This document shows, piece after piece, positions 1 to 64,000 of a stretch of DNA of 64,000 bases (position 1 is the first letter of the stretch; each line of letters opens with the position of its first letter). The DNA comes from Filomicrobium sp. Its GTDB lineage: Bacteria > Pseudomonadota > Alphaproteobacteria > Rhizobiales > Hyphomicrobiaceae. The position numbers and the translations under genes are program-made. A model generated the notes under the pieces. The model was not told the origin of the DNA, did no database searches, and saw only the letters and a program-made list of their open reading frames with translations. Location: contig CP051234.1 of NCBI GenBank assembly GCA_017792465.1, positions 1,428,606-1,492,605 of the forward strand, in the 5' to 3' direction.

Positions 1-699
1 AGCGGCACGCGCATCACCGAAGACGCGCCCGCGAGCGGCTCGGAATTCTGGATCTTGAACAATACCTCCGGCAATTGTCCGCCAACCGCGCCGATCGTGC
101 CTTTGTCGAATGACCGCAACGCTCTTAACACGGCCATCGATGGCCTGACGGCGAGCGGCGGCACGGCCGGCCATCTGGGCATTCAGTGGGGTTGGTTCCT
201 GCTATCGCCGATGTGGTCGAGCATCTGGCCCTCCGACTCTGCGCCGGTGGCTTATGACGATCCGAAAACTTTGAAGGCGATCGTTTTCTTCACCGATGGC
301 AATTTCACGGCCTTCCACCGTAACGAAAGCGGTGGCGCTTCAAGCTGCAATGGCTCCGGCGATTGCCCGGAATCGCGCACAGAGGCCAAAGCGTTCTGCG
401 ACGCGATCAAAACGCGTCTCAATGCCAAGGGTGAAGAATCCGTTACCATCTTCACGATCGGCTTCGGTCTCGATCCGGAAGGGACGACATCGGGCAACAA
501 TGCGCGCGACACCTTGAAATACTGCGCCAGCTATGATCCCGACGACCCTGAGACCGATCTGGCTCTTCGCAAGAAGCTCTACTTCTTCCCCTACGATAGC
601 TCATCGATGCGGACGGCGTTCCAGAATATCGGCCGGGTCCTGGCAGCTGCTCGCGATGGAATTACGCTGCAAGACCCCTCGCAACTTGCCGGGAATTAA
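1..699 (+). CDS. TadG-like pilus assembly protein with VWA domain, 5' end cut by the window
   Basis: The reading frame is open from base 1, so the gene begins upstream of the window; about 232 residues are visible. They are the C-terminal half of a von Willebrand factor A-type domain: the strand ending FFTDG supplies the conserved Thr-Asp, a IFTIGFGLD strand follows, and the protein ends with a FFPYDSSSMRTAFQNIG helix. The same features recur in the next gene (GWFLLSPMW here, GWYLLSDKW there), so the two are tandem paralogues. TadE/TadG-family proteins are envelope proteins linked to Flp/Tad pili; the membrane-anchoring N-terminus would lie upstream. A strong terminator follows the stop codon. 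Family assignment is fairly sure, pilus role is inferred. Confidence 0.75.
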   Translation, partial: SGTRITEDAPASGSEFWILNNTSGNCPPTAPIVPLSNDRNALNTAIDGLTASGGTAGHLGIQWGWFLLSPMWSSIWPSDSAPVAYDDPKTLKAIVFFTDGNFTAFHRNESGGASSCNGSGDCPESRTEAKAFCDAIKTRLNAKGEESVTIFTIGFGLDPEGTTSGNNARDTLKYCASYDPDDPETDLALRKKLYFFPYDSSSMRTAFQNIGRVLAAARDGITLQDPSQLAGN

Positions 700-750
700 G
701 GAGCCTATCCTGCTCAGCAGGGTTCGCTAAGTCGCTCTCCATATTCATTC

Positions 751-779
751 AAAGGGACGCAAACTTTGCGTCCCTTTTT
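751..779 (+). terminator. Rho-independent terminator after the first VWA gene
   Basis: A nearly loop-less hairpin of 12-13 bp (AAAGGGACGCAAA paired with the complementary arm) is followed by a run of five T residues, 50 bases after the stop codon. Confidence 0.85.
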
Positions 780-1091
780 GTTTGCCGTGTGCGCGCATCT
801 TGGGTTGGCTCGCAAGCCAATTCTTAACCGAATGCTACTTTCGCGGCCTGCCAACTCTTCAATCCACGCGGCCCGCGAAGGCCAAAATCGCAATTCTTAA
901 CGAGTCGTTGCAGCGATAACCTTTTTTGTAAACCTATTCTGCAAGCCAGTTTTAACCGCCAGAAACTTTCGAGAAATTCCAAGCGAGGTTACATAAAATT
1001 TGATCGATTTACGAAAGAACCTGAAAAACTGCAGCGTGCAGAATGCCTCTCAGACGACAAAAAAACCAAGTCGTGGTGAGGCAAGAGACAA
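780..1091. other. Intergenic promoter region of the second TadG gene
   Basis: No gene is seen. The stretch is more AT-rich than its surroundings and holds three TTAAC motifs near 834, 897 and 952. They resemble half-sites of the cell-cycle regulator CtrA (consensus TTAA-N7-TTAA), but none has a good second half. A promoter for the gene at 1092 is expected here; its elements cannot be assigned. Confidence 0.4.
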
Positions 1092-2528
1092 ATGTACAAC
1101 CTGAAAAAACTAGGACGATCCTATTTCTCTGATCGAAGGGGCAGCATTGCTCCACTCTTCGGTCTCATGGTGGTCCCCATGCTGGCAATCACAGGCGGAG
1201 CCATCGATATCGGCCAGGCAATCACAGCGGAAAAAACACTTCAAAACGCGCTGGATGCAGCAACTGTCGCAGCATGCGGCGGTGGTACGGGCGAACAGAC
1301 GACAGAAGAAATTCTGCGCGCTTTTCTTGCTGCCGAACTGGCAGATTCGCGGATGGGCCTGAAGCCGCCTGCGCAAGATGGAAATGCCTCGACCAATATC
1401 GAGGCCAATGAAGTTGAACTTTCCAATACCGAGTTCGACAAAGAAAGCGGCACCTTGTCACCGACGGTCAAGTCGAAGGTGCCGACGACCCTTTTGAAGC
1501 TCGTCAACATCAACTCGATCGACGTCGAGGCAACATCTTCGGTCAAGTGCGGCGCGAAGCGGCTGGAGCTTTCCCTGGTCCTCGACATCACCGGCTCGAT
1601 GGGCAGCACCGTCAGAGGCAAGAAAAAGATCGACTCGATGAAAGAGGCCGGCCTTGACGTGCTCGATATCTTCGACCGCAACCTGAAGGTAGGCGCGACG
1701 CGCATTGCGCTTGTTCCGTTCTCCGAAACGGTCAACGTCGGTTCGCTGGCTGACAGTGTGCGCGGCACGATCAAGAGCGGCACAAGCTCGTCGCTCGGTT
1801 ACAAGAAACTGAAGTTCAAGAACAACTCCAACAAGACGAAAAAGTGGAAGGCTTCCAAATGCGTCTCCGAACGCGTCGGATCGCATGCCTATGACGATGC
1901 AGCTCCGAACTGCTCCGGTAGCTCGTGCTCGGCACCTGTTGGCCACGTCTACACCAGCAGCGGCAGCTGTAATCCTGGCAACGAGATCCAGCCGCTGACG
2001 GGAGACAAGGCCACCTTGAAGGCACAAATCGAAAGCTATCAGCCGTCAGGTTATACTGCTGGTCAAATCGGCGCGGCCTGGGGCTGGTATCTGTTGTCGG
2101 ATAAGTGGGGCTCTTTGTTCCCATCTGGAGCTGAGCCGGAAGCTGCCAATCCTGATGAACTGATCAAAGCGACGATCATCATGACGGACGGCGAATTCAA
2201 CACGCAGTACAGCAATGGCGTTCAGGATCGCAGCACCAGAAGCAGTGCCAACAATGGCTCTTCAAACAGCCAGTTCGAGAAGATCTGCGAAGCGATGAAG
2301 GATCCGAACGGCGATGGCGTCTATGATGAAGATGACTCGGTCGTTGTCTACACGATTGGCTTTGGCCTCAACGAATATAGCTCAACGGCCAGTCGCCTGA
2401 AGAAATGCGCAACTGACAGCACCAAGTACTTCTTCCCTTATGACGGAGATGAACTTCGCGCAGCCTTCAAATCGATCGGCAAGCAGTTGTCGGGTGGACA
2501 GGCTGGCCTGGCGATCGTCCAGAAGTAA
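1092..2528 (+). CDS. TadE/TadG-type pilus assembly protein with VWA domain
   Basis: The 478-residue protein opens with a basic segment and a hydrophobic helix (about residues 18-42) followed by ALDAATVAA, the typical TadE/TadG-like N-terminus that anchors the protein in the inner membrane. A periplasmic linker leads into a von Willebrand A domain from about residue 158. Its metal site reads DITGS (165-169), a variant of DxSxS, and IIMTDGEFN supplies the later Thr-Asp. Several cysteines between residues 250 and 300 could form disulfides. It is a tandem paralogue of the gene at 1-699, and each has its own terminator. Family known to act at the envelope with Flp/Tad pili; no other tad genes are visible in the window, so function is inferred. 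Confidence 0.85.
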   Translation: MYNLKKLGRSYFSDRRGSIAPLFGLMVVPMLAITGGAIDIGQAITAEKTLQNALDAATVAACGGGTGEQTTEEILRAFLAAELADSRMGLKPPAQDGNASTNIEANEVELSNTEFDKESGTLSPTVKSKVPTTLLKLVNINSIDVEATSSVKCGAKRLELSLVLDITGSMGSTVRGKKKIDSMKEAGLDVLDIFDRNLKVGATRIALVPFSETVNVGSLADSVRGTIKSGTSSSLGYKKLKFKNNSNKTKKWKASKCVSERVGSHAYDDAAPNCSGSSCSAPVGHVYTSSGSCNPGNEIQPLTGDKATLKAQIESYQPSGYTAGQIGAAWGWYLLSDKWGSLFPSGAEPEAANPDELIKATIIMTDGEFNTQYSNGVQDRSTRSSANNGSSNSQFEKICEAMKDPNGDGVYDEDDSVVVYTIGFGLNEYSSTASRLKKCATDSTKYFFPYDGDELRAAFKSIGKQLSGGQAGLAIVQK

Positions 2529-2552
2529 GCTGGAAATCCAAAGTGAAAAACG

Positions 2553-2586
2553 CAAAAAGCCCGGTCGCCATGACCGGGCTTTTTGC
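2553..2586 (+). terminator. Rho-independent terminator of the TadG gene
   Basis: Perfect inverted arms around CAAAAAGCCCGGTC and its complement with a short loop (gccat), ending in TTTTTG, 25 bases after the stop codon. Confidence 0.9.
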
Positions 2587-2599
2587 TTTGCGCCTTCTT

Positions 2600-2735
2600 C
2601 CGTCAACACTGCGCAAGCTTGTGTTGACGGCCTAAAGTCGTGTTGGTCGCTCTTTGTTGCCAACACTTTCCAAGGTTGTGTTGGTCTAGCTTCATCTTTC
2701 GCCCACACTTCCCAAGGTCATGCTGGTCCAGAAAC
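2600..2735. repeat. Cluster of type-A palindromic repeats (25-base hairpins)
   Basis: Two clear copies of a dispersed hairpin lie here: GTCAACAC/GTGTTGAC (2602-2628) and CCAACAC/GTGTTGG (2660-2684). A right half-copy sits at about 2635-2647 and a degraded copy at about 2702-2728. The intact copies have an 11-base centre with a conserved AAG. The same element recurs near 7551, 32931, 33101, 33261, 48490, 53590 and 53768, always between genes. No coding sequence is supported. Confidence 0.75.
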
Positions 2736-2736
2736 A

Positions 2737-2761
2737 ACAAAAGGCCCCGTGAGGGGCCTTT
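2737..2761 (-). terminator. Terminator of the minus-strand membrane-protein gene
   Basis: Perfect 9-bp arms AAAGGCCCC / GGGGCCTTT with a GTGA loop. On the minus strand the hairpin continues into TTTTGTTGTTT, just past the stop of the gene at 2779-4011. Confidence 0.8.
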
Positions 2762-2778
2762 CGCGAAGCCTGAGTTTG

Positions 2779-4011
2779 TCAGGCGGCTTTGGAGCTGAAG
2801 GCTGGCGCGTTCTTATCCTCCGTCAGTCCCACTTCGGATTTTAGTGCGATACCAATGTACCGGACCCGTCCTGCAATTTTTGCTTTCTGAACTCCCAACT
2901 CACCAAAGTCACGACCAAATGTCGGAAGTGCTAGTGGCTCCTTGTTCTTCGTGTCACACCAATCACAATACTCTTCGTATAGTGCTGTTGCAGTAAGGCT
3001 CGATCCATCCTGTGTCTCTACCTTTTCCTTGTAGAACCGCTCCACATCGTTTTCGGGAGCGACGAGTCGAGGAGGTGCTGCCGACACTTCTTCTTCGGCG
3101 ATTTCCACCGGATTGTCGTTGGCACCAGAACGCGGCTTTTCTATCGCAACAGCCAGAGGTTTTTCCTCGGGGACTGCCACCGCTGCCGCAGCGGTGCTGA
3201 CCGTCGCCATCTGAGGCGCGGCCGGCGTGTGGCGCTCGTAGATCCGCCACTGTGAGAAGGCAATGTACATGCCGAAAGCAGAACCAACCTCAAGCAGCAA
3301 GGCAACGAACACGGTCATTGCGAGCTGTACGTCCTCGAGTTGGACACCGGTCAGCTTTGCCAGAACCGCGGCCTGCGGGTCTGCTTCGGCGTTGACCGAC
3401 ATGCCATCAAAACTGGCAAGCTTGGTTTGTGCTTTCAGGATCCGCGCATCAAGCGTGGCAGCCTTCTCAGCTGAAGCCAGTTCAGCGACCAATCCGCGAT
3501 ATTGATCACAGAATGCGATGCTCTTCGTAGCGGTCGCATCCGTGCAGGATTTGGTGCTGTCCCAGCGTCTGTGAGTTTTCAGTCCTTCCAGTTCGGATTG
3601 AACCGCCATGATCGGACGGTGCTGCGGGATCCAGCTGAGCTGTTCCTTGGCACTGGCCAATTCAGAGCGCGTGTCCTTATAGATGTCGGACTGGTGAGCA
3701 CGCTGGCCCGCTACATCGAAGCGGTTCAGCGCGGCGTGGCCGAAGGCTGAGGTCAGCGAATAGGCTGTGACCACACCCCAGACCAACATGGACGCGGCCG
3801 CTTGGCTCCACGCCCTGTTCTTTATTGCGGCAAAGAAGAAGAATGGCACAAGGGCCTTCATACAGTCGGCCGCCGCGCTGGCCACACCGTAAATTTGTCC
3901 GTCTAACTCGGTTTTCCCGAGACTCAACCCGAATCGGTAATTCATGGCTGCTGACACGGCGAGTAGTACGCCGGCCGCCAGAATCCCTAATACGCCTAGA
4001 GCATGTCTCAT
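2779..4011 (-). CDS. Polytopic membrane protein with coiled-coil region and primase-type winged-helix C-terminus
   Basis: The start at 4011 was chosen because GAGGGAGAGG lies just upstream; an in-frame ATG at 4137 has no such site. The 410-residue protein has about three hydrophobic segments within residues 5-95, a soluble alpha-helical region rich in Ala, Glu and Lys (about 100-215) and a further membrane segment (LAMTVFVALLLEVGSAFGMY). A Pro/Ala/Glu-rich cytoplasmic linker follows. The last ~85 residues (ALYEEYCDWCDTKN ... FGRDFGELG ... RVRYIGIAL) resemble the winged-helix domain at the C-terminus of D5-type phage and plasmid primases. A membrane protein carrying that domain is unusual, and similar proteins are best known from plasmids and phage-like regions. 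Function is unknown; the domain call rests on pattern recognition only. Confidence 0.7.
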   Translation of the reverse strand: MRHALGVLGILAAGVLLAVSAAMNYRFGLSLGKTELDGQIYGVASAAADCMKALVPFFFFAAIKNRAWSQAAASMLVWGVVTAYSLTSAFGHAALNRFDVAGQRAHQSDIYKDTRSELASAKEQLSWIPQHRPIMAVQSELEGLKTHRRWDSTKSCTDATATKSIAFCDQYRGLVAELASAEKAATLDARILKAQTKLASFDGMSVNAEADPQAAVLAKLTGVQLEDVQLAMTVFVALLLEVGSAFGMYIAFSQWRIYERHTPAAPQMATVSTAAAAVAVPEEKPLAVAIEKPRSGANDNPVEIAEEEVSAAPPRLVAPENDVERFYKEKVETQDGSSLTATALYEEYCDWCDTKNKEPLALPTFGRDFGELGVQKAKIAGRVRYIGIALKSEVGLTEDKNAPAFSSKAA

Positions 4012-4273
4012 TGCCCTCTCCCTCAAAAGAGCTGGAGTAACGCTACCGGTCCAGCTGTGCACTAGACCCGTCAAGAGGCGAACGGGCGTTCCAACCGACG
4101 CAGGACGGCGCCGTTGAAAGATCCATATCCTCATCACTTCCGTGAGCTTCCAGCGTCATCCCCAAATGACTGCTGGCGAAGGTGAAAGGTGTGATCTTTG
4201 CGACGCAGCAAGTTGGCTTGCCTGGAAAACACAACATCATTCCACAATCGAAAGTGCCGCTAGAACTTTGCTA

Positions 4274-4493
4274 TGTGGACAACACGTTAAGTTTTGCAGG
4301 CTGTCATATTTCAAGACGCTTACGAGTTCCTCTCTGCTTTTGACGTTATGCGATTCGTCTCTATTCGTTAAGATAATCAGCCTTGTACCGGTCGGCTGCA
4401 GCTGCGGCTTCTATCTAGGACAGAGTGGCGATGGTTCGCCAAAGGAGGGGTTATCCTCAATCTATCCACATCGAAGTCTGCAGATTTTCCACA
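4274..4493. promoter_or_regulatory. Cluster of DnaA-box-like 9-mers
   Basis: Four 9-mers each differ by one base from the DnaA box TTATCCACA: TTGTCCACA (minus strand, 4274-4282), TTATCCTCA (4451-4459), CTATCCACA (4462-4470) and TTTTCCACA (4485-4493). The last three lie within 43 bases in the same orientation. No exact box is present, so this is a candidate only. Confidence 0.4.
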
Positions 4494-4681
4494 AGTCCTA
4501 GTGCTTATGCACCGACATACCCCCCAGATAACGTACGTGGCTAATTTGCATCGAAGCGGTGTTGCCTCTGCATTCGGCTGAGAGCTAGCTGCAATTTTCT
4601 GCAATATAGCGCATGCATGGTTGCCCAAGTGCACCGCCAAGCGTTAATCATTTGGCGTTCGGCGATGAGTTCTTGGGAACG

Positions 4682-4696
4682 TTAATAATGACTTAA
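4682..4696. promoter_or_regulatory. CtrA-box-like site (exact TTAA-N7-TTAA)
   Basis: TTAA-TAATGAC-TTAA matches the consensus of the alphaproteobacterial master regulator CtrA exactly in both half-sites and spacing. It lies about 230 bases upstream of the gene at 4927 and about 190 bases from the DnaA-box-like cluster. A single short match can occur by chance. Confidence 0.4.
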
Positions 4697-4926
4697 CAGT
4701 TGTAGGACCTGTTGCCGATGTCTGCCGCCTGCGTTAAGGTTCTCGGTGTACTGAGACTTGCTTGAATAGTGTAGTCGGCTGTTTTCGAACTGCTGACATT
4801 TTTGTCCAGTATTTCGGGACGACAGTTTATTTGTTCGGCAAATCGCAAGTTGCTGGTCCGGGCTTGCTTGCATGGCTGAGGCGCAGAGGTAGTTAGTTTG
4901 GCCTTTCGGCTGTGAGGTTGTGTGTC

Positions 4927-5964
4927 ATGCGAAGTATTACGGGTTTGATTTTACTGCTTATTGGTTTCGGTGTCGGCGCTCACGCTTACTTCCCCGATAC
5001 ATTCGACAAGCATGTCCATCTGACGCAAACGGCACGGGTTGAGTCTCCGGTTGGCGTAGGACAGCGGGCTTATTCCGTCACGCCTGCGATCGAGCGGACG
5101 TTCTCACCCGGGCGGGCCATTTCTAGCGACGGGCAGATCCATCGGACCGGAAGCATCAAAACGGTCGTTGAGCCTGAGCATCCAATTCTGACCACGACCC
5201 CGAAAGTCGTCTCGCGAGACGGTTGGAAATCCAGGGTTGTTCGCGTTCGCGCAAGTGGTGACGCGGTTGCCTCAAAGGTTGGAATGCCGACCAACTATTA
5301 TGGGATGGTGCGGGCCGTTCAAACCGAGCTGAAGCGGGTTGGCTGTTATGACGGCCGCATCGATGGCTCTTGGGGCGCCGGTTCTAAATATGCGATCCGC
5401 GAATTCCTGCAGTTGGTGAACTCCGCTTTGCCATCGGATAAGCCGGATCATTTCATGCTGGCGCTTCTGCGTTCGTATAAAGGTATCGGCTGCGATGCCC
5501 AGTGCGGATCCGGCTTCACCAAATCTTCGCACGGACGCTGCCTGCCTTATGCGATTACGGCTCAAGCAGAGACAAATTCTGCGACAGAGCCGGGTCTCCG
5601 CGCGCCAGTGCCGGTTGCACGTCTCGTGCGTCGGGACGGCGTCATGCCTCAGAACGCCAATATTGTCCGTAAGACGCGGCGCGCTCCGCTGCCTGGGATG
5701 ATGGCGATCGGCGGACCTGCGCCTGATCGCTACAGCGCGCGCCAGATTGCGCCTGGGGTCTCCAGTGCTCCGCAGCTGACGAGCACGGCGCCGCAGCCGG
5801 TCGTCCGCGTCAAACCAGTTCATCGCCCGACAGCCAACAAGAGAACCCGCTCGTCCAAGACGCGACGCGCCACGAAAAGTAAAGCCCGCCGTTACCGTTC
5901 TGCATCGCGCCAACGTGCGCGTCGGCGCGCGTTGATCCGGCAGGCCTTCGGCGAGGACTTTTAG
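4927..5964 (+). CDS. Secreted protein with peptidoglycan-binding-like domain
   Basis: The ATG at 4927 has GAGG nine bases upstream; a GTG 15 bases earlier is the alternative. The 345-residue product starts with a signal peptide or membrane anchor (SITGLILLLIGFGVGAHA). Residues ~120-185 form a peptidoglycan-binding-like fold (VQTELKRVGCYDGRIDGSWG ... IREFLQLVN), and a Cys-containing patch follows (GCDAQCGSGFTKSSHGRC). The C-terminal third is disordered and extremely basic (runs of Arg, Lys, Ser, Thr). Such proteins in this group are usually uncharacterised; the domain suggests binding to the cell wall, and the basic tail could bind an anionic polymer. Function unknown. Confidence 0.75.
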   Translation: MRSITGLILLLIGFGVGAHAYFPDTFDKHVHLTQTARVESPVGVGQRAYSVTPAIERTFSPGRAISSDGQIHRTGSIKTVVEPEHPILTTTPKVVSRDGWKSRVVRVRASGDAVASKVGMPTNYYGMVRAVQTELKRVGCYDGRIDGSWGAGSKYAIREFLQLVNSALPSDKPDHFMLALLRSYKGIGCDAQCGSGFTKSSHGRCLPYAITAQAETNSATEPGLRAPVPVARLVRRDGVMPQNANIVRKTRRAPLPGMMAIGGPAPDRYSARQIAPGVSSAPQLTSTAPQPVVRVKPVHRPTANKRTRSSKTRRATKSKARRYRSASRQRARRRALIRQAFGEDF

Positions 5965-6022
5965 GAAAAGTCGGCTGATTGCCGAGAGCTGAAGGCCGAG
6001 ATTGGCGAAAGAAACAGATTTG

Positions 6023-6059
6023 CGGCCGCTGTGGTGGAATAACGCTGCAGCGGCCGTTT
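6023..6059 (+). terminator. Probable terminator hairpin between convergent genes
   Basis: Perfect 9-bp arms CGGCCGCTG / CAGCGGCCG separated by 16 bases and followed by TTTC lie between the plus-strand gene ending at 5964 and minus-strand cutA. The T run is weak. Confidence 0.45.
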
Positions 6060-6148
6060 CGCATTTCGGCTCCAGGACTTGCGGAGAGCTTATCGCAGCT
6101 GCGTTCCTCGACTGTAGCGCTGCCCTGGGCTTCGGCGCTGGGATCTGG

Positions 6149-6487
6149 CTATTTGTCAGGCTTTGCCGAAGTCATCTCGCCGATCCAATCGATATAGCCT
6201 TGCGAACCGCCGGTTGCCTGCCAGCTGAGTACGGCTGGCGTGTCATAGGGATGAAGTTTCTCGACTTCGGCAATCACTTCATCGACGCGGGCCGCAGTCG
6301 TCTTGATAATCATCACGACCTCCTCACCCGTCTCAAGCTTGCCTTCCCAGCGATAAACTGACGTCATTCCATTCAGGATATTAACGCAGGCGGCATGGTG
6401 GCGTTCGACCAATTCACCTCCAACACGCTTTGCTGATTGGAAATCGGGAAAGGTCGTGTAGACAATTGTCGGGGTATTGTCCTGCAA
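6149..6487 (-). CDS. cutA: Divalent-cation tolerance protein CutA
   Basis: At 112 residues this is full length for CutA, a small trimeric ferredoxin-like-fold protein associated with copper and divalent cation tolerance. Characteristic stretches are visible: [20 protein letters not shown] near the N-terminus, [27 protein letters not shown], and the C-terminal HPYDTPAVL. It is transcribed divergently from nadK, with about 105 bases between the two starts. Its biochemical role is still debated in all bacteria; the family assignment is secure. Confidence 0.93.
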
Positions 6488-6593
6488 GGCTTATTCGTCC
6501 TCATATTGCGGCATCTGCGGCGTTTGGGGCGCTCAGATTGCCAAAGCGTCAAGCTGTACGAGACAACAAACTAAGAGAGCAACTTCTGCCACC

Positions 6594-7376
6594 ATGGCCC
6601 AAGCATCTGCCAAATTCGAGTCCATCGCTTTCGTCGCATCCTCGGTGCCAGAAGCCCGCGCAGGGTTACGCAGGCTGGCGCATCGCTATGGCAATGCCGC
6701 TCCGAAAGATGCCGACGCGATCGTTGCACTCGGCGGTGACGGATTGATGCTGCAGACGCTGCACGCCCACATGCACGACCGTATTCCAATTTACGGCATG
6801 AACCGCGGTTCGGTCGGCTTCCTTATGAACGAGTATAGCGAGGAAGACCTGTTGGAGCGCCTGACTGCCGCGCACATTTCGAAGGTTCACCCGCTGGCGA
6901 TGACGGCCAAAGACCGCAGTGGGGAGACGCATAAAAGGCTGGCGGTGAATGAAGTCTCCCTCTTCCGCGAACGCTATCAGGCGGCCAAGCTTTCGATCAG
7001 CGTCGATGGGCGCGTGCGCATGCCGGAACTGATCTGCGATGGTGCGCTGGTGTCGACGCCGGCTGGTTCGACGGCCTACAACCTTTCAGCGCACGGGCCC
7101 ATTCTGCCGATGAATGCGCCATTGTTGACGTTGACGCCGATCAGTCCATTCCGGCCAAGGCGGTGGCGTGGCGCGCTGTTGCCGAACGATGCCAAGATTA
7201 CGTTCGAAGTTCTCGAGCCCTTCAAGCGTCCCGTTAGCGCTGCGGGCGACCACTACGAAATCCGCGATGTCGTGCAGGTCGATGTGGAGCAAGAGAACTC
7301 TGTCGAGCTCTTCATGATGTTCGATGCTGGCCACGATCTCGATGAGCGGATCCTGCTGGAGCAGTTTAGGTATTAG
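6594..7376 (+). CDS. nadK: NAD kinase
   Basis: This is an ATP-NAD kinase (NAD to NADP), the only route to NADP in most bacteria. The 260-residue protein has the diagnostic GGDG motif ([11 protein letters not shown]), the NE-containing VNEVSLFRE segment, and [16 protein letters not shown], all in the expected order. The frame is open further upstream, but the ATG at 6594 gives the family's usual length and start; upstream codons would run into the divergent cutA gene. No strong ribosome-binding site is visible (AAGAGAG lies about 15 bases away). Likely monocistronic; it is followed by repeat-filled DNA. Confidence 0.93.
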
Positions 7377-7706
7377 TGGGGCTCTTCAGTGGCGCCTTCA
7401 GATGCCCACTAGGCATCCGGCGCCGGACAATTCTCCGGCAGCTCTTATTAGTTGGCGCTTCGGATGCCCACCGCTACGCGGCATCCGCGCCATGACAACC
7501 AGCCCTCAATGGGTCCGAAGGGCCAGGGAGCAAGGCGACCCAGCGCTAGCCCAACACCGGCTTGCCGAGTGTTGGTGAAAAGCGCCGCCCGTCCATGCGA
7601 AGCATGGCTCCGCCATGACCGGAGTGGCCTGCGCGTCGCGCGGAACAGCCACGTGAGACACTTTAGTTGGCCCTTCGGTTGCCCACACGGCAACCGGGCC
7701 GAGTGA
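7377..7706. repeat. Composite palindromic repeat region 1
   Basis: No gene is present. Three type-B hairpins are visible at 7391-7424, 7454-7491 and 7669-7700. They have the form GGCSC-TTC-GGNTGCC ... GGCANCC-GSGCC, usually followed by ATGACA. One type-A hairpin (7551-7575) is preceded by the shared module GGGAGCAAGGCGACCC (from about 7527). A small GGTCC-GAA-GGGCC hairpin lies near 7513. The same modules recur at 32921-33345, 48427-48545 and 53580-54000. Confidence 0.8.
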
Positions 7707-8288
7707 TCAACCCTGCCAATGGGTGACGATATCTTCGAGGGCTGGGCGGTCGCGATCAGTCTGTCGCTCGGCTGCCGTTCCGATATAGATGAAGCCGGCG
7801 ATGCGTTCACCCGGCTGGAGGCCAAGTCCGGCGCTCACGGTCGGCGAAAACGCGATCCATTCGGTAATCCAACAGGTGCCAAACCCCATAGCGTTGGCGG
7901 CCAGACACAGGTTGAAGGCCGCAGCACCGGTCGAAAGCAACTGCTCGATTTCCGGCACACCCGGTTTCTCGATCATGCGGCTGACAACGGCGATGACCAG
8001 CGGCGCCCGCAGAAAGCGCGTCCTTTCCGTTTGCAGACGAACTTCGGAGGGTTCCCTGTCGTCCTCGGCGACACAGGCCTTGGCGAACAGCTCGCCGGCT
8101 TTGGCGCGCGCGGGACCTGAAAAGACGATAAATCGCCACGGAGTGAGTTTTTTATGGTCTGGAACGCGCGAGGCGATCGTTAAAATCTCGGTGAGTTCAG
8201 CGTCAGTCGGCCCTGGTGTGGTAAACATCGTGGGCTTCAGTGAACGACGGCTTTTCAGGAGTTCGAGCGTCGTAAGGCTTGTTGTCAT
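7707..8288 (-). CDS. Nitroreductase family protein
   Basis: A 193-residue FMN-dependent nitroreductase-fold protein of the YdjA-like type. Family features include the N-terminal LLKSRRSLKP (phosphate/flavin binding), ASRVPDHKKLTPWRFIVF, the central helix EQLLSTGAAAFNLCLAANAMGFGTCWITEW, and the C-terminal GFIYIGTA. The family reduces nitro compounds, quinones or related acceptors with NAD(P)H; the substrate here is unknown. It is divergent from the VWA gene at 8491, and its 3' end abuts the repeat region. Confidence 0.88.
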   Translation of the reverse strand: MTTSLTTLELLKSRRSLKPTMFTTPGPTDAELTEILTIASRVPDHKKLTPWRFIVFSGPARAKAGELFAKACVAEDDREPSEVRLQTERTRFLRAPLVIAVVSRMIEKPGVPEIEQLLSTGAAAFNLCLAANAMGFGTCWITEWIAFSPTVSAGLGLQPGERIAGFIYIGTAAERQTDRDRPALEDIVTHWQG

Positions 8289-8490
8289 GGGTTCCGTGTC
8301 GGTCGGGATGGCTTTGATACCAGCTTCGGTCTATGGCATGGACGATAATGCTGTCGCGCGAACTGATCGCGGTCAAGAACATTGCCCTGCGGTTCTTTTG
8401 CGCGCACGTCAGCGAAACGGGCAATTTAAAATGGTTCAATGCGCGAATAACGCGATGACAAAAGACAATAACGCGCCGGGAGGTTTGCAG

Positions 8491-10503
8491 GTGGAACCGC
8501 TGGAACCATTCTGTCGGGCAGGCTGGATTGCCCGGATGCTGACGGTAGCTCTGATGGCTTTTCTGGGCTGGCTCGCCATTACACCGGCCTCGGCGCAGGA
8601 AGCTGGCGGGTCTGTTGTCGTTGTTTTCGATAGTTCAGGGTCGATGTGGGGCAACGTCCCTGGAGGTCCGCCGAAATTCGAAGCCGCGCATTCCGCTTTG
8701 ACGAAAGCTTTTCCGGCAGCTGATGCCAAGATCCGTACCGGCCTGATGATCTTCGGTCCCGGCTGCTCGCGGGTCGATGTTGCAGCCACTCCTGCAATTC
8801 GCAGCGGCGCGGAGACGCTGGCCGCGCTTGGCTCCCTCAACCCGAAAAGCAAGGGACCGATCGCAGACGCTCTGCAACAAAGCCTCGCCATGTTCGAGCC
8901 CGGCCAACCCGGCAGTATCGTTCTGGTTGCTGATGGTCCGGACAACTGCCGCGGCGATCCGTGCTCTGTCGCCGCCGATATTGCTCAGTCGCGGCCAGAG
9001 CTCAAAATTCATACCATTGGGCTGGGAATGGATCAGCCCGACCCGACTCTGGCTTGCGTATCGCAAGCAACTGATGGGCGTTTTTTCACGGCCGGGACGA
9101 TGCAGGATCTCGATGCGGCGGCGACCCAGGCGCTGGACCTCGCCATGAACGACATGCGGCTGCCAAAGAAAAAGGAACTGTCGCAAAAGACCAAGCCCGG
9201 CAAAATCGCGCGGCCGCAATATGATCCTGATGGGCCGCCTCAGTTGGTCTTGAGCGCTGCGCTCGGTAAATCTGCAAAGAAGGATGAGCAGCTCGACAAG
9301 CCCGTCCGCTGGCGCGTCTATCAAACAGACAGCGAACCGGCAACCGAGGCCGTACCAATGCTCGACGTCCTCGAACCCAGTTTCGCGGTTCCTCTGGCGA
9401 CCGGAAGTTATTGGGTCGACGCGTCTTTGGGCCGGGCCCGTTTGGGTGGCCGGGTGGACATCGGTGAGAAGGGCCCGACGTTCTTCAAGGCGAATTTCGA
9501 TGCCGGCCTGCTGAAGGTCAATCTCGATGGCGGGGCGACTGGCGGACATCAAGAGGTTCCCGCGATCGTGACAGTCGAGAAGCCCGGCAAAGGCGGTGAT
9601 GGGGGCGCGGAAGCACCCGTCGTCATCAGTCCTTACCGCAGTTCTGAACTGGTCCTGCCGGTCGGGCAATATGAGGTGCGCGCGGAGAGCGGACCGATTG
9701 TTGTCAGCAAGGCGGTGACAATCCAATCCGGCAAGACTGCGGACTTGGATTTGCGGCTTCACACCGGTCAACTTTCACTTGTTGCGCAGACCGGACTTGG
9801 CGCGGCGGCGGCGAAGCAGTTGCAATACACGGTTTCGGTCGATGATCCGGACAGTCCAGGCGGTCGACGGATTGTGGCGCGCTCGGCGGCCGAACGCCCG
9901 GTTTTCGAACTACCGGCCGGCACTTACTATACGGAAGCCAAAGTCGGTTTTGCCCAGGCCAACAACCGTGTCGCTTTGGGTTCAGGCAAATCGTTGTCGC
10001 AGGCATTGACGGTGGAGGCTGCCCGCATCCGGGTGAAGGCCAACATCCCGCCAGATCAAAGACGCCGGCCGCGGCCTGTCGTTTATAAACTCTACACGCT
10101 CGAACCGCTTGCCGTCTTGGCGCGAAGCAGTGGCAAGGCGCCTGAGTTTGTCGTTGCGCCGGGCCGTTACCGCGTGGTTGCCGATATCGGTTCGCGCAAT
10201 GTGCGCAGCGTCCAGGATGTTTTGGTCGCAGCCGGCGACGATGCCGATATCACACTTACCGTTGCAGCGGGCGATGTAAAACTGCGCGTTTCCGACAAGG
10301 ATGGTAAGCCTCTTACGGGACAGTTCTGGGAAGTTGTCGACGACAGTGGCGCACCCGTCTGGCGCACGCAGCGGCTCGTCCCGCATGCCTTGTTGGCGCC
10401 TGGGCGTTACCGTGTCAGATGCGAAACGCGTAGCGGTCTCGTCCAAGGCGAGTTCAACGTTGCCGCCGGGGATGCGAAAACAGTCGAACTGCGCGTTCAA
10501 TGA
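8491..10503 (+). CDS. Secreted VWA-domain protein with repeated beta-sandwich modules
   Basis: The GTG at 8491 was chosen because GGGAGG lies seven bases upstream and a signal peptide follows directly (MLTVALMAFLGWLAITPASA). Longer in-frame starts would overlap the nitroreductase gene. The 670-residue product has a VWA domain right after the signal peptide, with an intact metal site (FDSSGSMWG) and LVADGPDNC. About four repeated modules follow, each ending in a PxGxY turn (LPVGQYEVRAESG, LPAGTYYTEAKVG, VAPGRYRVVADIG, LAPGRYRVRCETRSG). The next gene has the same modules without the VWA domain. A periplasmic or surface role in protein interaction is plausible; no specific function is known. Confidence 0.8.
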   Translation: MEPLEPFCRAGWIARMLTVALMAFLGWLAITPASAQEAGGSVVVVFDSSGSMWGNVPGGPPKFEAAHSALTKAFPAADAKIRTGLMIFGPGCSRVDVAATPAIRSGAETLAALGSLNPKSKGPIADALQQSLAMFEPGQPGSIVLVADGPDNCRGDPCSVAADIAQSRPELKIHTIGLGMDQPDPTLACVSQATDGRFFTAGTMQDLDAAATQALDLAMNDMRLPKKKELSQKTKPGKIARPQYDPDGPPQLVLSAALGKSAKKDEQLDKPVRWRVYQTDSEPATEAVPMLDVLEPSFAVPLATGSYWVDASLGRARLGGRVDIGEKGPTFFKANFDAGLLKVNLDGGATGGHQEVPAIVTVEKPGKGGDGGAEAPVVISPYRSSELVLPVGQYEVRAESGPIVVSKAVTIQSGKTADLDLRLHTGQLSLVAQTGLGAAAAKQLQYTVSVDDPDSPGGRRIVARSAAERPVFELPAGTYYTEAKVGFAQANNRVALGSGKSLSQALTVEAARIRVKANIPPDQRRRPRPVVYKLYTLEPLAVLARSSGKAPEFVVAPGRYRVVADIGSRNVRSVQDVLVAAGDDADITLTVAAGDVKLRVSDKDGKPLTGQFWEVVDDSGAPVWRTQRLVPHALLAPGRYRVRCETRSGLVQGEFNVAAGDAKTVELRVQ

Positions 10504-10525
10504 CAATCAAGCAGGTCAATTGCCG

Positions 10526-11566
10526 ATGAAAAAGTGTTGGCGATTTAACATATTGGGCGTGGCGCTACGCTTGTTGCGTTTGGGCGCATTCGGTTTCGCG
10601 TGCGTGATCATGGCGACCGCGTCGGCGCCAGCCAACGCACAATCGGATGCCAATCCTGCTAACCCGCAAGAGTGGGCTCCGGGTGTTTCGGTGTCGCCAT
10701 CGGATGGCTGGGCGGCGCAAAGCCAGCCTGCTGATAGCGACGGCTCACAACCGCAGGGTAGTGAGGCTATCGATAAAGCGCGTGAAGCCTTGAAGCCGAC
10801 GGTATCGGGGCCGGGCCTGGAAATCGTCGCCAAGCTGACGGATGACGACAGGACGATTACGTCCGATCTGATCTGGCGGATCTATTCGGGCGGCTCCTCA
10901 GCTGATGGCGCGCCGAAAATGCTGTCCAAGCATAAGAACAGCAGGCTCGAGGTGCCACTCGACCCTGGTCAGTATCTGGTGAATGTCACCTATGGCCGGG
11001 CCCACCTGACAAAGCGCATCAAGGTCAATGCCGGCCCCATCACGCGCGATGTCTTCGTGCTCAACGCCGGCGGTTTGCGATTGACGGCCTATGCGGGCGA
11101 AAAGCAGGTTCCCAAAGAAACGGTGCTGTTCGATATCTACGAAGCAGAAACCGACCAGTCGGGCCAGCGCCGGCTTGTCATTGGCAACCTGCGCCCGGAT
11201 GTCATCCTCAGGCTCAACGCCGGCATCTATTACATCAAGTCGGTTTATGGCGATGCCAATGCCAGCGTCGAATCCGAAGTCTCGGTGGAAGCGGGAAAAC
11301 TCACCGAAATCGCCATGGCTCATGCGGCGGCGACCGTGACGTTCGCCCTCGTCAACCGGCCCGGTGGGGATGCGTTGCCGGCAACGCGGTGGACCATCTC
11401 TACGCCGGAGGGGGACGTCGTGACGCGAAGCGTCGGCGCTTTGCCGACGCATATTCTGGCGCCGGGCAAGTACCGTGCGACGGCGCAAAACAGCGGCAAG
11501 GAATTTGTTCGCGAGTTCAGCGTCGAAGATAACCAGAAAGCGCGGATCGAGGTCGTCGTGCAATGA
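10526..11566 (+). CDS. Secreted repeat protein related to the C-terminal half of the upstream VWA protein
   Basis: The start is the ATG at 10526, 22 bases after the upstream stop, followed by a basic region and signal peptide (LGAFGFACVIMATASAPANA). The 346-residue protein contains three modules of the same type as the upstream protein: LDPGQYLVNVTYG, LNAGIYYIKSVYG and LAPGKYRATAQNSG. It therefore looks like a partial duplicate lacking the VWA domain. The spacing suggests an operon of two. Function unknown; a shared periplasmic complex is an inference. Confidence 0.75.
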   Translation: MKKCWRFNILGVALRLLRLGAFGFACVIMATASAPANAQSDANPANPQEWAPGVSVSPSDGWAAQSQPADSDGSQPQGSEAIDKAREALKPTVSGPGLEIVAKLTDDDRTITSDLIWRIYSGGSSADGAPKMLSKHKNSRLEVPLDPGQYLVNVTYGRAHLTKRIKVNAGPITRDVFVLNAGGLRLTAYAGEKQVPKETVLFDIYEAETDQSGQRRLVIGNLRPDVILRLNAGIYYIKSVYGDANASVESEVSVEAGKLTEIAMAHAAATVTFALVNRPGGDALPATRWTISTPEGDVVTRSVGALPTHILAPGKYRATAQNSGKEFVREFSVEDNQKARIEVVVQ

Positions 11567-11655
11567 GGCGCTGCGGGACACCGGCTAGGTATTGTGGATC
11601 AAGGTATTGATGGCGACTTGCTCGGTTGTTTGGCTCGGGCTCGCGCATCGCCGAA

Positions 11656-12339
11656 TTAGAAATCGGTCAGCACCCAGTCGGTCGGGCAGCCGTTCCCCAA
11701 CATGCGCTTTTCGCAGACTTCGGCGTCGCTTGCGCTGGAGGTTTCTTCAAAGAGCGAACGGGCCATCTGCCAGTGCTCGCAAGCGGTGATCAGATCGCCT
11801 TCGCTCTTGCAGATATCTCCCAGCTCCAATCTCGCCAGGGCATGAAGCGGCTTGTCGCCGGCCGACGTCGCCAGCATGATCGTCTTGCGCAAGCAATCTG
11901 CTGCAGTCGGGTCATTGCCGTTCTCACGATGGGCGACGGCTTCATCAAAATTCTGTCGCGCCTCGGCGATGCGGGGATCGAGTGCCTCTGACGGCGTCGG
12001 CCCTAGTTCGCTATCCAAAAACGACGCAGGCGGCGGAGGCTGAACCGGCATCTTGCCAGGTGCTGTCTGGGTGCCGTTGCCGCCGTTGGCCGCGGACGAT
12101 GATCCAGGGCGCCAGACCGGAGCGCCTGTCGGTGGCGACGGCTGCTGGCGCGGAGCTTCCTTTTGTCTTGGTGGAGGTTCTTTATTTCGATCGGGAGGGC
12201 GGTGTGGGGCTTGGTGCGGTGCTGAAGTTACAAGTCCCGGCCAAAACAAGGCCCACATCAGAGCTGAGGCGAGCAGCAGAACCGGGGCTGCAAGCAAGAG
12301 CATCCCTGTCGTACCGCCGATATCAAAAACCGGAATCAT
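11656..12339 (-). CDS. Membrane-anchored protein with proline-rich linker and TPR-like C-terminus
   Basis: A 227-residue protein with an N-terminal transmembrane helix (about residues 12-34), a Pro/Gln/Ala-rich linker (about 40-110) and a helical C-terminal region. That region includes ARQNFDEAVAHRENGNDPTAADCLRKTIMLA and ALARLELGDICKSEGDLITACEHWQMAR, two TPR-like helical pairs with alanines and leucines at repeat positions. It converges on the VWA/repeat operon. No family name is recognised; TPR-like domains usually bind partner proteins. Confidence 0.65.
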   Translation of the reverse strand: MIPVFDIGGTTGMLLLAAPVLLLASALMWALFWPGLVTSAPHQAPHRPPDRNKEPPPRQKEAPRQQPSPPTGAPVWRPGSSSAANGGNGTQTAPGKMPVQPPPPASFLDSELGPTPSEALDPRIAEARQNFDEAVAHRENGNDPTAADCLRKTIMLATSAGDKPLHALARLELGDICKSEGDLITACEHWQMARSLFEETSSASDAEVCEKRMLGNGCPTDWVLTDF

Positions 12340-12689
12340 GTCACCTCAGATCTTCGTTGCTCTTCGGCCTTTTGATTCATCGACCGTTATGGCGGCAACG
12401 TCCATTTCGCAATCTACATGACGAAACTATTTTAGTTGGCGTGACACTTTGGCGTCGCACCAGACGACTTTCGGGTGAATTCGTAAAAGGCAAATTTTGC
12501 CAATCTTTGGAGCTTCTTTGGCAGGTTTGTGCGATGTGTTATCGGTCTAGGCTAGGTAATCGCCGGACGGCTGCTTTGAACCAGGGCAATGCGCCTTTGA
12601 TTTCGGCAAAGCGGCACGTTTGGCGCTGACTTATGGTGCCTCATCTTGGGTGTCGCCGCCCATATCTCAACTTATCGGAGAGCTGATTA
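12340..12689. other. Intergenic region upstream of metC
   Basis: About 350 bases without a supported gene. A small hairpin (GGCAA-ATT-TTGCC, near 12470) is visible. I compared the region by eye with SAM-type riboswitch consensus elements and do not see one. It should contain the promoters of the minus-strand gene and of metC. Confidence 0.4.
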
Positions 12690-13874
12690 ATGGCAGATGG
12701 GACTTCGAAGCCCGGATCGCAGGGTAAGGCCAGTCTAGTGACGCATGGCGGACGCGACCCGTTCAGCGCCCATGGTTTCGTCAATACGCCGGTCTACCGC
12801 GGCTCAACGGTGCTGTACCCGACGCTCGAAAAGCTCAAGGCCAACGATCAGAAATATAGCTACGGGCGCAATACCAACCCGACGACGGATGCACTTTGCG
12901 AAGCCATCCGGCTGTTGGAGGGCGGGGCCTATACGGTGCTTGCCACATCCGGTTTGCATGCGGTGACGACGGCCATTCTCGCATTCGTCGAAGCGGGCGA
13001 CGAAATCCTGATGACGGACAGCGTCTATTTTCCAACGCGCCGGTTTTGCGAACAGGTGCTGCGGCGGATGGGCGTCAATACGATCTATTACGATCCCTTG
13101 ATCGGAGGCGGCATCGCCGACCTCATCACCGACAAGACGCGGTTCGTTTTCACCGAGAGTCCTGGTTCGCAGACTTTCGAAATGCAGGACATTCCTGCCA
13201 TCGTTGCCGCCGCCAAGGCGCGCGATCTTTGGGTGTTGATGGACAACACCTGGGCGACGCCGATTTACTTCGATGCGCTTGGGCATGGTGTCGATGTCTC
13301 GATCCAAGCTGCCACCAAGTACATCGTTGGGCATGCCGACGCGATGCTCGGAGCGATCACGACGAACGACCGCGCTGCCCCGCTTTTGAAACGAGCATCA
13401 ATCGCGCTTGGCAATGCGGCCGGGTCGGAAGAGACCTTCCTCGGGTTACGCGGTTTGAGGACGTTGGAGGTCCGCCTTACACGGCATCAGGCTTCGGGCA
13501 TTGAAATCGCCGAGTGGCTAAAGGGGCGGCCGGAGGTCAGCGAAGTGATCCATCCAGCTCTCCCGGGCACGCCCGGCCATGACATCTGGAAGCGCGATTT
13601 CACAGGTGCGTCGGGACTGTTCTCGATTGTGCTGAAGCCGGTCTCGCAGCAAGCATTAGGCGCGATGCTCGATGATCTGAAGTATTTCGGCATGGGCTTT
13701 TCGTGGGGCGGTTACGAGAGCCTGATCGTGCCGTTTGAATGCGCGAAAACGCGGACGGCGACGACCTGGAAGCGCGAAGGACCGGCGCTTCGGCTGCACA
13801 TCGGGCTGGAAGACGTCGCCGACCTCAAAGCAGATTTGGCGGAAGGCTTTGAGCGGATGAATTCTGTTGACTAG
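12690..13874 (+). CDS. metC: Cystathionine beta-lyase
   Basis: A PLP-dependent Cys/Met-metabolism enzyme of 394 residues, full length for the family. It cleaves cystathionine to homocysteine, pyruvate and ammonia in methionine synthesis. Visible landmarks are VNTPVYRGSTVLYPT, the substrate/PLP region YGRNTNPTTDAL, ATSGLHAVTTAI, LMDNTWATP (PLP-interacting Asp) and the PLP lysine in AATKYIVGH. The C-terminal FGMGFSWGGYESL is typical of MetC rather than gamma-synthases. Starts at ATG after an AT-rich leader (GGAGAGCTGATTA). Cytoplasmic; probably monocistronic. Confidence 0.93.
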   Translation: MADGTSKPGSQGKASLVTHGGRDPFSAHGFVNTPVYRGSTVLYPTLEKLKANDQKYSYGRNTNPTTDALCEAIRLLEGGAYTVLATSGLHAVTTAILAFVEAGDEILMTDSVYFPTRRFCEQVLRRMGVNTIYYDPLIGGGIADLITDKTRFVFTESPGSQTFEMQDIPAIVAAAKARDLWVLMDNTWATPIYFDALGHGVDVSIQAATKYIVGHADAMLGAITTNDRAAPLLKRASIALGNAAGSEETFLGLRGLRTLEVRLTRHQASGIEIAEWLKGRPEVSEVIHPALPGTPGHDIWKRDFTGASGLFSIVLKPVSQQALGAMLDDLKYFGMGFSWGGYESLIVPFECAKTRTATTWKREGPALRLHIGLEDVADLKADLAEGFERMNSVD

Positions 13875-14000
13875 GATGGGGCCGCTACTGCCATAAGCAA
13901 GAACAAGGAAAAATGGAAACGCTCTGCGGCTGCTGTTCGCGATAGCAGAGAGTAGGGTCGGCTGGGTCATCCGCGATGGGCCGCGAAAGCAAGGACGAAT

Positions 14001-15038
14001 TTGTTGGGCCGTTTGATAAATTTTCTGATCAATCTCAAAGCCATGCCGGGACGGATCGAGGCCTTGGCGCGCCTTCCGGCTAGGATCACCAATCTGGAAA
14101 AGAGAATCGAGCGTCTGAATGGTCAGGGCGCTCTTGCCGGCGAGGCCGGTCGTGCCGCGCCTTCAACGGAAAGCGGCGCCGCTCAAGCCGCGCCAGCAGC
14201 GATCGACGCATCAGGCCGTGCCGCACCGGGCGCAACCAACACCCCGTCGACTGCCGAAGTCGAGGCCGCCAAAACGGCCTTTAATGACTATCTCGCGACG
14301 CTGCTTAACCGGCCCGTGGCAAATCAAACCTATACGTGCCGCTGCTGTGGCAACGACATCGATCTCAGTTCGCGCAAGCCGTTGGATGCCACATGCTTTA
14401 TCAGCGGCCTGACCTTGCGCCGATATGACTGTCCTCACTGCTCAGTCGTGTTCGGCCCGGTGCAGTTGATCGAGTGCAGTGCCGAGGAACTCGGCCGGGT
14501 CTATGAGCTGCTCTACGGTTTCCTGCATGAAGGTGACAGCCGGATCGGCCAGGAGAAGGCGTTCTATTGCGCCAACCCCGGGTTCAGCGAACGGATCTTG
14601 AATTATGCCTGCGGCGACTGGGACAAGGGTCTCGCGAACCTGCGCGAGATCGGCTGGAACGTCGAGGGATATGAACCGTTCCAGACGAACTCATCACCGC
14701 ATATCTATGCTCGTCGCGAAGACGTGCCTCAGAAGGCCTACGACGTGTTGTTCAGTCACAACTACCTCGAACACGTCCAGGACCCGATCGCGTTCTTCAC
14801 TGAATGCCAGGACTACATCCGACCGGGCGGACGGATGGCGCACTCGACGCCGTGTTATGCGTACGTTTTCGAGCAGTCTCCGCTACACCTGCATTTTGTT
14901 CTGCCTGATACCGTCAATGCATTGGCCGAAAAAACCGGCTTTACGGTGAGCGGGCACTTCGCGTCCGACCTCGACAGCGAGCACACCAACATTCATTTTC
15001 AGTGCTACGTTTACGAGCCGAAGGCCACTGGGGTTTAG
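14001..15038 (+). CDS. Class I SAM-dependent methyltransferase-fold protein with zinc-ribbon-like segment
   Basis: The TTG at 14001 (or 14004) follows AAGGA; an ATG at 14043 is the alternative. The N-terminus is helical, followed by an Ala/Pro-rich linker (about residues 45-95). Residues ~108-145 carry two Cys pairs (CRCC ... CPHC) suggesting a zinc site. The remainder is a methyltransferase-like domain, with LNYACGDWDKG as a degenerate glycine motif, EGYEPF as the acidic strand end, YDVLFSHNYLEHVQDP as the later motif, and YIRPGG. The glycine-rich SAM motif is poor, so activity is uncertain. Such proteins often act in polysaccharide or nucleotide-sugar modification; the target here is unknown. 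Confidence 0.7.
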   Translation: MLGRLINFLINLKAMPGRIEALARLPARITNLEKRIERLNGQGALAGEAGRAAPSTESGAAQAAPAAIDASGRAAPGATNTPSTAEVEAAKTAFNDYLATLLNRPVANQTYTCRCCGNDIDLSSRKPLDATCFISGLTLRRYDCPHCSVVFGPVQLIECSAEELGRVYELLYGFLHEGDSRIGQEKAFYCANPGFSERILNYACGDWDKGLANLREIGWNVEGYEPFQTNSSPHIYARREDVPQKAYDVLFSHNYLEHVQDPIAFFTECQDYIRPGGRMAHSTPCYAYVFEQSPLHLHFVLPDTVNALAEKTGFTVSGHFASDLDSEHTNIHFQCYVYEPKATGV

Positions 15039-15084
15039 CATTTGCATCGCTCTTGGATCGATTGCCAAGGTTAGATAAGCCGAC

Positions 15085-16071
15085 ATGCGAATTGCGACGT
15101 TCAACCTGGAAAATCTGGACCTGCCGCCGCGGGCCAGTCATCCGATCGAAGTACGCATCGCGCTGCTGCGTCCAGAGCTGGAGCGCGCCGCCGCCGACAT
15201 CATCTGCCTGCAGGAGGTAAATGCACAGCGCCAACCCCACGAGGCCGAGCGGCATTTGATTGCCTTAGACCGTCTGCTTGAAGGCACGCCTTATGCCACG
15301 TTCCATCGCGCGGTCTCCACTTCGCCTTCCGGCCGTGGCGCGGCAGACGTGCATAATCTCGTGACGTTGTCGCGTTTGCCCATCCGCTCCTCCAAATCCG
15401 TGCGACACGAGCTCGTGCCGCCGCTCAATTATCGCGCGGTGACGGCCGTCCCTGCGACTGACGCCGCAAACGACCCGGGTGAAGCCGTTCAATTCGATCG
15501 GCCGGTTCTTGTCAGCGAAATCGACATCGGGGAGGGGCGGGTCCTTCACCTGGTGAACTGTCATCTCAGGGCTCCGCTGGCGTCGGCGATTGCCGGTCAG
15601 AAGGAAGCGCCGTTCGTCTGGAAGTCTGTCTCAGGATGGGCGGAGGGTTATTGCATTTCGTCGATGAAGCGCAACGCCCAGGCGCTCGAGATACGGTTGC
15701 TGGTCGATCAAATATTGAGTGCCGATGCCGGTGCCGAGATCCTGGTTGCCGGCGACTTTAACGCGGAGGATTTCGAAACGCCGCATCGGATTTTGATCGG
15801 CGCCGAGCAGGATACCGGCAATGGGTCGCTCGCCGCGCAATCCTTGATTGGGCTCGACCGCGGCATTCCGAAAGACCGGCGCTTCAGCATCGTGCACCAG
15901 GGCCGACCGCAGATGCTCGATCACATGCTGTGTAGCCGTTCGCTTTACGGACGCTTCAAAGCGATTGAGGTTTTCAATGAGGCGCTCGGCGATGAGGTTC
16001 TCGGCTTCACGCGCGTTGACCGTCCTGCCGGCTCCTATCACGCCTGCGTTGTTGCTGAATTTGCCGGTTGA
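15085..16071 (+). CDS. Endonuclease/exonuclease/phosphatase family protein
   Basis: A 328-residue metal-dependent EEP-fold protein. The catalytic motifs appear in order: TFNLENLD (Asn), IICLQEVN (metal Glu), VNCHLRAPLAS (His), VAGDFNAED (Asp/Asn), and DHML near the C-terminus (His). The family covers nucleases and phosphodiesterases as well as lipid phosphatases, and the sequence alone does not separate them. No signal peptide is seen. It starts 46 bases after the methyltransferase-like gene on the same strand and may be cotranscribed. Confidence 0.85.
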   Translation: MRIATFNLENLDLPPRASHPIEVRIALLRPELERAAADIICLQEVNAQRQPHEAERHLIALDRLLEGTPYATFHRAVSTSPSGRGAADVHNLVTLSRLPIRSSKSVRHELVPPLNYRAVTAVPATDAANDPGEAVQFDRPVLVSEIDIGEGRVLHLVNCHLRAPLASAIAGQKEAPFVWKSVSGWAEGYCISSMKRNAQALEIRLLVDQILSADAGAEILVAGDFNAEDFETPHRILIGAEQDTGNGSLAAQSLIGLDRGIPKDRRFSIVHQGRPQMLDHMLCSRSLYGRFKAIEVFNEALGDEVLGFTRVDRPAGSYHACVVAEFAG

Positions 16072-16121
16072 GCTGGATCATTTCACGCCTCTTCGGGGCG
16101 GCCAACAATCGAACCGACGCC

Positions 16122-16526
16122 CTACTTGAACGAGGTGCGCCATGCGCCTTGATCGAACGGGAAGTCACTCCACTTGAAGGTCTGCAGGAAGTCGGAGCAC
16201 GTCACCGACGGGTTGTTGTGATAAACGGTGATGTCAACGAGCCGTTCCTGATCGAACCAGAGCGTCAGCGCCGGGATCGGACGCCCTTCGCGCAGCGTCG
16301 CCCGGATTTCCCGGATCCCAAGATCGAAGATTTCATCGCAATATTGCCAGGCTGAGAGATGGTCTTTGGTGCGGACGGTATTGGCCGGGCCGAGCGCGGC
16401 CTGGACTTCGGTTTTCGTCATGCCGCGCGCAACCGCGTAGAGGTTCTCATAATAATGGCGGGGGACGCAGCCGGCCAAGACGATTGCCGTCGCGGCGAGT
16501 GCGAAGAAAGTGAAGCTGCGGGGCAT
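16122..16526 (-). CDS. Small outer-membrane-type lipoprotein, SmpA/BamE-like fold
   Basis: A 134-residue protein with a lipoprotein signal (FFALAATAIVLAGC, lipobox LAGC, Cys20). The mature part contains YAVARGMTKTEVQAALGPANTV, the helix-turn typical of SmpA/OmlA/BamE-like domains. It is not BamE itself on any evidence here. Family members are periplasmic-side lipoproteins involved in envelope assembly or unknown processes. Confidence 0.75.
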   Translation of the reverse strand: MPRSFTFFALAATAIVLAGCVPRHYYENLYAVARGMTKTEVQAALGPANTVRTKDHLSAWQYCDEIFDLGIREIRATLREGRPIPALTLWFDQERLVDITVYHNNPSVTCSDFLQTFKWSDFPFDQGAWRTSFK

Positions 16527-16701
16527 GACCTGTCCGAATCGCGAGTGGTTCGGACTTGAGTGGACACCAACCGGCTTGTGCAGACCTAGCGGCCGTCTGT
16601 TGGGGGCCTATTCAAGGGCTGTTGGGCCTGCAGGTGTGGTCAGGCCTCAACGCGACCTGGAACCGGCCGCGCGACAATCGAACTTAAGTTATTGAAAATG
16701 A

Positions 16702-16778
16702 TGGCGACCCCGGCACGACTCGAACGTGCGACCTGGAGATTAGAAGTCACCTGCTCTATCCAGCTGAGCTACGGGGCC
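16702..16778 (-). tRNA. tRNA-Arg (anticodon UCU)
   Basis: A 77-nt cloverleaf including an encoded CCA tail. The acceptor GGCCCCG pairs with CGGGGTC (one G-U); the D arm is GCTC/GAGC; the anticodon loop CTTCTAA gives UCU; the T arm is GCACG-TTCGAGT-CGTGC. The anticodon stem GGTGA/TCTCC has one T-T mismatch in the middle. Confidence 0.95.
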
Positions 16779-16945
16779 GTTATTGAAATTTGTCATGCTG
16801 CGCACAGCAGGTGCTCTTAACACAGCTTACGCGAGCCTGCGAGGCAGGAGTTCGCCTTGTAAATACCGTCTGGATCGATGATTGGCGGCGAATGTCGGGA
16901 GCGTCGGACGAAGCCGGTGCATCGCGCCTGAGCGCTAGGCGATGA

Positions 16946-17251
16946 TCAATGCGTCCACTTGCCGATGCGGCCGAACTTGAAGTTATCGGCATACGACTTC
17001 TTCACCGGCGCACGCGGCTTGGGCTCGACGATCCGGAACGCAATGCCATTTCTCTCAGCATAGGCGATCGCTTCTTCCTTGGTGTCGAATTCAAGCTGGA
17101 TCTGGCTATCCATATCGCGCGATGAGGTCCATCCCATCAGCGGCTCGATCTCTCGGGCAGCCTCGGGCTCGTATTCCAGCAGCCATTCCTTGGTGCGGGC
17201 CTGGCCCGATTGCATCGCTGTTTTGGCGGGCCGGTAGATGCGAGCAACCAT
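16946..17251 (-). CDS. NADH dehydrogenase accessory subunit, NDUFS4-like (ETC complex I family)
   Basis: A 101-residue protein starting at ATG 17251, preceded by GAGGA at seven bases. It matches the small accessory subunit of alphaproteobacterial complex I homologous to mitochondrial NDUFS4 (18 kDa): ARIYRPAKTAMQSG at the N-terminus, KEWLLEYEP, PLMGWTSSRDMDSQIQLEF, then FDTKEEAIAYAERNGI and a C-terminal YADNFKFGR. It is peripheral, on the cytoplasmic arm of the complex, and stabilises the N-module in mitochondria. It sits alone between two tRNA genes rather than in the nuo operon, as in related bacteria. Confidence 0.93.
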   Translation of the reverse strand: MVARIYRPAKTAMQSGQARTKEWLLEYEPEAAREIEPLMGWTSSRDMDSQIQLEFDTKEEAIAYAERNGIAFRIVEPKPRAPVKKSYADNFKFGRIGKWTH

Positions 17252-17356
17252 GGTTGCGTTCCTCGGTTGGCTGGTCGTTTCAAGTGACAGGGAAGTCCGG
17301 CAAGGATAGCGCAATTTGCGAGCGCCGGGACTCTAGCTTTTAGTCCTTGAAAAAAA

Positions 17357-17433
17357 TGGTCGGGGCGCGGGGATTCGAACTCCGGACCCCCTGCTCCCAA
17401 AGCAGGTGCTCTACCAGGCTGAGCTACGCCCCG
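17357..17433 (-). tRNA. tRNA-Pro (anticodon UGG)
   Basis: A 77-nt cloverleaf with encoded CCA. Acceptor CGGGGCG pairs with CGCCCCG; the anticodon stem CCTGC/GCAGG is perfect, with loop TTTGGGA giving UGG; the T arm contains TTCGAAT. It is on the same strand as the tRNA-Arg 600 bases away, separated by the NDUFS4-like gene. Confidence 0.96.
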
Positions 17434-17605
17434 ACACTGTTTCCGCAGCGCAAAGCGCAACGGAGGCATCTACCTGCCGCTTCCCGCGCCGAAGGTCAAG
17501 AGGCAAGAATGTCCTGGAGCGAAGTTCGCGCAGGATTTTTCGCAAGCGCGCAGTGAAGTTGCGATCCGGCGGGCCGTCGCCCGGGCGGAATGGGCCTTTT
17601 AACGC

Positions 17606-18217
17606 CTAATTCGACGGAGCAAAGCGGGCGTAATCGACTTTGTCGCCGGTTGTAATGCCAAGGCGTTTGGCTTCACCGCCAGCGATCTCCAAGACCCCGG
17701 CGACGGGCCCATTGGAGCTGATGATCTTTTCAGACAACGGCTCAGTCATCTCTTCGATATGGTGGATTTCGCCGTTGGGCTTGATGAACAGCATATCGAG
17801 GGGAATGTAGGTGTTCTTCATCCACATCGAGATATCTTCCACCTTGGGGTAGGGGAAAAGCATGCCGTGGAGCGGCTGAAGCTCGCGCCGGAACATCAGG
17901 CCCAGCGCCTTCTGGTAGGGTGTGCGCGCGACTTCGATCTTGAATTCGAGCGGTTTGCCGCTCGAAGCGCGGGTGATGACGAGATTTTCAAGCGTTGCTG
18001 CGGGCTTTGCCGCTGCACTTTCGGCGTGGGCGACGAGCAGATCAGGAAGGGCGTAAGCGAATGCCAGCAGACACGAAAACAGGGCCGCGAATACGGCCCT
18101 GCTTGCAACTGTTCTGGTCTTAGCGCGAGGCTTAATGAGAAGCTGGGAAGCCGCTTGTGGGTTGCACTCCGTCTGGGCGGAGCTCAGCAGCCATGCAGCC
18201 TTTTTCACCATATCCAT
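17606..18217 (-). CDS. DUF192 family exported protein
   Basis: The protein has a hydrophobic export segment (AVFAALFSCLLAFAYALPDLL) and a DUF192 domain. Domain hallmarks are the RTPYQKALGLMFRREL helix, GMLFPYP, MWMKNTYIPLDMLFI and VLEIAGGEAKRLGI. The ATG at 18217 gives 203 residues but overlaps the cold-shock gene by 86 bases; the real start may be a non-ATG codon nearer the signal. DUF192 proteins are small beta-barrels of unknown function, usually periplasmic in proteobacteria. The gene directly follows the double cold-shock gene, an arrangement I recall as common in alphaproteobacteria, and probably shares its transcript. Confidence 0.85.
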   Translation of the reverse strand: MDMVKKAAWLLSSAQTECNPQAASQLLIKPRAKTRTVASRAVFAALFSCLLAFAYALPDLLVAHAESAAAKPAATLENLVITRASSGKPLEFKIEVARTPYQKALGLMFRRELQPLHGMLFPYPKVEDISMWMKNTYIPLDMLFIKPNGEIHHIEEMTEPLSEKIISSNGPVAGVLEIAGGEAKRLGITTGDKVDYARFAPSN

Positions 18218-18740
18218 AGCGCACCTGAACGATCTGTCCTGGACGCAGTTCGGTGAAGCCGAAGCGTCGCAGAGTTTCCATATGACAGAAGATATCAGGT
18301 GTTCCCTCGCCGCGCGTCAAGAAGCCGAATCCACGCACGCGGTTAAACCACTTGCATACGGCGCGCTGCCAATCGCTTTCAGGCTGCACGACAACATGCG
18401 TGCGCTGAGGCAGTTGGCTTGGATGGATCGCCGTCGATTCGTCCATCGACAGAATGCGGAAGGCCTGCAGGCCTTTCGGACGTTCCATCGCCTGACAGTG
18501 GATGCGTGCACCCTCATATGCGGTCTGGTATCCGCCTGCGCGAAGGCAGGTCACATGGAGCAGAATATCGCCTAATCCATTGTCGGGAACGATAAAACCG
18601 TACCCTTTGGAAGCGTCAAACCATTTAATTGCTCCAGCGACTTCGAAAACCTTCAAGCCGGCTTTCTGGAGATTCTCAAGAGTCTCTTCGCTCGAGATAT
18701 CGAAAAGTTCTTGTTCAGTCGGAATAGTGGAATCAGCCAT
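18132..18740 (-). CDS. Cold-shock-domain protein with two CSDs
   Basis: A 202-residue protein with two cold-shock domains. The first (about residues 34-100) contains GAIKWFDASKGYGFIVPD and DILLHVT. The second (about 130-195) contains CKWFNRVRGFGFLTRG and DIFCHMETL. These are the RNP1 and RNP2 nucleic-acid-binding motifs of the CspA family, so the protein should bind single-stranded RNA or DNA in the cytoplasm. An acidic N-terminal extension and a 25-residue linker are present. Double-CSD proteins are typical of alphaproteobacteria and often act in stationary phase. A TTAACCAT motif lies about 105 bases upstream. Confidence 0.93.
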   Translation of the reverse strand: MADSTIPTEQELFDISSEETLENLQKAGLKVFEVAGAIKWFDASKGYGFIVPDNGLGDILLHVTCLRAGGYQTAYEGARIHCQAMERPKGLQAFRILSMDESTAIHPSQLPQRTHVVVQPESDWQRAVCKWFNRVRGFGFLTRGEGTPDIFCHMETLRRFGFTELRPGQIVQVRYGYGEKGCMAAELRPDGVQPTSGFPASH

Positions 18741-19846
18741 GAGTTCCCCGCATACTTGGCTACGTTGCTACTTACTTTGATTGAACCCTTTCTCGCAAAG
18801 CCACCACCTGATTTGCCCTCTCCCGTAGTGGCGTTGCTCAAAAGTTGGTTAACCATAGCAGACTCGCCCTAAAGAAAAAGAGGGTGGCCTCATAAAAATG
18901 TTCGAAAATAGCCAGAGCCACTCCTGGCACTGGATATCGTCTCTCATCCCACACTTATGCCGTTGATTTCGCATTGTAATTTTACCCACATCTCAGGAGC
19001 AGCGAATCTCAGATTTCGCCGGCAAATGACACGGACATGTGCTTCCGGCGGCATAAAAACATGCTCCAACGCGCGAATTCCCAAGTCTTCTGATTCGCAA
19101 TGCGACAACTCTGCCTTGCATATTCGCCACACATCTTAGGAGGTAGAGTCGAGGAGGCCGGAAGAGAATTGCGCGGAACAATGTCGTGAGGTTTGGCAAT
19201 TCAATTGTGCGGGAAACTCTAGACCCAACAGGAAACGTCGCCTGTGGAAATAGCGTTGAATAACTTCGAATGAATTTGTGGGTAATTCGAGAAAGAATTC
19301 CAAATGCCATTGTCAGGCCGCATTTTCCTAAATGCACCGATTCGGCAAATTGAAATCGCATAAACAAGGATCGGGATGAATCATGGCGCCAATTTGGCAT
19401 CGCCAAACATGCACTGATTCGTCGGTGAACCAACCTCGCCCGATCAGGGTGGAGGGGTCAATAGCGCCTCAATTGGGTCTAATGCAAGACCCGTGTGAGG
19501 TTGTCCCCAGATGATGTTTGCGACGCCAGCAGACAACGAACCAACGCCTCGAGTCTTGAGGCTCCTGGACCCACAGGATCGTGAACGGCTGTGGGCCTTG
19601 GGCGCCAAGCACTTACAGTCTATATGTGAAGAAGTCGTCTTCGCGCAGAATGGAGCAATAGGTGCTCCAGTCGCGCTTTGTCGAACCAACACTGCCGTTC
19701 GGTGCAGCTCGCCTTTGAGCTTCAGAAGCTCTCACAGATCGCCAGCATTTTATTTGCCTGGGATGCCAAGTGTCGTCCAACGTCAGCTCAGAACGTTGCA
19801 AGCGACGTTGTTGACCCGCTCTGCCGCCTTATTTGGAGATGATGAC
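18741..19846. other. Long gene-poor region between the cold-shock gene and gloA
   Basis: About 1.1 kb in which no gene is convincing; base composition is closer to even than in neighbouring genes. The plus-strand frame upstream of gloA (about 19511-19650) reads [18 protein letters not shown] ... EEVVFAQNG, which weakly recalls the start of a Crp/Fnr cyclic-nucleotide domain. It then decays into unlike sequence and could be the remnant of a broken regulator. Short frames at 18944-19132 and 18993-19433 (minus strand) match nothing I know. Confidence 0.35.
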
Positions 19847-20287
19847 ATGCGCTACCTGCACACCATGGTCCGCGTTTCGGATATCGATCAAAGCCTGACA
19901 TTCTATTGCGATGTCATGGGCATGCGCGAAATGCGACGGGTCGACAATGAAGCCGGCCGATTTACGCTGATCTTCCTGGCTGCTCCGGAAGATCGCCGGA
20001 CGGCCGTGGAAAGCAAGGCGCCGTTGCTTGAGCTGACCCACAATTGGGATCCGGAGACGTACAGCGGTGGGCGCAATTTCGGGCATCTGGCGTTCGAAGT
20101 CGACGATATCTATGAGACCTGCGCGCGGATCTCAAAGGCGGGCGTCACGATCAACCGCCCGCCGCGTGACGGCCGGATGGCCTTCGTCAGGTCGCCTGAC
20201 AACATCTCCATCGAGCTTCTGCAGAAAGGCGAGGCTCTGGAACCTCAGGAACCCTGGGCATCGATGAAAAACACCGGCGAATGGTGA
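19847..20287 (+). CDS. gloA: Lactoylglutathione lyase (glyoxalase I)
   Basis: A 146-residue single-domain glyoxalase I, converting the methylglyoxal-glutathione hemithioacetal to S-lactoylglutathione. The start at 19847 has GGAG eight bases upstream. Metal-ligand segments are visible: [12 protein letters not shown] (His), [10 protein letters not shown] (Glu), [11 protein letters not shown] (His) and NISIELLQ (Glu). The length and metal pattern resemble the E. coli Ni-dependent form. Cytoplasmic; it stands alone upstream of the pqq region. Confidence 0.93.
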
Positions 20288-20680
20288 GTTTTCGGCGGAC
20301 GGCAGCTCCGTCCACCCAACGAACTGAACGGATTAAAACCGGCCCCGCAGGCCTGAGCGGCACTTATTGGAACTAATTCCGGGAAGTTTGCCATTTGCGC
20401 CCAGCGCAGCTTGCGAATGTAATAACAGAACAGTTACTGTATTACTCAAGTTCTTTTGGCCAAAATATTCTGTTATATCGTTACACTTGCGCAGCTAATA
20501 GCTCGTATAAGAAGATTTACTTGCCGAAACTTCCCAAAATCGCTTCCAAGCTCTTGCGGCACTACCGGTGGAGTGCTTAGTAATGACCATGTTGAAGCAA
20601 GGAACCTGGCAGAAGGTTCTGTCAATCAAAGTTCGGCGCTTCATCGAAGCAACATAGAACGCTTAATAAGGAGAGGAACT
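20288..20680. other. Regulatory region upstream of pqqA
   Basis: Nearly 400 bases without a gene; the part from 20400 to 20530 is AT-rich and should carry the pqqA promoter. A palindrome inside it is listed separately. The leader just before pqqA has AAGGAGAGGAACT, a near-perfect ribosome-binding site suited to a very highly translated small gene. Confidence 0.55.
20419..20445. promoter_or_regulatory. Operator-like palindrome in the pqqA promoter region
   Basis: GTAAT-A-ACAG and CTGT-ATTAC form complementary arms around an 8-base centre, with one unpaired A in the left arm. Position about 240 bases upstream of pqqA and AT-rich context fit a regulator site, but no regulator can be named. Confidence 0.35.
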
Positions 20681-20770
20681 ATGAAAGTTTGGAGCAAGCC
20701 ACAGGTTCGCGAGCAGGAAGTCGGCCTGGAAGTCACCAGCTACCTGCCAGCTGAAATCGACATCATCTAA
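20681..20770 (+). CDS. pqqA: PQQ precursor peptide PqqA
   Basis: A 29-residue peptide, normal for PqqA, the ribosomally made precursor of pyrroloquinoline quinone. The conserved Glu16 and Tyr20 in EVTSY are the residues cross-linked by PqqE to form the PQQ skeleton. The ribosome-binding site AAGGAGAGG is six bases upstream. The gene is followed by a hairpin before pqqB, fitting the high pqqA expression known in other methylotrophs. The peptide is handed to PqqE by PqqD. Confidence 0.97.
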   Translation: MKVWSKPQVREQEVGLEVTSYLPAEIDII

Positions 20771-20809
20771 TTGATCTGATGTTTGATTGCATGCGTTAAG
20801 CATGCATGG

Positions 20810-20839
20810 GCGGTGGTCGGTATTCGGCCACCGCTTTTT
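20810..20839 (+). terminator. Hairpin with T-run between pqqA and pqqB
   Basis: Arms GCGGTGGTCG / CGGCCACCGC (one G-T pair) with a short loop are followed by TTTTTA. It lies 40 bases after pqqA and about 110 bases before pqqB, so it may act as a partial terminator that makes pqqA transcript more abundant than pqqBCDE, or protect the pqqA 3' end. Confidence 0.7.
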
Positions 20840-20945
20840 ACTTTGAACCTGGCTGGCAGATATTGCTGCCACCTTTCCTTTCGAAAGCTGCGGGCGCACC
20901 GGACCAATATCGGCGACAGCCCCGGAACGTGAACTTAGAAATCCT

Positions 20946-21878
20946 ATGCTGATCAAAGTTTTGGGGGCTGCTGCAGGGGGCGGATATCCGCAGTGGAACT
21001 GCAATGGCCGCATGAGCAAACGTGCGCGCTTCAAGGAACCCGGCTGTCTGCCGCGAACGCAATCCTCGCTCACGGTTTCGGCCAATGGCAAAGACTGGGT
21101 GTTGCTCAACGCTTCGCCGGACCTGCGCCAGCAAATCAACGAGACGCCTGAGCTATGGCCGGAAGCTGACGGGCCGATGCGCCAGTCGCCGATCAAGGCC
21201 GTGGTGCTGACCAACGGCGATGTCGATCACATCATCGGACTGGTCAACCTGCGCGAAGGCCAGCCGTTTTCGCTTTATGCCTCCGACCGCGTACTGGCGA
21301 CGATCAATTCCAACTCGGTGTTCAATATTCTCAATCCCGAGAAGGTCGAGCGGATTGAGCTGGCCATCGATGAACCGACCGCGCTTTCTGGAGCCGGCGT
21401 AGATCTGGGTCTGACGATCGAAGCCTTCGACGTTCCCGGCAAGGTGGCGCTTTATTTGGAAGATGCGTCCAAGGGCGACAACTTCGGCACTGAGAAGGGC
21501 GACACGATTGGGCTCAAGGTGACCGAAACCGCGACCGGCAAGTCGTTCTTTTATATTCCAGGCTGCGCCGCCGTCGATGGACCGCTGGCCGAGCGTATTC
21601 GCGGGTCTGAGCTGATTTTCCTCGACGGCACGCTCTACACCGACGACGAGATGCTTGTGCAGGGCCTGATGCCGAAGACCGGCGCGCGCATGGGGCATAT
21701 TTCAATGTCGGGGCCGGATGGGTCGGTGGCCGCTCTTGAGCCGCTCGATATCAAGCGCAAGGTTTTCGTTCACATCAACAACTCGAACCCTACGCTCGAC
21801 GACAATTCGCCTGAGCGCAAAGCGGTCGAAAAGGCCGGTTGGGAAGTCGGTTTCGATGGCATGGAGGTGCGCCTATGA
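20946..21878 (+). CDS. pqqB: PQQ biosynthesis protein PqqB (metallo-beta-lactamase fold)
   Basis: A 310-residue protein of the metallo-beta-lactamase superfamily, required for PQQ formation; it has been linked to hydroxylation of the excised Glu-Tyr unit. N-terminal VLGAAAGGGYPQWNC is diagnostic of PqqB. The metal motif reads NGDVDHIIGL, with several histidines of the standard HxHxDH replaced, as is normal for PqqB. FYIPGCAA and VHINNSNP follow. It overlaps pqqC by four bases. Confidence 0.96.
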   Translation: MLIKVLGAAAGGGYPQWNCNGRMSKRARFKEPGCLPRTQSSLTVSANGKDWVLLNASPDLRQQINETPELWPEADGPMRQSPIKAVVLTNGDVDHIIGLVNLREGQPFSLYASDRVLATINSNSVFNILNPEKVERIELAIDEPTALSGAGVDLGLTIEAFDVPGKVALYLEDASKGDNFGTEKGDTIGLKVTETATGKSFFYIPGCAAVDGPLAERIRGSELIFLDGTLYTDDEMLVQGLMPKTGARMGHISMSGPDGSVAALEPLDIKRKVFVHINNSNPTLDDNSPERKAVEKAGWEVGFDGMEVRL

Positions 21879-22642
21879 CTTTCTCAGATATTGACAATGG
21901 ATGGTCGGGGTCCGACACGCTCTTGAGCCGCGACGAGTTTGAGGCTGCGATCCGCGCCGTCGGTGCCGAGCGCTATCACGACAAGCATCCCTTCCATAAA
22001 ATGCTGCACGGCGGTGAACTCAACAAAGGCCAGGTGCAGGCGTGGGCCTTGAACCGCTACTGCTATCAGGCTGCCGTGCCGCGTAAGGACGCCGCGTTGA
22101 TGTCGCGCGTGCACAACCGCGATTTGCGCCGCGAATGGATGCACCGCGTGGTCGACCATGACGGTCTGGGCGAAGAGCCCGGCGGTATCGAACGCTGGCT
22201 CGTTTTGACGGACGGCCTGGGTCTCGACCGAAACGACGTGCAGAGCATGAGGCTGGCGCTGCCGGCGACGAAATTTGCCGTTGAAGCTTATGTCCGTTTT
22301 GTCCGCGAAGAGCCGCTGGTCGTCGCTGTCGCTTCATCGCTGACGGAACTCTTCGCCCCCAAGATCCACAAGGAGCGGATTTCGGGGATGCTGGAGAACT
22401 ACGACTTCATCGACGATACCGTCATGGCGTACTTCCGGCGCCGTCTGAACCAGGCTCCGCGCGATGCGGATTTCGCGCTTGAATACATCAAGCAGCACGC
22501 CCTCACTCGCAGAGAGCAGGATGCTTGTATCGCTGCTGTGGAGTTCAAATGTAACGTCTTGTGGGTTCAGCTTGACGCTTTGCGCCACGCTTATGTCGAC
22601 GGACATATCCCGCCAGGCGCGTTCCGGCCGGAGGGCGCTTGA
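21875..22642 (+). CDS. pqqC: Pyrroloquinoline-quinone synthase PqqC
   Basis: A 255-residue cofactor-free oxidase that catalyses the last step: ring closure and eight-electron oxidation to PQQ. Characteristic segments are YHDKHPFHKMLHGG, WALNRYCYQAAVPRKDAA, VVDHDGLGEEPGGIERWL and SSLTELFAP, containing the conserved His, Tyr and Arg residues of the active site. The ATG at 21875 overlaps the pqqB stop (ATGA). Cytoplasmic. Confidence 0.97.
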   Translation: MTFSDIDNGWSGSDTLLSRDEFEAAIRAVGAERYHDKHPFHKMLHGGELNKGQVQAWALNRYCYQAAVPRKDAALMSRVHNRDLRREWMHRVVDHDGLGEEPGGIERWLVLTDGLGLDRNDVQSMRLALPATKFAVEAYVRFVREEPLVVAVASSLTELFAPKIHKERISGMLENYDFIDDTVMAYFRRRLNQAPRDADFALEYIKQHALTRREQDACIAAVEFKCNVLWVQLDALRHAYVDGHIPPGAFRPEGA

Positions 22643-22944
22643 TGTCTGAAGGCAACGCGCCAAAACGGCTGATCGTCGAAGCGGACAGCAAGCTCAAGCT
22701 GCCTCGCCACATCAAGTTGCGCCACGACGCCGGCAGAGACAAATGGCTGCTGCTGGCACCTGAACGGGTGTTTGAACCCGATGATACCTCGGTAGAGGTC
22801 CTGAAGCTGTGTGATGGCGAACAGACAGTCAGTGCGATCGCCGGCATCCTGGCGGAGCGCTACCAAGCGCCAGCCGACGTCATTTTGAAAGACATCATCG
22901 AAATGCTTCAGGAGCTCGCAGACAAGGGAGTCGTAAAATCATGA
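22642..22944 (+). CDS. pqqD: PqqA-binding chaperone PqqD
   Basis: A 100-residue RiPP recognition element that binds PqqA and presents it to the radical-SAM enzyme PqqE. Segments LPRHIKLRHDAGRDKWLLLAPE, CDGEQTVSAIAGILAERY and the final LADKGVV are standard. The ATG overlaps the pqqC stop, with GGAGGGC upstream, and the end overlaps pqqE. It is a separate gene here, not fused to PqqC as in Methylorubrum extorquens. Confidence 0.96.
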   Translation: MSEGNAPKRLIVEADSKLKLPRHIKLRHDAGRDKWLLLAPERVFEPDDTSVEVLKLCDGEQTVSAIAGILAERYQAPADVILKDIIEMLQELADKGVVKS

Positions 22945-24098
22945 CCGACGTAACGACGCTACCTCGCGAAGAAGAAACGTCCGCTGAAGAGAGCTGCGCA
23001 CGCGCGCCAGTCGGGCTTTTGGCCGAGTTGACGCACCGCTGTCCGTTGCAGTGCCCCTACTGTTCGAACCCTGTCGATCTTGAGCGCGTCAATACGGAAT
23101 TGTCGACGGAAGAATGGCAAAGCGTGATGCGCCAGGCGGCCGAGCTAGGCATTTTGCAGATCCATCTGTCGGGGGGCGAGCCGACCGCGCGTCGGGATCT
23201 AGAAGCGATCATCGAAACCGCTGCAGAGGTTGGTCTTTATACCAATCTCATTACTGCCGGTGTCCTTCTGACCAAGGAACGCTTGGCGAAGTTGCAGGAG
23301 GCCGGCCTCGATCACGTTCAGCTGTCGATCCAGGACGTCGACCCGGAAAACGCCGACCGCATCGGTGCCTACAAAGGCGGAGCGAAGAAGAAACACGAGG
23401 TCGCCAAGTGGGTGCGCGAACTCGACATGCCGTTGACGGTCAACGCGCCGCTGCACCGCCAGAACATCGACAATCTACCTGCGATCATCGACTACGCGGT
23501 GGAAGTCGGCGCCGGGCGTTTGGAAGTCGCGCACATCCAGTACTACGCCTGGGCCTTGAAAAACCGGGCGGCGCTGATGCCGACCGAAGAAGCGTTCTCG
23601 AAGACCGTTGAAATCGTCAAGGAAGCCAAGGAACGCCTCAAAGGGATCCTGGTCATCGACTTCGTCGTTCCGGATTACTACGCCAAGTATCCCAAGCCCT
23701 GCATGGGCGGCTGGGGCCGTGGGATCATCAACGTGACGCCTTCCGGCCGCGTTTTGCCGTGCCACGCCTCAGAATCGTTGCCGGGCCTGCAATTCGACAA
23801 CGTCAAAGAGCGGCCGCTTGCCGATATCTGGCTCAACGGCCAGGCGTTCGAAATCTACCGCGGTACGGATTGGATGAAAGAGCCGTGCAAGTCGTGCCCG
23901 CGCAAGGAGATCGATTTTGGCGGCTGCCGTTGCCAAGCCTATGCCTTGACGGGCGACGCAACCAATACTGACCCAGCCTGCTCGCTGTCGCCGCTCCACG
24001 AAAACTGGGCGAAGGTTGCCCAGGAGGAATCTCACAAGGCAGCGCCGGAATTCGTCTATCGGAGAATGGGCAAGACGCAAGTCACCGTTAACAAATAG
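22941..24098 (+). CDS. pqqE: PqqA peptide cyclase PqqE (radical SAM)
   Basis: A 385-residue radical SAM/SPASM enzyme that forms the carbon-carbon bond between Glu and Tyr of PqqA. The SAM cluster motif is CPLQCPYC (Cys34, Cys38, Cys41), followed by the GGE-type motif LSGGEPTARRDL. The C-terminal SPASM domain supplies the auxiliary iron-sulfur cysteines in LPCHASE, CKSCPRKEIDFGGCRCQ and DPACSLSP. It starts within the end of pqqD (4-base overlap) and is the last gene of the operon. Confidence 0.97.
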   Translation: MTDVTTLPREEETSAEESCARAPVGLLAELTHRCPLQCPYCSNPVDLERVNTELSTEEWQSVMRQAAELGILQIHLSGGEPTARRDLEAIIETAAEVGLYTNLITAGVLLTKERLAKLQEAGLDHVQLSIQDVDPENADRIGAYKGGAKKKHEVAKWVRELDMPLTVNAPLHRQNIDNLPAIIDYAVEVGAGRLEVAHIQYYAWALKNRAALMPTEEAFSKTVEIVKEAKERLKGILVIDFVVPDYYAKYPKPCMGGWGRGIINVTPSGRVLPCHASESLPGLQFDNVKERPLADIWLNGQAFEIYRGTDWMKEPCKSCPRKEIDFGGCRCQAYALTGDATNTDPACSLSPLHENWAKVAQEESHKAAPEFVYRRMGKTQVTVNK

Positions 24099-24279
24099 CG
24101 TCTGGATTGTGACAAATCGCAGAGTTTGTGCGTTCGACTTCAACAAAACCTGGAAAGTATTAGTACTTTGGGTGCGCCGAGTTCACGCAGGGTTCACAAA
24201 GGGCTTGCCATATTCCAGGATAAACATGCTATTCGCATAATGTCGCGCAACAAACTCTAGTGAGGGAGAACGTCTGTCT

Positions 24280-24648
24280 ATGTTGAGGACTCTACTAGCC
24301 GTAGCCCTTATCGCTACCGTACCAAGCATGGCTTTTGCCGAAGGCGATGCCAAGAAGGGCGAAAAGGTTTTCCGTAAGTGCAAGGCTTGCCACACGGCAA
24401 CCGAAGACAAGAACAAAGTTGGCCCGTCCTTGTTGAATATCGTCGGCCGCAAAGCTGGAGCGCACGAAGGCTTCAAGTATTCGAGCGCTATGAAAGATTC
24501 CGGCCTGACCTGGGATGAAGCCACGCTCGACAAATTTCTGCTGAAGCCGAAAGACCTGATCAAAGGTACGAAAATGATCTTTGGCGGTCTCAAGAAGGAC
24601 GATGATCGCGCCGATGTCATCGCCTATCTCAAAGAGCACTCCAAGTAA
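24280..24648 (+). CDS. Periplasmic class I cytochrome c
   Basis: A 122-residue cytochrome with a 20-residue signal peptide (ending SMAFA) and one haem site CKACH (Cys34, Cys37, His38). A methionine in KGTKMIFGGL is the likely sixth ligand. The size and the NKVGPSLLNIVGRKAG segment match cytochrome c2/c550-type carriers. Next to the pqq operon it may carry electrons from a PQQ dehydrogenase system to the terminal oxidase (the role of cytochrome cH), but this is inference. Its start has TGAGGGAG upstream and it ends at a strong terminator. Confidence 0.9.
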   Translation: MLRTLLAVALIATVPSMAFAEGDAKKGEKVFRKCKACHTATEDKNKVGPSLLNIVGRKAGAHEGFKYSSAMKDSGLTWDEATLDKFLLKPKDLIKGTKMIFGGLKKDDDRADVIAYLKEHSK

Positions 24649-24700
24649 TCTTGACATTACTTGCCGAAGCTTCGAGCTTCAGGCAATTGATGCTTTGAGA

Positions 24701-24736
24701 AAGCGCCACGAGCATTCCCGCTCGTGGCGCTTTTAT
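24701..24736. terminator. Bidirectional terminator between cytochrome c and folK
   Basis: Arms AAGCGCCACGAG / CTCGTGGCGCTT (about 12 bp) are followed by TTTTATT on the plus strand and by TTTCTC on the minus strand. The hairpin sits between two convergent genes. Confidence 0.85.
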
Positions 24737-24747
24737 TGTGCGCTTCA

Positions 24748-25248
24748 TCAGTTCTCAATCGGCTCGATCCCTTCAGAATCGATCGTCTCAAGCCAGGCAG
24801 CTGCCGTCTTGCCGTCGATCAGCTTTTCGGGCGCGACGTCGGCCAATGGGGCCAGCACGAAGGCGCGCTTGGTGATATGCGGGTGAGGCAGGGTCAATTC
24901 TTCATCGGCAAGAGAAACGTTGCCATAAATCAGGACGTCCAGGTCGATGACCCTTGGGCCCCATTTCTCCGCGCGGATGCGTCCCATTTGCTCTTCAACC
25001 GACAAGCATCGCCGCAGTAGCTCGTGCGGGCTCAACTCGGTATTTACCGTCATGGCGGCGTTGACGAACCAGTCCTGGTCGGTATTTCCCCACGGCGGCG
25101 TGCGGTAATTGCGCGAACGGCGTACAAGCCTGACATCGCCATCGGGACTGGTGAGCAGTTCCACAGCCTGGTCGATATTGGCGATCTTGTCGCCGATATT
25201 CGAGCCCAGCGCGACGACCGCCTCGTGCGGCTTCTTGTTATCGTTCAA
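24748..25248 (-). CDS. folK: 2-amino-4-hydroxy-6-hydroxymethyldihydropteridine pyrophosphokinase
   Basis: HPPK activates the pterin alcohol with pyrophosphate for joining to an aminobenzoate unit. The TTG at 25248 was chosen: GAGGA lies nine bases upstream, right after the phhB stop; an in-frame ATG at 25293 would overlap phhB. Landmarks in the 166-residue product are AVVALGSNIGDK, PPWGNTDQDWFVNAA and the signature GPRVIDLDVLIYG, then LPHPHI. It is placed with phhB, mptG and the H4MPT genes rather than with other folate genes. It could serve folate, H4MPT or both. Confidence 0.93.
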   Translation of the reverse strand: MNDNKKPHEAVVALGSNIGDKIANIDQAVELLTSPDGDVRLVRRSRNYRTPPWGNTDQDWFVNAAMTVNTELSPHELLRRCLSVEEQMGRIRAEKWGPRVIDLDVLIYGNVSLADEELTLPHPHITKRAFVLAPLADVAPEKLIDGKTAAAWLETIDSEGIEPIEN

Positions 25249-25258
25249 ACGGGTGTCC

Positions 25259-25633
25259 TCAGTCGTACTTGATATAGGAGAAGCGCATATCATCCTGCGG
25301 CGTGCCTGTCAGCGCGCCACCCTCGCTGCCTGGCTGCCAGCCGACAACGCTTTCGATCTTCTGGGCGAGTTCCAGGTCTTTCATGGTGATGCCCTTGGCC
25401 GTATGGGTCTGCAGGCGGACTTCAACCCAGGCGTAGGAGGCCGTGATATCAGGGTGGTGCCAGGCCGCTTCAGCCAAATGGCCGACGGTGTTAATCACCA
25501 TCAAGGTGCTCTTCCAGCTCGTCGTCTTGTAGGTGCGCTTGATCCAGCCATCCTCCAGCTTCCATTTGGGGAGGCTGTCAGCCAGCAGCTTTTCGACTTC
25601 GCCTGCACTTAACGCTTTTTCACGCTCGCTCAT
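25259..25633 (-). CDS. phhB: Pterin-4a-carbinolamine dehydratase
   Basis: A 124-residue pterin-4a-carbinolamine dehydratase-fold protein with the active-site segment AWHHPDITASYAWVEVRLQTHTAKGIT. No phenylalanine hydroxylase is visible here. Members found in H4MPT gene clusters of methylotrophs are thought to act on pterin intermediates of H4MPT synthesis. It is cotranscribed with folK (10 bases between stop and start) and divergent from mptG, 58 bases away. Confidence 0.93.
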   Translation of the reverse strand: MSEREKALSAGEVEKLLADSLPKWKLEDGWIKRTYKTTSWKSTLMVINTVGHLAEAAWHHPDITASYAWVEVRLQTHTAKGITMKDLELAQKIESVVGWQPGSEGGALTGTPQDDMRFSYIKYD

Positions 25634-25691
25634 GTTGCTCTCTCTGCCCGATTGTTGAACATTGGCTGTGAAATCACTTTCTAACTAACCT

Positions 25692-26750
25692 ATGCCGCCA
25701 CTCAGCCCGGAGCAAATGCCGTTGAGCCGATCAAGTCCCGCAGCCGGACAATTTCACCCCAACTCGCACGGCGATGTCGTGCGCGTGAATGCGCCGGCGC
25801 GCCTGCATTTGGGCTTTCTTGATCTCAACGGCGACTTGAACCGCAAGTTCGGTTCGCTTGGATTGGCGATCGATCATCCGGTGACGGAACTGGCTCTTGT
25901 CAGGGCAAACACCGACGTTGTCGAGGGCGTCGAGCAGGCTCGCGCCTTGCGTGCGTTGCAGCGCTATAAGTCACTTTTAAAGCTGCAGTCATGCTATCGC
26001 CTGGCGATCAAATCCGCAATTCCAGCTCATGCCGGGCTCGGGTCGGGGACTCAGCTGGCGATGGCTGTCGGGGCGGCTCTGGCCCAGATGGAAGGTCTCG
26101 AAACGGAGCTGCGGGCCCTTGCAGAGATGCAAAACCGTGGCGCGCGCTCGGCGATCGGGATGGCGGCCTTCGAGCGTGGCGGGTTTGTTGTCGACGGCGG
26201 ACGCGGACGTCCCGATCATGCGCCGCCGGTTCTGGCGCGCTCTATCTTTCCGACCCAGTGGCGCATTCTTCTGGTTCTCGACAAGCAACGTGTCGGTGTG
26301 CACGGCGAGGGCGAGATCACAGCTTTCGAAACGCTGCCACCGATGAGTGCCGCGATCAGCCAGGAAATGTGCCGGGTCGTCCTGATGCAGCTCCTGCCGT
26401 CCCTTGCCGAACAGGATATCGAAGCTTTCGGCGCCGCCGTCCGCGTCGTGCAACAATTTAACGGCGAATACTTCTCCAGCGCGCAAGGCGGTGGGGTGTG
26501 GTCCAGCCCGCTGGTCGAGAAAACCGTCAAACAGATGGCCGATCTCGGTGCGGTTGGGATCGGCCAAAGCAGCTGGGGGCCGACAGGCTTTGCTTTCGTC
26601 GACTCGCCGGCGAAGGCAGCCGAAATCCGGGATGCTGTTGAACGGGGTGCGATTGCGGAAGGTCTGAAAATCGTGACCGCCAGCGGCCGCAATCACGGCG
26701 CCAAGATCGACGTCACGGCAACTGGAGAGCTTTCCGCCGCGTCGCCGTGA
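25692..26750 (+). CDS. mptG: Beta-ribofuranosylaminobenzene 5'-phosphate synthase
   Basis: This enzyme joins 4-hydroxy- or 4-aminobenzoate to phosphoribosyl pyrophosphate with loss of CO2, the first committed step to the H4MPT arm (called Orf4 in Methylorubrum). The 352-residue product has a GHMP-kinase fold: VNAPARLHLGFLDLNG, IPAHAGLGSGTQLAMAVGAAL, and a C-terminal GIGQSSWGPTGFAF. An internal ATG at 25716, with GGAG just upstream, could be the true start. Confidence 0.93.
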   Translation: MPPLSPEQMPLSRSSPAAGQFHPNSHGDVVRVNAPARLHLGFLDLNGDLNRKFGSLGLAIDHPVTELALVRANTDVVEGVEQARALRALQRYKSLLKLQSCYRLAIKSAIPAHAGLGSGTQLAMAVGAALAQMEGLETELRALAEMQNRGARSAIGMAAFERGGFVVDGGRGRPDHAPPVLARSIFPTQWRILLVLDKQRVGVHGEGEITAFETLPPMSAAISQEMCRVVLMQLLPSLAEQDIEAFGAAVRVVQQFNGEYFSSAQGGGVWSSPLVEKTVKQMADLGAVGIGQSSWGPTGFAFVDSPAKAAEIRDAVERGAIAEGLKIVTASGRNHGAKIDVTATGELSAASP

Positions 26751-26838
26751 GGCTGCGATCCAATGCGTGGCTTTATCTGCTCCCGAGATTGACTATGAGC
26801 ATGCGCATCCAAAATATTTCGACTTATTAACGTATTAG

Positions 26839-26872
26839 CCCGTTTGACACTGCGTCGGCCTATCCAAACGGG
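26839..26872. promoter_or_regulatory. Inverted repeat upstream of mtdB
   Basis: CCCGTTTG (26839-26846) and CAAACGGG (26865-26872) are perfect 8-base arms 18 bases apart, about 130 bases before the mtdB start. A TTGACA lies at 26844-26849, overlapping the left arm, but no good -10 element stands at the right distance. It may be an operator for the mtdB-fae operon. Confidence 0.4.
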
Positions 26873-27002
26873 TAGCCGGCCAGCGACCTTTTGGACTTTG
26901 GTGCAACAACAGACTGGCCATCTTTGCGCCGACGCACCTATAAGGAGCGATGCGCGGGCTATCACGGCCTAGAAACCAATAAACTTGCCTCGGGAGATCC
27001 CA

Positions 27003-27905
27003 ATGAGCGACGCAACGCCCATCCTTCATATGTTTGCTCCGCAAAAGCACATGAGCCCGTTCGACGTGAACATGGCCGCTGATGCCGGCTTCAAGGTCAT
27101 CGTGCCCTACATCAATGTGGAGTTGGGAGAAGTGACGCCGCTCGTTCAGGATGCGATCTTCTCGCGGCCGCCGGAATACGGCAAGCGGACCGGCGTTTTC
27201 ATCGGCGGCAAGGATGCGCTTCTCGCGCTCGACATGATGAAGGCCGCCAAAGAAGCCATCGTCCCTCCGTTCGAGCTTTCCGTTTTCGCTGATCCGGCCG
27301 GCTCCTTCACGACCGCGGCAGGCATGGTCGCCTGCGTCGAGAAGCTCCTTAAGGAAAAGCATAACCGCGATTGGAACGGCACGACGGTTGCCATCTTCGG
27401 TGCAACCGGCGTTGTCGGATTTGCTTCCGCCGTGATCGCGGCGCTGGAAGGCGCGAAAGTGAAGATGGTTGCACACCGCGGCATCGAGCGCGTCGTCAAG
27501 ACTGCTGAAGCTGCCAAGGAGCGCTTCGGCGTCGACCTCGAACCGGTACCGGGTGAAACGCCTGAGCAGAAGGCTGCCATCGTCAAGGATGCCGAAGTCG
27601 TTTTCGCCGCCGCTGCTGCTGGTGTCGAAGTTTTGTCGGCTGCCGAGATGGGCGATGCCAGCAAGCTGCTCGTTGCTGCCGATGTGAACGCAGTTCCGCC
27701 TCCAGGCATTGCAGGCATGGAACTGTTCATGAACGGCGAACAACTTCTGGGCTGCGAAAAGGCGCTTGGCGTCGGCCCTCTGGCCATCGGTGACATCAAG
27801 TACAAGACGCAGGCCGGATTGTTCAAACAGATGCTTGCCTCCGACGGCACCGTGCATCTTGACTTCCGTGACGCTTTCGCACTCGCAAGGTCGCTCGTCT
27901 CTTGA
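27003..27905 (+). CDS. mtdB: Methylene-H4MPT dehydrogenase
   Basis: A 300-residue NAD(P)-dependent enzyme oxidising methylene-H4MPT to methenyl-H4MPT, the first oxidation after formaldehyde capture. The start has GGGAG upstream. The N-terminal ILHMFAPQKHMSPFDVNMA and the Rossmann motif FGATGVVGFAS identify the MtdA/MtdB family. Position next to mch and the absence of neighbouring folate C1 genes favour MtdB. The stop overlaps the next start by four bases. Cytoplasmic. Confidence 0.93.
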   Translation: MSDATPILHMFAPQKHMSPFDVNMAADAGFKVIVPYINVELGEVTPLVQDAIFSRPPEYGKRTGVFIGGKDALLALDMMKAAKEAIVPPFELSVFADPAGSFTTAAGMVACVEKLLKEKHNRDWNGTTVAIFGATGVVGFASAVIAALEGAKVKMVAHRGIERVVKTAEAAKERFGVDLEPVPGETPEQKAAIVKDAEVVFAAAAAGVEVLSAAEMGDASKLLVAADVNAVPPPGIAGMELFMNGEQLLGCEKALGVGPLAIGDIKYKTQAGLFKQMLASDGTVHLDFRDAFALARSLVS

Positions 27906-29044
27906 CCAGCGACGCTATCTTGATTGCTGCAATGTCATGTCGGTCGCTTGCACAAGCGGCCCGGCGGGCGGGGTATACTCCGCTCGTCGTTGACTGTTTC
28001 GGCGATCAAGATACGCGTGAGGCCTGCGCTGGCGTCGAAGTTCTGCCGGAGGCTTTGCGTCAGGGCTTTCTGGCAAAGCCGCTCAGCCAGGCGCTCGAAA
28101 AGCTTTGCGGTTCGATTGAGAGCGCAGATCAGAATGGCGACACCCTCGAACTCGTTCTGGGGTCCGGCTTTGAAGACCGCCCAAAGCTCGTCGAAGCACT
28201 GGGCAAGAAATATAGACTCGCGTGCTGCGGGGCCACGGCGATCGAGCGATGCAAAGATCCGCAGCACTTCTTTTCGCTCCTCAAGGACGAAGGGATCTTG
28301 CATCCTGAGACTTCTACACAGCGGCCTGCCGAACCGGCGGGCTGGCTTTCCAAGCGGATCGGGGCTTGCGGTGGGCGCCACATTCGCCGCCTCAAAAGCA
28401 AAGGGGCCGCGCCCCGGCACCGCTACTATCAGCGCGAAGTCTCCGGCGAAGCTTTGTCGGCGACGGCGATCGCGTCGCCAGGAGGAACAGCCTTCGCCTT
28501 CACGCAGTCTTGGTGCCATCCCTACAAGGGGCAGCCATTCCGTTTCGGCGGCAGCGTCAGCATGGATGCGCTCGATGCCGATCTTGAAGCGCGTGTCATC
28601 GACACCTGCCTCAGCGTTATCGAGCCGCTCGATCTTGTCGGCCTCGTCTCGTTCGACTTTGTCGTCGACGATGCGGGCGACGCATTTCTGATTGAGGTTA
28701 ACCCACGCCCTGGCGCGTCGCTTGAAGTTCTCGACGACGATGAGGGAACGCTTTTCAAGGCGCATATGGCGGCCTGCCGCGGGGACGATGCGCTTGGCGT
28801 TCTTGCCAACTCATGGAAACCCAAGCCAACGGCTGCGGCCTATCTGTATGCCGATCAGGGGCCGCTCAAGGTGACGAGCTTTCCGTGGCCCGGCTGGGTG
28901 CGTGACCGCCCGGCGCCGGGAACGACCATCGCTGTCGGCGAACCGGTTGCGACCGTCGTGGCGCAAGCCGAAAGCGCGCAGGAAGCTGCAGAGATCTGTC
29001 GGGATCGAGTAGCAAGACTTGGCGCAGTATTGTACGAAAGTTAA
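27902..29044 (+). CDS. orfY: ATP-grasp protein of the H4MPT cluster (OrfY-like)
   Basis: A 380-residue ATP-grasp-fold protein between mtdB and mch. Core features are a C-terminal LVSFDFVVDD ... AFLIEVNPRPGASLEVLD metal/ATP strand and an N-terminal PLVVDCFGD strand. A protein of this type called OrfY is part of H4MPT clusters in methylotrophs and is needed for their C1 pathway; the ligase reaction is not established. The likely role is an amide or ester ligation in cofactor side-chain synthesis. The GTG-like/ATG start overlaps mtdB by four bases (TTGACC at the junction), so the two are translationally coupled. The symbol rests on position and fold. Confidence 0.82.
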   Translation: MTSDAILIAAMSCRSLAQAARRAGYTPLVVDCFGDQDTREACAGVEVLPEALRQGFLAKPLSQALEKLCGSIESADQNGDTLELVLGSGFEDRPKLVEALGKKYRLACCGATAIERCKDPQHFFSLLKDEGILHPETSTQRPAEPAGWLSKRIGACGGRHIRRLKSKGAAPRHRYYQREVSGEALSATAIASPGGTAFAFTQSWCHPYKGQPFRFGGSVSMDALDADLEARVIDTCLSVIEPLDLVGLVSFDFVVDDAGDAFLIEVNPRPGASLEVLDDDEGTLFKAHMAACRGDDALGVLANSWKPKPTAAAYLYADQGPLKVTSFPWPGWVRDRPAPGTTIAVGEPVATVVAQAESAQEAAEICRDRVARLGAVLYES

Positions 29045-29050
29045 AGACAG

Positions 29051-29134
29051 TGGGCTGTCCTGAGGTGTATCCGCAATTAAGGACAACCCAAGTGAGCGTC
29101 CTTCGCAGGCGCAAAAAGCCGTAAGAAAAACGGC
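29051..29134 (+). promoter_or_regulatory. Two hairpins in the leader of mch
   Basis: TGGGCTGTCCT (29051-29061) pairs with AGGACAACCCA (29080-29090) with one mismatch and an 18-base loop. GCCGT/ACGGC (about 29118-29134) forms a second small hairpin with an A-rich loop. There is no T run, so they are not a plain terminator. They may regulate mch translation or stabilise the message between orfY and mch. Confidence 0.4.
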
Positions 29135-29166
29135 GACAGGTCAACGGGAACAGGGAGTGCCCCGCA

Positions 29167-30138
29167 ATGAAATCAGCGCCTACGGCAGGCCTTAGCGTCA
29201 ACGCGAACGCGGCCCGCATTGTGCAAACTATCGTGTCGCAGGCGAACGGTTTGCGCTGTAATGTCAGCATTGGCGATGCTGGCGAGAGATTGATCGACTG
29301 CGGTGCCGACGCGCCGGGATGTCTGGAGCTGGGCCGGTTGATCGGCGAAATCTGTATGGGCGGATTGGGCACCGTTCAAATCGCGGGCACGTCTCCGCTT
29401 GAGAAATGGCCGCTGAGCGTGATGGTGCACGCCAAGGACCCGGTCATCTCATGCCTTGGCAGCCAATACGCAGGCTGGACGATCACCGAAGAAAAGAGCG
29501 GCTTCTTTGCCCTTGGTTCCGGCCCGGCACGCGCTCTGTCGCGGGTTGAGGAGCTGTTTGAGGAACTTGGCTACGCCGATAAATGCGACGAAGCCGTTTT
29601 GGTGATCGAAGGCGATAAGGCGCCGCCGTCAGCTGTCGCGCGCATCGTTGCCAATGCCTGCGGTATCCCGACCAAAGAATTGACGATCCTTTACGCGCCA
29701 ACTTGGAGTCTCGCAGGCACGGTGCAAATTGCAGCGCGTGTTCTTGAGGTCGCCTTGCACAAAGCGCACGCCTTGCACTTCCCGCTCGAAAACGTTCTGG
29801 ACGGTTATGGCTGTGCGCCGATCGCACCGCCGGTTCCCGATTTCGTCAAAGCGATGGGCCGCACCAACGACGCCATCATCTACGGCGGGCGCATTCAGCT
29901 CTTCGTCAAGGGCAACGACGATGCGGCGCGCGATCTTGCGGCCAAGCTGCCGTCGTCGGGTTCGGAAGGCTACGGCAAGCCGTTCGCGGAAATCTTTGCC
30001 GAGGTCGAAGGCGATTTCTACAAGATCGACCCGATGCTGTTCTCGCCGGCTGTCGTGACCGTTTCCAACGTTGAGACCGGCAGCTCGTTTGTCGGCGGCA
30101 AACTGGCCCCTGAAATCGTCGATGCAAGCTTTGCTTAA
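29167..30138 (+). CDS. mch: Methenyl-H4MPT cyclohydrolase
   Basis: A 323-residue enzyme hydrolysing methenyl-H4MPT to formyl-H4MPT. The whole length matches the family: LSVNANAARIVQTIVSQA at the N-terminus, IDCGADAPGCLELGRLIGEICMGG, SSGPARALSRVEELFEELGY-like segments around residue 120 (here GSGPARALSRVEELFEELGY), and VLDGYGCAPIAPPVPDF. The AGGGAG before the ATG is the ribosome-binding site. It follows an unusually long (122-base) gap within an otherwise tight operon and overlaps orf5 by 17 bases. Confidence 0.97.
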   Translation: MKSAPTAGLSVNANAARIVQTIVSQANGLRCNVSIGDAGERLIDCGADAPGCLELGRLIGEICMGGLGTVQIAGTSPLEKWPLSVMVHAKDPVISCLGSQYAGWTITEEKSGFFALGSGPARALSRVEELFEELGYADKCDEAVLVIEGDKAPPSAVARIVANACGIPTKELTILYAPTWSLAGTVQIAARVLEVALHKAHALHFPLENVLDGYGCAPIAPPVPDFVKAMGRTNDAIIYGGRIQLFVKGNDDAARDLAAKLPSSGSEGYGKPFAEIFAEVEGDFYKIDPMLFSPAVVTVSNVETGSSFVGGKLAPEIVDASFA

Positions 30139-31060
30139 TCGAGCTCAGCCGGCGGACAACCTTTCCATCGTCATCTTCATCGAAGAAGGCCATGGGGATT
30201 GGCATGCCCGCCAGCTCAAGGCTGCCATGGAAGCGCGCGGGGCCAGCGTGGTGATGACCTCGCTCAAGGCCTGCGCGTTCGATACCCGTTCTCCCTCGGG
30301 GCTTGAGATCCCAGGCTTTGACGGCAGGCTTCCGGATGGCGCATTCGTGCGCTCGATCTCGCAAGGCTCGCTGGAGCAGATCACGCTGCGGCTCGGTGTG
30401 CTGCATGCGTTGTCGGCAAGCGGTGTTCGAGTTTGGAACGAGGCCCGCGTGATCGAGCGGTGCGTCGATAAATCAACCGCGACTTTCCTGTTTCAGAAGG
30501 CCGGATTGCCGGTTCCCGAAACGCGCGTTGCAGAAGGACTGGCGCGCGCTGAGGACCACGCCCAAGGCCGCTTTCCACTCGTTTTGAAACCGCTTTTCGG
30601 GTCGCAGGGCAACGGTATCCGCAAGCTTGATGCGATGGCCGACCTGCCTCCGGAAGAAGACATCCGCGGGGTCTATTATCTGCAGCGCTATCTAAGAGCT
30701 CCGGACGCCAGTTCCTTCTCGGACTGGCGGGTTCTGGTCTCAGGCAACCGTATCCTTGGAACGATGGCGCGCTGCGGCACGCACTGGATCACCAACGTGC
30801 ATCAAGGCGGCCGACCGGAGGCTGCCGAACTTGACGACACCGCCCGCGAGCTTGCTCTGGCAGCGGCGCGATCTGTCGGCGCGGATTACGCGGGCGTCGA
30901 TCTCATTGCCGACGAAACCGGCCAGCTGATGGTCCTGGAGATCAATTCCAATCCGGCCTGGAAGGGTTTGCAGTCGATTTGCGAAATCGATATTGCTCAG
31001 TGCCTGGCGGAAGATTTTCTCGACGCGGTCAGCCGCAACCGGGAAACCGCCTTCGCCTGA
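30122..31060 (+). CDS. orf5: RimK-type ATP-grasp ligase of the H4MPT cluster (Orf5)
   Basis: A 312-residue ATP-grasp protein related to RimK/MptN glutamate ligases. Visible are FPLVLKPLFGSQGNGIRKL (ATP lysine and glycine loop), GVYYLQRYLRAP and the metal-binding end GVDLIADETGQLMVLEINSNPAWKGL. MptN-like enzymes add glutamate to the H4MPT side chain in archaea; Orf5 in methylotrophs probably does a comparable ligation in pterin or furan cofactor synthesis. The ATG at 30122 overlaps mch by 17 bases. Confidence 0.9.
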   Translation: MQALLNRAQPADNLSIVIFIEEGHGDWHARQLKAAMEARGASVVMTSLKACAFDTRSPSGLEIPGFDGRLPDGAFVRSISQGSLEQITLRLGVLHALSASGVRVWNEARVIERCVDKSTATFLFQKAGLPVPETRVAEGLARAEDHAQGRFPLVLKPLFGSQGNGIRKLDAMADLPPEEDIRGVYYLQRYLRAPDASSFSDWRVLVSGNRILGTMARCGTHWITNVHQGGRPEAAELDDTARELALAAARSVGADYAGVDLIADETGQLMVLEINSNPAWKGLQSICEIDIAQCLAEDFLDAVSRNRETAFA

Positions 31061-31087
31061 CCACGTTGACCATCCACAAGCGACGCA

Positions 31088-31960
31088 ATGAGCTATCCCG
31101 TTTCTCAAAGCGAAGTGTCCGACGCCTTTGTGTCGGCTTGTCTTGGCGAGCTTCAGGCGTTGAAGCCTGGCAACGTCCATATCCATGCCGGCGGGCATCA
31201 CATGGAGGTGGCGCAGTTCGAACAAGCCGCAAGAGCGGCGGCTCCGCATATTGCGATGCGCGGGCTGAAAGTCGGGCACCGAATTCGCGGCGCGGTGGAA
31301 GCCAGCGTTGCGGCAACAGGTTGCAACACCAACCTCGGTATCATCCTTCTTTGTGCGCCACTGGCGTATGCAGCTGGCGAGGTCGTCACCGGGACTTCGC
31401 TCTCGGCGCGGCTGGCAAAGGTGCTTGCGATGCTCGATGCGGCCGATGCTCAAGAAACGTTCAAGGCTATTGAAGCGGCCAATCCGGCAGGCCTTGGCGA
31501 AGTGCCGGTCGGTGATGTGCATGAAACAGCCGCCATCACCTTGCGGGAAGCCATGGCGCTGGCGTCCTCCCGGGACAGAATTGCTCTTTCTTATGTTACT
31601 GATTTTGCCGATATCTTTGAGTTCACCCTGCCGTTGATCAGGAGGGCCAGAGCGCTGGCTGAATCGCCGGAGCTGGCGGTGACGACGTTGCATATGTCGC
31701 TTCTGGCCTCGATCCCCGACACGCATCTGGCGCGCAAATTCGGACCATCGGTCGCAACAGAGGTGCGAGATATTGCCCAACGCATGCGACCGATGTTCGA
31801 GCCCGTGGTCGCTTCTCAAGCGATCGAAGACCTGCTCCGCTTCGATATGACACTCAAGGAAAAAGGGCTCAATCCGGGCACGACAGCGGATTTCGTGGTG
31901 GCGACTTTGTTTGCAGAAGGCCTTGATTTGGCGGCTCGTCGCGACCCGCAAAGCGGTTAA
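31088..31960 (+). CDS. orf7: CitG-like triphosphoribosyl-dephospho-CoA synthase homologue (Orf7)
   Basis: A 290-residue protein of the CitG/MdcB family. Motifs include ELQALKPGNVHIHAGGHHM (substrate binding), CNTNLGIILLCAPLAYA, and the C-terminal LKEKGLNPGTTADFVVATLF. True CitG makes the citrate-lyase prosthetic group precursor from ATP and dephospho-CoA; in H4MPT clusters this homologue (Orf7) is required for cofactor synthesis and may transfer a triphosphoribosyl-type group. There is no citrate lyase nearby, which supports the cofactor role. It starts 27 bases after orf5. Confidence 0.9.
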   Translation: MSYPVSQSEVSDAFVSACLGELQALKPGNVHIHAGGHHMEVAQFEQAARAAAPHIAMRGLKVGHRIRGAVEASVAATGCNTNLGIILLCAPLAYAAGEVVTGTSLSARLAKVLAMLDAADAQETFKAIEAANPAGLGEVPVGDVHETAAITLREAMALASSRDRIALSYVTDFADIFEFTLPLIRRARALAESPELAVTTLHMSLLASIPDTHLARKFGPSVATEVRDIAQRMRPMFEPVVASQAIEDLLRFDMTLKEKGLNPGTTADFVVATLFAEGLDLAARRDPQSG

Positions 31961-32194
31961 TAGCTGGCATCAGTCATAATTGCTGAGCGAAGAGTACGTT
32001 TAGACTCTTGTACAATGCGGACGCATCAGGCTATCTACGGCACAGCGCACTGGCGCTGCTATCTGGAAACCGGATCGGGCCACATAACCCGCTCGCTGAT
32101 AACTGGGATAGTTTGCCCTATTTCGGACACTGGGCACCGCTCCAACCGGAGCGGCATGTTCAACCCTCAGCAAACTCTGGGAGGAGTTTCTTTC

Positions 32195-32707
32195 ATGGCC
32201 AAAATCACCAAGGTTATGATCGGTGAATCGCTGGTCGGCGACGGCAACGAAGTTGCTCACATCGACCTCATCATCGGTCCGCGCGGCTCCGCAGCAGAAA
32301 CGGCTTTCTGTAACGCTCTGACGAACAACAAAGACGGCTTCTCCACGCTGCTCGCTGTTCTCGCGCCAAACATGCCTTGTAAGCCGAACACCATCCTCTT
32401 CAACAAAGTCACCATCAAAGACGCCCGTCAGGCCGTCCAGATGTTCGGCCCAGCTCAGCGCGGCGTCGCTAAAGCTGTTCAGGACTGCGTTGCTGAAGGC
32501 ACCATTCCGGCTGACGAAGCTGACGATCTGTACATCTCGGTTGGCGTGTTCATCCACTGGGAAGCTGCAGACGACGCAAAGATCCAGCAGTACAACTACA
32601 CGGCAACCAAAGAAGCTATCGAGCGCGCAGTCGCTGGTAAGCCGACCGCCGCTGAAGCAACTGCAGCTCGCGACACCGTCGAGCACCCATTCGCAGCGAA
32701 TTCTTGA
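32195..32707 (+). CDS. fae: Formaldehyde-activating enzyme
   Basis: A 170-residue enzyme that condenses formaldehyde with H4MPT to methylene-H4MPT, protecting the cell from toxic formaldehyde. Near-identity in long stretches to Fae of methylotrophs is obvious: [18 protein letters not shown] with the catalytic His22, LPCKPNT-like [17 protein letters not shown], and [17 protein letters not shown] 234-base gap separates it from orf7, and GGGAGGAG precedes the ATG, so it may have its own strong promoter. The codon usage is that of a highly expressed gene. It ends before tandem hairpins. Confidence 0.98.
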
Positions 32708-32827
32708 AGCGGAAACCGTCCTGCGCAGGGCAATAGCAATACCAAAGACGCCCCTCCTATGAAGGTGGGTCTGCTGCAGCGATTGGGACAACTGCTTTCC
32801 GGCCGTTGGAACGGCTGAAGTTTTCAA

Positions 32828-32850
32828 ACGTGAAACCGCTAGTTTCACGT
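32828..32850. promoter_or_regulatory. Perfect palindrome downstream of fae
   Basis: ACGTGAAAC-CGCTA-GTTTCACGT is a perfect 9-bp-arm inverted repeat, 120 bases after the fae stop and just before the terminator. It may protect the fae mRNA 3' end or be a protein-binding site. Confidence 0.5.
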
Positions 32851-32868
32851 GCTGCATAAAACGAAAAT

Positions 32869-32912
32869 AAAACCGGCGCCGGGATTGAGCACCCCGGCGC
32901 CGGTTTTGTTTT
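32869..32912 (+). terminator. Strong terminator of the fae transcript
   Basis: Perfect 13-bp arms AACCGGCGCCGGG / CCCGGCGCCGGTT with a short loop are followed by TTTGTTTTT. Confidence 0.93.
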
Positions 32913-32920
32913 TCGGTGGG

Positions 32921-33345
32921 CCCTTCGTTCGTCAACACTGCGCAAGCTTGTGTTGAGCAGGGATGCCCACGCTTCGGCTTCGCCTCGCGCATCCGCGCCC
33001 TGACAATTCTCCGCAGCCCAGCATCTTTGCCGCAACCGGGCTATGACAACCAGCAATTATCGGTCCGAAGGACCGGGGAGCAAGGCGACCCAGCGCTTGG
33101 CCAACACCGGCTTGCCGAGTGTTGGCACAGAATGCGCCGCCCGTCGGAGCGGCCCGCGCTCAGTGTGGATGCGGGTGGGCATCAGAAACATCACTTAAGA
33201 GCGCGGATCAGCCGCGTGAGACATAAGAATGGCGCTTCGGATGCCCACCAATTTTTTGAGCCAACACTTCCTAAAGTCGTGTTGGGCTGGGCATCCGGCG
33301 CAGGAAAGTTCTTCCGTCGCGGTGGAGAGTGAGGCTGCCACTTTG
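32921..33345. repeat. Composite palindromic repeat region 2
   Basis: No gene is present. Type-A hairpins lie at 32931-32956, 33101-33125 (preceded by GGGGAGCAAGGCGACC) and 33261-33285. A GGTCC-GAA-GGACC hairpin lies near 33062. The copy at 33261 sits inside the loop of a type-B element whose arms are GGATGCC (33239-33245) and GGCATCC (33290-33296), so the two repeat types are nested. Confidence 0.8.
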
Positions 33346-33350
33346 CTAGG

Positions 33351-34061
33351 TCAGCCTTTGATGAGGGCGGTTAGGTCTGCCGAGGTGATGGTGCCGTTGT
33401 GGAGTGCGGTGGCGATGAGGGCGCCGCAGCCGAGTTGGTTGGCTTTCTGCAAGTCTTCGAGACCGCGGACGCCGCCGGCGCAAAACACTTCGCGATCACC
33501 CGCCAGTCGCTTCACCTCTCCCACGCGTTCGAAATCCGGACCGGCCTTTGCGCCGATACGATCGAGCGTCATGACAATGACGCTCGCGGGCCAGACTTCC
33601 GGTGTTTCATAAACCTGTTTCGGGCCAAGCGGCGCATCCCCTCGCCAATCGAGCGACAGGGCAAAGCGGTTTCCCCGGGCGGACTTGATCTCTTCCAAGT
33701 CTTGGATCGAGGCCAGCGTCTCCGAGCCGATCACCGGGATGACGCGCTCCAGTCCAGCCAACTCCTCCGCGGCCTTTGCGTTTGCCGTCCCGTTGTCGAA
33801 CAGGATCTCAATTCTCGGATAGGCCTCGCTCAGCGCTTTGACGACCTCAAGGTTGCGGCCGCGGCCTTCGATCCCGTCGAGGTCGGCGACGTATAAGCTG
33901 TCAAAGGCCGGACAATAGTTCAGCAATCCCGCAGCCACGTCCAAAGGTTCGCTTGTTCCCGGAGCCAATGGCGTCTCAATCGGCTGATAATTCTTGCGGT
34001 CGCCGCGGAAAGCCCGAACAACCTGGCCGTTTTTCAAATCGATGACCGGGACAATGCGCAA
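33351..34061 (-). CDS. orf9: HisA-like TIM-barrel protein of the H4MPT cluster (Orf9)
   Basis: A 236-residue (beta/alpha)8 protein resembling HisA. Features are VPVIDLKNGQVVRAFRGDR at the first strand, SLYVADLDGIEG, DNGTANAKAAEE, FALSLDWRGDAP, and the phosphate-binding end FCAGGVRGLEDL. Methylotroph C1 clusters contain such a protein (Orf9) with an unassigned step in H4MPT or methylofuran synthesis; it is distinct from the histidine-pathway enzyme by context. It is divergent from the hydantoinase-like gene, 65 bases away. Confidence 0.88.
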   Translation of the reverse strand: MRIVPVIDLKNGQVVRAFRGDRKNYQPIETPLAPGTSEPLDVAAGLLNYCPAFDSLYVADLDGIEGRGRNLEVVKALSEAYPRIEILFDNGTANAKAAEELAGLERVIPVIGSETLASIQDLEEIKSARGNRFALSLDWRGDAPLGPKQVYETPEVWPASVIVMTLDRIGAKAGPDFERVGEVKRLAGDREVFCAGGVRGLEDLQKANQLGCGALIATALHNGTITSADLTALIKG

Positions 34062-34126
34062 GCTTGGAATTCCTTTGAAATGGTGGTTATTCGGTGCGGG
34101 AAATCTAACGCAAGACGGAGCAGTTG

Positions 34127-35146
34127 ATGAGTATCACAGTCGGGCTCGATGTGGGCGGCGCGCATTTGAAGGTTGCACGCTTCGAAGGGCACGAGCTCGT
34201 CGCGGTCCGCCAGTTCGCCTCGCCGCTGTGGAAGGGCTTTGAGCGACTCGGGCAGGCGCTCAGCTCGGCGATGCCGCTTTTGAGTGGAGCCGAGCGCGTT
34301 GCCATCACGATGACGGGCGAGCTCTCCGATCTTTTCGAGAACAGGAGCCGCGGCGTCTACGTCTTAAGCGAGTCACTCGAACGGGGCTTCGGTTCGAAGG
34401 CGCGTTTCTATCTTGGAGAACGCGGGTTCGGGTCGGCCGTCGACGCGCGCGAAAATCCGCGCGACGTCAGTTCAATGAACTACCTGGCAACCGCGCAGGC
34501 AATCGGCCGCCTCGTGCCGGATGCGTTGCTCATCGATTTCGGCTCGACGACGGTCGATATCATTTCGGTTTGCGGCGGCGAGACGGCTCCTGCCCGGTGC
34601 GATCTCGACCGGCAGGCCTGTGGTGCTCTCGTCTATACCGGACTGACGCGGACTGCAGTGGCGAGCGTGACGCAGATGGCCCCGTTCAAGGGGAAATGGG
34701 TGGGCCTGTCGCGCGAGTTTCTGGCGACGATGGCCGATGTCCGGCGGGTCTTAGGGTGTGACCTTGAAGAACTCGACGTCCATGCCACCGCGGACGGTCG
34801 CGGTAAGTCGGTCGAAGAAAGCATGGCGCGGCTGGCGCGCATGTTCGGGAGCGACCTGGACGATGGCCAGCCTGCTGACTGGGCGCAGTCGGCGGCCTTC
34901 ATTCGCGAGGTGCAATTGCGCTCTGTCAGCGACGGGGCTCATATCGTCTTGTCGGAGCGGCCGATTGCCGAGGAGGCGCCCATCATTGCGGCCGGCATCG
35001 GTGCTGCCGAAGTGGAAGAAATCGCCCGGCGCCTATCGCGCCCCTTCAAGACATTCGGCCAGCTCATGTCGCTTGAAGGCCCGGTTGCCGATGCTGCAAC
35101 ACACCATGCCCCCGCCGTTGCCGTTGCGCGCCTCTTGGCCGAGTAA
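34127..35146 (+). CDS. H4MPT-linked C1 pathway protein, hydantoinase/oxoprolinase-like
   Basis: A 339-residue protein of the ASKHA-type hydantoinase A/oxoprolinase family that recurs only in organisms with H4MPT-linked C1 transfer. The N-terminal GLDVGGAHLKVARFEGHELV is an ATPase phosphate motif; MTGELSDLFENRSRGV, LLIDFGSTTVDIISV and IAAGIGAAEVEEIARRL are typical. An amide-forming ATP-dependent step in cofactor synthesis is plausible but unproven. Start ATG 34127 has GGAG six bases upstream. A terminator follows at 35251. Confidence 0.88.
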   Translation: MSITVGLDVGGAHLKVARFEGHELVAVRQFASPLWKGFERLGQALSSAMPLLSGAERVAITMTGELSDLFENRSRGVYVLSESLERGFGSKARFYLGERGFGSAVDARENPRDVSSMNYLATAQAIGRLVPDALLIDFGSTTVDIISVCGGETAPARCDLDRQACGALVYTGLTRTAVASVTQMAPFKGKWVGLSREFLATMADVRRVLGCDLEELDVHATADGRGKSVEESMARLARMFGSDLDDGQPADWAQSAAFIREVQLRSVSDGAHIVLSERPIAEEAPIIAAGIGAAEVEEIARRLSRPFKTFGQLMSLEGPVADAATHHAPAVAVARLLAE

Positions 35147-35250
35147 GTGGGAGAAATGGGCTAGCGGGTTCTGTTCGCAGGATTAAATCAGCCCGACGCA
35201 AAGACCTCGCCACCGACCCGTCAATTGTTGCGGTGCCGAACAGGAAATAA

Positions 35251-35285
35251 CTGATGCTGAAAATCAACTCAGCATGAGTTTTTGT
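35251..35285 (+). terminator. Terminator after the hydantoinase-like gene
   Basis: Arms CTGATGCTGA / TCAGCATGAG (one mismatch) with an 8-base loop run into TTTTTGTTCTT. Confidence 0.75.
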
Positions 35286-35428
35286 TCTTGTCATAACGGC
35301 GTTTGCGGAATTTGGTTAAAGTCGTTGATACGGGCGCGGCTTCGCTGGGGAACGCTTGCTCGTAGCTACTGAACGGCAAGACGTTATTCCTTGCCGTGCG
35401 TAAAAACCTATAACCTTAGAGGCACATC

Positions 35429-35638
35429 ATGGTTCGTACGTTTGCTTTTGCCGTCGCGCTTGCTTGCGCATCCTTGTCTTTCAGCGGTGTTGCTGATGCC
35501 GGACACAAGCTTTGCAAGGCGACCTCGCTGCAAGGCAAGAAAGTCACCTTCAAGTGCAAAGCCGATCAGCGCTGCTGCTATAACAAGCTCTTGAACAAAG
35601 GCACGTGCGGTTCGAAAAAACTGCCGATGTGCCTCTGA
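35429..35638 (+). CDS. Small secreted cysteine-rich protein
   Basis: A 69-residue product with a clear signal peptide (FAFAVALACASLSFSGVADA). The mature part, about 45 residues, is basic and has six cysteines (one in HKLC, one in TFKC, a pair in RCCY, one in GTC and one in PMC), enough for three disulfides. It has its own leader and terminator, so it is likely a real monocistronic gene. No family is recognised. It lies between the C1 genes and the ABC/propeller cluster; metal binding or a defensin-like fold are guesses. Confidence 0.7.
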   Translation: MVRTFAFAVALACASLSFSGVADAGHKLCKATSLQGKKVTFKCKADQRCCYNKLLNKGTCGSKKLPMCL

Positions 35639-35666
35639 CGAATTTCACACGCGTGAATTCAAGGAG

Positions 35667-35692
35667 CGGGCCGCGCATTGCGGTCCGTTTTC
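35667..35692 (+). terminator. Terminator of the small cysteine-rich protein gene
   Basis: A CGGGCCGC / GCGGTCCG hairpin (one G-T pair) with a short loop is followed by TTTTCTTTT, 30 bases after the stop. Confidence 0.8.
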
Positions 35693-35838
35693 TTTTGGGG
35701 GCTGAGTTTGGGGCGATACGGGCGCACCTCTGACGAAGCGTGCCGTGCAGCCGGAAATGGCGGGGCCGCTAGGTCCAGATCCAGGCTTGCTTAAGCTAAT
35801 GACGCCGGGGCTGCCGACGCTGGTCCAACGCCAGCCGA

Positions 35839-36471
35839 TCAGCTCATGTGGAAGCGAATGGCGCGGGCCACTGCGAAGGCGCGCTGTTCGATATCGACCG
35901 GGATTTCACAAGCGACCGGAATATTGCCTTCGCGCTCCTTGAAGACGCGCGCGTTCCAATCGTATTCGTCCTGCGCTTTTTTCAGCTCTTCTGCTTTTTC
36001 AGGATCGTCTTCGGCCGTCTTGTGCAGTTCGGCCAGCCGTGAGCTCTCTCGTTCAAGCTCTGTTGCGCGGGCAAACTGGCGCGTCTGGAAGGTTTCGATA
36101 CCGCGAATGATCTGGCCGCGTACGGCATTCGTGCGATCGAGCACGCCGGCGAACAGCACGGTCAGGCGCTTGTCGCGTTCCGGGCCTTCAGGCATCGAAT
36201 TGGCGAATTTTTCGATGGCCTGTTCGACTTCGTCCATCGGCACGCGGCGCGAGATGACGTAGTTGACGAGCTTGTTGACCTCTTTGTCTTCCCACCAATT
36301 CTTGATGTCGTCGACGGAAGGACCGTCCCAGATCTGAGCGGAAGTGAGCTTTTCGACCTTGCGCTGGACGCAGGGCCAATTGGGGTTCGCTTCATCGACA
36401 GCAAGAACAGGAACGGTGCCAGCGACGACCAAAGCCATCGCAGCCAACATGGAGCGCGTCATTTTTTTCAT
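35839..36471 (-). CDS. Secreted helical protein of the PQQ-linked transporter cluster (LutG-position)
   Basis: A 210-residue product with a signal peptide (SMLAAMALVVAGTVPVLA). The mature protein is helical, with WPCVQRKVEKLTSAQIWDGPS, VISRRVPMDEVEQAIEKFA and a central charged coiled-coil-prone region. ATG 36471 lies 8 bases after the permease stop, preceded by AGGGGA, so it is cotranscribed. A secreted protein occupies the same position, downstream of the permease, in the lut cluster of Methylorubrum extorquens. Function unknown; a periplasmic accessory role is inferred. Confidence 0.75.
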   Translation of the reverse strand: MKKMTRSMLAAMALVVAGTVPVLAVDEANPNWPCVQRKVEKLTSAQIWDGPSVDDIKNWWEDKEVNKLVNYVISRRVPMDEVEQAIEKFANSMPEGPERDKRLTVLFAGVLDRTNAVRGQIIRGIETFQTRQFARATELERESSRLAELHKTAEDDPEKAEELKKAQDEYDWNARVFKEREGNIPVACEIPVDIEQRAFAVARAIRFHMS

Positions 36472-36478
36472 GATTTTT

Positions 36479-37447
36479 TCATCCCCTGGGTCCTCCACCG
36501 CCTGGTCCACCGCGGCGGCCAATCAGTCCCTTCGAGGGGTTATAGGCGAAAATGGCGGCTCCCAAGAAGAAAACGAGGCAGCCCAGCACCACGAGGAAGG
36601 CTGTCAGATTGAGCTGGCCGTAGAAGGCAAAGCGAATGAGTTCCACGGCATGAGTGAACGGATTGTACCCGCAGATCTCGTAAAGGATCGGGCTCGATTC
36701 ACGGATCTTCCAAAGCGGGTAAAGGGCTGAGGAAGCAAAGAACATCGGAAAGATGACGAAGTTCATAACGCCGGCGAAGTTTTCCAGCTGGCGAATGACC
36801 GACGACATGAAAAGCGCCAAAGCGCCGAGCATCAGACCCGACATGACAATGGCCGGCAAGACCGTGATGTAGCCGTTGAACGGCGAGGGTATTGCAAAGC
36901 CGACGAAGTTGTCGCCGGACCCCAAGCCGATCTGCAACGGATCCCAATCGGGCTGAATATCCCAGAAGTAGGCGATGGCCAGGAAGGTATAGACCTGCAA
37001 GAGGGCGACTGCGACACCGCCTAAGAGCTTTGAGGAGAGTAGGAACCATCGCGGGAATGGGCTGACGAGCAGGGTGCGCATGGCGCCCGTCTCGCGATCG
37101 TAGACCATCGACAACGACGACTGCATGGCGTTGAAGAGCAGGATCATCCCCAACAGTCCTGGCGTCACATAGGTCTCGTAGAGCACATAGGTTTCGTAGG
37201 GTGGGATGATCGAGATGCCGAGCACCTGACGGAAGCCGGCGGCAAAGATGAAGAGCCAGACGAGCGGGCGGACGAGGGCCGACAAGAAGCGCTCGCGTTG
37301 ATGCAGGAAGCGCAAGACCTCACGCCAGACGATGCCGCAGAAGCAGTGGAAGTAAGGCATCACCCCGCGGCGCTTCTTAGGCTGGGGTCGCGCGGTGCTT
37401 ACCGTTGCGCCGGCTTGGTCATGGGGTGCGGCCGTGTGGATCGTCAT
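36479..37447 (-). CDS. ABC transporter permease of the PQQ alcohol dehydrogenase-associated type
   Basis: A 322-residue ABC-2-type permease with about six membrane segments. Landmarks include RPLVWLFIFAAGFRQVL, YVTPGLLGMILLFNAMQSSLSMVYDRETGAMRTLLVSPFPRW (split here: the DRETGAMRTLL loop couples to the ATPase) and FAGVMNFVIFPMFFASSALYPLW. It ends in a Gly/Pro-rich tail. The family is found beside PQQ-dependent alcohol dehydrogenase systems (PedC-like) and as LutF in lanthanide-utilisation clusters. It overlaps the ATPase gene by four bases. Confidence 0.9.
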   Translation of the reverse strand: MTIHTAAPHDQAGATVSTARPQPKKRRGVMPYFHCFCGIVWREVLRFLHQRERFLSALVRPLVWLFIFAAGFRQVLGISIIPPYETYVLYETYVTPGLLGMILLFNAMQSSLSMVYDRETGAMRTLLVSPFPRWFLLSSKLLGGVAVALLQVYTFLAIAYFWDIQPDWDPLQIGLGSGDNFVGFAIPSPFNGYITVLPAIVMSGLMLGALALFMSSVIRQLENFAGVMNFVIFPMFFASSALYPLWKIRESSPILYEICGYNPFTHAVELIRFAFYGQLNLTAFLVVLGCLVFFLGAAIFAYNPSKGLIGRRGGPGGGGPRG

Positions 37448-38223
37448 GCCGCCTCCGGCCGTTTTGATTGATTGGTCAAGGCGCGGAACGCGTCTGAAAC
37501 GTTGTCGACGCCGGCGTGTTCGCGCAATCCGGGAACGGTGCCGCTATAAAGAACTTCACCATGATGCAGGACGATGATGGCGTCCGTCTCTTTGATCTCG
37601 TCGATGAGGTGGGTTGCCCACAGCACTCCAAGATCGTGAGTGGAGACAAGATCGCGAACGATTTTGATGACGCTTTCGCGGGAACCGACGTCGAGGCCGA
37701 CGGTCGGTTCATCGAGTAGGAGAAGTCCCGGATGATGCAGCATGCTGCGTGCGATCTCAACGCGGCGCGCCTGACCACCTGAGAGGTGGCGGACTTTTTC
37801 GTCGGCACGATCTCTGAGCCCGACGAGGTCGAGCGCTTCGAATGCACGTTTCTTGCCTTCGCGCGGTCCGAGCCCGTGCAGCGCTGCGTGATAGGTGAGG
37901 TTCTGCAACAAGCTCAGATCAGCGTCGAGCGTGCGGGCCTGGAAGACAACACCCAAATACTGCAGCGCGGTCGTCGGTTCGCGGCGCACATCGTGGCCGA
38001 GGATCGAGATGCTGCCTGAAGTGTTGTCGTAGAGGCGCGTGATGAGCGAGAACAGCGTCGACTTGCCGGCTCCGTTGAGGCCTAGAAGGACCGTGAAGCT
38101 GCCGGCGGGTACGTTCAATGAGACGTTGTCGAGCGCCTTCAGCTCGCCAAAGCGATGGGAGACGCCACTTACGCTCAAAGCGTCAGATGCCGTCGTAGCC
38201 TGCTTTATGGTCGCATCCATCAC
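37444..38223 (-). CDS. ABC transporter ATPase, partner of the PQQ-linked permease
   Basis: A 259-residue ABC ATPase. The Walker A motif is GLNGAGKST, the signature motif HLSGGQARRVEIARSM, and Walker B LLLLDEPTVGLD, followed by the H-loop WATHLIDE. It belongs to the subgroup next to PQQ-dependent dehydrogenase genes (LutE in Methylorubrum). With the permease it would form an ABC-2-type system; direction and substrate are not shown by sequence. It overlaps the cupredoxin-like gene by four bases. Confidence 0.92.
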   Translation of the reverse strand: MMDATIKQATTASDALSVSGVSHRFGELKALDNVSLNVPAGSFTVLLGLNGAGKSTLFSLITRLYDNTSGSISILGHDVRREPTTALQYLGVVFQARTLDADLSLLQNLTYHAALHGLGPREGKKRAFEALDLVGLRDRADEKVRHLSGGQARRVEIARSMLHHPGLLLLDEPTVGLDVGSRESVIKIVRDLVSTHDLGVLWATHLIDEIKETDAIIVLHHGEVLYSGTVPGLREHAGVDNVSDAFRALTNQSKRPEAA

Positions 38224-38645
38224 TTGACCGTAATCGAGCCCTTCATGCCCTTTTCCTCAAACCCTTCGCACGCCCATTCGTATTCACCCGGCTTGATCGG
38301 CGTGAAGAATAATTCAGCTTCGCCTTCGCGCTCGAACTCGATCTCGTAAACCGCTTGGATCTTAAGCTCAACCTTGTTGACTTCGATTTTGCGGAACCAG
38401 ACGTTGTGGAAAAACTCTGGAGCAACGAAGGCGCACTCCTTGGCACCGGTGGCCTTGAGGGTCAGGCGATAGCCTTTACCTGTTTCCAATTCATACTTGT
38501 GATCGGATACGCCGTAGCCGGCCGCGCCCAATCCCAATTCGAGGGCAGGCAGACGCTCGGTTCGCTGAACGAGGAAGCCTTCTGCAAGAACCGGTGTTGC
38601 AGAAGCTGCGATCGAAGCGACGATTAGTGCGGTGCGTATTTTCAT
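38220..38645 (-). CDS. Cupredoxin-like periplasmic protein
   Basis: A 141-residue exported protein (signal ATPVLA). The start at 38645 has GGGAGAG upstream. The mature part is a beta-sandwich of cupredoxin-like pattern: YRLTLKATGAKECAFVAPEFFHNVWFRK and FFTPIKPGEYEWACEGFEEKGMKG. One His, two Cys and one Met sit at positions similar to type 1 copper ligands, though the spacing is not canonical. In this cluster it could bind copper or another metal in the periplasm. Translationally coupled to the ATPase gene. Confidence 0.75.
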   Translation of the reverse strand: MKIRTALIVASIAASATPVLAEGFLVQRTERLPALELGLGAAGYGVSDHKYELETGKGYRLTLKATGAKECAFVAPEFFHNVWFRKIEVNKVELKIQAVYEIEFEREGEAELFFTPIKPGEYEWACEGFEEKGMKGSITVK

Positions 38646-38719
38646 AACGGATCTTCTCTCCCTAGGTGCGCATTTGTATTCCGCGCGGACAAGTTCTTTG
38701 GTTGTTTTTCGCGCCTTCA

Positions 38720-39706
38720 TTATTTCTCGGTAATCACAATCCCCCAGGGATAGCGTCCGACGGGCACCGACTTATAGGCCCGTTCCTTGGCGACATCGAT
38801 GATCGTCACATCGTTGGAAACGCCGTTGGTCGTCAGGATCTTTTTCTCGTCAGGCGTAAAGGCCAGGTTCCAGACGCGCTGGCCGACAAGGATGTATTTC
38901 TCAACCTTGAATGTCTTGGCGTCGACCACAGCGATGCGGTTGGCCGGGCCCAGCGCCACGAAAGCCTTTGAGCCATCCTTGGTGATACGAACGCCAACCG
39001 GCTGGATGGCGTCGGAATTCACACCGGGGATCTCAAAACCGATCTTGTGAATGACTTCCTTCGTCTCGGTGTCGATAATGCTGACTGTCCCGCCGATTTC
39101 GGCGGAGACCCACAGATGTTTTCCGTCGGAGGTGAATTGGGCAACGCGCGGACGGTTATCGACCAGAATGTTGGCGGTCGTCTTGTGGGTTTTGGTGTCG
39201 ATGAAGTGCGCCATGTTCGTCGTTTCCGACGTGTTGACGACGACTTTGCCGTCCGGGCTGACAGCCATCCCCTCGGGCTCGACGCCAACGGGCACTTCGG
39301 CGAGGATCTTGCCGGCGTCGATGTCAACGACGGTAACGATGTTATCGTCTTCGTTGGCGATGTAGAGCGGGTTGCCGGAGGGATGCAGGTCGAAGAGTTC
39401 GGGGTCAGGCCCGGAAGGCAGGTTCTTGATCAGCTTGTAGGTGTTGGCGTCGTAGACCTCGATCCGGTTGTCATCACTTGTACAGACGAGCAGCCAGGTA
39501 TCGTTCTTGGCGAGGATGACGCCGCGCGGTCGCTGGCCGACTTTGATCGTCTCGATCACCTTGGCTTTTTCGGTGTCGATCACGGAAATCGTGTTGTCTT
39601 TTTCGTTCGATACAAAGGCCCGATAGGCATGAGCAGGCAACGCTGCGATGGTCACGCTGGCGGTTGCAAGAAGAGTTGCCACTAGTGATCTTGAAACGGC
39701 TTTCAC
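38720..39706 (-). CDS. YVTN-type beta-propeller protein, PQQ-catabolism-associated
   Basis: The GTG at 39706 was chosen: AAGGA lies seven bases upstream and a signal peptide follows (LVATLLATASVTIAALPAHA); an upstream ATG at 39787 adds a charged stretch before the signal. The 328-residue product has about seven repeated blades, e.g. AFVSNEKDNTISVIDTEK, YIANEDDNIVTVVDID, KHLWVSAEIGGTVSIIDTET and KILTTNGVSNDVTIIDVA. Such periplasmic propellers accompany PQQ alcohol dehydrogenase ABC systems and lut clusters. Function likely protein interaction or substrate binding. Confidence 0.9.
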   Translation of the reverse strand: MKAVSRSLVATLLATASVTIAALPAHAYRAFVSNEKDNTISVIDTEKAKVIETIKVGQRPRGVILAKNDTWLLVCTSDDNRIEVYDANTYKLIKNLPSGPDPELFDLHPSGNPLYIANEDDNIVTVVDIDAGKILAEVPVGVEPEGMAVSPDGKVVVNTSETTNMAHFIDTKTHKTTANILVDNRPRVAQFTSDGKHLWVSAEIGGTVSIIDTETKEVIHKIGFEIPGVNSDAIQPVGVRITKDGSKAFVALGPANRIAVVDAKTFKVEKYILVGQRVWNLAFTPDEKKILTTNGVSNDVTIIDVAKERAYKSVPVGRYPWGIVITEK

Positions 39707-39823
39707 AGATTTGTCCTTCGCGTTTGCGTCCCTAAGAGCGATCTTATTGTCGTTGTCGGGTACTTCGTTCTTGTCTTTTTTCGTCAATTACGTGAGCCGC
39801 GCTGCCGCGGTCAAAGTTCGCCT

Positions 39824-41104
39824 CTATTGGAAGGCCTTGCATTTCGTTTCCGGCTTATCGATACCCATTGTGTCGAGCACAGTCACCTTATGCAGGAAGC
39901 CTGGCTGCGGCGAGACGCTGACATGGATCTTTGGGGTCGCCACAAATATCGGCTCGCGGATTTGCGCGTTCCAAGGCCGGTAGGTGAGCTTTTGTCCTTT
40001 GAACGCGGCCAGTTCGAACTTCTGCGACAGCATGTAATCGATCAGCGTCTTTGAATCGGCGCTGTTGGCGCGCGTCGCTGCCTCGCCAATCGAACGGACC
40101 GCCATCCAGGCGGCGTAGTCGATTTCGCTCATTGTCCGCCCGGCCAGCCGCTGGAAGCGGTTCTGGAACTGGGTCGCGCCCCACAATTCGGACGCCGGGT
40201 GCCACGTCATCGGCACCAGACCGTGCGTGCCTGCGACCGGTCGTGGAATCCATGTCCGGAAGGGAAGGTAATCGCCGAACTGATGGGCCTCGTCAGCAAC
40301 AAGCAGGACGTCGTATTCGGGAAGAGTCTGCGTGAAAGTCGGAATCTGCTTTTGTACCTGCTCATACCCGCCATCGGTCCGGCGGCTACCCGATTCATAG
40401 ACAAATTCTTTTTCAGCCAGGATCTTGAGGCCGAAGCGTTTCATCGAGCGGCGCAGGGAGTCTGCATATAGCTTGTCTTCGGGTTGCGGCCCAGTGACAA
40501 GCACCAGCTTGCGCCATTGCTTCCAGGCCAGGTACTGGGCCAGCGCGTCCGTCAGCATGGCATATGATGCTGCGGTGTGTTTGATGTTCTTGCGGCAATC
40601 TTCTTCGCGCAGCCGCTGATCGCTGGCGCCGACATTGAAAATTACGGCGGGCAAGTCCTTCAGGGCATCCGACAGCTTCAGCAGGGTCTCGGTGGTGGCG
40701 TCGACGATAAAAAAGCTGACACCGGCCTTGGCTTCTTCGACGACGTGTTGGATCAGATCGTCGCCTTTGACGCCGACGATCGTACCGAGCGTAAATTTCT
40801 GATTGAGGAAGCGGCCCGTCGTGTTGTTGTCGTCAACGGCGAGCTTGGCCCCGTCATAGCCGTCGTTGGGCGGTCGGAAATCAAGAAGCGACAACGGAGG
40901 AAGACGATCTCGATCTTCGCGGACGAATATCATCGAGACCGTTGTGCCGCCCGATTGCGGTGCGACAGTTGGCTCAACCGCCAAAGATGGTGCACTGCCC
41001 ACAACCAGGCCGAAGATCATCGCGGTGATCAAACCCAGCCATACCAAACTCTGTCTGGTGGCCAGCCGGAGTGAACTGAGCGATGGTTTCTTTGTCTCGG
41101 GCAT
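39824..41104 (-). CDS. Periplasmic branched-chain-type substrate-binding protein, PQQ-dehydrogenase-associated (LutA-like)
   Basis: A 426-residue exported protein; ATG 41104 has GGAGGAGA about 15 bases upstream. After an N-terminal membrane/signal segment (VWLGLITAMIFGLVVG) it shows a type I periplasmic-binding fold: DGAKLAVDDNNTTGRFLNQKF, PAVIFNVGASDQRLR, WRKLVLVTGPQPEDKLYADSL and VLLVADEAHQFGDYLPFRTW. The family stands with PQQ alcohol dehydrogenase ABC transporters; LutA of Methylorubrum, required for lanthanide use, is of this kind as I recall it. It is the first gene of the minus-strand cluster. Confidence 0.88.
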   Translation of the reverse strand: MPETKKPSLSSLRLATRQSLVWLGLITAMIFGLVVGSAPSLAVEPTVAPQSGGTTVSMIFVREDRDRLPPLSLLDFRPPNDGYDGAKLAVDDNNTTGRFLNQKFTLGTIVGVKGDDLIQHVVEEAKAGVSFFIVDATTETLLKLSDALKDLPAVIFNVGASDQRLREEDCRKNIKHTAASYAMLTDALAQYLAWKQWRKLVLVTGPQPEDKLYADSLRRSMKRFGLKILAEKEFVYESGSRRTDGGYEQVQKQIPTFTQTLPEYDVLLVADEAHQFGDYLPFRTWIPRPVAGTHGLVPMTWHPASELWGATQFQNRFQRLAGRTMSEIDYAAWMAVRSIGEAATRANSADSKTLIDYMLSQKFELAAFKGQKLTYRPWNAQIREPIFVATPKIHVSVSPQPGFLHKVTVLDTMGIDKPETKCKAFQ

Positions 41105-41382
41105 GGGTCTGACGTTTCTCCTCCGGATGATCGCTTTTCGCGTTTTTGTAACGAAACGTAGTTGTATTTCGCCAGACGACAACCCTCCGTGAAGGAATTG
41201 ACATGTTGGCGATAACGGACGCGGCCACCACGCTCCAGGTATAATTTCTTATGGGGCATCAAGGCACAAATGATGGCTTAAAATGCGAATTCCTTCTTTG
41301 CAACGGTGACGGGAACACTCATCTTGACGTATTGGAACAGAAGGCGAATTTACCCGCTCCCAATTCGGGAAAAAGAGGAAAT

Positions 41383-41952
41383 ATGTTTCAGGAAAAAGAT
41401 CCTAGGGAGGGCCTGGCAGAATTAACGAAGCGGTTACTGCTTGGTGGCCTGTTCCTGGTGTTCGGCCTTACACTTCAAGTTGCTGCTGCGCCTAAAGCAG
41501 CGGTCCTGCCGTTCGAGATGCATATCGATTTGCAGATGGACGGCATGAGCCTTTACGGCCTGCCGCCCGAGCCGAAACCGGCTGAACAAAAAAGACTTGA
41601 AATGGCGCGCGAGAAGGTCATCTCGATGATCGAAGAGCGTGACGCCTATCAATCGGTTGATCTTGCACCTTGGAAGAAAGAGATCCGGACGGCTGCACCC
41701 TTCGACAGATGTGATGGATGCGAAGTCGACTTTGGAAAAAAAGCTGGCGCGGACGTGACAATTCTTGGCGTCGTCAATAAATCATCTGAGATGATGATTA
41801 ATATTGCACTCTACGTTAGAGACGTGGCGAGCGGCGAACTCAAGCAATCGATGCTGGTCAGCATTCTTCAAAACGACGATGCAGGATGGTTCAGAGCTAT
41901 TCGCAATCTCGTGAACAACCGTCTGGCCCCGGAAAAGAGTGAGAACAAGTGA
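41383..41952 (+). CDS. DUF2380/DUF3280-like exported protein
   Basis: A 189-residue protein starting at ATG 41383 (AAGAGG upstream) with one hydrophobic segment (LLLGGLFLVFGLTLQVAAA) followed by AAVLPFEMHIDLQMDGMS. A Cys pair (RCDGCEVDFGKKAGADV) and the terminal MINIALYVRDVASGEL with a WFRAIRNLVNNRL helix match small periplasmic proteins of the DUF2380/DUF3280 type. Their function is unknown, but I associate them with PQQ dehydrogenase and C1 gene clusters. It leads a tight plus-strand operon; its stop overlaps the next start. Confidence 0.75.
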   Translation: MFQEKDPREGLAELTKRLLLGGLFLVFGLTLQVAAAPKAAVLPFEMHIDLQMDGMSLYGLPPEPKPAEQKRLEMAREKVISMIEERDAYQSVDLAPWKKEIRTAAPFDRCDGCEVDFGKKAGADVTILGVVNKSSEMMINIALYVRDVASGELKQSMLVSILQNDDAGWFRAIRNLVNNRLAPEKSENK

Positions 41953-42950
41953 CCTCCAAGTTTTTGAAGTTTGATCGTCGGCAGATCCTCCTGCTCGGGG
42001 CCGGTGCTGCTGCGTCTTTGCCGTTCGGCTCTTTGGCGCATGCTGCCGATGTCGGCACTTTACGGGTTGGCTCACTCAAGTTTGGATCGCTGGGCTGGCT
42101 GTTGAAAACCGTGATCTCCGAAGGCCTCGACAAGCGCGAAGGTTTGAAAATCGATCTCGTCGAGATGGCCAACACAGGCGCGTCGAAAATCGGACTGCTG
42201 TCGGGCGATGCCGACGTCATCGTCAGCGACTGGCCCTGGGCGATGCGGCAACGCTCCGAAGGCGACACGGTGCGGTTTGCACCTTACTCATCGGCACTCG
42301 GTGCTGTGATGGTACCAAACGACAGTCCGATCAAAACGATTGCCGACCTTGAGGGCAAACGCCTCGGCGTCGCTGGTACGGCGCTTGATAAGAGCTGGTT
42401 GTTGTTGCGCGCTTATGTGCAAAAGGAAACCGGCAAGGACCTGTCCGAAATCGTTGATCCGGTGTTTGGCGCGGCGCCTCTCATCACCGAACAGATGCGC
42501 CAGGAGCGTGTCGATGCAGCTTTGAATTTCTGGACGTTCTCGGCGCGTCTTAAAGGCGAGGGATACCGCGAGTTGATCTCGATGGACGCGATCTTGAGCG
42601 GGTTGGGCATCGAGCCGACACCGTCGCTTGTCGGGTTCATCTGGGACGAGAAAAAGACCGCAGGCAAAGAGAAGGAAATCGCTGCCTTCCTGCGCTCAAT
42701 TCGCGCCGGCAATGACCTGTTGGCGAAATCCGATGATGCCTGGAAGAAAATCCGCCCGGCAATGCGGGCGAAGACCGATGCGGAATTCGAAGCGCTCAAG
42801 GCGTACTACCGGTCCGGCATTCCGACCGGCTGGTCGTCGGCGCAAACCCAGTCCGCCGAGAAGCTGTTCAACCTGCTCGTCGAACTTGGCGAAACGACGC
42901 TTGGCGGCGGCAAGGTGAAATTCGACCCGGCATTGTTCCATGACGCTTGA
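41949..42950 (+). CDS. NitT/TauT-type ABC transporter substrate-binding protein
   Basis: A 333-residue exported binding protein, GTG start overlapping the preceding stop by four bases. The N-terminus is a Tat-like signal (DRRQILLLGAGAAASLPFG). The fold is that of NrtA/SsuA/ThiY-type proteins: GLKIDLVEMANTGASKIGLL, DVIVSDWPW, KTIADLEGKRLGVAG and MRQERVDAALNFWTF. The ligand is not evident; relatives bind nitrate, sulfonates, thiamine pyrimidines and riboflavin-like molecules. Fully embedded in the cofactor operon. Confidence 0.88.
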   Translation: MTSKFLKFDRRQILLLGAGAAASLPFGSLAHAADVGTLRVGSLKFGSLGWLLKTVISEGLDKREGLKIDLVEMANTGASKIGLLSGDADVIVSDWPWAMRQRSEGDTVRFAPYSSALGAVMVPNDSPIKTIADLEGKRLGVAGTALDKSWLLLRAYVQKETGKDLSEIVDPVFGAAPLITEQMRQERVDAALNFWTFSARLKGEGYRELISMDAILSGLGIEPTPSLVGFIWDEKKTAGKEKEIAAFLRSIRAGNDLLAKSDDAWKKIRPAMRAKTDAEFEALKAYYRSGIPTGWSSAQTQSAEKLFNLLVELGETTLGGGKVKFDPALFHDA

Positions 42951-43758
42951 TCACGATACCATAAGGCCTGTATCGACCGGACGTGTGGGGCGTGGCGTGA
43001 TCGGCAGCGTGCTCTCGGGCCGGCTCGGTTGGACGCTGATCTCATTTTTCGCGCTGCTGGCGTTGTGGATGATCGTCGCTGCACTTTTGCAAAGCCGCTT
43101 GTTTCCTGGACCGCTTGCAGTGGGCGACAAGCTCATCTCTGAAGCGGCAAGCGGCGAGCTCTTTTATCATGTCGGGGTCACGCTTGCGCGCGTGGCTGTC
43201 GCGTTCTTCCTGGCCATGTTTGTTGGCAGCGCCATCGGCATTCTGTTAGGGCGGGCCAGAGGGGCGACCAATCAGTTCTTCGATACCTGGCTCATTTTCT
43301 TCCTCAACCTGCCAGCTCTCGTCACCATCATTCTTTGCTACGTTTGGTTCGGCCTGACGGAAGCCGCCGCCATCCTCGCCGTTACCATCAACAAGATCCC
43401 GAACGTTGCCGTGACGGTTCGCGAGGGTACGCGCAGCCTGTCGCGCGATCTTGACGAGATGGCGAGTATTTATCGCTTCGGTACGTGGAAAACCTTGCGG
43501 CATGTGACGCTGCCTCAGCTTGCCCCGTTCCTAGCGGCGGCTGCGCGCGGCGGTCTGGCTCTCGTCTGGAAGATCGTTCTGGTGGTCGAATTGCTGGGGC
43601 GCTCGAATGGCGTCGGACACCAGTTGCATCTCGCGTTCCAGCTTTTCGATGTGTCGATGATCCTGGCCTATGCGATCGCGTTCATACTCGTCGTCCAGAT
43701 TATTGAGATCGCCGTCCTGCAACCGATCGAAGCGCGTGTAAACAGGTGGCGGCGATGA
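42940..43758 (+). CDS. NitT/TauT-type ABC transporter permease
   Basis: A 272-residue inner-membrane permease with about six segments, of the binding-protein-dependent (SsuC/TauC) type. The coupling helix region reads SLSRDLDEMASIYRFGTWKTLRHVTLPQLAPFL (EAA-like loop: conserved Glu/Asp, Ala and the Gly at position nine, then LPQLAP). It starts inside the end of the binding-protein gene (11-base overlap), so stoichiometric translation is likely. Confidence 0.9.
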   Translation: MTLDHDTIRPVSTGRVGRGVIGSVLSGRLGWTLISFFALLALWMIVAALLQSRLFPGPLAVGDKLISEAASGELFYHVGVTLARVAVAFFLAMFVGSAIGILLGRARGATNQFFDTWLIFFLNLPALVTIILCYVWFGLTEAAAILAVTINKIPNVAVTVREGTRSLSRDLDEMASIYRFGTWKTLRHVTLPQLAPFLAAAARGGLALVWKIVLVVELLGRSNGVGHQLHLAFQLFDVSMILAYAIAFILVVQIIEIAVLQPIEARVNRWRR

Positions 43759-44522
43759 ACGAAGCGATTGTCAAAACTCCGGCCGCTGCGAGCGATCTTG
43801 CGATCAAGGTCAAGGTCGATGAAAAGCGTTTCCCGGCCCTTGGCGACAGAAGCGAGCAGATCGTTCTGCGCGATGTGGAACTTGGCGTCGAACGCGGATC
43901 GTTCGTCGTTCTGACGGGTCCTTCGGGTTGTGGGAAGTCGACGCTTCTCAACATCATTGCCGGGCTTGATAAGAGCTACCAGGGCCGCGTTGATTTCGGA
44001 CCCGACACCGACAAACTTTCTTTCATGTTCCAGACGCCGCGCCTGTTGCCGTGGCGGACGGTGGAAGAAAACATCCGGCTTGTTCTTGATGATGGTGACG
44101 CGGGTGGCGACGATGCCGACCGGCGCGTTGCGGCAATTCTCGAACGCGTGGGCTTGAGCGATGCGGCCAAAGCCTACCCGGAACGCTTGTCGTTAGGGAT
44201 GCAGCGGCGGGCCGCTTTGGCGCGGGCCTTCGTCGTCGAGCCGGACATTCTCTTGATGGACGAGCCGTTCGTGTCGCTCGATGATCCGAGTGCCGATAGT
44301 CTTCGCGCGCTCCTGATCGAGATGTGGAACCGCAGGCCTACGACGGTCGTGTTCGTCACCCACGATCGGATCGAAGCCGTGATGCTGGCAACGCGGCTGG
44401 TCAGGCTTGGCGGCAAACCGGCCGCCATCGTTCAGGACAGCTCGGTTGAGATGACACCGGAAGAACGGCTCGACCGCGAAAAGGTGCTGGCCATGCGGCT
44501 GCAGCTGTTCGAGAATGCTTGA
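43755..44522 (+). CDS. NitT/TauT-type ABC transporter ATPase
   Basis: A 255-residue ATPase. Walker A is GPSGCGKST, Q-loop MFQTPRLLPW, signature LSLGMQRRAALARAF (with LSLGM replacing LSGGQ) and Walker B ILLMDEPF, then THDRIEAVMLA. The ATG at 43755 overlaps the permease stop; a GTG nine bases earlier is possible. Its own stop codon is immediately followed by the mfnB start codon, with no spacer. Confidence 0.92.
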   Translation: MNEAIVKTPAAASDLAIKVKVDEKRFPALGDRSEQIVLRDVELGVERGSFVVLTGPSGCGKSTLLNIIAGLDKSYQGRVDFGPDTDKLSFMFQTPRLLPWRTVEENIRLVLDDGDAGGDDADRRVAAILERVGLSDAAKAYPERLSLGMQRRAALARAFVVEPDILLMDEPFVSLDDPSADSLRALLIEMWNRRPTTVVFVTHDRIEAVMLATRLVRLGGKPAAIVQDSSVEMTPEERLDREKVLAMRLQLFENA

Positions 44523-45281
44523 ATGAACATCTGCCCTGGCCGTTCCGGCTTTCCGATTCATCGCCCCATGTTTTTGGCTAGCGTCACGTCGCCTGACGAA
44601 GCCCGCGTCTGCGTTGGCGCTGGCGCAGACCTGATTGATGCGAAAAACCCGCTGACGGGCGCGCTCGGCGCTTTGCCGCTCACGACGGTATCCGAGATTG
44701 TCGAGGCTGTGCGCGAGGCGCCGGGTCAGACGCGGCTGGTCAGCGCGACGGTTGGCGATCTCCCAATGGAGCCTACAATCGTCCGCGAAGCCGTCGAGAC
44801 CATGGCCGATACGGGCGTGGATTTCGTCAAAATCGGGCTTGGCGGCGGCAAGGCGGCATTCGATGTCGTCGATGCGCTTTCAGCCTTTGACGTTGGCACC
44901 GCTCGGCTGGTCGGCGTGCTGTTTGCCGACCAAAATCCGGATTTTTCGCTCGTGGAAGCGATGGCGAAGGCGGGCTTTGCAGGGGTGATGCTCGATACCG
45001 CGGCAAAGCGATCGGGGCGGCTTGTCGATGTTCAGAGCCCGGAAAACTTGAGCGAATTTGTCCGTTTGGCCGGTCAATCGGGACTTTTTTGCGGGTTGGC
45101 CGGCAGCCTCAAACGCGACGATATCGGGCTGCTTGGACGGTTTGGCGCTGATATTCTTGGATTTCGCGGTGCACTCTGTCTCGACAGCGATCGTACATTC
45201 GCTATAGACGAGGGTCGGGTCGCCTGCGTTCGTGCGGCGCTCGATGCCCTGAGCGATCTGGCCGTGCCTCAAGCCGGTTGA
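44523..45281 (+). CDS. mfnB: (5-Formylfuran-3-yl)methyl phosphate synthase (MfnB-like)
   Basis: A 252-residue TIM-barrel enzyme (DUF556) that makes the furan ring phosphate of methanofuran/methylofuran from two glyceraldehyde-3-phosphates. The N-terminal FLASVTSPDEARVCVGAGAD, the active-site lysine in IDAKNPLTGALGAL, DFVKIGLGGGK (second Lys) and GVMLDTAAKRSGRL are diagnostic. It begins on the base after the ABC ATPase stop, so it is in the same operon. It would supply the furan part of the formyl carrier used by the Fhc complex. Confidence 0.92.
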   Translation: MNICPGRSGFPIHRPMFLASVTSPDEARVCVGAGADLIDAKNPLTGALGALPLTTVSEIVEAVREAPGQTRLVSATVGDLPMEPTIVREAVETMADTGVDFVKIGLGGGKAAFDVVDALSAFDVGTARLVGVLFADQNPDFSLVEAMAKAGFAGVMLDTAAKRSGRLVDVQSPENLSEFVRLAGQSGLFCGLAGSLKRDDIGLLGRFGADILGFRGALCLDSDRTFAIDEGRVACVRAALDALSDLAVPQAG

Positions 45282-45350
45282 TCGAACTGGCGGCCGATTG
45301 AACCGATACTGACAAGATCTAACGAAGACGAAACAGAAGGAAACGCGTCC

Positions 45351-45776
45351 ATGACAGAAGTCTCCATCCTGGCGGGACGCCTGCAACAGCGCGCAGCCGA
45401 GGAAGCCTTCGACAAGATCTTCATTCGCGACCTCGTGCTCGACTGCCATATCGGCGTCTACGAAGAAGAAAAGGGCGTGACGCAGAAGGTCGGGTTCTCG
45501 ATCGAGGCCGCCGTTGCACCTGACATCGCCAGTCGGCATGACGAGATCGCGGAAGTGCCGTCCTATGATAATCTCGTCGAAGCAATCCACGCGACGCTGG
45601 CGGAAGGGCATATCAACCTCGTCGAGACGATGGCTGAGCACATCGCCCAGCACATTCTTGAAGACAAGCGCATTGTCTGGGTGAAAATCCGCATCGACAA
45701 ACTGGAGCGGGGTCCGGCGGCTGTCGGCGTTGAGATCGTCCGGCCGCGGGGCATCGGAAGGTCGCGTGACCTTTAA
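45351..45776 (+). CDS. folB: Dihydroneopterin aldolase
   Basis: A 141-residue FolB-family enzyme cleaving dihydroneopterin to 6-hydroxymethyl-dihydropterin and glycolaldehyde. Typical segments are KIFIRDLVLDCHIGVYEEEKGV, VPSYDNLVEAI and NLVETMAEHIAQHIL. Its position among H4MPT genes suggests it feeds the pterin of H4MPT (possibly besides folate). The final 11 bases overlap the mfnE start. Confidence 0.93.
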   Translation: MTEVSILAGRLQQRAAEEAFDKIFIRDLVLDCHIGVYEEEKGVTQKVGFSIEAAVAPDIASRHDEIAEVPSYDNLVEAIHATLAEGHINLVETMAEHIAQHILEDKRIVWVKIRIDKLERGPAAVGVEIVRPRGIGRSRDL

Positions 45777-46416
45777 GAGCGGTCGTCGTTCTGTAGCTAA
45801 CCTGCCCCCCGTCGTTTTGAAAATCGGCGGCAGTATTCTGCATCAGGCCGGTTCGCTGCAGCCAATCGTTGACATCTTATCGGAAGCGGCACGCCCAGTG
45901 GCGATCGTCACCGGCGGCGGGATTTTCGCCGATGCTGTCCGCGACGCGCAAAAGCAAATCGGCTTTGACGATTCGAGCGCGCATAAGATGGCGATCGTGG
46001 CGATGCATCAAAACGTGATCCTACTGTCGTCGATGCTCCCGTCTTTCACCCCGCTGGCGGCGCTCAGCGATGTGGCGGCGACGCTCGAACAAGGCCGCCA
46101 AGTTCTCTGGTTACCGCTTGCCGAATGCAAAGACGATCCCGATCTGCCGGCAAGCTGGGATGTGACGTCGGATGCCATCGCGGTTCGGCTGGCGGAACGT
46201 CTTGACGGGCTCAAGCTCGGAATTCTCAAGTCACGCATCGCAGCGGGCGCTCCCGATCCGCAGAGCCTCGCAAGCGAAGGGTTGATCGATCCGGTCGCCG
46301 CGCGTCTCCTACAGCGCAGCAGTTTGCCGTTCGAAATCATCGCAAATTCCGACACTGTGGGTCTGGCTAGATTTCTAGGGCTCGGCGAAATCGTCGACGC
46401 GGCCGACGCCACGTGA
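45766..46416 (+). CDS. mfnE: Amino-acid-kinase-family phosphotransferase, MfnE-like
   Basis: A 216-residue kinase of the amino-acid kinase fold, matching [5-(aminomethyl)furan-3-yl]methyl phosphate kinase of furan cofactor synthesis. The N-terminal VVLKIGGSILHQAG and IVTGGGIFADAVRDAQ bind ATP phosphates; SWDVTSDAIAVRLAERL and the Lys-bearing LGILKSR follow. The GTG at 45766 with GGAAGG upstream was chosen over an ATG at 45730 that lies deeper in folB. Translationally coupled to folB. Confidence 0.85.
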   Translation: MTFKSGRRSVANLPPVVLKIGGSILHQAGSLQPIVDILSEAARPVAIVTGGGIFADAVRDAQKQIGFDDSSAHKMAIVAMHQNVILLSSMLPSFTPLAALSDVAATLEQGRQVLWLPLAECKDDPDLPASWDVTSDAIAVRLAERLDGLKLGILKSRIAAGAPDPQSLASEGLIDPVAARLLQRSSLPFEIIANSDTVGLARFLGLGEIVDAADAT

Positions 46417-46429
46417 TAAGTCGGGCCCC

Positions 46430-46996
46430 ATGACAAATTCCGACGTAAAGACCCCGCGTTATGGCTGGGCGCTGACGGGCTCCGGGCATTTCTTCAAGGA
46501 AAGCCTCGAGTTGATGCGCGAACTCGAACCGCTCGACATCTTCGTCTCGGCGGCGGCTGAGGAAGTGCTCAATATGTACAAGCAGAAGCTCGATCAGCTT
46601 CCACCGGGCACGCGCATTTTCAAGGACCGGACGGCGAGCGCTGTGCCGGTCGGCGGCTTCTACCAGGGCGTCTATCATACGCTCATCATGTCGCCGACCA
46701 GTTCCAACACGATTGCCAAATGCGTGGCGGGCATCTCCGACAATCTGGCGACCAACGTCTATGCGCAAGCCGGCAAGACGCGCGTGCCGTCGATCGTGTT
46801 TGCTTGCGACAACAAGCCTGAGGATTTGACGGAGGCTCCGCGGGAAAACATGGTCAAGGTTTACCCGCGGAAAATCGACCTGGAAAATACGCGCAAGCTT
46901 GGCGAGTTCGAATATACGACCGTCGTCGAAAGCATCGAAGAACTCAAACAGGCGCTCATGGCGCGGCGCGAATGTCTGAAAAGCTCCTCTTCCTGA
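46430..46996 (+). CDS. dmrB: Dihydromethanopterin reductase, DmrB-type flavoprotein
   Basis: A 188-residue flavoprotein related to archaeal flavoproteins and the DmrB protein of H4MPT-containing bacteria. Key regions are ALTGSGHFFKESLELM, SAAAEEVLNMY, and SPTSSNTIAKCVAGISDNLATN, which forms the FMN site of this family. DmrB reduces dihydromethanopterin to the active tetrahydro form, the last step of the pterin arm. It starts 13 bases after mfnE and overlaps the next gene by 25 bases. Confidence 0.88.
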   Translation: MTNSDVKTPRYGWALTGSGHFFKESLELMRELEPLDIFVSAAAEEVLNMYKQKLDQLPPGTRIFKDRTASAVPVGGFYQGVYHTLIMSPTSSNTIAKCVAGISDNLATNVYAQAGKTRVPSIVFACDNKPEDLTEAPRENMVKVYPRKIDLENTRKLGEFEYTTVVESIEELKQALMARRECLKSSSS

Positions 46997-48396
46997 CCGG
47001 CCATCTCGCCGAAGATCGATTGCGCGGATTGCTCGCGGGACTGAGCCTGCCGGAGGGCAGTTTCGAGGTGCGCAACATCGGCATCAAGGTCGCCGCCTTG
47101 ATGACCGAGAAGATCCTGAAGAACCGTCTCGATGCACCGATTGAAGCGGACCGTGTGATCCTGCCGGGGCGCGTGCGGATGGATCTCGATGCGCTTGGCA
47201 AACATTTCGAGGTGCCATTTCAGCTGGGGCCGGAAGAGATCATCGACCTTCCGCAGTTTCTCGGTCACGGCGGACGGCCGCCCGACTTGAGCCAATACGA
47301 CATCAACATCTTTGCCGAAATCGTCGAAGCCCCCGAGGTGCCGCTTGATGCACTCGTCGCGCGAGCGCTACAGCATCGCGAGGCGGGGGCAGACGTCATC
47401 GACATCGGCTGCCGGCCCGACGTTCCGTTTCCTCATCTGGAAGACGCGGTGCGGGCGATCAAGGCGCAGGGGCTGAAGGTCAGCGTCGATTCCGGCGACA
47501 TGGATGAGTTGCGGCGCGGCGCGCAAGCGGGTGCAGACTTTGTCCTGAGCCTTGATGAAGACCATCTCGATGTCGTCGCTGGTACGGATTGCGTGCCGGT
47601 CCTCGTCCCAAAAGAGCATGGCGATTTGGACTCACTGGTCCGCGCGATCGAGAAAGCGAAAGCTGCCGGTCTCGCGCACATGGCCGACCCCATTCTCGAT
47701 CCGATCCATTTCGGCTTTATGGCGTCGCTGGAACGTTATGCGGAGCTGCGTCGGCGTTGCCCGGATGTCGAAATCCTGATGGGAACTGGCAACCTCACCG
47801 AACTCACCGAAGCCGACAGCCAGGGTCTGACGGCGATGCTGCTTGGCATCTGTTCGGAGCTTCGCATTCGCAACGTGCTCATCGTGCAGGTTTCGCCGCA
47901 CACGCGCCGGACGGTCGAGGAGCATGACGCGGCGCGGCGAGTGATGTTTCGCGCACGCGAAGACAACGCCTTGCCGAAGGGTTATGGCGGCGGGCTGTTG
48001 TCATTGCACGAGTTGCGCCCCTTCCCGTTAGCGCCGGACGAAATCAAAGACGCCGCTGGAGAAATCCGCGATGCCAACTTCCGCATCCAGTCGAGCGTCG
48101 ATGGCGTGCACATCTATAACCGCTTCGGCTATCACACGGCCCTCGATCCGTTCGATCTCTATCCCAAGCTCGGCGTCGACGATGATGCGGCGCACGCGTT
48201 CTATCTCGGGTTTGAGCTTGCCAAGGCGCAAATCGCGCATAAGCTTGGCAAGCGTTACACGCAGGACCGGCCGCTTCGTTGGGGCGTCGCTGCGGATGCC
48301 CCTGATGAAGCCATGACGCACCATGCTCCCGAAGGCGTGACATTGCGCGCCGCACGGGAGAAGGCCCAGCGCGAGGCGCCCAAGAAAGACGAGTGA
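46972..48396 (+). CDS. DUF6513 / dihydropteroate-synthase-like protein of the H4MPT cluster
   Basis: A 474-residue cytoplasmic protein. The first ~120 residues (LLFLTGHLAEDRLRGLLAGL ...) form a domain specific to this family. The middle (about 130-330) is a TIM barrel like dihydropteroate synthase: HREAGADVIDIGCRP, GLKVSVDSGDMDELRRGAQAGADFVLSL (split: SVDSGD is the pterin motif) and LMGTGNLTELTEADS. It is one of the conserved unassigned H4MPT-synthesis proteins and a good candidate for joining the pterin to the ribofuranosyl-benzene unit. Its start lies inside dmrB. Confidence 0.88.
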   Translation: MSEKLLFLTGHLAEDRLRGLLAGLSLPEGSFEVRNIGIKVAALMTEKILKNRLDAPIEADRVILPGRVRMDLDALGKHFEVPFQLGPEEIIDLPQFLGHGGRPPDLSQYDINIFAEIVEAPEVPLDALVARALQHREAGADVIDIGCRPDVPFPHLEDAVRAIKAQGLKVSVDSGDMDELRRGAQAGADFVLSLDEDHLDVVAGTDCVPVLVPKEHGDLDSLVRAIEKAKAAGLAHMADPILDPIHFGFMASLERYAELRRRCPDVEILMGTGNLTELTEADSQGLTAMLLGICSELRIRNVLIVQVSPHTRRTVEEHDAARRVMFRAREDNALPKGYGGGLLSLHELRPFPLAPDEIKDAAGEIRDANFRIQSSVDGVHIYNRFGYHTALDPFDLYPKLGVDDDAAHAFYLGFELAKAQIAHKLGKRYTQDRPLRWGVAADAPDEAMTHHAPEGVTLRAAREKAQREAPKKDE

Positions 48397-48426
48397 GCGC
48401 GACGCTGGTGGCGCGATTTATTGCGC

Positions 48427-48545
48427 TCACGGCTGATCCTCCCCCGGATCAATCCGGGGTCGGGCCTCCGCGGGGGCGCCGCATATTTCCCAACACTCGG
48501 CAAGCCGGTGTTGGGCGGCGGGTCGCCTTGCTCCCCGGCTTTGCT
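48427..48545. repeat. Composite palindromic repeat region 3
   Basis: One type-A hairpin (48490-48514; CCAACAC/GTGTTGG, centre TCGGCAAGCCG) is followed by GGGTCGCCTTGCTCCC, the same module as at ~7527 and ~33077 but in the opposite direction. GATCCTCCCCCGGATCAATCCGGGG-type palindromic sequence precedes it. This splits the cofactor operon between the DUF6513 and DUF447 genes. Confidence 0.7.
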
Positions 48546-48616
48546 GGCAAAGCCGAATGCGCAATCTGTTTTTGGCAACGGAAGAAACAACAAGAACAAA
48601 ATTTTGGGAGACGCCC

Positions 48617-49183
48617 ATGCCGCTCATCATTGAAACGATCGTCACGACGCGTTCGCGAAGCGGTGAAATTCACATCGCGCCGCTGGGGCTTATCCAGCGT
48701 GGCGACAAGTGGATCATCGCGCCGTTCACGCCGTCGAAAACGCTCGACAACCTCCAGGAAAACCCGTGCGCCGTCGCCAACCATGTCGACGACGTACGCA
48801 TCTTCGCGGGTTGCGTCACAGGCCGCAAGAAGTGGCCGTTCAATCGCGCCGAGAAGGTCGACGGGGCGGTATTGAAAGCGGCGATGTCGCATTGGGAATT
48901 GAAGGTCGAGAGTATGGAAGACGATGACGTGCGCCCGCGCTTCATCTGCCGCTCGGTCTTCACCCGCGGGCACAAGCCGTGGGGCGGGTTCAACCGCGCG
49001 CAGGCGGCTGTTCTAGAGGCGGCCGTGCTCGTCACGCGGCTCAAGATGCTGCCGAAAGAGAAGGTCGAAAGCGAGCTGGAATATCTGCAGATCGCGATTT
49101 CCAAAACGGCCGGCGACCGCGAACTGGAAGCCTGGGGCTGGCTGATGGAAAAGGTCCAGGCTTGGCGGGGGGAGCAGGGGTAG
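48617..49183 (+). CDS. DUF447 flavin-binding-like protein of the H4MPT cluster
   Basis: A 188-residue protein starting at ATG 48617 with GGGAG six bases upstream. The N-terminal beta-barrel half (IIETIVTTRSRSGEIHIAPLG, KWIIAPFTPSKTLDNLQENPCAVANHVDDVRIFA, both typical of a split-barrel flavin fold) is followed by a helical C-terminus (NRAQAAVLEAAVLVTRLKML). DUF447 proteins are found with H4MPT genes in archaea and methylotrophs; their step is unknown. A 220-base repeat-bearing gap separates it from the previous gene, so it may be transcribed apart. Confidence 0.87.
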   Translation: MPLIIETIVTTRSRSGEIHIAPLGLIQRGDKWIIAPFTPSKTLDNLQENPCAVANHVDDVRIFAGCVTGRKKWPFNRAEKVDGAVLKAAMSHWELKVESMEDDDVRPRFICRSVFTRGHKPWGGFNRAQAAVLEAAVLVTRLKMLPKEKVESELEYLQIAISKTAGDRELEAWGWLMEKVQAWRGEQG

Positions 49184-49515
49184 GGTGAGGTGTCCGTTGC
49201 CCTAGGTCCGCGACATTTCAAATCCGCTTTTCGCGCGAGGACCGGATTGCTGGAGGATAGCCACGCTTTGAGAACCCCATATACGTGGACAGATCCCGTC
49301 CTTCGCCGGGATGACGAAGTGTTGGTGGCTGGGTCTGACGTCGAAGATAGATAGGTTGCCCGACTGGCATCGCGTTGCCGTACCTCGCATCGGCGCGGGG
49401 ATGACGGGTGGCGTGTGGGGCCAGTGGTCAGGTCGGGTCGGCCCATGAATCGAACGTCAGCGGGACGCATACACATTTGAACCCGTTGGCTCAACACCGA
49501 GTTTCCCCTCTGACG
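49184..49515. repeat. Region with partial type-E palindromes upstream of the nuclease 3' end
   Basis: No gene is seen. It contains degraded copies of the TCATCCCCGCG palindrome: GATCCCG-TCCTT-CGCCGGGATGAC at about 49285-49312 and CGCGGGGATGACGGGTGG at about 49395-49412. The latter shares downstream sequence (TGTGGGGC) with the copy at 49935. Confidence 0.65.
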
Positions 49516-49546
49516 TCATCCCCGCGAAGGCGGGGATCCGGGATGG
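49511..49546. repeat. Type-E palindrome, left copy, forming the end of the GIY-YIG gene
   Basis: ATCCCCGC-GAAG-GCGGGGAT (49518-49537) is a perfect 8-bp hairpin flanked by TGACGTC on the left and CCGGG on the right. Read on the minus strand it encodes the last ~10 residues and the stop codon of the nuclease. Confidence 0.85.
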
Positions 49547-49896
49547 TTTCCGGGACGCTCAGGCTCACCTTCTAGGCTTTCCGCCTCAAACGGGCCGAAC
49601 TCGATCTCGCCGGTTTCCGGATCGAACAGGTTCTTCCACTCGGGATTCATCTGTTCGATGAGGCGGTACTTCCATGCGCGATTCCACCGCTTCAAACGCT
49701 TCTCGCGCAGGATGGCTGTGGGCATATCCAGATGCGTCTCGTAATAGACCAGCATCTTGATGCCGTGCTGCTTGGTGAAGCCTTCGATCAGACCTTGATC
49801 ATGCTGCGCCATGCGCGCGTGCAGGTCGCTCGTCACTCCGACATAGAGCGTGCCGTAAGGCTTCGAGGCCAGGATGTAGACGCATGGGACTTTCAT
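49516..49896 (-). CDS. GIY-YIG nuclease-family protein flanked by inverted palindromes
   Basis: A 126-residue single-domain GIY-YIG endonuclease-fold protein. The catalytic motif reads VYILAS ... TLYVGVT (YI and YVG), followed by the Arg in SDLHARMAQHDQG and the Glu-bearing TAILREKRLKRWNR. The family (COG2827 type) is widespread and mostly uncharacterised. The start at 49896 excludes 28 upstream residues, which are translated palindrome (RHPPRRRGSIQ). The C-terminus (GNHPGSPPSRG) is also encoded by a palindrome, in inverted orientation relative to the one near the start. The gene with both palindromes therefore has the outline of a small mobile unit. Confidence 0.85.
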   Translation of the reverse strand: MKVPCVYILASKPYGTLYVGVTSDLHARMAQHDQGLIEGFTKQHGIKMLVYYETHLDMPTAILREKRLKRWNRAWKYRLIEQMNPEWKNLFDPETGEIEFGPFEAESLEGEPERPGNHPGSPPSRG

Positions 49897-49934
49897 CGAG
49901 AGGAAGCGTAGGTGAGAAACAAGGGCTTGGATAG

Positions 49935-49968
49935 ATCCCCGCCTGCGCGGGGGATGACGGGTAGAGTG
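49935..49968. repeat. Type-E palindrome, right copy, upstream of the GIY-YIG gene
   Basis: ATCCCCGC-CTGC-GCGGGGGAT (49935-49955) with ATGACGGGTAGAGTGTGGGGC after it. It is oriented opposite to the copy at 49511, so the two face each other across the nuclease gene like terminal inverted repeats. Confidence 0.85.
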
Positions 49969-49994
49969 TGGGGCGAGCAAGATGGATTCAATTG

Positions 49995-50372
49995 TTAGCG
50001 GTGAGCTGACGATTTGCAGACCTCGATGAGTTGCCGGACGGTAATTGGTCTGTAGTCTTCTGGCTTACAAGTCGCATTCTTGTAGAGTGCATAAAATGGG
50101 AATAGTCCCAGCAGCGGTGCCCAAACTCCGCCCCAGAATTCCGGCGGAGATATTGGTCGGTCGTCCGAAGAAGTATTGAGTTTTGAAACGATTTCTATTC
50201 CTAACCGGTCTTCGATATCCCAGACCAGAGCGTCAATATCATCTCCCCAGAGCTTCAGGTCGTGGTAGATACGGGCGGCCTTGAGCTTTTCGTCAGTTGG
50301 GAACTTCTTCGCAATCGAGCGTGGCAGATTCTGTTTGACCACCTCAACAACTGCCTTTTCGACTTCGGTCAT
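49995..50372 (-). CDS. Small DUF1493-like (acyl-carrier-fold-like) protein
   Basis: A 125-residue protein whose central segment ARIYHDLKLWGDDIDALVWDIEDRLGI resembles DUF1493 proteins, which look like acyl-carrier folds in which the DSL serine motif is replaced (GDDID here). A hydrophobic patch (GVWAPLLGLFPFYALY) and ITVRQLIEVC follow. The DNA is visibly more AT-rich than the neighbours, suggesting recent acquisition. DUF1493 genes are of unknown function. Family assignment is moderate. Confidence 0.6.
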   Translation of the reverse strand: MTEVEKAVVEVVKQNLPRSIAKKFPTDEKLKAARIYHDLKLWGDDIDALVWDIEDRLGIEIVSKLNTSSDDRPISPPEFWGGVWAPLLGLFPFYALYKNATCKPEDYRPITVRQLIEVCKSSAHR

Positions 50373-50391
50373 GGCAGATGAGTCCCCCCCC

Positions 50392-50946
50392 TCACTCCTC
50401 CGGGGTTTTCATCTCCGTTGGCAGGTTCCATTCTTTCCAGCCGTCGGTTCCGTCGGGGTACCAGATGACGTTGGTGTAGCCCCACGACAGCGCGCGCTTG
50501 GCGGCGTTCCAGCTCATCCAGCATTGGCGCAGGCAGAAGAAGACCAGCGTTTTCGACTTATCCCCGCCGGTGTACTTCTCAAGCCCGGCGCGGAAGTACT
50601 TCTCGAACTCGGGGTTCAAGACGCCGTAGCCGACGTTCGGCAGCCAGATCGCGCCTTTGATGGTGTCGTGGCGGGGTGTGCGCCAGACGGTTGATTTGGG
50701 CAGGTTGGGCGGTTTCGGGGCCTGCGGGTAGACGTCGAAGAAGATCGCTTCTCCCTTTTTCGACAGCGCCTCAGCGACGTCCGTATCGATGACCCGGGCG
50801 CCCTGCAGCGTCTTCGGCACCGGCCCGCGGTAATGATCGTTGCGATAGCCCTCGGGTTCGGGGGCGTGTTCGACCTCCGCTGAGATTGCCGGCAATGCGA
50901 GCAAAACGGCGGCTACCAGTGCTGCCAGTATCGACTTGAGTTGCAT
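50392..50946 (-). CDS. PQQ-catabolism-associated CXXCW-motif protein
   Basis: A 184-residue exported protein (signal LAALVAAVLLALPAISA) with a rhodanese-like domain. Its diagnostic end is LVFFCLRQCWMSWNAAKRA, the Cys-Cys-Trp motif of the family named for PQQ-dependent catabolism, then YTNVIWYPDGTDGW. Members are periplasmic and occur near PQQ alcohol dehydrogenases and their ABC genes; here it stands 9 kb from that cluster. The two cysteines may be redox-active. Monocistronic or cotranscribed with the DUF1493-like gene 19 bases downstream. Confidence 0.88.
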   Translation of the reverse strand: MQLKSILAALVAAVLLALPAISAEVEHAPEPEGYRNDHYRGPVPKTLQGARVIDTDVAEALSKKGEAIFFDVYPQAPKPPNLPKSTVWRTPRHDTIKGAIWLPNVGYGVLNPEFEKYFRAGLEKYTGGDKSKTLVFFCLRQCWMSWNAAKRALSWGYTNVIWYPDGTDGWKEWNLPTEMKTPEE

Positions 50947-51123
50947 TTACTATCTTCTTTTTGGGCTTCCTCGTACATTTGCGTATACTAAAGCGGCCAG
51001 CCTTTGGCACGCATTTCGCCGTCTGGCTGCGTCACAACTGTTTGACTATTTGCAGATCTTTGGTTGCCGGTTAAGTTTGTTGCAGCACACAAACATTCTA
51101 TCGCCGCGAGGCCACATCGCCCC

Positions 51124-53283
51124 ATGACCCAAATCCCTGATTTCACGAAAATCGAGCTTGGCTCGGCAAGCGCTCCAGCCGTCAGCCCGGCCGCCGACGT
51201 TTGGACAACGCCAGAGGGGATCGACGTCAAGCCCGCCTACGGCGAAGCGGACCTCAAAGGCCTTGATTTCCTTGATACTTATCCGGGTATCCCGCCATTC
51301 CTGAGGGGGCCTTATCCCGCGATGTATGCGGCCCAGCCGTGGACGATCCGCCAGTATGCGGGCTTCTCGACGGCTGAAGAATCCAACGCCTTCTACCGCC
51401 GCAATATCGCGGCCGGGCAAAAGGGCCTGTCGGTGGCCTTCGATCTGGCGACCCACCGCGGCTACGATTCCGACCATCCGCGCGTCAAAGGCGATGTCGG
51501 GATGGCGGGCGTCGCGATCGATTCCATCTACGACATGCGCACGCTGTTTTCGGGCATCGACCTGTCACAGATGTCGGTGTCGATGACCATGAACGGCGCC
51601 GTGCTGCCGGTGCTGGCGCTTTTCATCGTGGCTGGTGAGGAGCAGGGCGTTTCGGCCGACAAGCTGTCGGGGACTATTCAGAACGACATCCTCAAAGAGT
51701 TCATGGTCCGCAACACGTACATCTACCCGCCCGAGCCTTCGATGCGGATCATTTCGGACATCTTCAGCTATACCAGCCAGAACATGCCGAAGTTCAACTC
51801 GATCTCGATTTCCGGCTACCACATGCAGGAAGCGGGCGCGACGGCGGACCTTGAGCTCGCCTATACGCTGGCTGACGGCATCCAGTATGCGCGCGCAGGG
51901 GTCGCCGCCGGGCTACCGATCGACCGCTTCGCGCCGCGCCTGTCGTTCTTCTGGGCGATCGGCATGAACTTCTTCATGGAAGTCGCGAAGATGCGGGCAG
52001 CGCGCATTCTCTGGGCAAAGATGGTCAAGGAAGAGTTCGCGCCTGAAAATGAGCGTTCGCTGTCGCTTCGTACCCACTCGCAAACGTCGGGCTGGTCGCT
52101 CACCGCGCAGGACGTCTTCAACAACGTGATCCGCACGGCGATCGAGGCGATGGCGGCAACGCAAGGCCATACGCAATCGCTGCACACCAACGGGCTCGAC
52201 GAAGCGATCGCACTACCGACCGACTTCTCGGCGCGTATCGCGCGCAACACGCAGCTCTTCCTGCAGCAGGAATCGGGCATCTGCCGGATTGCCGATCCGT
52301 GGGGCGGTTCGGCTTATGTCGAGCGGCTGACGCACGATCTGGCCGCGCGCGCCATGGGCCACATCGAGGAAGCCGAGAACCTTGGCGGCATGGCCAAGGC
52401 GATTGCCGCCGGCGTTCCCAAAATGCGTATCGAAGAAGCCGCGGCACGGACGCAGGCGCGCATCGATTCCGGTCAGCAGACCATCGTCGGCGTCAACAAG
52501 TACAAGGTCGAAAACGACGCCATCATCGAGCTTTTGAAGGTCGACAATAATTCGGTTCGCTCGCAGCAGATCGAGAAGCTGAAACGGCTCCGCGCCGAGC
52601 GCAACGAGGCCGAGACGCAGGCCGCCCTTGAAGCCCTGACCAAGGGCGCGGAAGGCAAAGCCAACCTCTTGGAGCTTGCCGTGGAGGCGGCACGCAAAAT
52701 GGCGACCGTCGGCGAGATCTCGGATGCCATGGAAAAGGTTTTCACCCGGCACCGTGCGGAAATCCGCGCGATCTCCGGTGTCTACAAAGCGGAGGCGCAG
52801 TCTGTGAACAAGGATATCGACCGTGTGTTGCAGATGGTGGATACGTTCGAGGCCAACGACGGGCGGCGTCCGCGTATCCTGATCGCCAAGATGGGTCAGG
52901 ACGGACACGACCGCGGGCAGAAGGTGATCGCATCGGCGTTTGCCGATCTGGGCTTCGACGTTGATATCGGGGCATTGTTTGCAACGCCGGAAGAGGCTGC
53001 GCGCCAGGCGGTCGAGAACGACGTGCATATCGTCGGCGTGTCGTCGCTGGCGGCCGGCCACCTGACGCTGGTGCCGGAACTTCGCGAAGCGCTTGAAGCG
53101 CAGGGTCGCGGCGACATCATGATCGTCGTCGGCGGTGTTATCCCACCGGCCGATTACGACGCGCTCTTCAAGGCCGGCGCCAAGGCTGTGTTCGGTCCGG
53201 GCACCAACATTCCGGAAGCCGCCGCCGACCTGATCGCCAAGCTCAACAGCATGCTGGGCTATTCGAAAGAAGCAGCGGAGTAA
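51124..53283 (+). CDS. mcmA: Methylmalonyl-CoA mutase, large (catalytic plus B12-binding) subunit
   Basis: A 719-residue B12-dependent mutase interconverting methylmalonyl-CoA and succinyl-CoA, full length with both domains. The catalytic barrel shows [29 protein letters not shown] (split by the [11 protein letters not shown]-like motif), [15 protein letters not shown] and [12 protein letters not shown]. The C-terminal domain carries the cobalamin motif DGHDRG (His is the cobalt ligand) with [16 protein letters not shown] and [10 protein letters not shown]. In serine-cycle methylotrophs it works in the ethylmalonyl-CoA route of glyoxylate regeneration. Start at ATG 51124; meaB lies 5.5 kb downstream. 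No cobalamin riboswitch is seen upstream. Confidence 0.96.
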
Positions 53284-53334
53284 CTGCTCGGGACGATGCC
53301 CAAGGGTTTGGGAGATGAGTTTGGGCAGGGCTTC

Positions 53335-53577
53335 ATGCAGCGTGTTTTGATCACGGCTGGCTGCCTGTTGATGCTGGCTTGGTTGGCGCTAACGGGTTCC
53401 GGCAAAGGCATCGTTGTCTGGCAATCGAAGCCTTACGTCGCCCAGGGTCATAGCCGTCCGGCGATCCGCTGCACCTATTTCGATGGGACGCGTATTTTCG
53501 AACGCGGGTTTCTCTATACGCCCGGCGGCGGGCTTGGCTATTCGCGCTGCCCGATCCTGGCGGAAGAAATGTTCTAG
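53335..53577 (+). CDS. Small membrane-anchored hypothetical protein
   Basis: An 80-residue product: an N-terminal hydrophobic helix (VLITAGCLLMLAWLALTG) then a short periplasmic domain with two Cys (AIRCTYFDGTRIFERGF ... SRCPILAEE). ATG 53335 was chosen at the start of the helix; an ATG at 53296 would add 13 residues. It resembles small YobH-like proteins in size and layout, but that is weak. It follows mcmA closely and may be cotranscribed. Confidence 0.55.
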   Translation: MQRVLITAGCLLMLAWLALTGSGKGIVVWQSKPYVAQGHSRPAIRCTYFDGTRIFERGFLYTPGGGLGYSRCPILAEEMF

Positions 53578-53579
53578 GC

Positions 53580-54000
53580 GCCTTCTTTCGTCAACACGGC
53601 GCAAGCTTGTGTTGAGCTTGGATGCCCTAGTTTTTTGCTTGGCCCTTCGGATGCCCACATAGCATCCGGGCCATGACATTCTTCTTTGGCGCTTCGGTTG
53701 CCTAGTGCCAACCGCGCCATGGCATTCTTCTTTGGCGCGCCAGATGCCCACAGCTCAGTTGGTTTGGCTCACACTTCCTAAAGTCGTGTGAGGCTGTTCG
53801 CGCAACCGGCGCATGACTTCTTAGTTGACCCTTCGGATGCCCAGTGCCAACCGGGCCATGACATTTTTTGGGCCCTTCGGGTGCCGACCAGCACCCGGGC
53901 CGTGACAACCAGCCAAGACTGTCGTCTCGGAACGGCAACGACTTTGCAGAGAATTGTACGGCGCCGGTTGCGCGAGGCGAAGCCGAAGCGTGGGCAACCG
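53580..54000. repeat. Composite palindromic repeat region 4
   Basis: No gene. Type-A hairpins are at 53590-53615 (GTCAACAC/GTGTTGA) and 53768-53792 (CTCACAC/GTGTGAG). Type-B hairpins are at 53641-53672 (GGATGC/GCATCC), 53688-53718 (GGTTG/CAACC), about 53827-53858 (mixed arms) and 53871-53901 (GGGTGC/GCACCC). A degraded type-B element surrounds the second type-A copy. It is the densest such region in the window. Confidence 0.85.
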
Positions 54001-54015
54001 AAGGCGCCAACAAAA

Positions 54016-54052
54016 AATGCCCCCGGAGTTCATCGCTCCGGGGGCTGTTTTT
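54016..54052. terminator. Bidirectional terminator
   Basis: Perfect arms CCCCCGGAG / CTCCGGGGG with a 7-base loop, followed by TTTTT on the plus strand and by TTTTTT on the minus strand, beside the end of the gene at 54073. Confidence 0.88.
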
Positions 54053-54072
54053 AGGCTAAGCGCCTGCTGGTC

Positions 54073-54393
54073 TTACCACCAGCCGCGGCAGATGAAGTAC
54101 TTCTTCTTCCAGAAGAACGAACCCGTCCACTTCCACTTCTTCTTGTAGAAGTGGCAGCCACCGAAACCGCCATGGAAATTGTTGAAGCGGTGGAAGCGAT
54201 GGAAGCGGCGGAATTTGCGGAAGCGGCGGCCACCAACTTGGTGGACGTCTGCAGCCGTCGTCGTTGCGACGTTCAGGTTCTTCATGCTCTGGAGACCTGC
54301 TGCTTCAGCCTGTCCGGCACCGCCAGAAAGACCGGCGACTGCGATACCTGCACCCAGAACCAGTGCAGCGGCGAATTTCTTGAACTTGCTCAT
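54073..54393 (-). CDS. Small secreted protein rich in Arg, His, Phe, Trp and Lys
   Basis: A 106-residue product with a signal peptide (ALVLGAGIAVAGLSGGAGQAEA). The mature part has a striking basic-aromatic tract (RRFRKFRRFHRFHRFNNFHGG) and then a Lys/Trp/Phe-rich end with two Cys (CHFYKKKWKWTG ... FICRGWW). Terminators lie on both sides, so the gene is monocistronic, and its start is preceded by a GGAG-type site. No family name is recognised. The composition suggests binding to metal, nucleic acid or anionic envelope polymers; that is inference. Confidence 0.75.
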   Translation of the reverse strand: MSKFKKFAAALVLGAGIAVAGLSGGAGQAEAAGLQSMKNLNVATTTAADVHQVGGRRFRKFRRFHRFHRFNNFHGGFGGCHFYKKKWKWTGSFFWKKKYFICRGWW

Positions 54394-54551
54394 GTCGAAT
54401 ATTCTCCTTGGATAGGTTTGATTTTTGTCGGCGTGACATCGCGTTTGGCGATTGCCATTCGCTTGAGGAGAAAATGATCGTTCTGAGCGCGGACGGCTGT
54501 GCCGCAGGAGACATCGAGAAGTCTTTGCGGGAATGGATTGAGCTGATGGTA

Positions 54552-54584
54552 AAAGAAAAGCCCCTGACCGGAGGCCAAGGGCTT
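54552..54584 (-). terminator. Terminator of the minus-strand gene at 54629-55615
   Basis: AAGCCC(TTGGCC) and GG(TCAG)GGGCTT arms on the minus strand are followed by TTTTCTTTT, 45 bases after the gene's stop. Confidence 0.75.
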
Positions 54585-54628
54585 GATTTCCTGGATTATT
54601 TTACGAACGGCTCACGGGCCGATCACAT

Positions 54629-55615
54629 TCAATTGAGGCGGTCGTACCAATGCTTTTTGACTTCCGTCTCGCGCTTTTCAGGCTTTGCTTTCTTGACCGT
54701 CGTCATCCAGCCTTCGCCTTCATCGACGGCAGCAACCGAGGATTGGCTCTTTAGTGCCGCGACCGCCTGATAGCTTGAGCCGCCATCATAACAACCGCCG
54801 ACGCAATCAATCGAGCTGGCTGAAGTTGCGACGACGCCGGCCTTGATCGGCTTCTCGTTTACCGGCCCGCGCGCGTTGCGGCGTTCCAGATAAACGATCT
54901 CCGGGCTGCGTTCGGCACAGCCGGCTTCGCAGACAACGACAAAGTCGTCGGGGTGGGCAGCGGCCAGCGGATGCGGCGGCTTTTCCTTGTGCTTCTTGAA
55001 TTTCTGAAGCGCCCACTGATCGAATATGTCGGTCTTGTGGGCCGGTTCGACGGCGGCGACCTGGACTTCTTTGGCTGCTTTTTCCGGCTTTGCTTCTGCG
55101 GTCAATTCGTCTGCAGGCTCGATTTCGACCGGGCCGGGCTCGGAGACGTGTTGGATATCGCTGCCATGTTCCGGAGAGGTGTCACTCGAAGGCGTCGCGT
55201 TTTCGAGGGGTTTTGCGGCCTCTTTGCCTTCGGCCTTCTCATCCTCATAAGCTTGGGATGCGGCCTGCATCAGGGGATCGGCTTCGACGGAGATCGGCTC
55301 GGCCTCCTTGGCCATAGTCGCTTCGTGGGCGACCGGCTCTTGAGGCTTTTCGTTGACGATCGTGACCGGCTGTTCGGCGATTTCAGGGCCCATCTCGGGT
55401 CCGGTTTCTGGTCCGTCAAGATGGTCAGCAGCACCTTGTGCCTCGGGTGCGCCTTGCGATTTTGCAATCGGCTCGATCGTGACGTCTTGGGCGGCTGCCG
55501 GAAGTGAAACAGCAACAGCGCAGATCAACAGGAATGAGGTGAGGCTTGCGGCGCATATTGCGGCCTGATGGCTGCGGCCCTGCGAGGCCGGCCGGAACTT
55601 CAACGCGTGGAACAT
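54629..55615 (-). CDS. Exported low-complexity acidic protein with conserved Cys-containing C-terminal region
   Basis: A 328-residue protein; ATG 55615 is preferred over the ATG at 55630. A signal/anchor (ASLTSFLLICAVAVSLPAAAQ) is followed by ~150 residues of Glu/Pro/Ala-rich disordered sequence. The C-terminal part is more ordered and has paired cysteines (VVVCEAGCAERSPEIVYLERR and DCVGGCYDGGSSYQ). It ends KKHWYDRLN. No known family. A near CtrA-type site lies ~65 bases upstream (55678-55692). Function unknown. Confidence 0.7.
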   Translation of the reverse strand: MFHALKFRPASQGRSHQAAICAASLTSFLLICAVAVSLPAAAQDVTIEPIAKSQGAPEAQGAADHLDGPETGPEMGPEIAEQPVTIVNEKPQEPVAHEATMAKEAEPISVEADPLMQAASQAYEDEKAEGKEAAKPLENATPSSDTSPEHGSDIQHVSEPGPVEIEPADELTAEAKPEKAAKEVQVAAVEPAHKTDIFDQWALQKFKKHKEKPPHPLAAAHPDDFVVVCEAGCAERSPEIVYLERRNARGPVNEKPIKAGVVATSASSIDCVGGCYDGGSSYQAVAALKSQSSVAAVDEGEGWMTTVKKAKPEKRETEVKKHWYDRLN

Positions 55616-55677
55616 AGCACCCTGCAACACTGGAACGAAAACCTGGGTAAACGGTAACCGACTGTCCCATAAAGCGG

Positions 55678-55692
55678 TTAACGAACGTTTAC
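55678..55692. promoter_or_regulatory. CtrA-box-like site (TTAA-N7-TTAC)
   Basis: TTAA-CGAACGT-TTAC differs in one base from TTAA-N7-TTAA and sits about 65 bases before the start of the minus-strand gene, where a promoter is expected. It is a candidate only. Confidence 0.3.
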
Positions 55693-55757
55693 GTGTCCGG
55701 TGGCGAGGTGACGGTGGTCGCCACTGATGCGAGCGAGGTTATAGCTGCGGGAACGCG

Positions 55758-56285
55758 TCAGCGGGTGTGCTTATAAAATTCCGGCGAACCGGCCTTGCCC
55801 GCGTTGATAATGAGGACGTTGCGGAAGTCCGAAGGCACATCGGCGACGGCGACCGGCTGACGTTCGGCGGCCGGGGCTGTTGGATCGACCTGCAAGGACC
55901 GCAGCTTCTTGGCGATCTCAGCGGGTTTACGCTGAGGGATCGGGACATCGACGGGCACGGCCGGTGGTGGTTCTTCGGCTGGCGGGGACGTATCGAATGC
56001 CGGCTGAGCCTGCGGAGCGCCCGGCTGCTCTAACGGCTGCGGCTGATAAGGCGCGGGTTGCGTTGCAGGTTGTGGAGCTGGCGCGGCCGGAATTGGCCTA
56101 CCGTAGTACTTGGCAATGCAGGGATCGGTCTGAATCAGCGCTTCGATCTGGTCGGGGCGCAGTGTCAGAACGCGTCCGTCATCACAGATGAACGTCTCTT
56201 CGGCTGTCGCGGGGGCGGCAGCTAAGCCGGCGCCAATCGCGCATACAGAGACCATGCAGAGGAGTTTTGTCAGGTTGCGGAACAT
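55758..56285 (-). CDS. Exported proline-rich hypothetical protein
   Basis: A 175-residue product starting at ATG 56285, preceded by GGAAGGAAGCG. It has a signal peptide (LLCMVSVCAIGAGLAAAPATA), then a short folded segment with two Cys (ETFICDDGRVLTLRPDQIEALIQTDPCIAKYYG) typical of a small disulfide-held domain. The rest is a Pro/Gln/Ala-rich linker with IPQRKP and a terminal NVLIINAGKAGSPEFYKHTR-like tail. No family recognised. It may be anchored to or span the cell wall. Confidence 0.7.
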   Translation of the reverse strand: MFRNLTKLLCMVSVCAIGAGLAAAPATAEETFICDDGRVLTLRPDQIEALIQTDPCIAKYYGRPIPAAPAPQPATQPAPYQPQPLEQPGAPQAQPAFDTSPPAEEPPPAVPVDVPIPQRKPAEIAKKLRSLQVDPTAPAAERQPVAVADVPSDFRNVLIINAGKAGSPEFYKHTR

Positions 56286-56437
56286 CGCTTCCTTCCTGCC
56301 CGTTGGAGCGTCCGTCACAGATTTCGGCTGGAAACTGCGACTCAATCAAGGCGCCTTGATGAGCATAGAAGCAGCGGTCGAAAAATCCACCGCTGGTGGG
56401 AAAGTTTACCGCGCCTATGCTCTTTTGGGCGATCGGC

Positions 56438-58540
56438 TCAAGGCCTGACCTTGGCGGGGTAGCGCCAATAGTTGCCCTTTTCGGTTTCGACGCGCTCGAG
56501 TTCCGGCAGCCGCACTTCCGGTGGTCGAATTCCGGTACTGATCAGCTTGCCGATATCTTCCAGAAGCGCATTGTTTTCTGCGTATCCTGAGTGGTTGATG
56601 CCAACCGAATCCATGCTGGTCGCCGTCGCATCGATGGTATCAATGCCCTTGATGACAACCGGTCCGCTTGCGGGCACATCGCCAGCGCGCGGGATGCCGC
56701 CGTTGACGCGCCTTGAAACCTGCAACGCGGTATCGTTGGCGGCTGCATAAAGGGTGATGCCGTCGGCGATGCCGGTGATCGACGAAACGATATTCTCGAA
56801 GTTGTCTCGGTCGACGTCGGGTGCGGCCAGAATCAACTGCGAAATCAAGACGCCTTCCGGCAGAGTGTGTTTGAGATCCTGCAGCACGCGCAACAGTGGT
56901 TGGTTACCCATCGAGTGGGCGATGATGCTAAGCTTCTTGGCGCCGGTTTCATCGCGCACCATCTGCAGGAACTTGCGCAGATATGGCTCGGATTGCGCCG
57001 CGCTCTCGCGGTCGTAGGTATAGCCTTGCAGCGTTCCACCCGACGGCCAGCTATAAAGGAAGGCCGCGCCGTCGAATTTCAGGTCGTAGGCAATCTGTGC
57101 GGTGCGGAAGAGCGCGTTGTCGAACTTGGTCTTGTAGCCGTGCACGAAGACGAGCGCATGGTCGTTGAAGCGTTCCGATGCACCGAGGCGCTCGCGGACC
57201 AGGGCGAGGAATTCCTCTTTGGTCAGCGCTTTAATATCTTCCAGCGTGAAGTGCTTCTTGGGATCTTCTTCGGCCTCGTAAAGCTTGATGTCGAGGTATG
57301 GGATGACGATCGCCCATGGCCGTTCGACCATCGGCACCTGATGCTGCTTGGGGATCGTGACGAGCGCGCGGCCCAGTTCGAGTTTGCGGCCGCGCTGCCA
57401 GTCGTAGGTCACCCGTTCGGTCGTATCTGTGCGCTGGCGGTCGGTTCCGTAAAAGACCGGGACCACCGACCAATCCTTTTCTTCTTCTTTGTCGGCGGCC
57501 TCAGTGGAAGCTGCCGGCGCTTCGGGAGCAGCCGTCGCTGACGGCGATCCCGGGGCAGCAGGGCTGTCAGACGCCGGTGGGGCACCTGGAATGGGTAGGC
57601 TTTCGAGATTTCCCAGACCATCCCTTGGTGGCTCGATGAGCGCGACGTCGGGCATGGAAGTTGGCGGGGCGGGTTCTATCGCTTCTTCGGATTCGGCTGC
57701 CTCGGGGGCTGCCATCTCACGCGCCGCGCCAACTTCAGCGGAACTGTCGGGCGCTGATGAGCCAGAACCGGCAGCGGACGGGCCGGAGGGAACCGAAGCC
57801 GGTCCGCGGGACGCCGACCCAGCACCGGAACTTCTGGGTGCGCCTGCACGCTGGCGATAGGAAAATCCACGTTCGTTGCTGCGTTTGTAGTAGCGCCGCA
57901 CGGGGCGCTGGCTTGGCCGGGTGACGGGCGTTGTTGTGCCGTCCTCGCTCGCTCCATTTGCCGCAGCGGGGGTGTCTGCTTCGCCGGCATCTGATGGTGC
58001 TGCGGCGGTTTCCTCCTCGCGCAAAGGTGCAGGTGCGCTCTCTTCTGAACTGCGGTCGGCCATCGCTGGTTCGCTGGCCGTTTCGCTTTCGCCTTCGGCG
58101 TCGCTGACGTCGGAGGGGGCGGCTTTGTCGTCGGATGAGGCGGCTGATTTCTGATCCGGCTCGCTGCCGAGCTTTTTCACGATGCCGTCGCCGGCTTGTT
58201 TTTCCTTGGTCGCATCGGCACGACGGCGTTCCTGCTCTGCTTTTGCTTCGTCCTCACTCGGGGCGGCTTCGGCCTTTTCATCCTGTTCCGGAACGACCGG
58301 GCGCTCCATCTGCTGCGATGGTGCAGCCTTATCGGCCATCTCTTCCTGTTTCAGCGCTCCGCCAGGCCCAAACACGAAGAACAGGATCGCGGGAACGACA
58401 ATCACGGCGCCAAGCAGCACACGGGTGACCGCCCTGACGACGACGTGGGTGCCTTCGACAATGCGCCAAGCCAAAATGTACATTCCGAGCGCCAGAACCA
58501 GAATACCGGCGATCCACAGCCAAATCGGCAAATCAGACAT
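56438..58540 (-). CDS. Large membrane-anchored alpha/beta hydrolase, DUF900 family
   Basis: A 700-residue protein with two N-terminal membrane segments (IWLWIAGILVLALGMYIL and ~35-57) and ~300 residues of Ala/Ser/Glu/Pro-rich disordered sequence. A C-terminal DUF900 alpha/beta-hydrolase domain starts near VFYGTDRQRTD. The nucleophile motif is AHSMGN (GxSxG-like), and ALVFVHGYKTKFDNALFRTAQIAYDL and FLYSWPSGG precede it; HSGYAEN near the end may supply the histidine. Family members are esterase/lipase-like with unknown substrates. The disordered middle is unusually long. Confidence 0.85.
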   Translation of the reverse strand: MSDLPIWLWIAGILVLALGMYILAWRIVEGTHVVVRAVTRVLLGAVIVVPAILFFVFGPGGALKQEEMADKAAPSQQMERPVVPEQDEKAEAAPSEDEAKAEQERRRADATKEKQAGDGIVKKLGSEPDQKSAASSDDKAAPSDVSDAEGESETASEPAMADRSSEESAPAPLREEETAAAPSDAGEADTPAAANGASEDGTTTPVTRPSQRPVRRYYKRSNERGFSYRQRAGAPRSSGAGSASRGPASVPSGPSAAGSGSSAPDSSAEVGAAREMAAPEAAESEEAIEPAPPTSMPDVALIEPPRDGLGNLESLPIPGAPPASDSPAAPGSPSATAAPEAPAASTEAADKEEEKDWSVVPVFYGTDRQRTDTTERVTYDWQRGRKLELGRALVTIPKQHQVPMVERPWAIVIPYLDIKLYEAEEDPKKHFTLEDIKALTKEEFLALVRERLGASERFNDHALVFVHGYKTKFDNALFRTAQIAYDLKFDGAAFLYSWPSGGTLQGYTYDRESAAQSEPYLRKFLQMVRDETGAKKLSIIAHSMGNQPLLRVLQDLKHTLPEGVLISQLILAAPDVDRDNFENIVSSITGIADGITLYAAANDTALQVSRRVNGGIPRAGDVPASGPVVIKGIDTIDATATSMDSVGINHSGYAENNALLEDIGKLISTGIRPPEVRLPELERVETEKGNYWRYPAKVRP

Positions 58541-58795
58541 CTAAAACAGCCCCATCTTTTAATACCTCCGGCCTCGCGCGCGGCGGCAAAACACTTTCAA
58601 AACTCCGTGGCGCACTCTAACAGGGCCAATGTGACGCGCAATTGACCCCGTTTAGGAGCGATTTTCCCGGTCCAAGTCCTAACTCAGGCGGTCTTGGCGC
58701 GAGGAAGGTCTTGCAGGTCTTGGCGTTTGTGGCGATGTTCCGAACACGAAATTACGGAGCCAACACACGTGAATACACAAAATGCCGGAAGTGCG

Positions 58796-59800
58796 ATGCC
58801 TGTCGCAAGACGCGGCCCGCTGACGGCGCAAGACTATGCAGACGGCATCGCGAGTGGCGATCGCGCCCTCCTTGCCAGAGCCATTACGCTGATCGAAAGC
58901 ACGAAGCCGCAACATCAGGAGCTGGCGCAGCAGGTTCTGCAGCTGCTGATGCCGCGAACGGGCGGGTCAATCCGGCTGGGGATCACCGGAGTTCCCGGCG
59001 TCGGCAAGTCGACGTCGATCGATCAGCTCGGGCTTAATCTGGCAGAAGCGGGCCACAAGGTCGCCGTGCTAGCGGTCGATCCGACATCTAAGCGGACTGG
59101 CGGCTCGATTTTGGGCGACAAGACGCGGATGGCGCGGCTGGCTGTGCATCCGAGCGCTTTCATCCGGCCATCGCCGACATCGGGAACGCTGGGCGGGGTG
59201 ACGCGCAAGACGCGCGAGACGATGGCACTTGTCGAGGCATTCGGCTTCGATGTCGTGATTGTCGAAACCGTCGGTGTGGGACAGTCGGAAACGGCCGTTG
59301 CCGATATGGTCGACTTCTTCCTCGTGCTTTTGCTACCGGGTGGCGGCGACGATCTGCAGGGCATCAAGAAAGGCATCATCGAGATCGCCGACATGATCGC
59401 CATCAACAAGGCCGACGGTGAGAACGTCGTGCGGGCCAAAGCGTCGGCGGCGGAATATCGCAACGCGCTGCATATCCTGGCTCCGAAATCGGCAACGTGG
59501 TCGCCGCCGGTCATCACGATTTCCGGCATCGGCAATCAGGGCCTCGAAGACCTCTGGGCGAAGGTTCTGCAGCATCGCGACTTGATGACGGCGTCTGGCG
59601 AATTTCAGACCCGCCGTCAGCGCCAGGCCGTCGAATGGATGCGCGACATGCTGGAAGAGCGTCTGATGAGCGCGCTCAAGGCCAATCCGAAGGTCGCCGC
59701 CGAGCTACCGCAGATCGAAGCCGACGTGCGCGCCGGACAGCTCCTGCCGACGCTGGCGGTCGAACGGATCGTGGATTTGATGGGGCTCAAACAAGCCTAG
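58796..59800 (+). CDS. meaB: Methylmalonyl-CoA mutase-associated GTPase MeaB
   Basis: A 334-residue G-protein chaperone that protects and reloads B12 in methylmalonyl-CoA mutase. P-loop GVPGVGKST, then the AVDPTSKRTGGSILGDKTRM switch region, VETVGVGQSE and the guanine motif NKADG are all present. The ATG at 58796 has GGAAG close by; a GTG at 58769 with GGAG upstream is an equal alternative. It is paired by function with mcmA 5.5 kb upstream but not cotranscribed. Confidence 0.95.
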   Translation: MPVARRGPLTAQDYADGIASGDRALLARAITLIESTKPQHQELAQQVLQLLMPRTGGSIRLGITGVPGVGKSTSIDQLGLNLAEAGHKVAVLAVDPTSKRTGGSILGDKTRMARLAVHPSAFIRPSPTSGTLGGVTRKTRETMALVEAFGFDVVIVETVGVGQSETAVADMVDFFLVLLLPGGGDDLQGIKKGIIEIADMIAINKADGENVVRAKASAAEYRNALHILAPKSATWSPPVITISGIGNQGLEDLWAKVLQHRDLMTASGEFQTRRQRQAVEWMRDMLEERLMSALKANPKVAAELPQIEADVRAGQLLPTLAVERIVDLMGLKQA

Positions 59801-59811
59801 AATTAGCGCCG

Positions 59812-60462
59812 ATGGCACAACCTCTATTTCCGGCTCGATTGCCAGCACGATTACCTGAAATACCCGGTTCGCCCCGCGTTTTGCTGACCGGCTTCGGCCC
59901 GTTTCCGCGCGTACCGGAAAACGCGACCGCGACGCTGGTGCCAGCGATTGCCGAACGCGCCGCAGCAGAGCTTCCGCATTGTCATATCGTTCATGACGTC
60001 CTGCCGGTCGAATGGGTGCGAGGACGCGACGCCGCTGCGCGTCTCATTGGGGAGCATGAGCCCGATCTCATCTTGCACTTTGGCGTATCGGATCAGGCGC
60101 AAGGCCTTGTCATCGAGACGGTTGCGCGCAAGCGGTGCCAATGTGCACCCGATGCAATGGGCGAGCTACCGCCTTTGGAGCTGGTGGAGTTGGCTGCCAC
60201 GACGCCGCTGCCGGTCTCGCTGCCGTGCGATGCGATCCTAGACGAACTGCGCGCGTTGGCACTGCCGGCGGTACTGTCGGAAGACGCTGGCGGGTATCTT
60301 TGTAACGCGGTTCTTTATAACTCGCTCTTGGAGGCGCGGGCTCACCAGCGCATTGGCTTTATCCATGTGCCGGACGGCTTGGCCGACGGAAGCGCCTGCC
60401 TCTCAATGGAGCAGGCCATCGCGGGTGGGGTCAAGATTGTTTCGGCTTGCCTGGCGAATTGA
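59812..60462 (+). CDS. pcp: Pyroglutamyl-peptidase I-like cysteine peptidase
   Basis: A 216-residue protein of the pyrrolidone-carboxylate peptidase family, which removes N-terminal pyroglutamate from peptides. VLLTGFGPFPRVPENAT is the family start, DLILHFGVSDQAQGLVIETVA contains the active-site Glu region, DAGGYLCNAVLYNSLLEA has the catalytic Cys, and IGFIHVPDG the catalytic His. It begins 12 bases after meaB on the same strand and is likely cotranscribed. Confidence 0.9.
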   Translation: MAQPLFPARLPARLPEIPGSPRVLLTGFGPFPRVPENATATLVPAIAERAAAELPHCHIVHDVLPVEWVRGRDAAARLIGEHEPDLILHFGVSDQAQGLVIETVARKRCQCAPDAMGELPPLELVELAATTPLPVSLPCDAILDELRALALPAVLSEDAGGYLCNAVLYNSLLEARAHQRIGFIHVPDGLADGSACLSMEQAIAGGVKIVSACLAN

Positions 60463-60522
60463 GGTTAACTGGTCTGGCGGTTGCATCTTGCCATTCTCAA
60501 TAGCCAATTCTTGGAGTTAACC

Positions 60523-61797
60523 ATGACGATTGACCGGCGCGCATTGATGGCCACCGGTGCTGGCCTTGGGCTTGCCGGAATTGCGGCCAGCCAGGCTGTT
60601 GCCGGTCCGCGGAGCACGCCTGCTGCGGGCGCTGGCCTGGCCGGGTTTATCGAGCTGGAACCCAACAGCGACCGTCCACAGACCGCCCGGATCCAGGCGG
60701 CGATTGATGCGGCTGCTTCGACAGGCTCTCCCGTGATGCTGCCGCCGGGGCGTTTCGTTTCGGGACCGCTGTTCTTGCGCAAAGGCACCAAGCTGATCGG
60801 GGCTCATGGTGCCACAACGCTTGTCGCGCTCCTCCCCGACCCGCTTATGCAGGCATCAAACGTCAGCGATATCCTGATCTGCGGGCTTGGCATCGACGGG
60901 GCGAACATCGCAACTGATGGCGTACGCCTTGAAGGTTCGAGCGGCTCCGTTCGCGATTGCGTGATCCAAAAGGTTCGCGATGCCGGCATTCACTGCAATG
61001 ACTCTGCCGGCCTCAGCATCGCGCATAACGAGGTCTCCGCGTGCGGAAACAACGGCATCCAGGTCTGGCGCTCGGAGCCTGGGCGCGATGGGACCCAGGT
61101 GGTCGGCAACCGCATTTTTGCCATTCGCGCAGACGGCGGCGGCAGCGGCGAGAACGGCAACGGGATCAACGTGTTTCGCGCCGGCGATGTGCTGGTCTCA
61201 GGCAACCGGCTCGAAGACTGCGCCTATTCCGCGGTGCGCGGCAATGCTGCGTCCAATATCCAAGTGCTTGGCAATTCCTGCACGCGACTTGGCGAAGTCG
61301 CGATCTATGCCGAATTCGGGTTCGAGGGCGCTGTGATCGCGCAGAACGTCATTGACGGGGCCGCGACCGGCATTGCGGTCACCAACTTCAACGAGGGCGG
61401 GCGCCTGGCGGTGGTGCAAGGCAATCTGGTGCGCAACCTGAAGCGCCGGCTTCACGAGCCGGTCGATAAGCGTGGCGACGGCATCACGGTCGAGGCCGAT
61501 ACTTGTGTCTCCGAGAACGTTATCGAGGGGGCTGAGCACATCGGTCTAGCGATCGGTTGGGGGCCCTACATGAGGGACGTGGTAGCGACCGGCAATATCG
61601 TCCGCGGTGCCGAGATCGGGATTACGATTTCGTCCGATCAGACGGCCGGCGCGTGCCTTGTGGCCAACAATATGATTTCAGGCGCCAAGTCCGGGGCGAT
61701 CCGGGGCATGGATCATGACAAACTCGTCGGCGGCGAACTGGTGCACCAAGAGACGAAGACGGCGCGCGTGCGCATTGTGGGGAATATGGCTGTCTAG
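60523..61797 (+). CDS. Tat-exported right-handed beta-helix repeat protein
   Basis: A 424-residue protein with a Tat signal (DRRALMATGAGLGLAGIAAS) and a right-handed parallel beta-helix made of ~20-residue coils, e.g. VSDILICGLGIDGANIATDG, LSIAHNEVSACGNNGIQVW, VLVSGNRLEDCAYSAVRG and VVATGNIVRGAEIGITIS. It matches the uncharacterised family of twin-arginine-translocated repeat proteins of alphaproteobacteria. Such folds bind or cut polysaccharides, but no catalytic residues can be named. TTGGAG is six bases before the ATG. Confidence 0.88.
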   Translation: MTIDRRALMATGAGLGLAGIAASQAVAGPRSTPAAGAGLAGFIELEPNSDRPQTARIQAAIDAAASTGSPVMLPPGRFVSGPLFLRKGTKLIGAHGATTLVALLPDPLMQASNVSDILICGLGIDGANIATDGVRLEGSSGSVRDCVIQKVRDAGIHCNDSAGLSIAHNEVSACGNNGIQVWRSEPGRDGTQVVGNRIFAIRADGGGSGENGNGINVFRAGDVLVSGNRLEDCAYSAVRGNAASNIQVLGNSCTRLGEVAIYAEFGFEGAVIAQNVIDGAATGIAVTNFNEGGRLAVVQGNLVRNLKRRLHEPVDKRGDGITVEADTCVSENVIEGAEHIGLAIGWGPYMRDVVATGNIVRGAEIGITISSDQTAGACLVANNMISGAKSGAIRGMDHDKLVGGELVHQETKTARVRIVGNMAV

Positions 61798-61961
61798 GCG
61801 ATTGCTGTTTTGGCGGAGGGTCACCGACCGCAACTTGGGCTGATGCGCATCACGAATATAGTTGTAGGGGCGGGATTACCTGCTGTCGGACAGGCCCTCG
61901 ACATGCTGCCGGAATCCGGCACACGAAGCCTAGGGTCAACGCCTACTGCGTCGATCGGAAC

Positions 61962-62396
61962 TCAGTCAGACTGGCCGGATTTATCGTCTTTGACGAGACG
62001 CACCATCACGTCGACATGGGCGATGCGCATGCCTTCTGGCGGTTGCGGCAGGCCTTCGATCGCGATCGAATCGCTCGGGATGTCCCAGAGCTTGCCGTCG
62101 GCCTCGAGGAAATAATGATTGTGGTTGGACGTGTTCGTATCGAAGTAGGTCTTACTCGATTCGATTGCCAATTCGCGCAGCAGCCCGGCATTCCGGAACT
62201 GGTGGAGCGTATTGTATACCGTTGCCAGCGAGACGTGCTCTCCGAGCTCGCTGACCTCGAAATGCAGTTGTTCGGCCGTAACGTGGCGATCGTCGCCGCT
62301 GAACAGCAAATGGGCGAGCGCAAGCCGCTGACGTGTGGGCCGTAAGCCCGCTTCGCGCAGCTTATTTTCCAGAAAATCGACGTTTAGGTCGCTCAT
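61962..62396 (-). CDS. irr: Iron response regulator Irr (Fur family)
   Basis: A 144-residue Fur-superfamily transcription factor. The winged helix shows LRPTRQRLALAHLLF, HVTAEQLHFEVSEL and SLATVYNTLHQFRNAGLL. The dimerisation half has the His-rich TSNHNHYFLEADGKLWDIP. In rhizobia and relatives Irr senses iron through haem status and controls haem and iron genes. The start at 62396 (MSDLN) was chosen; the frame is open 69 bases further. Divergent from fabA, as in related genomes. Confidence 0.93.
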   Translation of the reverse strand: MSDLNVDFLENKLREAGLRPTRQRLALAHLLFSGDDRHVTAEQLHFEVSELGEHVSLATVYNTLHQFRNAGLLRELAIESSKTYFDTNTSNHNHYFLEADGKLWDIPSDSIAIEGLPQPPEGMRIAHVDVMVRLVKDDKSGQSD

Positions 62397-62715
62397 TCGG
62401 TCCGATCTATGTTGGTTTTGGGCGCTGGGCCGCGCCTGGTTCCCGATTGTGCCCAGACCGCACACATCGCTTAAGTATAAGTGCTAACCGGTTGGCTTGC
62501 AACGCGTCTGCGAAAAGAGGCCATGCGGCAAGGCGATCCAACTGGCATGGGTGACCTTGACGCCCGGGGCGTTTACCTTTTGAACCAACAAATGGTGTGT
62601 TAAGACACGCGTTCGCGAAACGGAAGCGGCAGCGGGTTTTTGGCCTGCGCCGATCCGCTTTGTCGCGCGGACTGCGAAATCTATTGAGAATTCAGAGGGG
62701 AACCAGACAGGGTCC
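62397..62715. other. Divergent promoter region irr/fabA
   Basis: About 320 bases without a gene. It includes TTAAGTATAAGTGCTAACC near 62472, AT-rich enough to be a promoter core, but no named operator is recognisable. Confidence 0.4.
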
Positions 62716-63240
62716 ATGGCGGAACGGCAATCAAGCTATTCATACGAAGATCTGCTGACGTGCGGACGCGGAGAGTTGTTCGGACCAGGAAATGCGCAGT
62801 TGCCATTGCCGCCGATGCTGATGTTCGACGCGATCACGCATATCAGTGAGACCGGCGGCGCGAATGACAAAGGTCAGATTCGGGCTGAATTGGCTGTCGA
62901 GGGCAATCCGAACGTCGAATGGTTCTTCAAATGCCATTTCCAGGGGGACCCGGTGATGCCGGGATGCCTTGGTCTTGACGCTTTGTGGCAGATGACCGGC
63001 TTCTACCTGGGCTGGCTTGGCGCGCCTGGACGCGGCCGGGCGCTGGGCGTCGGTGAGGTCAAATTCACCGGAATGGTCGTGCCCACGGTCAAGAAAGTCG
63101 AATACATTGTGGATCTGAAGCGCGTCATTTTGCGCAAGCTGAAGCTCGCAATCGGCGATGGAACGCTCGTCGCGGATGGCGAAGTCATTTACACTGCAGC
63201 GGATTTGCGGGTCGGATTGTTCGAAGCCGAAAACGCCTGA
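62716..63240 (+). CDS. fabA: 3-Hydroxydecanoyl-ACP dehydratase/isomerase FabA
   Basis: A 174-residue hot-dog-fold enzyme that dehydrates 3-hydroxyacyl-ACP and isomerises trans-2- to cis-3-decenoyl-ACP, starting unsaturated fatty acid synthesis. Visible are [31 protein letters not shown], the catalytic His in [22 protein letters not shown] and [22 protein letters not shown] lies upstream. Followed by fabB; together they form the usual unsaturated branch pair. Confidence 0.96.
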
Positions 63241-63430
63241 TATCGTCAGCCCAAAACGCTTGCAGGACCACACCAAGACCGTAAAAATCGCGCTTTAGTG
63301 GCGGCGCAAGCCGGCGGTCGCATGAGATGAATGCGCTTATTGGCTGCGCTGACTTAAGCGCGGCGAAGCGAATAAGATTTTTGGTCCTTTGGCAGACGTC
63401 CAAAGCGGCCACATAGGAAGGGACAGCTTG

Positions 63431-64000
63431 ATGAGACGCGTAGTCGTCACCGGCATGGGGATCGTGTCTTCCATCGGGAACACGACGGACGAAGTCCTGA
63501 CTTCGCTCAAAGAGGGCAAGTCGGGCATCAGTTTTGCGGATACCTACGCTGAAATGGGTTTCCGCTGCCATGTGCACGGCGACCCGAAGCTCGAATGGGC
63601 CGACCTTGTCCCGCGCAAGCCGAAGCGCTTCATGGAAGCTGGCGTCGCCTGGAACTACATCGCGATGGATCAGGCCATTCGCGACGCGGGTCTGGAAGCT
63701 GACGACATCGTCAACGAACGCACGGGCATCATCGTTGGCTCGGGCGGACCGTCGACACACGCGATCGTCGGGGCTGCCGATACGGCGCGCACCAAGGGTC
63801 CCAAAAAGATCGGCCCGTTCGATGTGCCCAAGGCGATGTGCTCGGGGGCATCAGCCGCACTTGCGACGTTCTATGAAATCAAGGGCGTCAACTATTCGAT
63901 CTCGTCGGCGTGCTCGACGTCGGCCCACTGCATCGGAAACGCTGCCGAACTCATTGGCTGGGGCAAGCAGGACATCATCTTTGCGGGCGGTTGCGAGGAA
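63431..64000 (+). CDS. fabB: 3-Oxoacyl-ACP synthase I FabB, 3' end beyond the window
   Basis: The first 190 codons of a beta-ketoacyl-ACP synthase I. The start RRVVVTGMGIVSSIGN is typical, GIIVGSGGPSTHAIV and SISSACSTSAHCIGNAAELI follow with the active-site Cys in SACSTS. The catalytic histidines and C-terminus are outside the window. FabB elongates the cis-3-decenoyl-ACP made by FabA. It begins 190 bases after fabA. Confidence 0.95.
   Translation, partial: MRRVVVTGMGIVSSIGNTTDEVLTSLKEGKSGISFADTYAEMGFRCHVHGDPKLEWADLVPRKPKRFMEAGVAWNYIAMDQAIRDAGLEADDIVNERTGIIVGSGGPSTHAIVGAADTARTKGPKKIGPFDVPKAMCSGASAALATFYEIKGVNYSISSACSTSAHCIGNAAELIGWGKQDIIFAGGCEE

What the first reader, a model, noticed from the sequence alone, without database searches (positions are those of the whole stretch)
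7391..53901. Type-B hairpin repeats with compensatory changes in both stem arms
At least six intergenic copies share the plan GGCSC-TTC-GGNTGC...GCANCC-GSGCC-ATGACA. The inner stem occurs as GGATGC/GCATCC (7454-7491, 53641-53672), GGTTGC/GCAACC (7669-7700; shortened form at 53688-53718) and GGGTGC/GCACCC (53871-53901). The outer stem occurs as GGCGC/GCGCC (7454, 53688) and GGCCC/GGGCC (7669, 53641, 53871). Both arms change together while the TTC bulge and ATGACA tail stay fixed. This paired variation is expected if the folded form (RNA or cruciform DNA) is what is selected or copied, and I know of no named family with this plan.
Basis: partly seen in the sequence, partly recalled or inferred. 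Interest (0 to 1): 0.7.

Follow-up and report, generated by a model that had tools for sequence, protein, structure and literature searches.

The report
Hairpin repeats locked to replication direction
Tiny DNA hairpins scattered between genes of this Hyphomicrobium-like bacterium belong to a REP-like repeat family whose copies nearly all point the same way relative to chromosome copying, which suggests they spread at the replication fork, although no enzyme that would move them was found.

Summary
The hairpins are real and their arms covary, but six copies are the tip of a family: 85 copies at E<=1e-5 in the own genome, matches in 41 of 103 genomes of the taxonomic family, and many in one genome of another family (G090). 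Conserved plan: T-run, stem, TTC bulge, inner stem, mostly CCCAC/CCGAC loop. The ATGACA tail is not fixed. The striking property was not in the finding: 81 of 85 own copies lie on one strand. A prediction noted before fetching, that strand follows GC skew, held for 38 of 40 contigs of two congeners (36 of 37 and 2 of 3), and inside genes read the opposite way in 34 of 34 stretches. Outside the genus the skew link was not significant (37 of 63), though orientation is contig-coherent in two of three genomes. Hairpins sit inside one another, form tandem arrays, and are missing from an orthologous gap in four congeners. Ten of 13 hairpin-rich genomes show no Y1 transposase. Best reading: REP-like single-strand mobile hairpins inserting at the fork; mover unknown. 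New variant of a known kind.

The parts
7391..7424 (+). X hairpin, outer stem GGCGCC/GGCGCC, TTC bulge
7454..7491 (+). X hairpin GGCGC-TTC-GGATGC...GCATCC-GCGCC, tail ATGACA
   Evidence: DNA fold
7500..7660 (+). composite linker between two X copies (GGGAGCAAGGCGACCC near 7526 ... CACGTGAGACA near 7649), holding a W motif near 7553; the first motif is 15:1 and the second 14:1 on the + strand of the sampled own genome
7669..7700 (+). X hairpin GGCCC-TTC-GGTTGC...GCAACC-GGGCC, tail GAGTGA
   Evidence: DNA fold
32919..33008 (+). X hairpin with a Z hairpin (core at 32934) set in at its bulge; ends approximate
33231..33301 (+). X hairpin whose loop holds a Y hairpin (core near 33265)
53577..53626 (+). 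X left arm GGCGCC-TTC, Z hairpin (core 53593-53613), then GGATGCC: Z set in at the X bulge
53641..53672 (+). X hairpin GGCCC/GGGCC, inner GGATGC/GCATCC, tail ATGACA
   Evidence: DNA fold
53688..53718 (+). X hairpin, shortened inner stem GGTTG/CAACC, tail ATGGCA
53734..53812 (+). degenerate X whose loop holds a Y hairpin (CACTTCCTAAAGTCGTG near 53772)
53827..53857 (+). X hairpin with unmatched arms (GGATG / CAACC), perhaps a recombinant
53871..53901 (+). X hairpin GGCCC/GGGCC, inner GGGTGC/GCACCC, loop CCGAC
   Evidence: DNA fold
53960..54008 (-). X hairpin on the minus strand (GGCGCC...GGCGCC), one of 4 minus copies among 85
53577..54070 (.). hairpin array filling a gap between convergent genes; the orthologous gap is short and, by eye, without these hairpins in G001, G002, G005 and G006, holds nested Y/Z/W hairpins and one X in G003, and about 1.4 kb of other sequence in G008

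Best explanation
The hairpins ('X') are a REP-like mobile repeat. The unit is about 45 nt: a T-run, two bases, two mostly-T positions, then an imperfect hairpin whose TTC bulge, inner-stem core and CCCAC/CCGAC loop are largely fixed while the outer stem and one inner pair vary in a compensated way. It spreads as folded single-stranded DNA, most likely in the lagging-strand template at the replication fork, and inserts, apparently without target duplication, also into the loops and bulges of hairpins already there. That would leave copies with the same face on the leading (G-rich) strand. Shown here: structure and covariation, copy number, nesting, absence from an orthologous gap in four congeners, orientation following GC skew in the genus, and no Y1 transposase match in most carriers. 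Inferred: that insertion, not later selection, makes the orientation; that the lagging-strand template is the target; and that an unidentified enzyme does it.
Against: No mover found: PF01797 (Y1) gives no match in the own genome or in 10 of 13 hairpin-rich genomes; Y2 and reverse transcriptase are not common to the carriers tested. Outside the genus the skew test fails: 37 of 63 named 8-kb loci, p=0.21, and 27 of 47 in opposite-strand genes; stretches of G027 agree in 6 of 10 and of G020 in 4 of 5 by my reading; in G090 skew differs with p=0.029 raw and 0.059 gene-corrected. Only 3 of 21 G008 contigs were tested (2 agree), and one untested G008 contig has hits on both strands. AT skew does not follow (24 of 40). 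Contig coherence is not significant in G020 (p=0.11). W motifs are 6:4. No insertion was seen at base resolution against an empty allele of the same species. Both DNA strands fold about equally well. Several interrupted copies lack the host's right half, which template switching would explain as well.
Confidence: 0.55

Rival explanations
1. No transposase: the repeats spread by replication slippage and template switching at hairpins, the nascent strand jumping between copies; strand asymmetry of the fork gives the orientation.
For: Half hairpins followed directly by full ones, tandem arrays and a copy with unmatched arms (53827-53857); none of the three mover families tested is common to the carriers.
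Against: Does not easily explain dispersal to 33 separate clusters in the own genome, the T-run, bulge and loop kept across two taxonomic families, or clean insertion of one hairpin type into another.
Confidence: 0.22
2. Copies insert either way, but those in the wrong orientation are lost because X has a polar chromosome function (like KOPS, Chi or a fork-related site; comparison recalled).
For: Orientation follows GC skew strongly in the genus and is coherent over contigs of G090; a fixed core is conserved.
Against: Y and Z, with other sequences, show the same bias, so several motif families would need the same polar function, though they often lie in or beside X; two congeners have no matches at E<=0.1 (G005, G007); nested and broken copies are frequent.
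Confidence: 0.12
3. They act as RNA: 3'-end stabilisers, terminators or small RNAs, kept in the sense orientation of the upstream gene.
For: 22 of 29 own clusters lie downstream of a gene on the same strand against about 43% of gaps; convergent gaps are enriched (12 of 29 vs 56 of 317). In G090 the 3' side of the hairpin is T-rich (79% T at +1, 72% and 65% at +3 and +4), so a terminator role there is not excluded.
Against: Strand is + in 5 of 6 gaps between two minus-strand genes and wholly or mostly + in all 12 convergent gaps; coding near hairpins in G003/G008 is not biased to their strand; in the own genome the T-run is upstream and no T-run follows directly, and the only terminator-like sites in 53500-54100 are a separate hairpin; no Rfam match at gathering score.
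Confidence: 0.08
4. The repeats are GTAG-type REPs moved by a RAYT (Y1) transposase, now lost from most carriers.
For: REP-like size, intergenic place, bulged hairpin with a fixed 5' flank; strand preference known for Y1 elements.
Against: No GTAG in the flank profiles; no Y1 match in 10 of 13 hairpin-rich genomes, and the Y1 frames in the other three are short (86 to 141 aa). Some of the 13 assemblies are incomplete (70-76% in two).
Confidence: 0.03

Closest known systems
CGTC-tagged REPs (Di Nocera et al. 2013, PMC3733652; abstract, sections 6, 8 and 15 read, passages of others)
   Same: Short palindromes between genes, mostly in Alphaproteobacteria, near 3' ends and in convergent gaps, no dedicated transposase; part of the X copies read TGTCA or CGTCA on the other strand, and TGTC is an accepted variant of that tag.
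   Different: X has an 11-bp stem split 5+6 by a 3-nt bulge, no leading AT pairs, a T-run flank, and same-direction arrays; CGTC REPs have 8-9 bp stems and mostly head-to-head dimers. CGTC-type motifs in the same genome do not share the strand bias (10:16; 8:20 in G003/G008).
GTAG REPs / REPINs with RAYT transposases (PMC3116915 and PMC6006769, passages seen)
   Same: Imperfect hairpin with a fixed flank, high copy, intergenic, tandem arrays; in P. [quoted passage not shown]
   Different: No GTAG, no inverted doublets as the rule, no Y1 match in most carriers.
IS200/IS605 family (IS608, ISDra2) single-strand transposition
   Same: Hairpin ends, single-strand movement preferring the lagging-strand template, orientation following replication (passages).
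   Different: X carries no gene and is a single hairpin of about 45 nt; no TnpA match in the own genome.
Integron attC sites (recalled, not tested)
   Same: Folded single strand with unpaired bases, recognised by structure, compensated stems.
   Different: X is dispersed and shorter; integrase not searched for.

Membership tests
REP-like repeats (broad sense) | 20-50 nt palindrome, many copies, between genes | tested here: met
   85 copies at E<=1e-5, 33 clusters; one of 29 examined clusters flagged inside an ORF
REP-like repeats (broad sense) | Preference for 3' ends and convergent gaps | tested here: met
   convergent 12 of 29 vs 56 of 317 gaps, p=0.005; divergent 2 of 29 vs 72 of 317, p=0.056; crude ORF calls
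CGTC REPs | Unpaired CGTC/TGTC/CCTC tag at one end | tested here: inconclusive
   [N]TGA[C/T] follows 22 of 59 own, 12 of 57 G003/G008, 1 of 29 G090 copies
CGTC REPs | 8-9 bp stem starting with AT pairs, 4-5 nt loop | tested here: not met
   5+6 bp with 3-nt bulge, starting mostly with G-C; definition from PMC3733652 section 6
CGTC REPs | Predominantly head-to-head dimers | tested here: not met
   23 of 25 own clusters with two or more copies are on one strand; same-direction arrays
GTAG REPs | GTAG tetranucleotide at the hairpin end | tested here: not met
   flank profiles show a T-run and no GTAG
GTAG REPs | Cognate RAYT (Y1, PF01797) gene | tested here: not met
   no match in the own genome nor in 10 of 13 hairpin-rich genomes
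IS200/IS605-type single-strand elements (as mechanism) | Orientation follows replication | tested here: met
   38 of 40 contigs in the genus by GC skew; not significant outside it (37 of 63)
IS200/IS605-type single-strand elements (as mechanism) | Insertion without target duplication | tested here: inconclusive
   no duplication seen by eye in nested copies, boundaries ambiguous by about one base
IS200/IS605-type single-strand elements (as mechanism) | Movement catalysed by a Y1 transposase | not testable with these tools
   needs an experiment; no candidate Y1 gene in the own genome
Integron attC | Integrase in the genome, sites in a cassette array | not tested
   integrase not searched; dispersed positions speak against an array

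The most novel reading that the evidence does not exclude
A class of minimal mobile hairpins (X, Y, Z, W: about 35-45 nt each, often led by a T-run) that replicate as folded single strands at the fork by an enzyme that is neither a Y1 nor a Y2 transposase nor a reverse transcriptase, or by host replication enzymes alone; they settle inside one another's loops and record the direction of replication over whole chromosomes.
Probability: 0.33. Interest if true: 0.82.

Novelty: new variant of a known kind. Interest (0 to 1): 0.6.

Why it matters
How REPs without a transposase spread is an open question (PMC3733652 states that CGTC REPs apparently lack one). A family with strand-locked orientation and nested insertions makes single-strand, fork-coupled spreading directly testable. 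If it holds, hairpin strand is also a simple marker of replication direction in fragmented genomes of this genus.

Tried and rejected
RAYT/Y1 mobilisation: no PF01797 match in the own genome or in 10 of 13 hairpin-rich genomes. Y2 (IS91-type) transposase: no match in the hairpin-rich G000, G004, G036, G054 and G090. Reverse transcriptase: present in all five hairpin-rich congeners tested and absent from the two hairpin-free ones tested, which looked promising, but absent from the hairpin-rich G027, G043, G053, G054 and G090. Known RNA family: nothing at gathering score in the window besides two tRNAs; the 11 and 5 weak matches are all below gathering score. Intrinsic terminator: the two terminator-like hits in 53500-54100 are one separate hairpin at 54019-54045 read on both strands (shuffles give 0.9). 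Transposase gene enclosed by hairpins: the ORFs near five close clusters that I printed read to me as ordinary genes (no family search was run on them). KOPS-like GGGNAGGG counts were 35:26 and gave no clear polarity. Literature searches.
Full report
What was checked. The five named hairpins and the sixth at 7391-7424 are present as described. The strict pattern GGCSCTTCGGNTGCC-N(4-20)-GCANCCGSGCC occurs 20 times in the own genome and its reversed control never. The window lies at 1428606-1492605 of a single 4.47-Mb contig.

Structure. From 37 copies chosen by a pattern that left the variable positions free I built alignment A1. With the bulged stem, 96.3% of cells pair (82.8% shuffled), the covariation score is 0.304 (0.068 shuffled, 0 of 500 as high), and sliding the partner by 1-3 columns drops pairing to 29-39%. 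Two-sided changes fall on four outer pairs and one inner pair (A-U 16, U-A 11, G-C 7); five pairs never vary. The count of pairs with two-sided change (5) is not beyond the shuffles (47 of 500 reach it). The same holds in G003 (68 distinct rows, score 0.356 vs 0.088) and in G090 of another family (80 rows, 0.241 vs 0.061), though those alignments were fitted to the model. The first inner pair is a mismatch in 22 of 68 G003 rows and 65 of 80 G090 rows. Both DNA strands fold nearly equally well in four copies tried. Flanks, for copies with an outer stem of 3 bp or more (59 of 77 own, 57 of 60 G003/G008, 29 of 37 G090): a T-run, 62-69% T at -8 to -5 in the own genome (40% at -9), 63-78% at -9 to -5 in G003/G008, 86-93% at -9 to -5 in G090; then two bases, then two positions of 58-84% T, then the stem. 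The 3' side is not conserved across families; in G090 it is T-rich.

Copy number and range. Model R1 gives 109 matches at E<=1 in the own genome (99 +, 10 -); a lower bound because 150 of 4046 candidates were scored. At E<=1e-5 there are 85, 81 + and 4 -, in 33 clusters: 30 all +, 1 all -, 2 mixed; 8 of the 33 hold one copy only. In the family 41 of 103 genomes and 12 of 25 genera match; among 99 relatives 45 match at E<=0.1. Outside the family G090 has 90 matches at E<=1e-5 and G096 three at E<=0.1. In 20 stretches of G090 chosen around hits there are 83 matches at E<=0.001.

Other hairpins. Y (CACTTCCTAAAGTC, with a stem that covaries by eye), Z (AACACNGCGCARGCTTGTGTT), W and a linker (GGGAGCAAGGCGACCC ... 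CGTGAGACA) accompany X. By eye Z sits at the X bulge in 8 of 12 own copies and in or beside Y in three; Y sits in X loops; in G003 W sits in Z, which sits in Y, three deep. Tandem arrays with 32- and 40-nt units occur in G027 and with 39-nt units in G003. The orthologue of the window gap 53577-54070 has 77-134 bp between the flanking alignments and, by eye, none of these hairpins in G001, G002, G005 and G006; G003 holds nested Y/Z/W hairpins and one X; G008 has about 1.4 kb of other sequence; G007 was not read there.

Limits of the strand result. Outside the genus, 74 named 8-kb loci (six loci of unrelated taxa dropped beforehand, about 21 further loci not used) split into 11 of 11 for G003 and 37 of 63 for the rest, p=0.21. 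Contig coherence against permuted labels: G090 p=0.0002, G027 p=0.017, G020 p=0.11, from the listed top hits only. In G090, with more hits, contigs are 1:16, 1:15, 14:0, 9:0, 10:0, 2:10, 4:0 and 0:1, total 41:42; skew is lower where hairpins are minus (p=0.029 raw, 0.059 gene-corrected). Local skew in those genomes may be too weak, or the rule may be weaker there.

Gene context. Of 29 own clusters with both neighbours held, 12 lie in convergent gaps (56 of 317 background gaps), 9 between two + genes, 6 between two - genes, 2 in divergent gaps. The upstream gene is co-oriented in 22 of 29. That fits REPs in general (PMC3733652, section 15). Gene calls were made by a simple ORF script.

Mover. 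PF01797 gives no match in the own genome and matches in 17 of 99 relatives. Of 13 genomes with at least 15 hairpin matches (G000, G002, G003, G004, G008, G020, G027, G036, G041, G043, G053, G054, G090) only G002, G003 and G043 have one; some of these assemblies are incomplete. Y2 and reverse transcriptase are not shared by all. Either the mover is of a family I did not test, or none exists.

Mechanism and comparison. IS200/IS605 elements fold as single strands, prefer the lagging-strand template and so take the orientation of replication (PMC5371812, PMC6006769; passages). X works like that in orientation and shape, but no such enzyme was found. It is not a CGTC REP by stem and dimer criteria and not a GTAG REP by tag and RAYT. 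In P. fluorescens some tandem REP arrays face opposite ways on the two sides of the genome (passage of PMC3116915), a hint of the same rule. The searches listed no paper that I recognised as describing replication-locked orientation of a dispersed REP-like family without transposase; I judged most of these by title and start of abstract, the library holds open-licence papers only, and Gomez et al. 2014 on transposon orientation was not held.

Verdict. Real, structurally constrained, REP-like, and more interesting for its orientation than for its covariation. I rate insertion of folded single strands at the fork most likely (0.55), template switching next (0.22).

Noticed in passing
G000 C1, whole contig (L021-L040, L216-L239, window): GC skew of the + strand is positive in 41 of 44 stretches spread around the single-contig chromosome and AT skew negative in 41 of 44, with no clear sign change, whereas G029 changes sign. 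Either a misjoined assembly, a large inversion, or one-directional replication.
   Followed up: partly
G000 C1:1025811-1026404 (-): A reverse-transcriptase domain in a frame of about 620 aa; frames of similar size (563-624 aa) occur in the four other hairpin-rich congeners and in neither hairpin-free congener tested.
   Followed up: partly
sampled G000 and G003/G008 stretches: CGTC-type REP motifs lean to the strand opposite to X: 10:16 and 8:20, together 18:36, p=0.02.
   Followed up: no
L180-L195: The X core pattern occurs in 16 stretches of IMG/VR viral contigs, perhaps prophages or host sequence binned as virus.
   Followed up: no
window 2605 (G000 1431210): A Z hairpin with an X-like left side and a Y-like right side, outside the coordinates of the finding.
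   Followed up: no
window 54013-54053: A GC-rich stem with T-runs on both strands, a bidirectional terminator-like site beside the array.
   Followed up: no
window 16705-16778 and 17360-17433 (-): Two tRNA genes.
   Followed up: no
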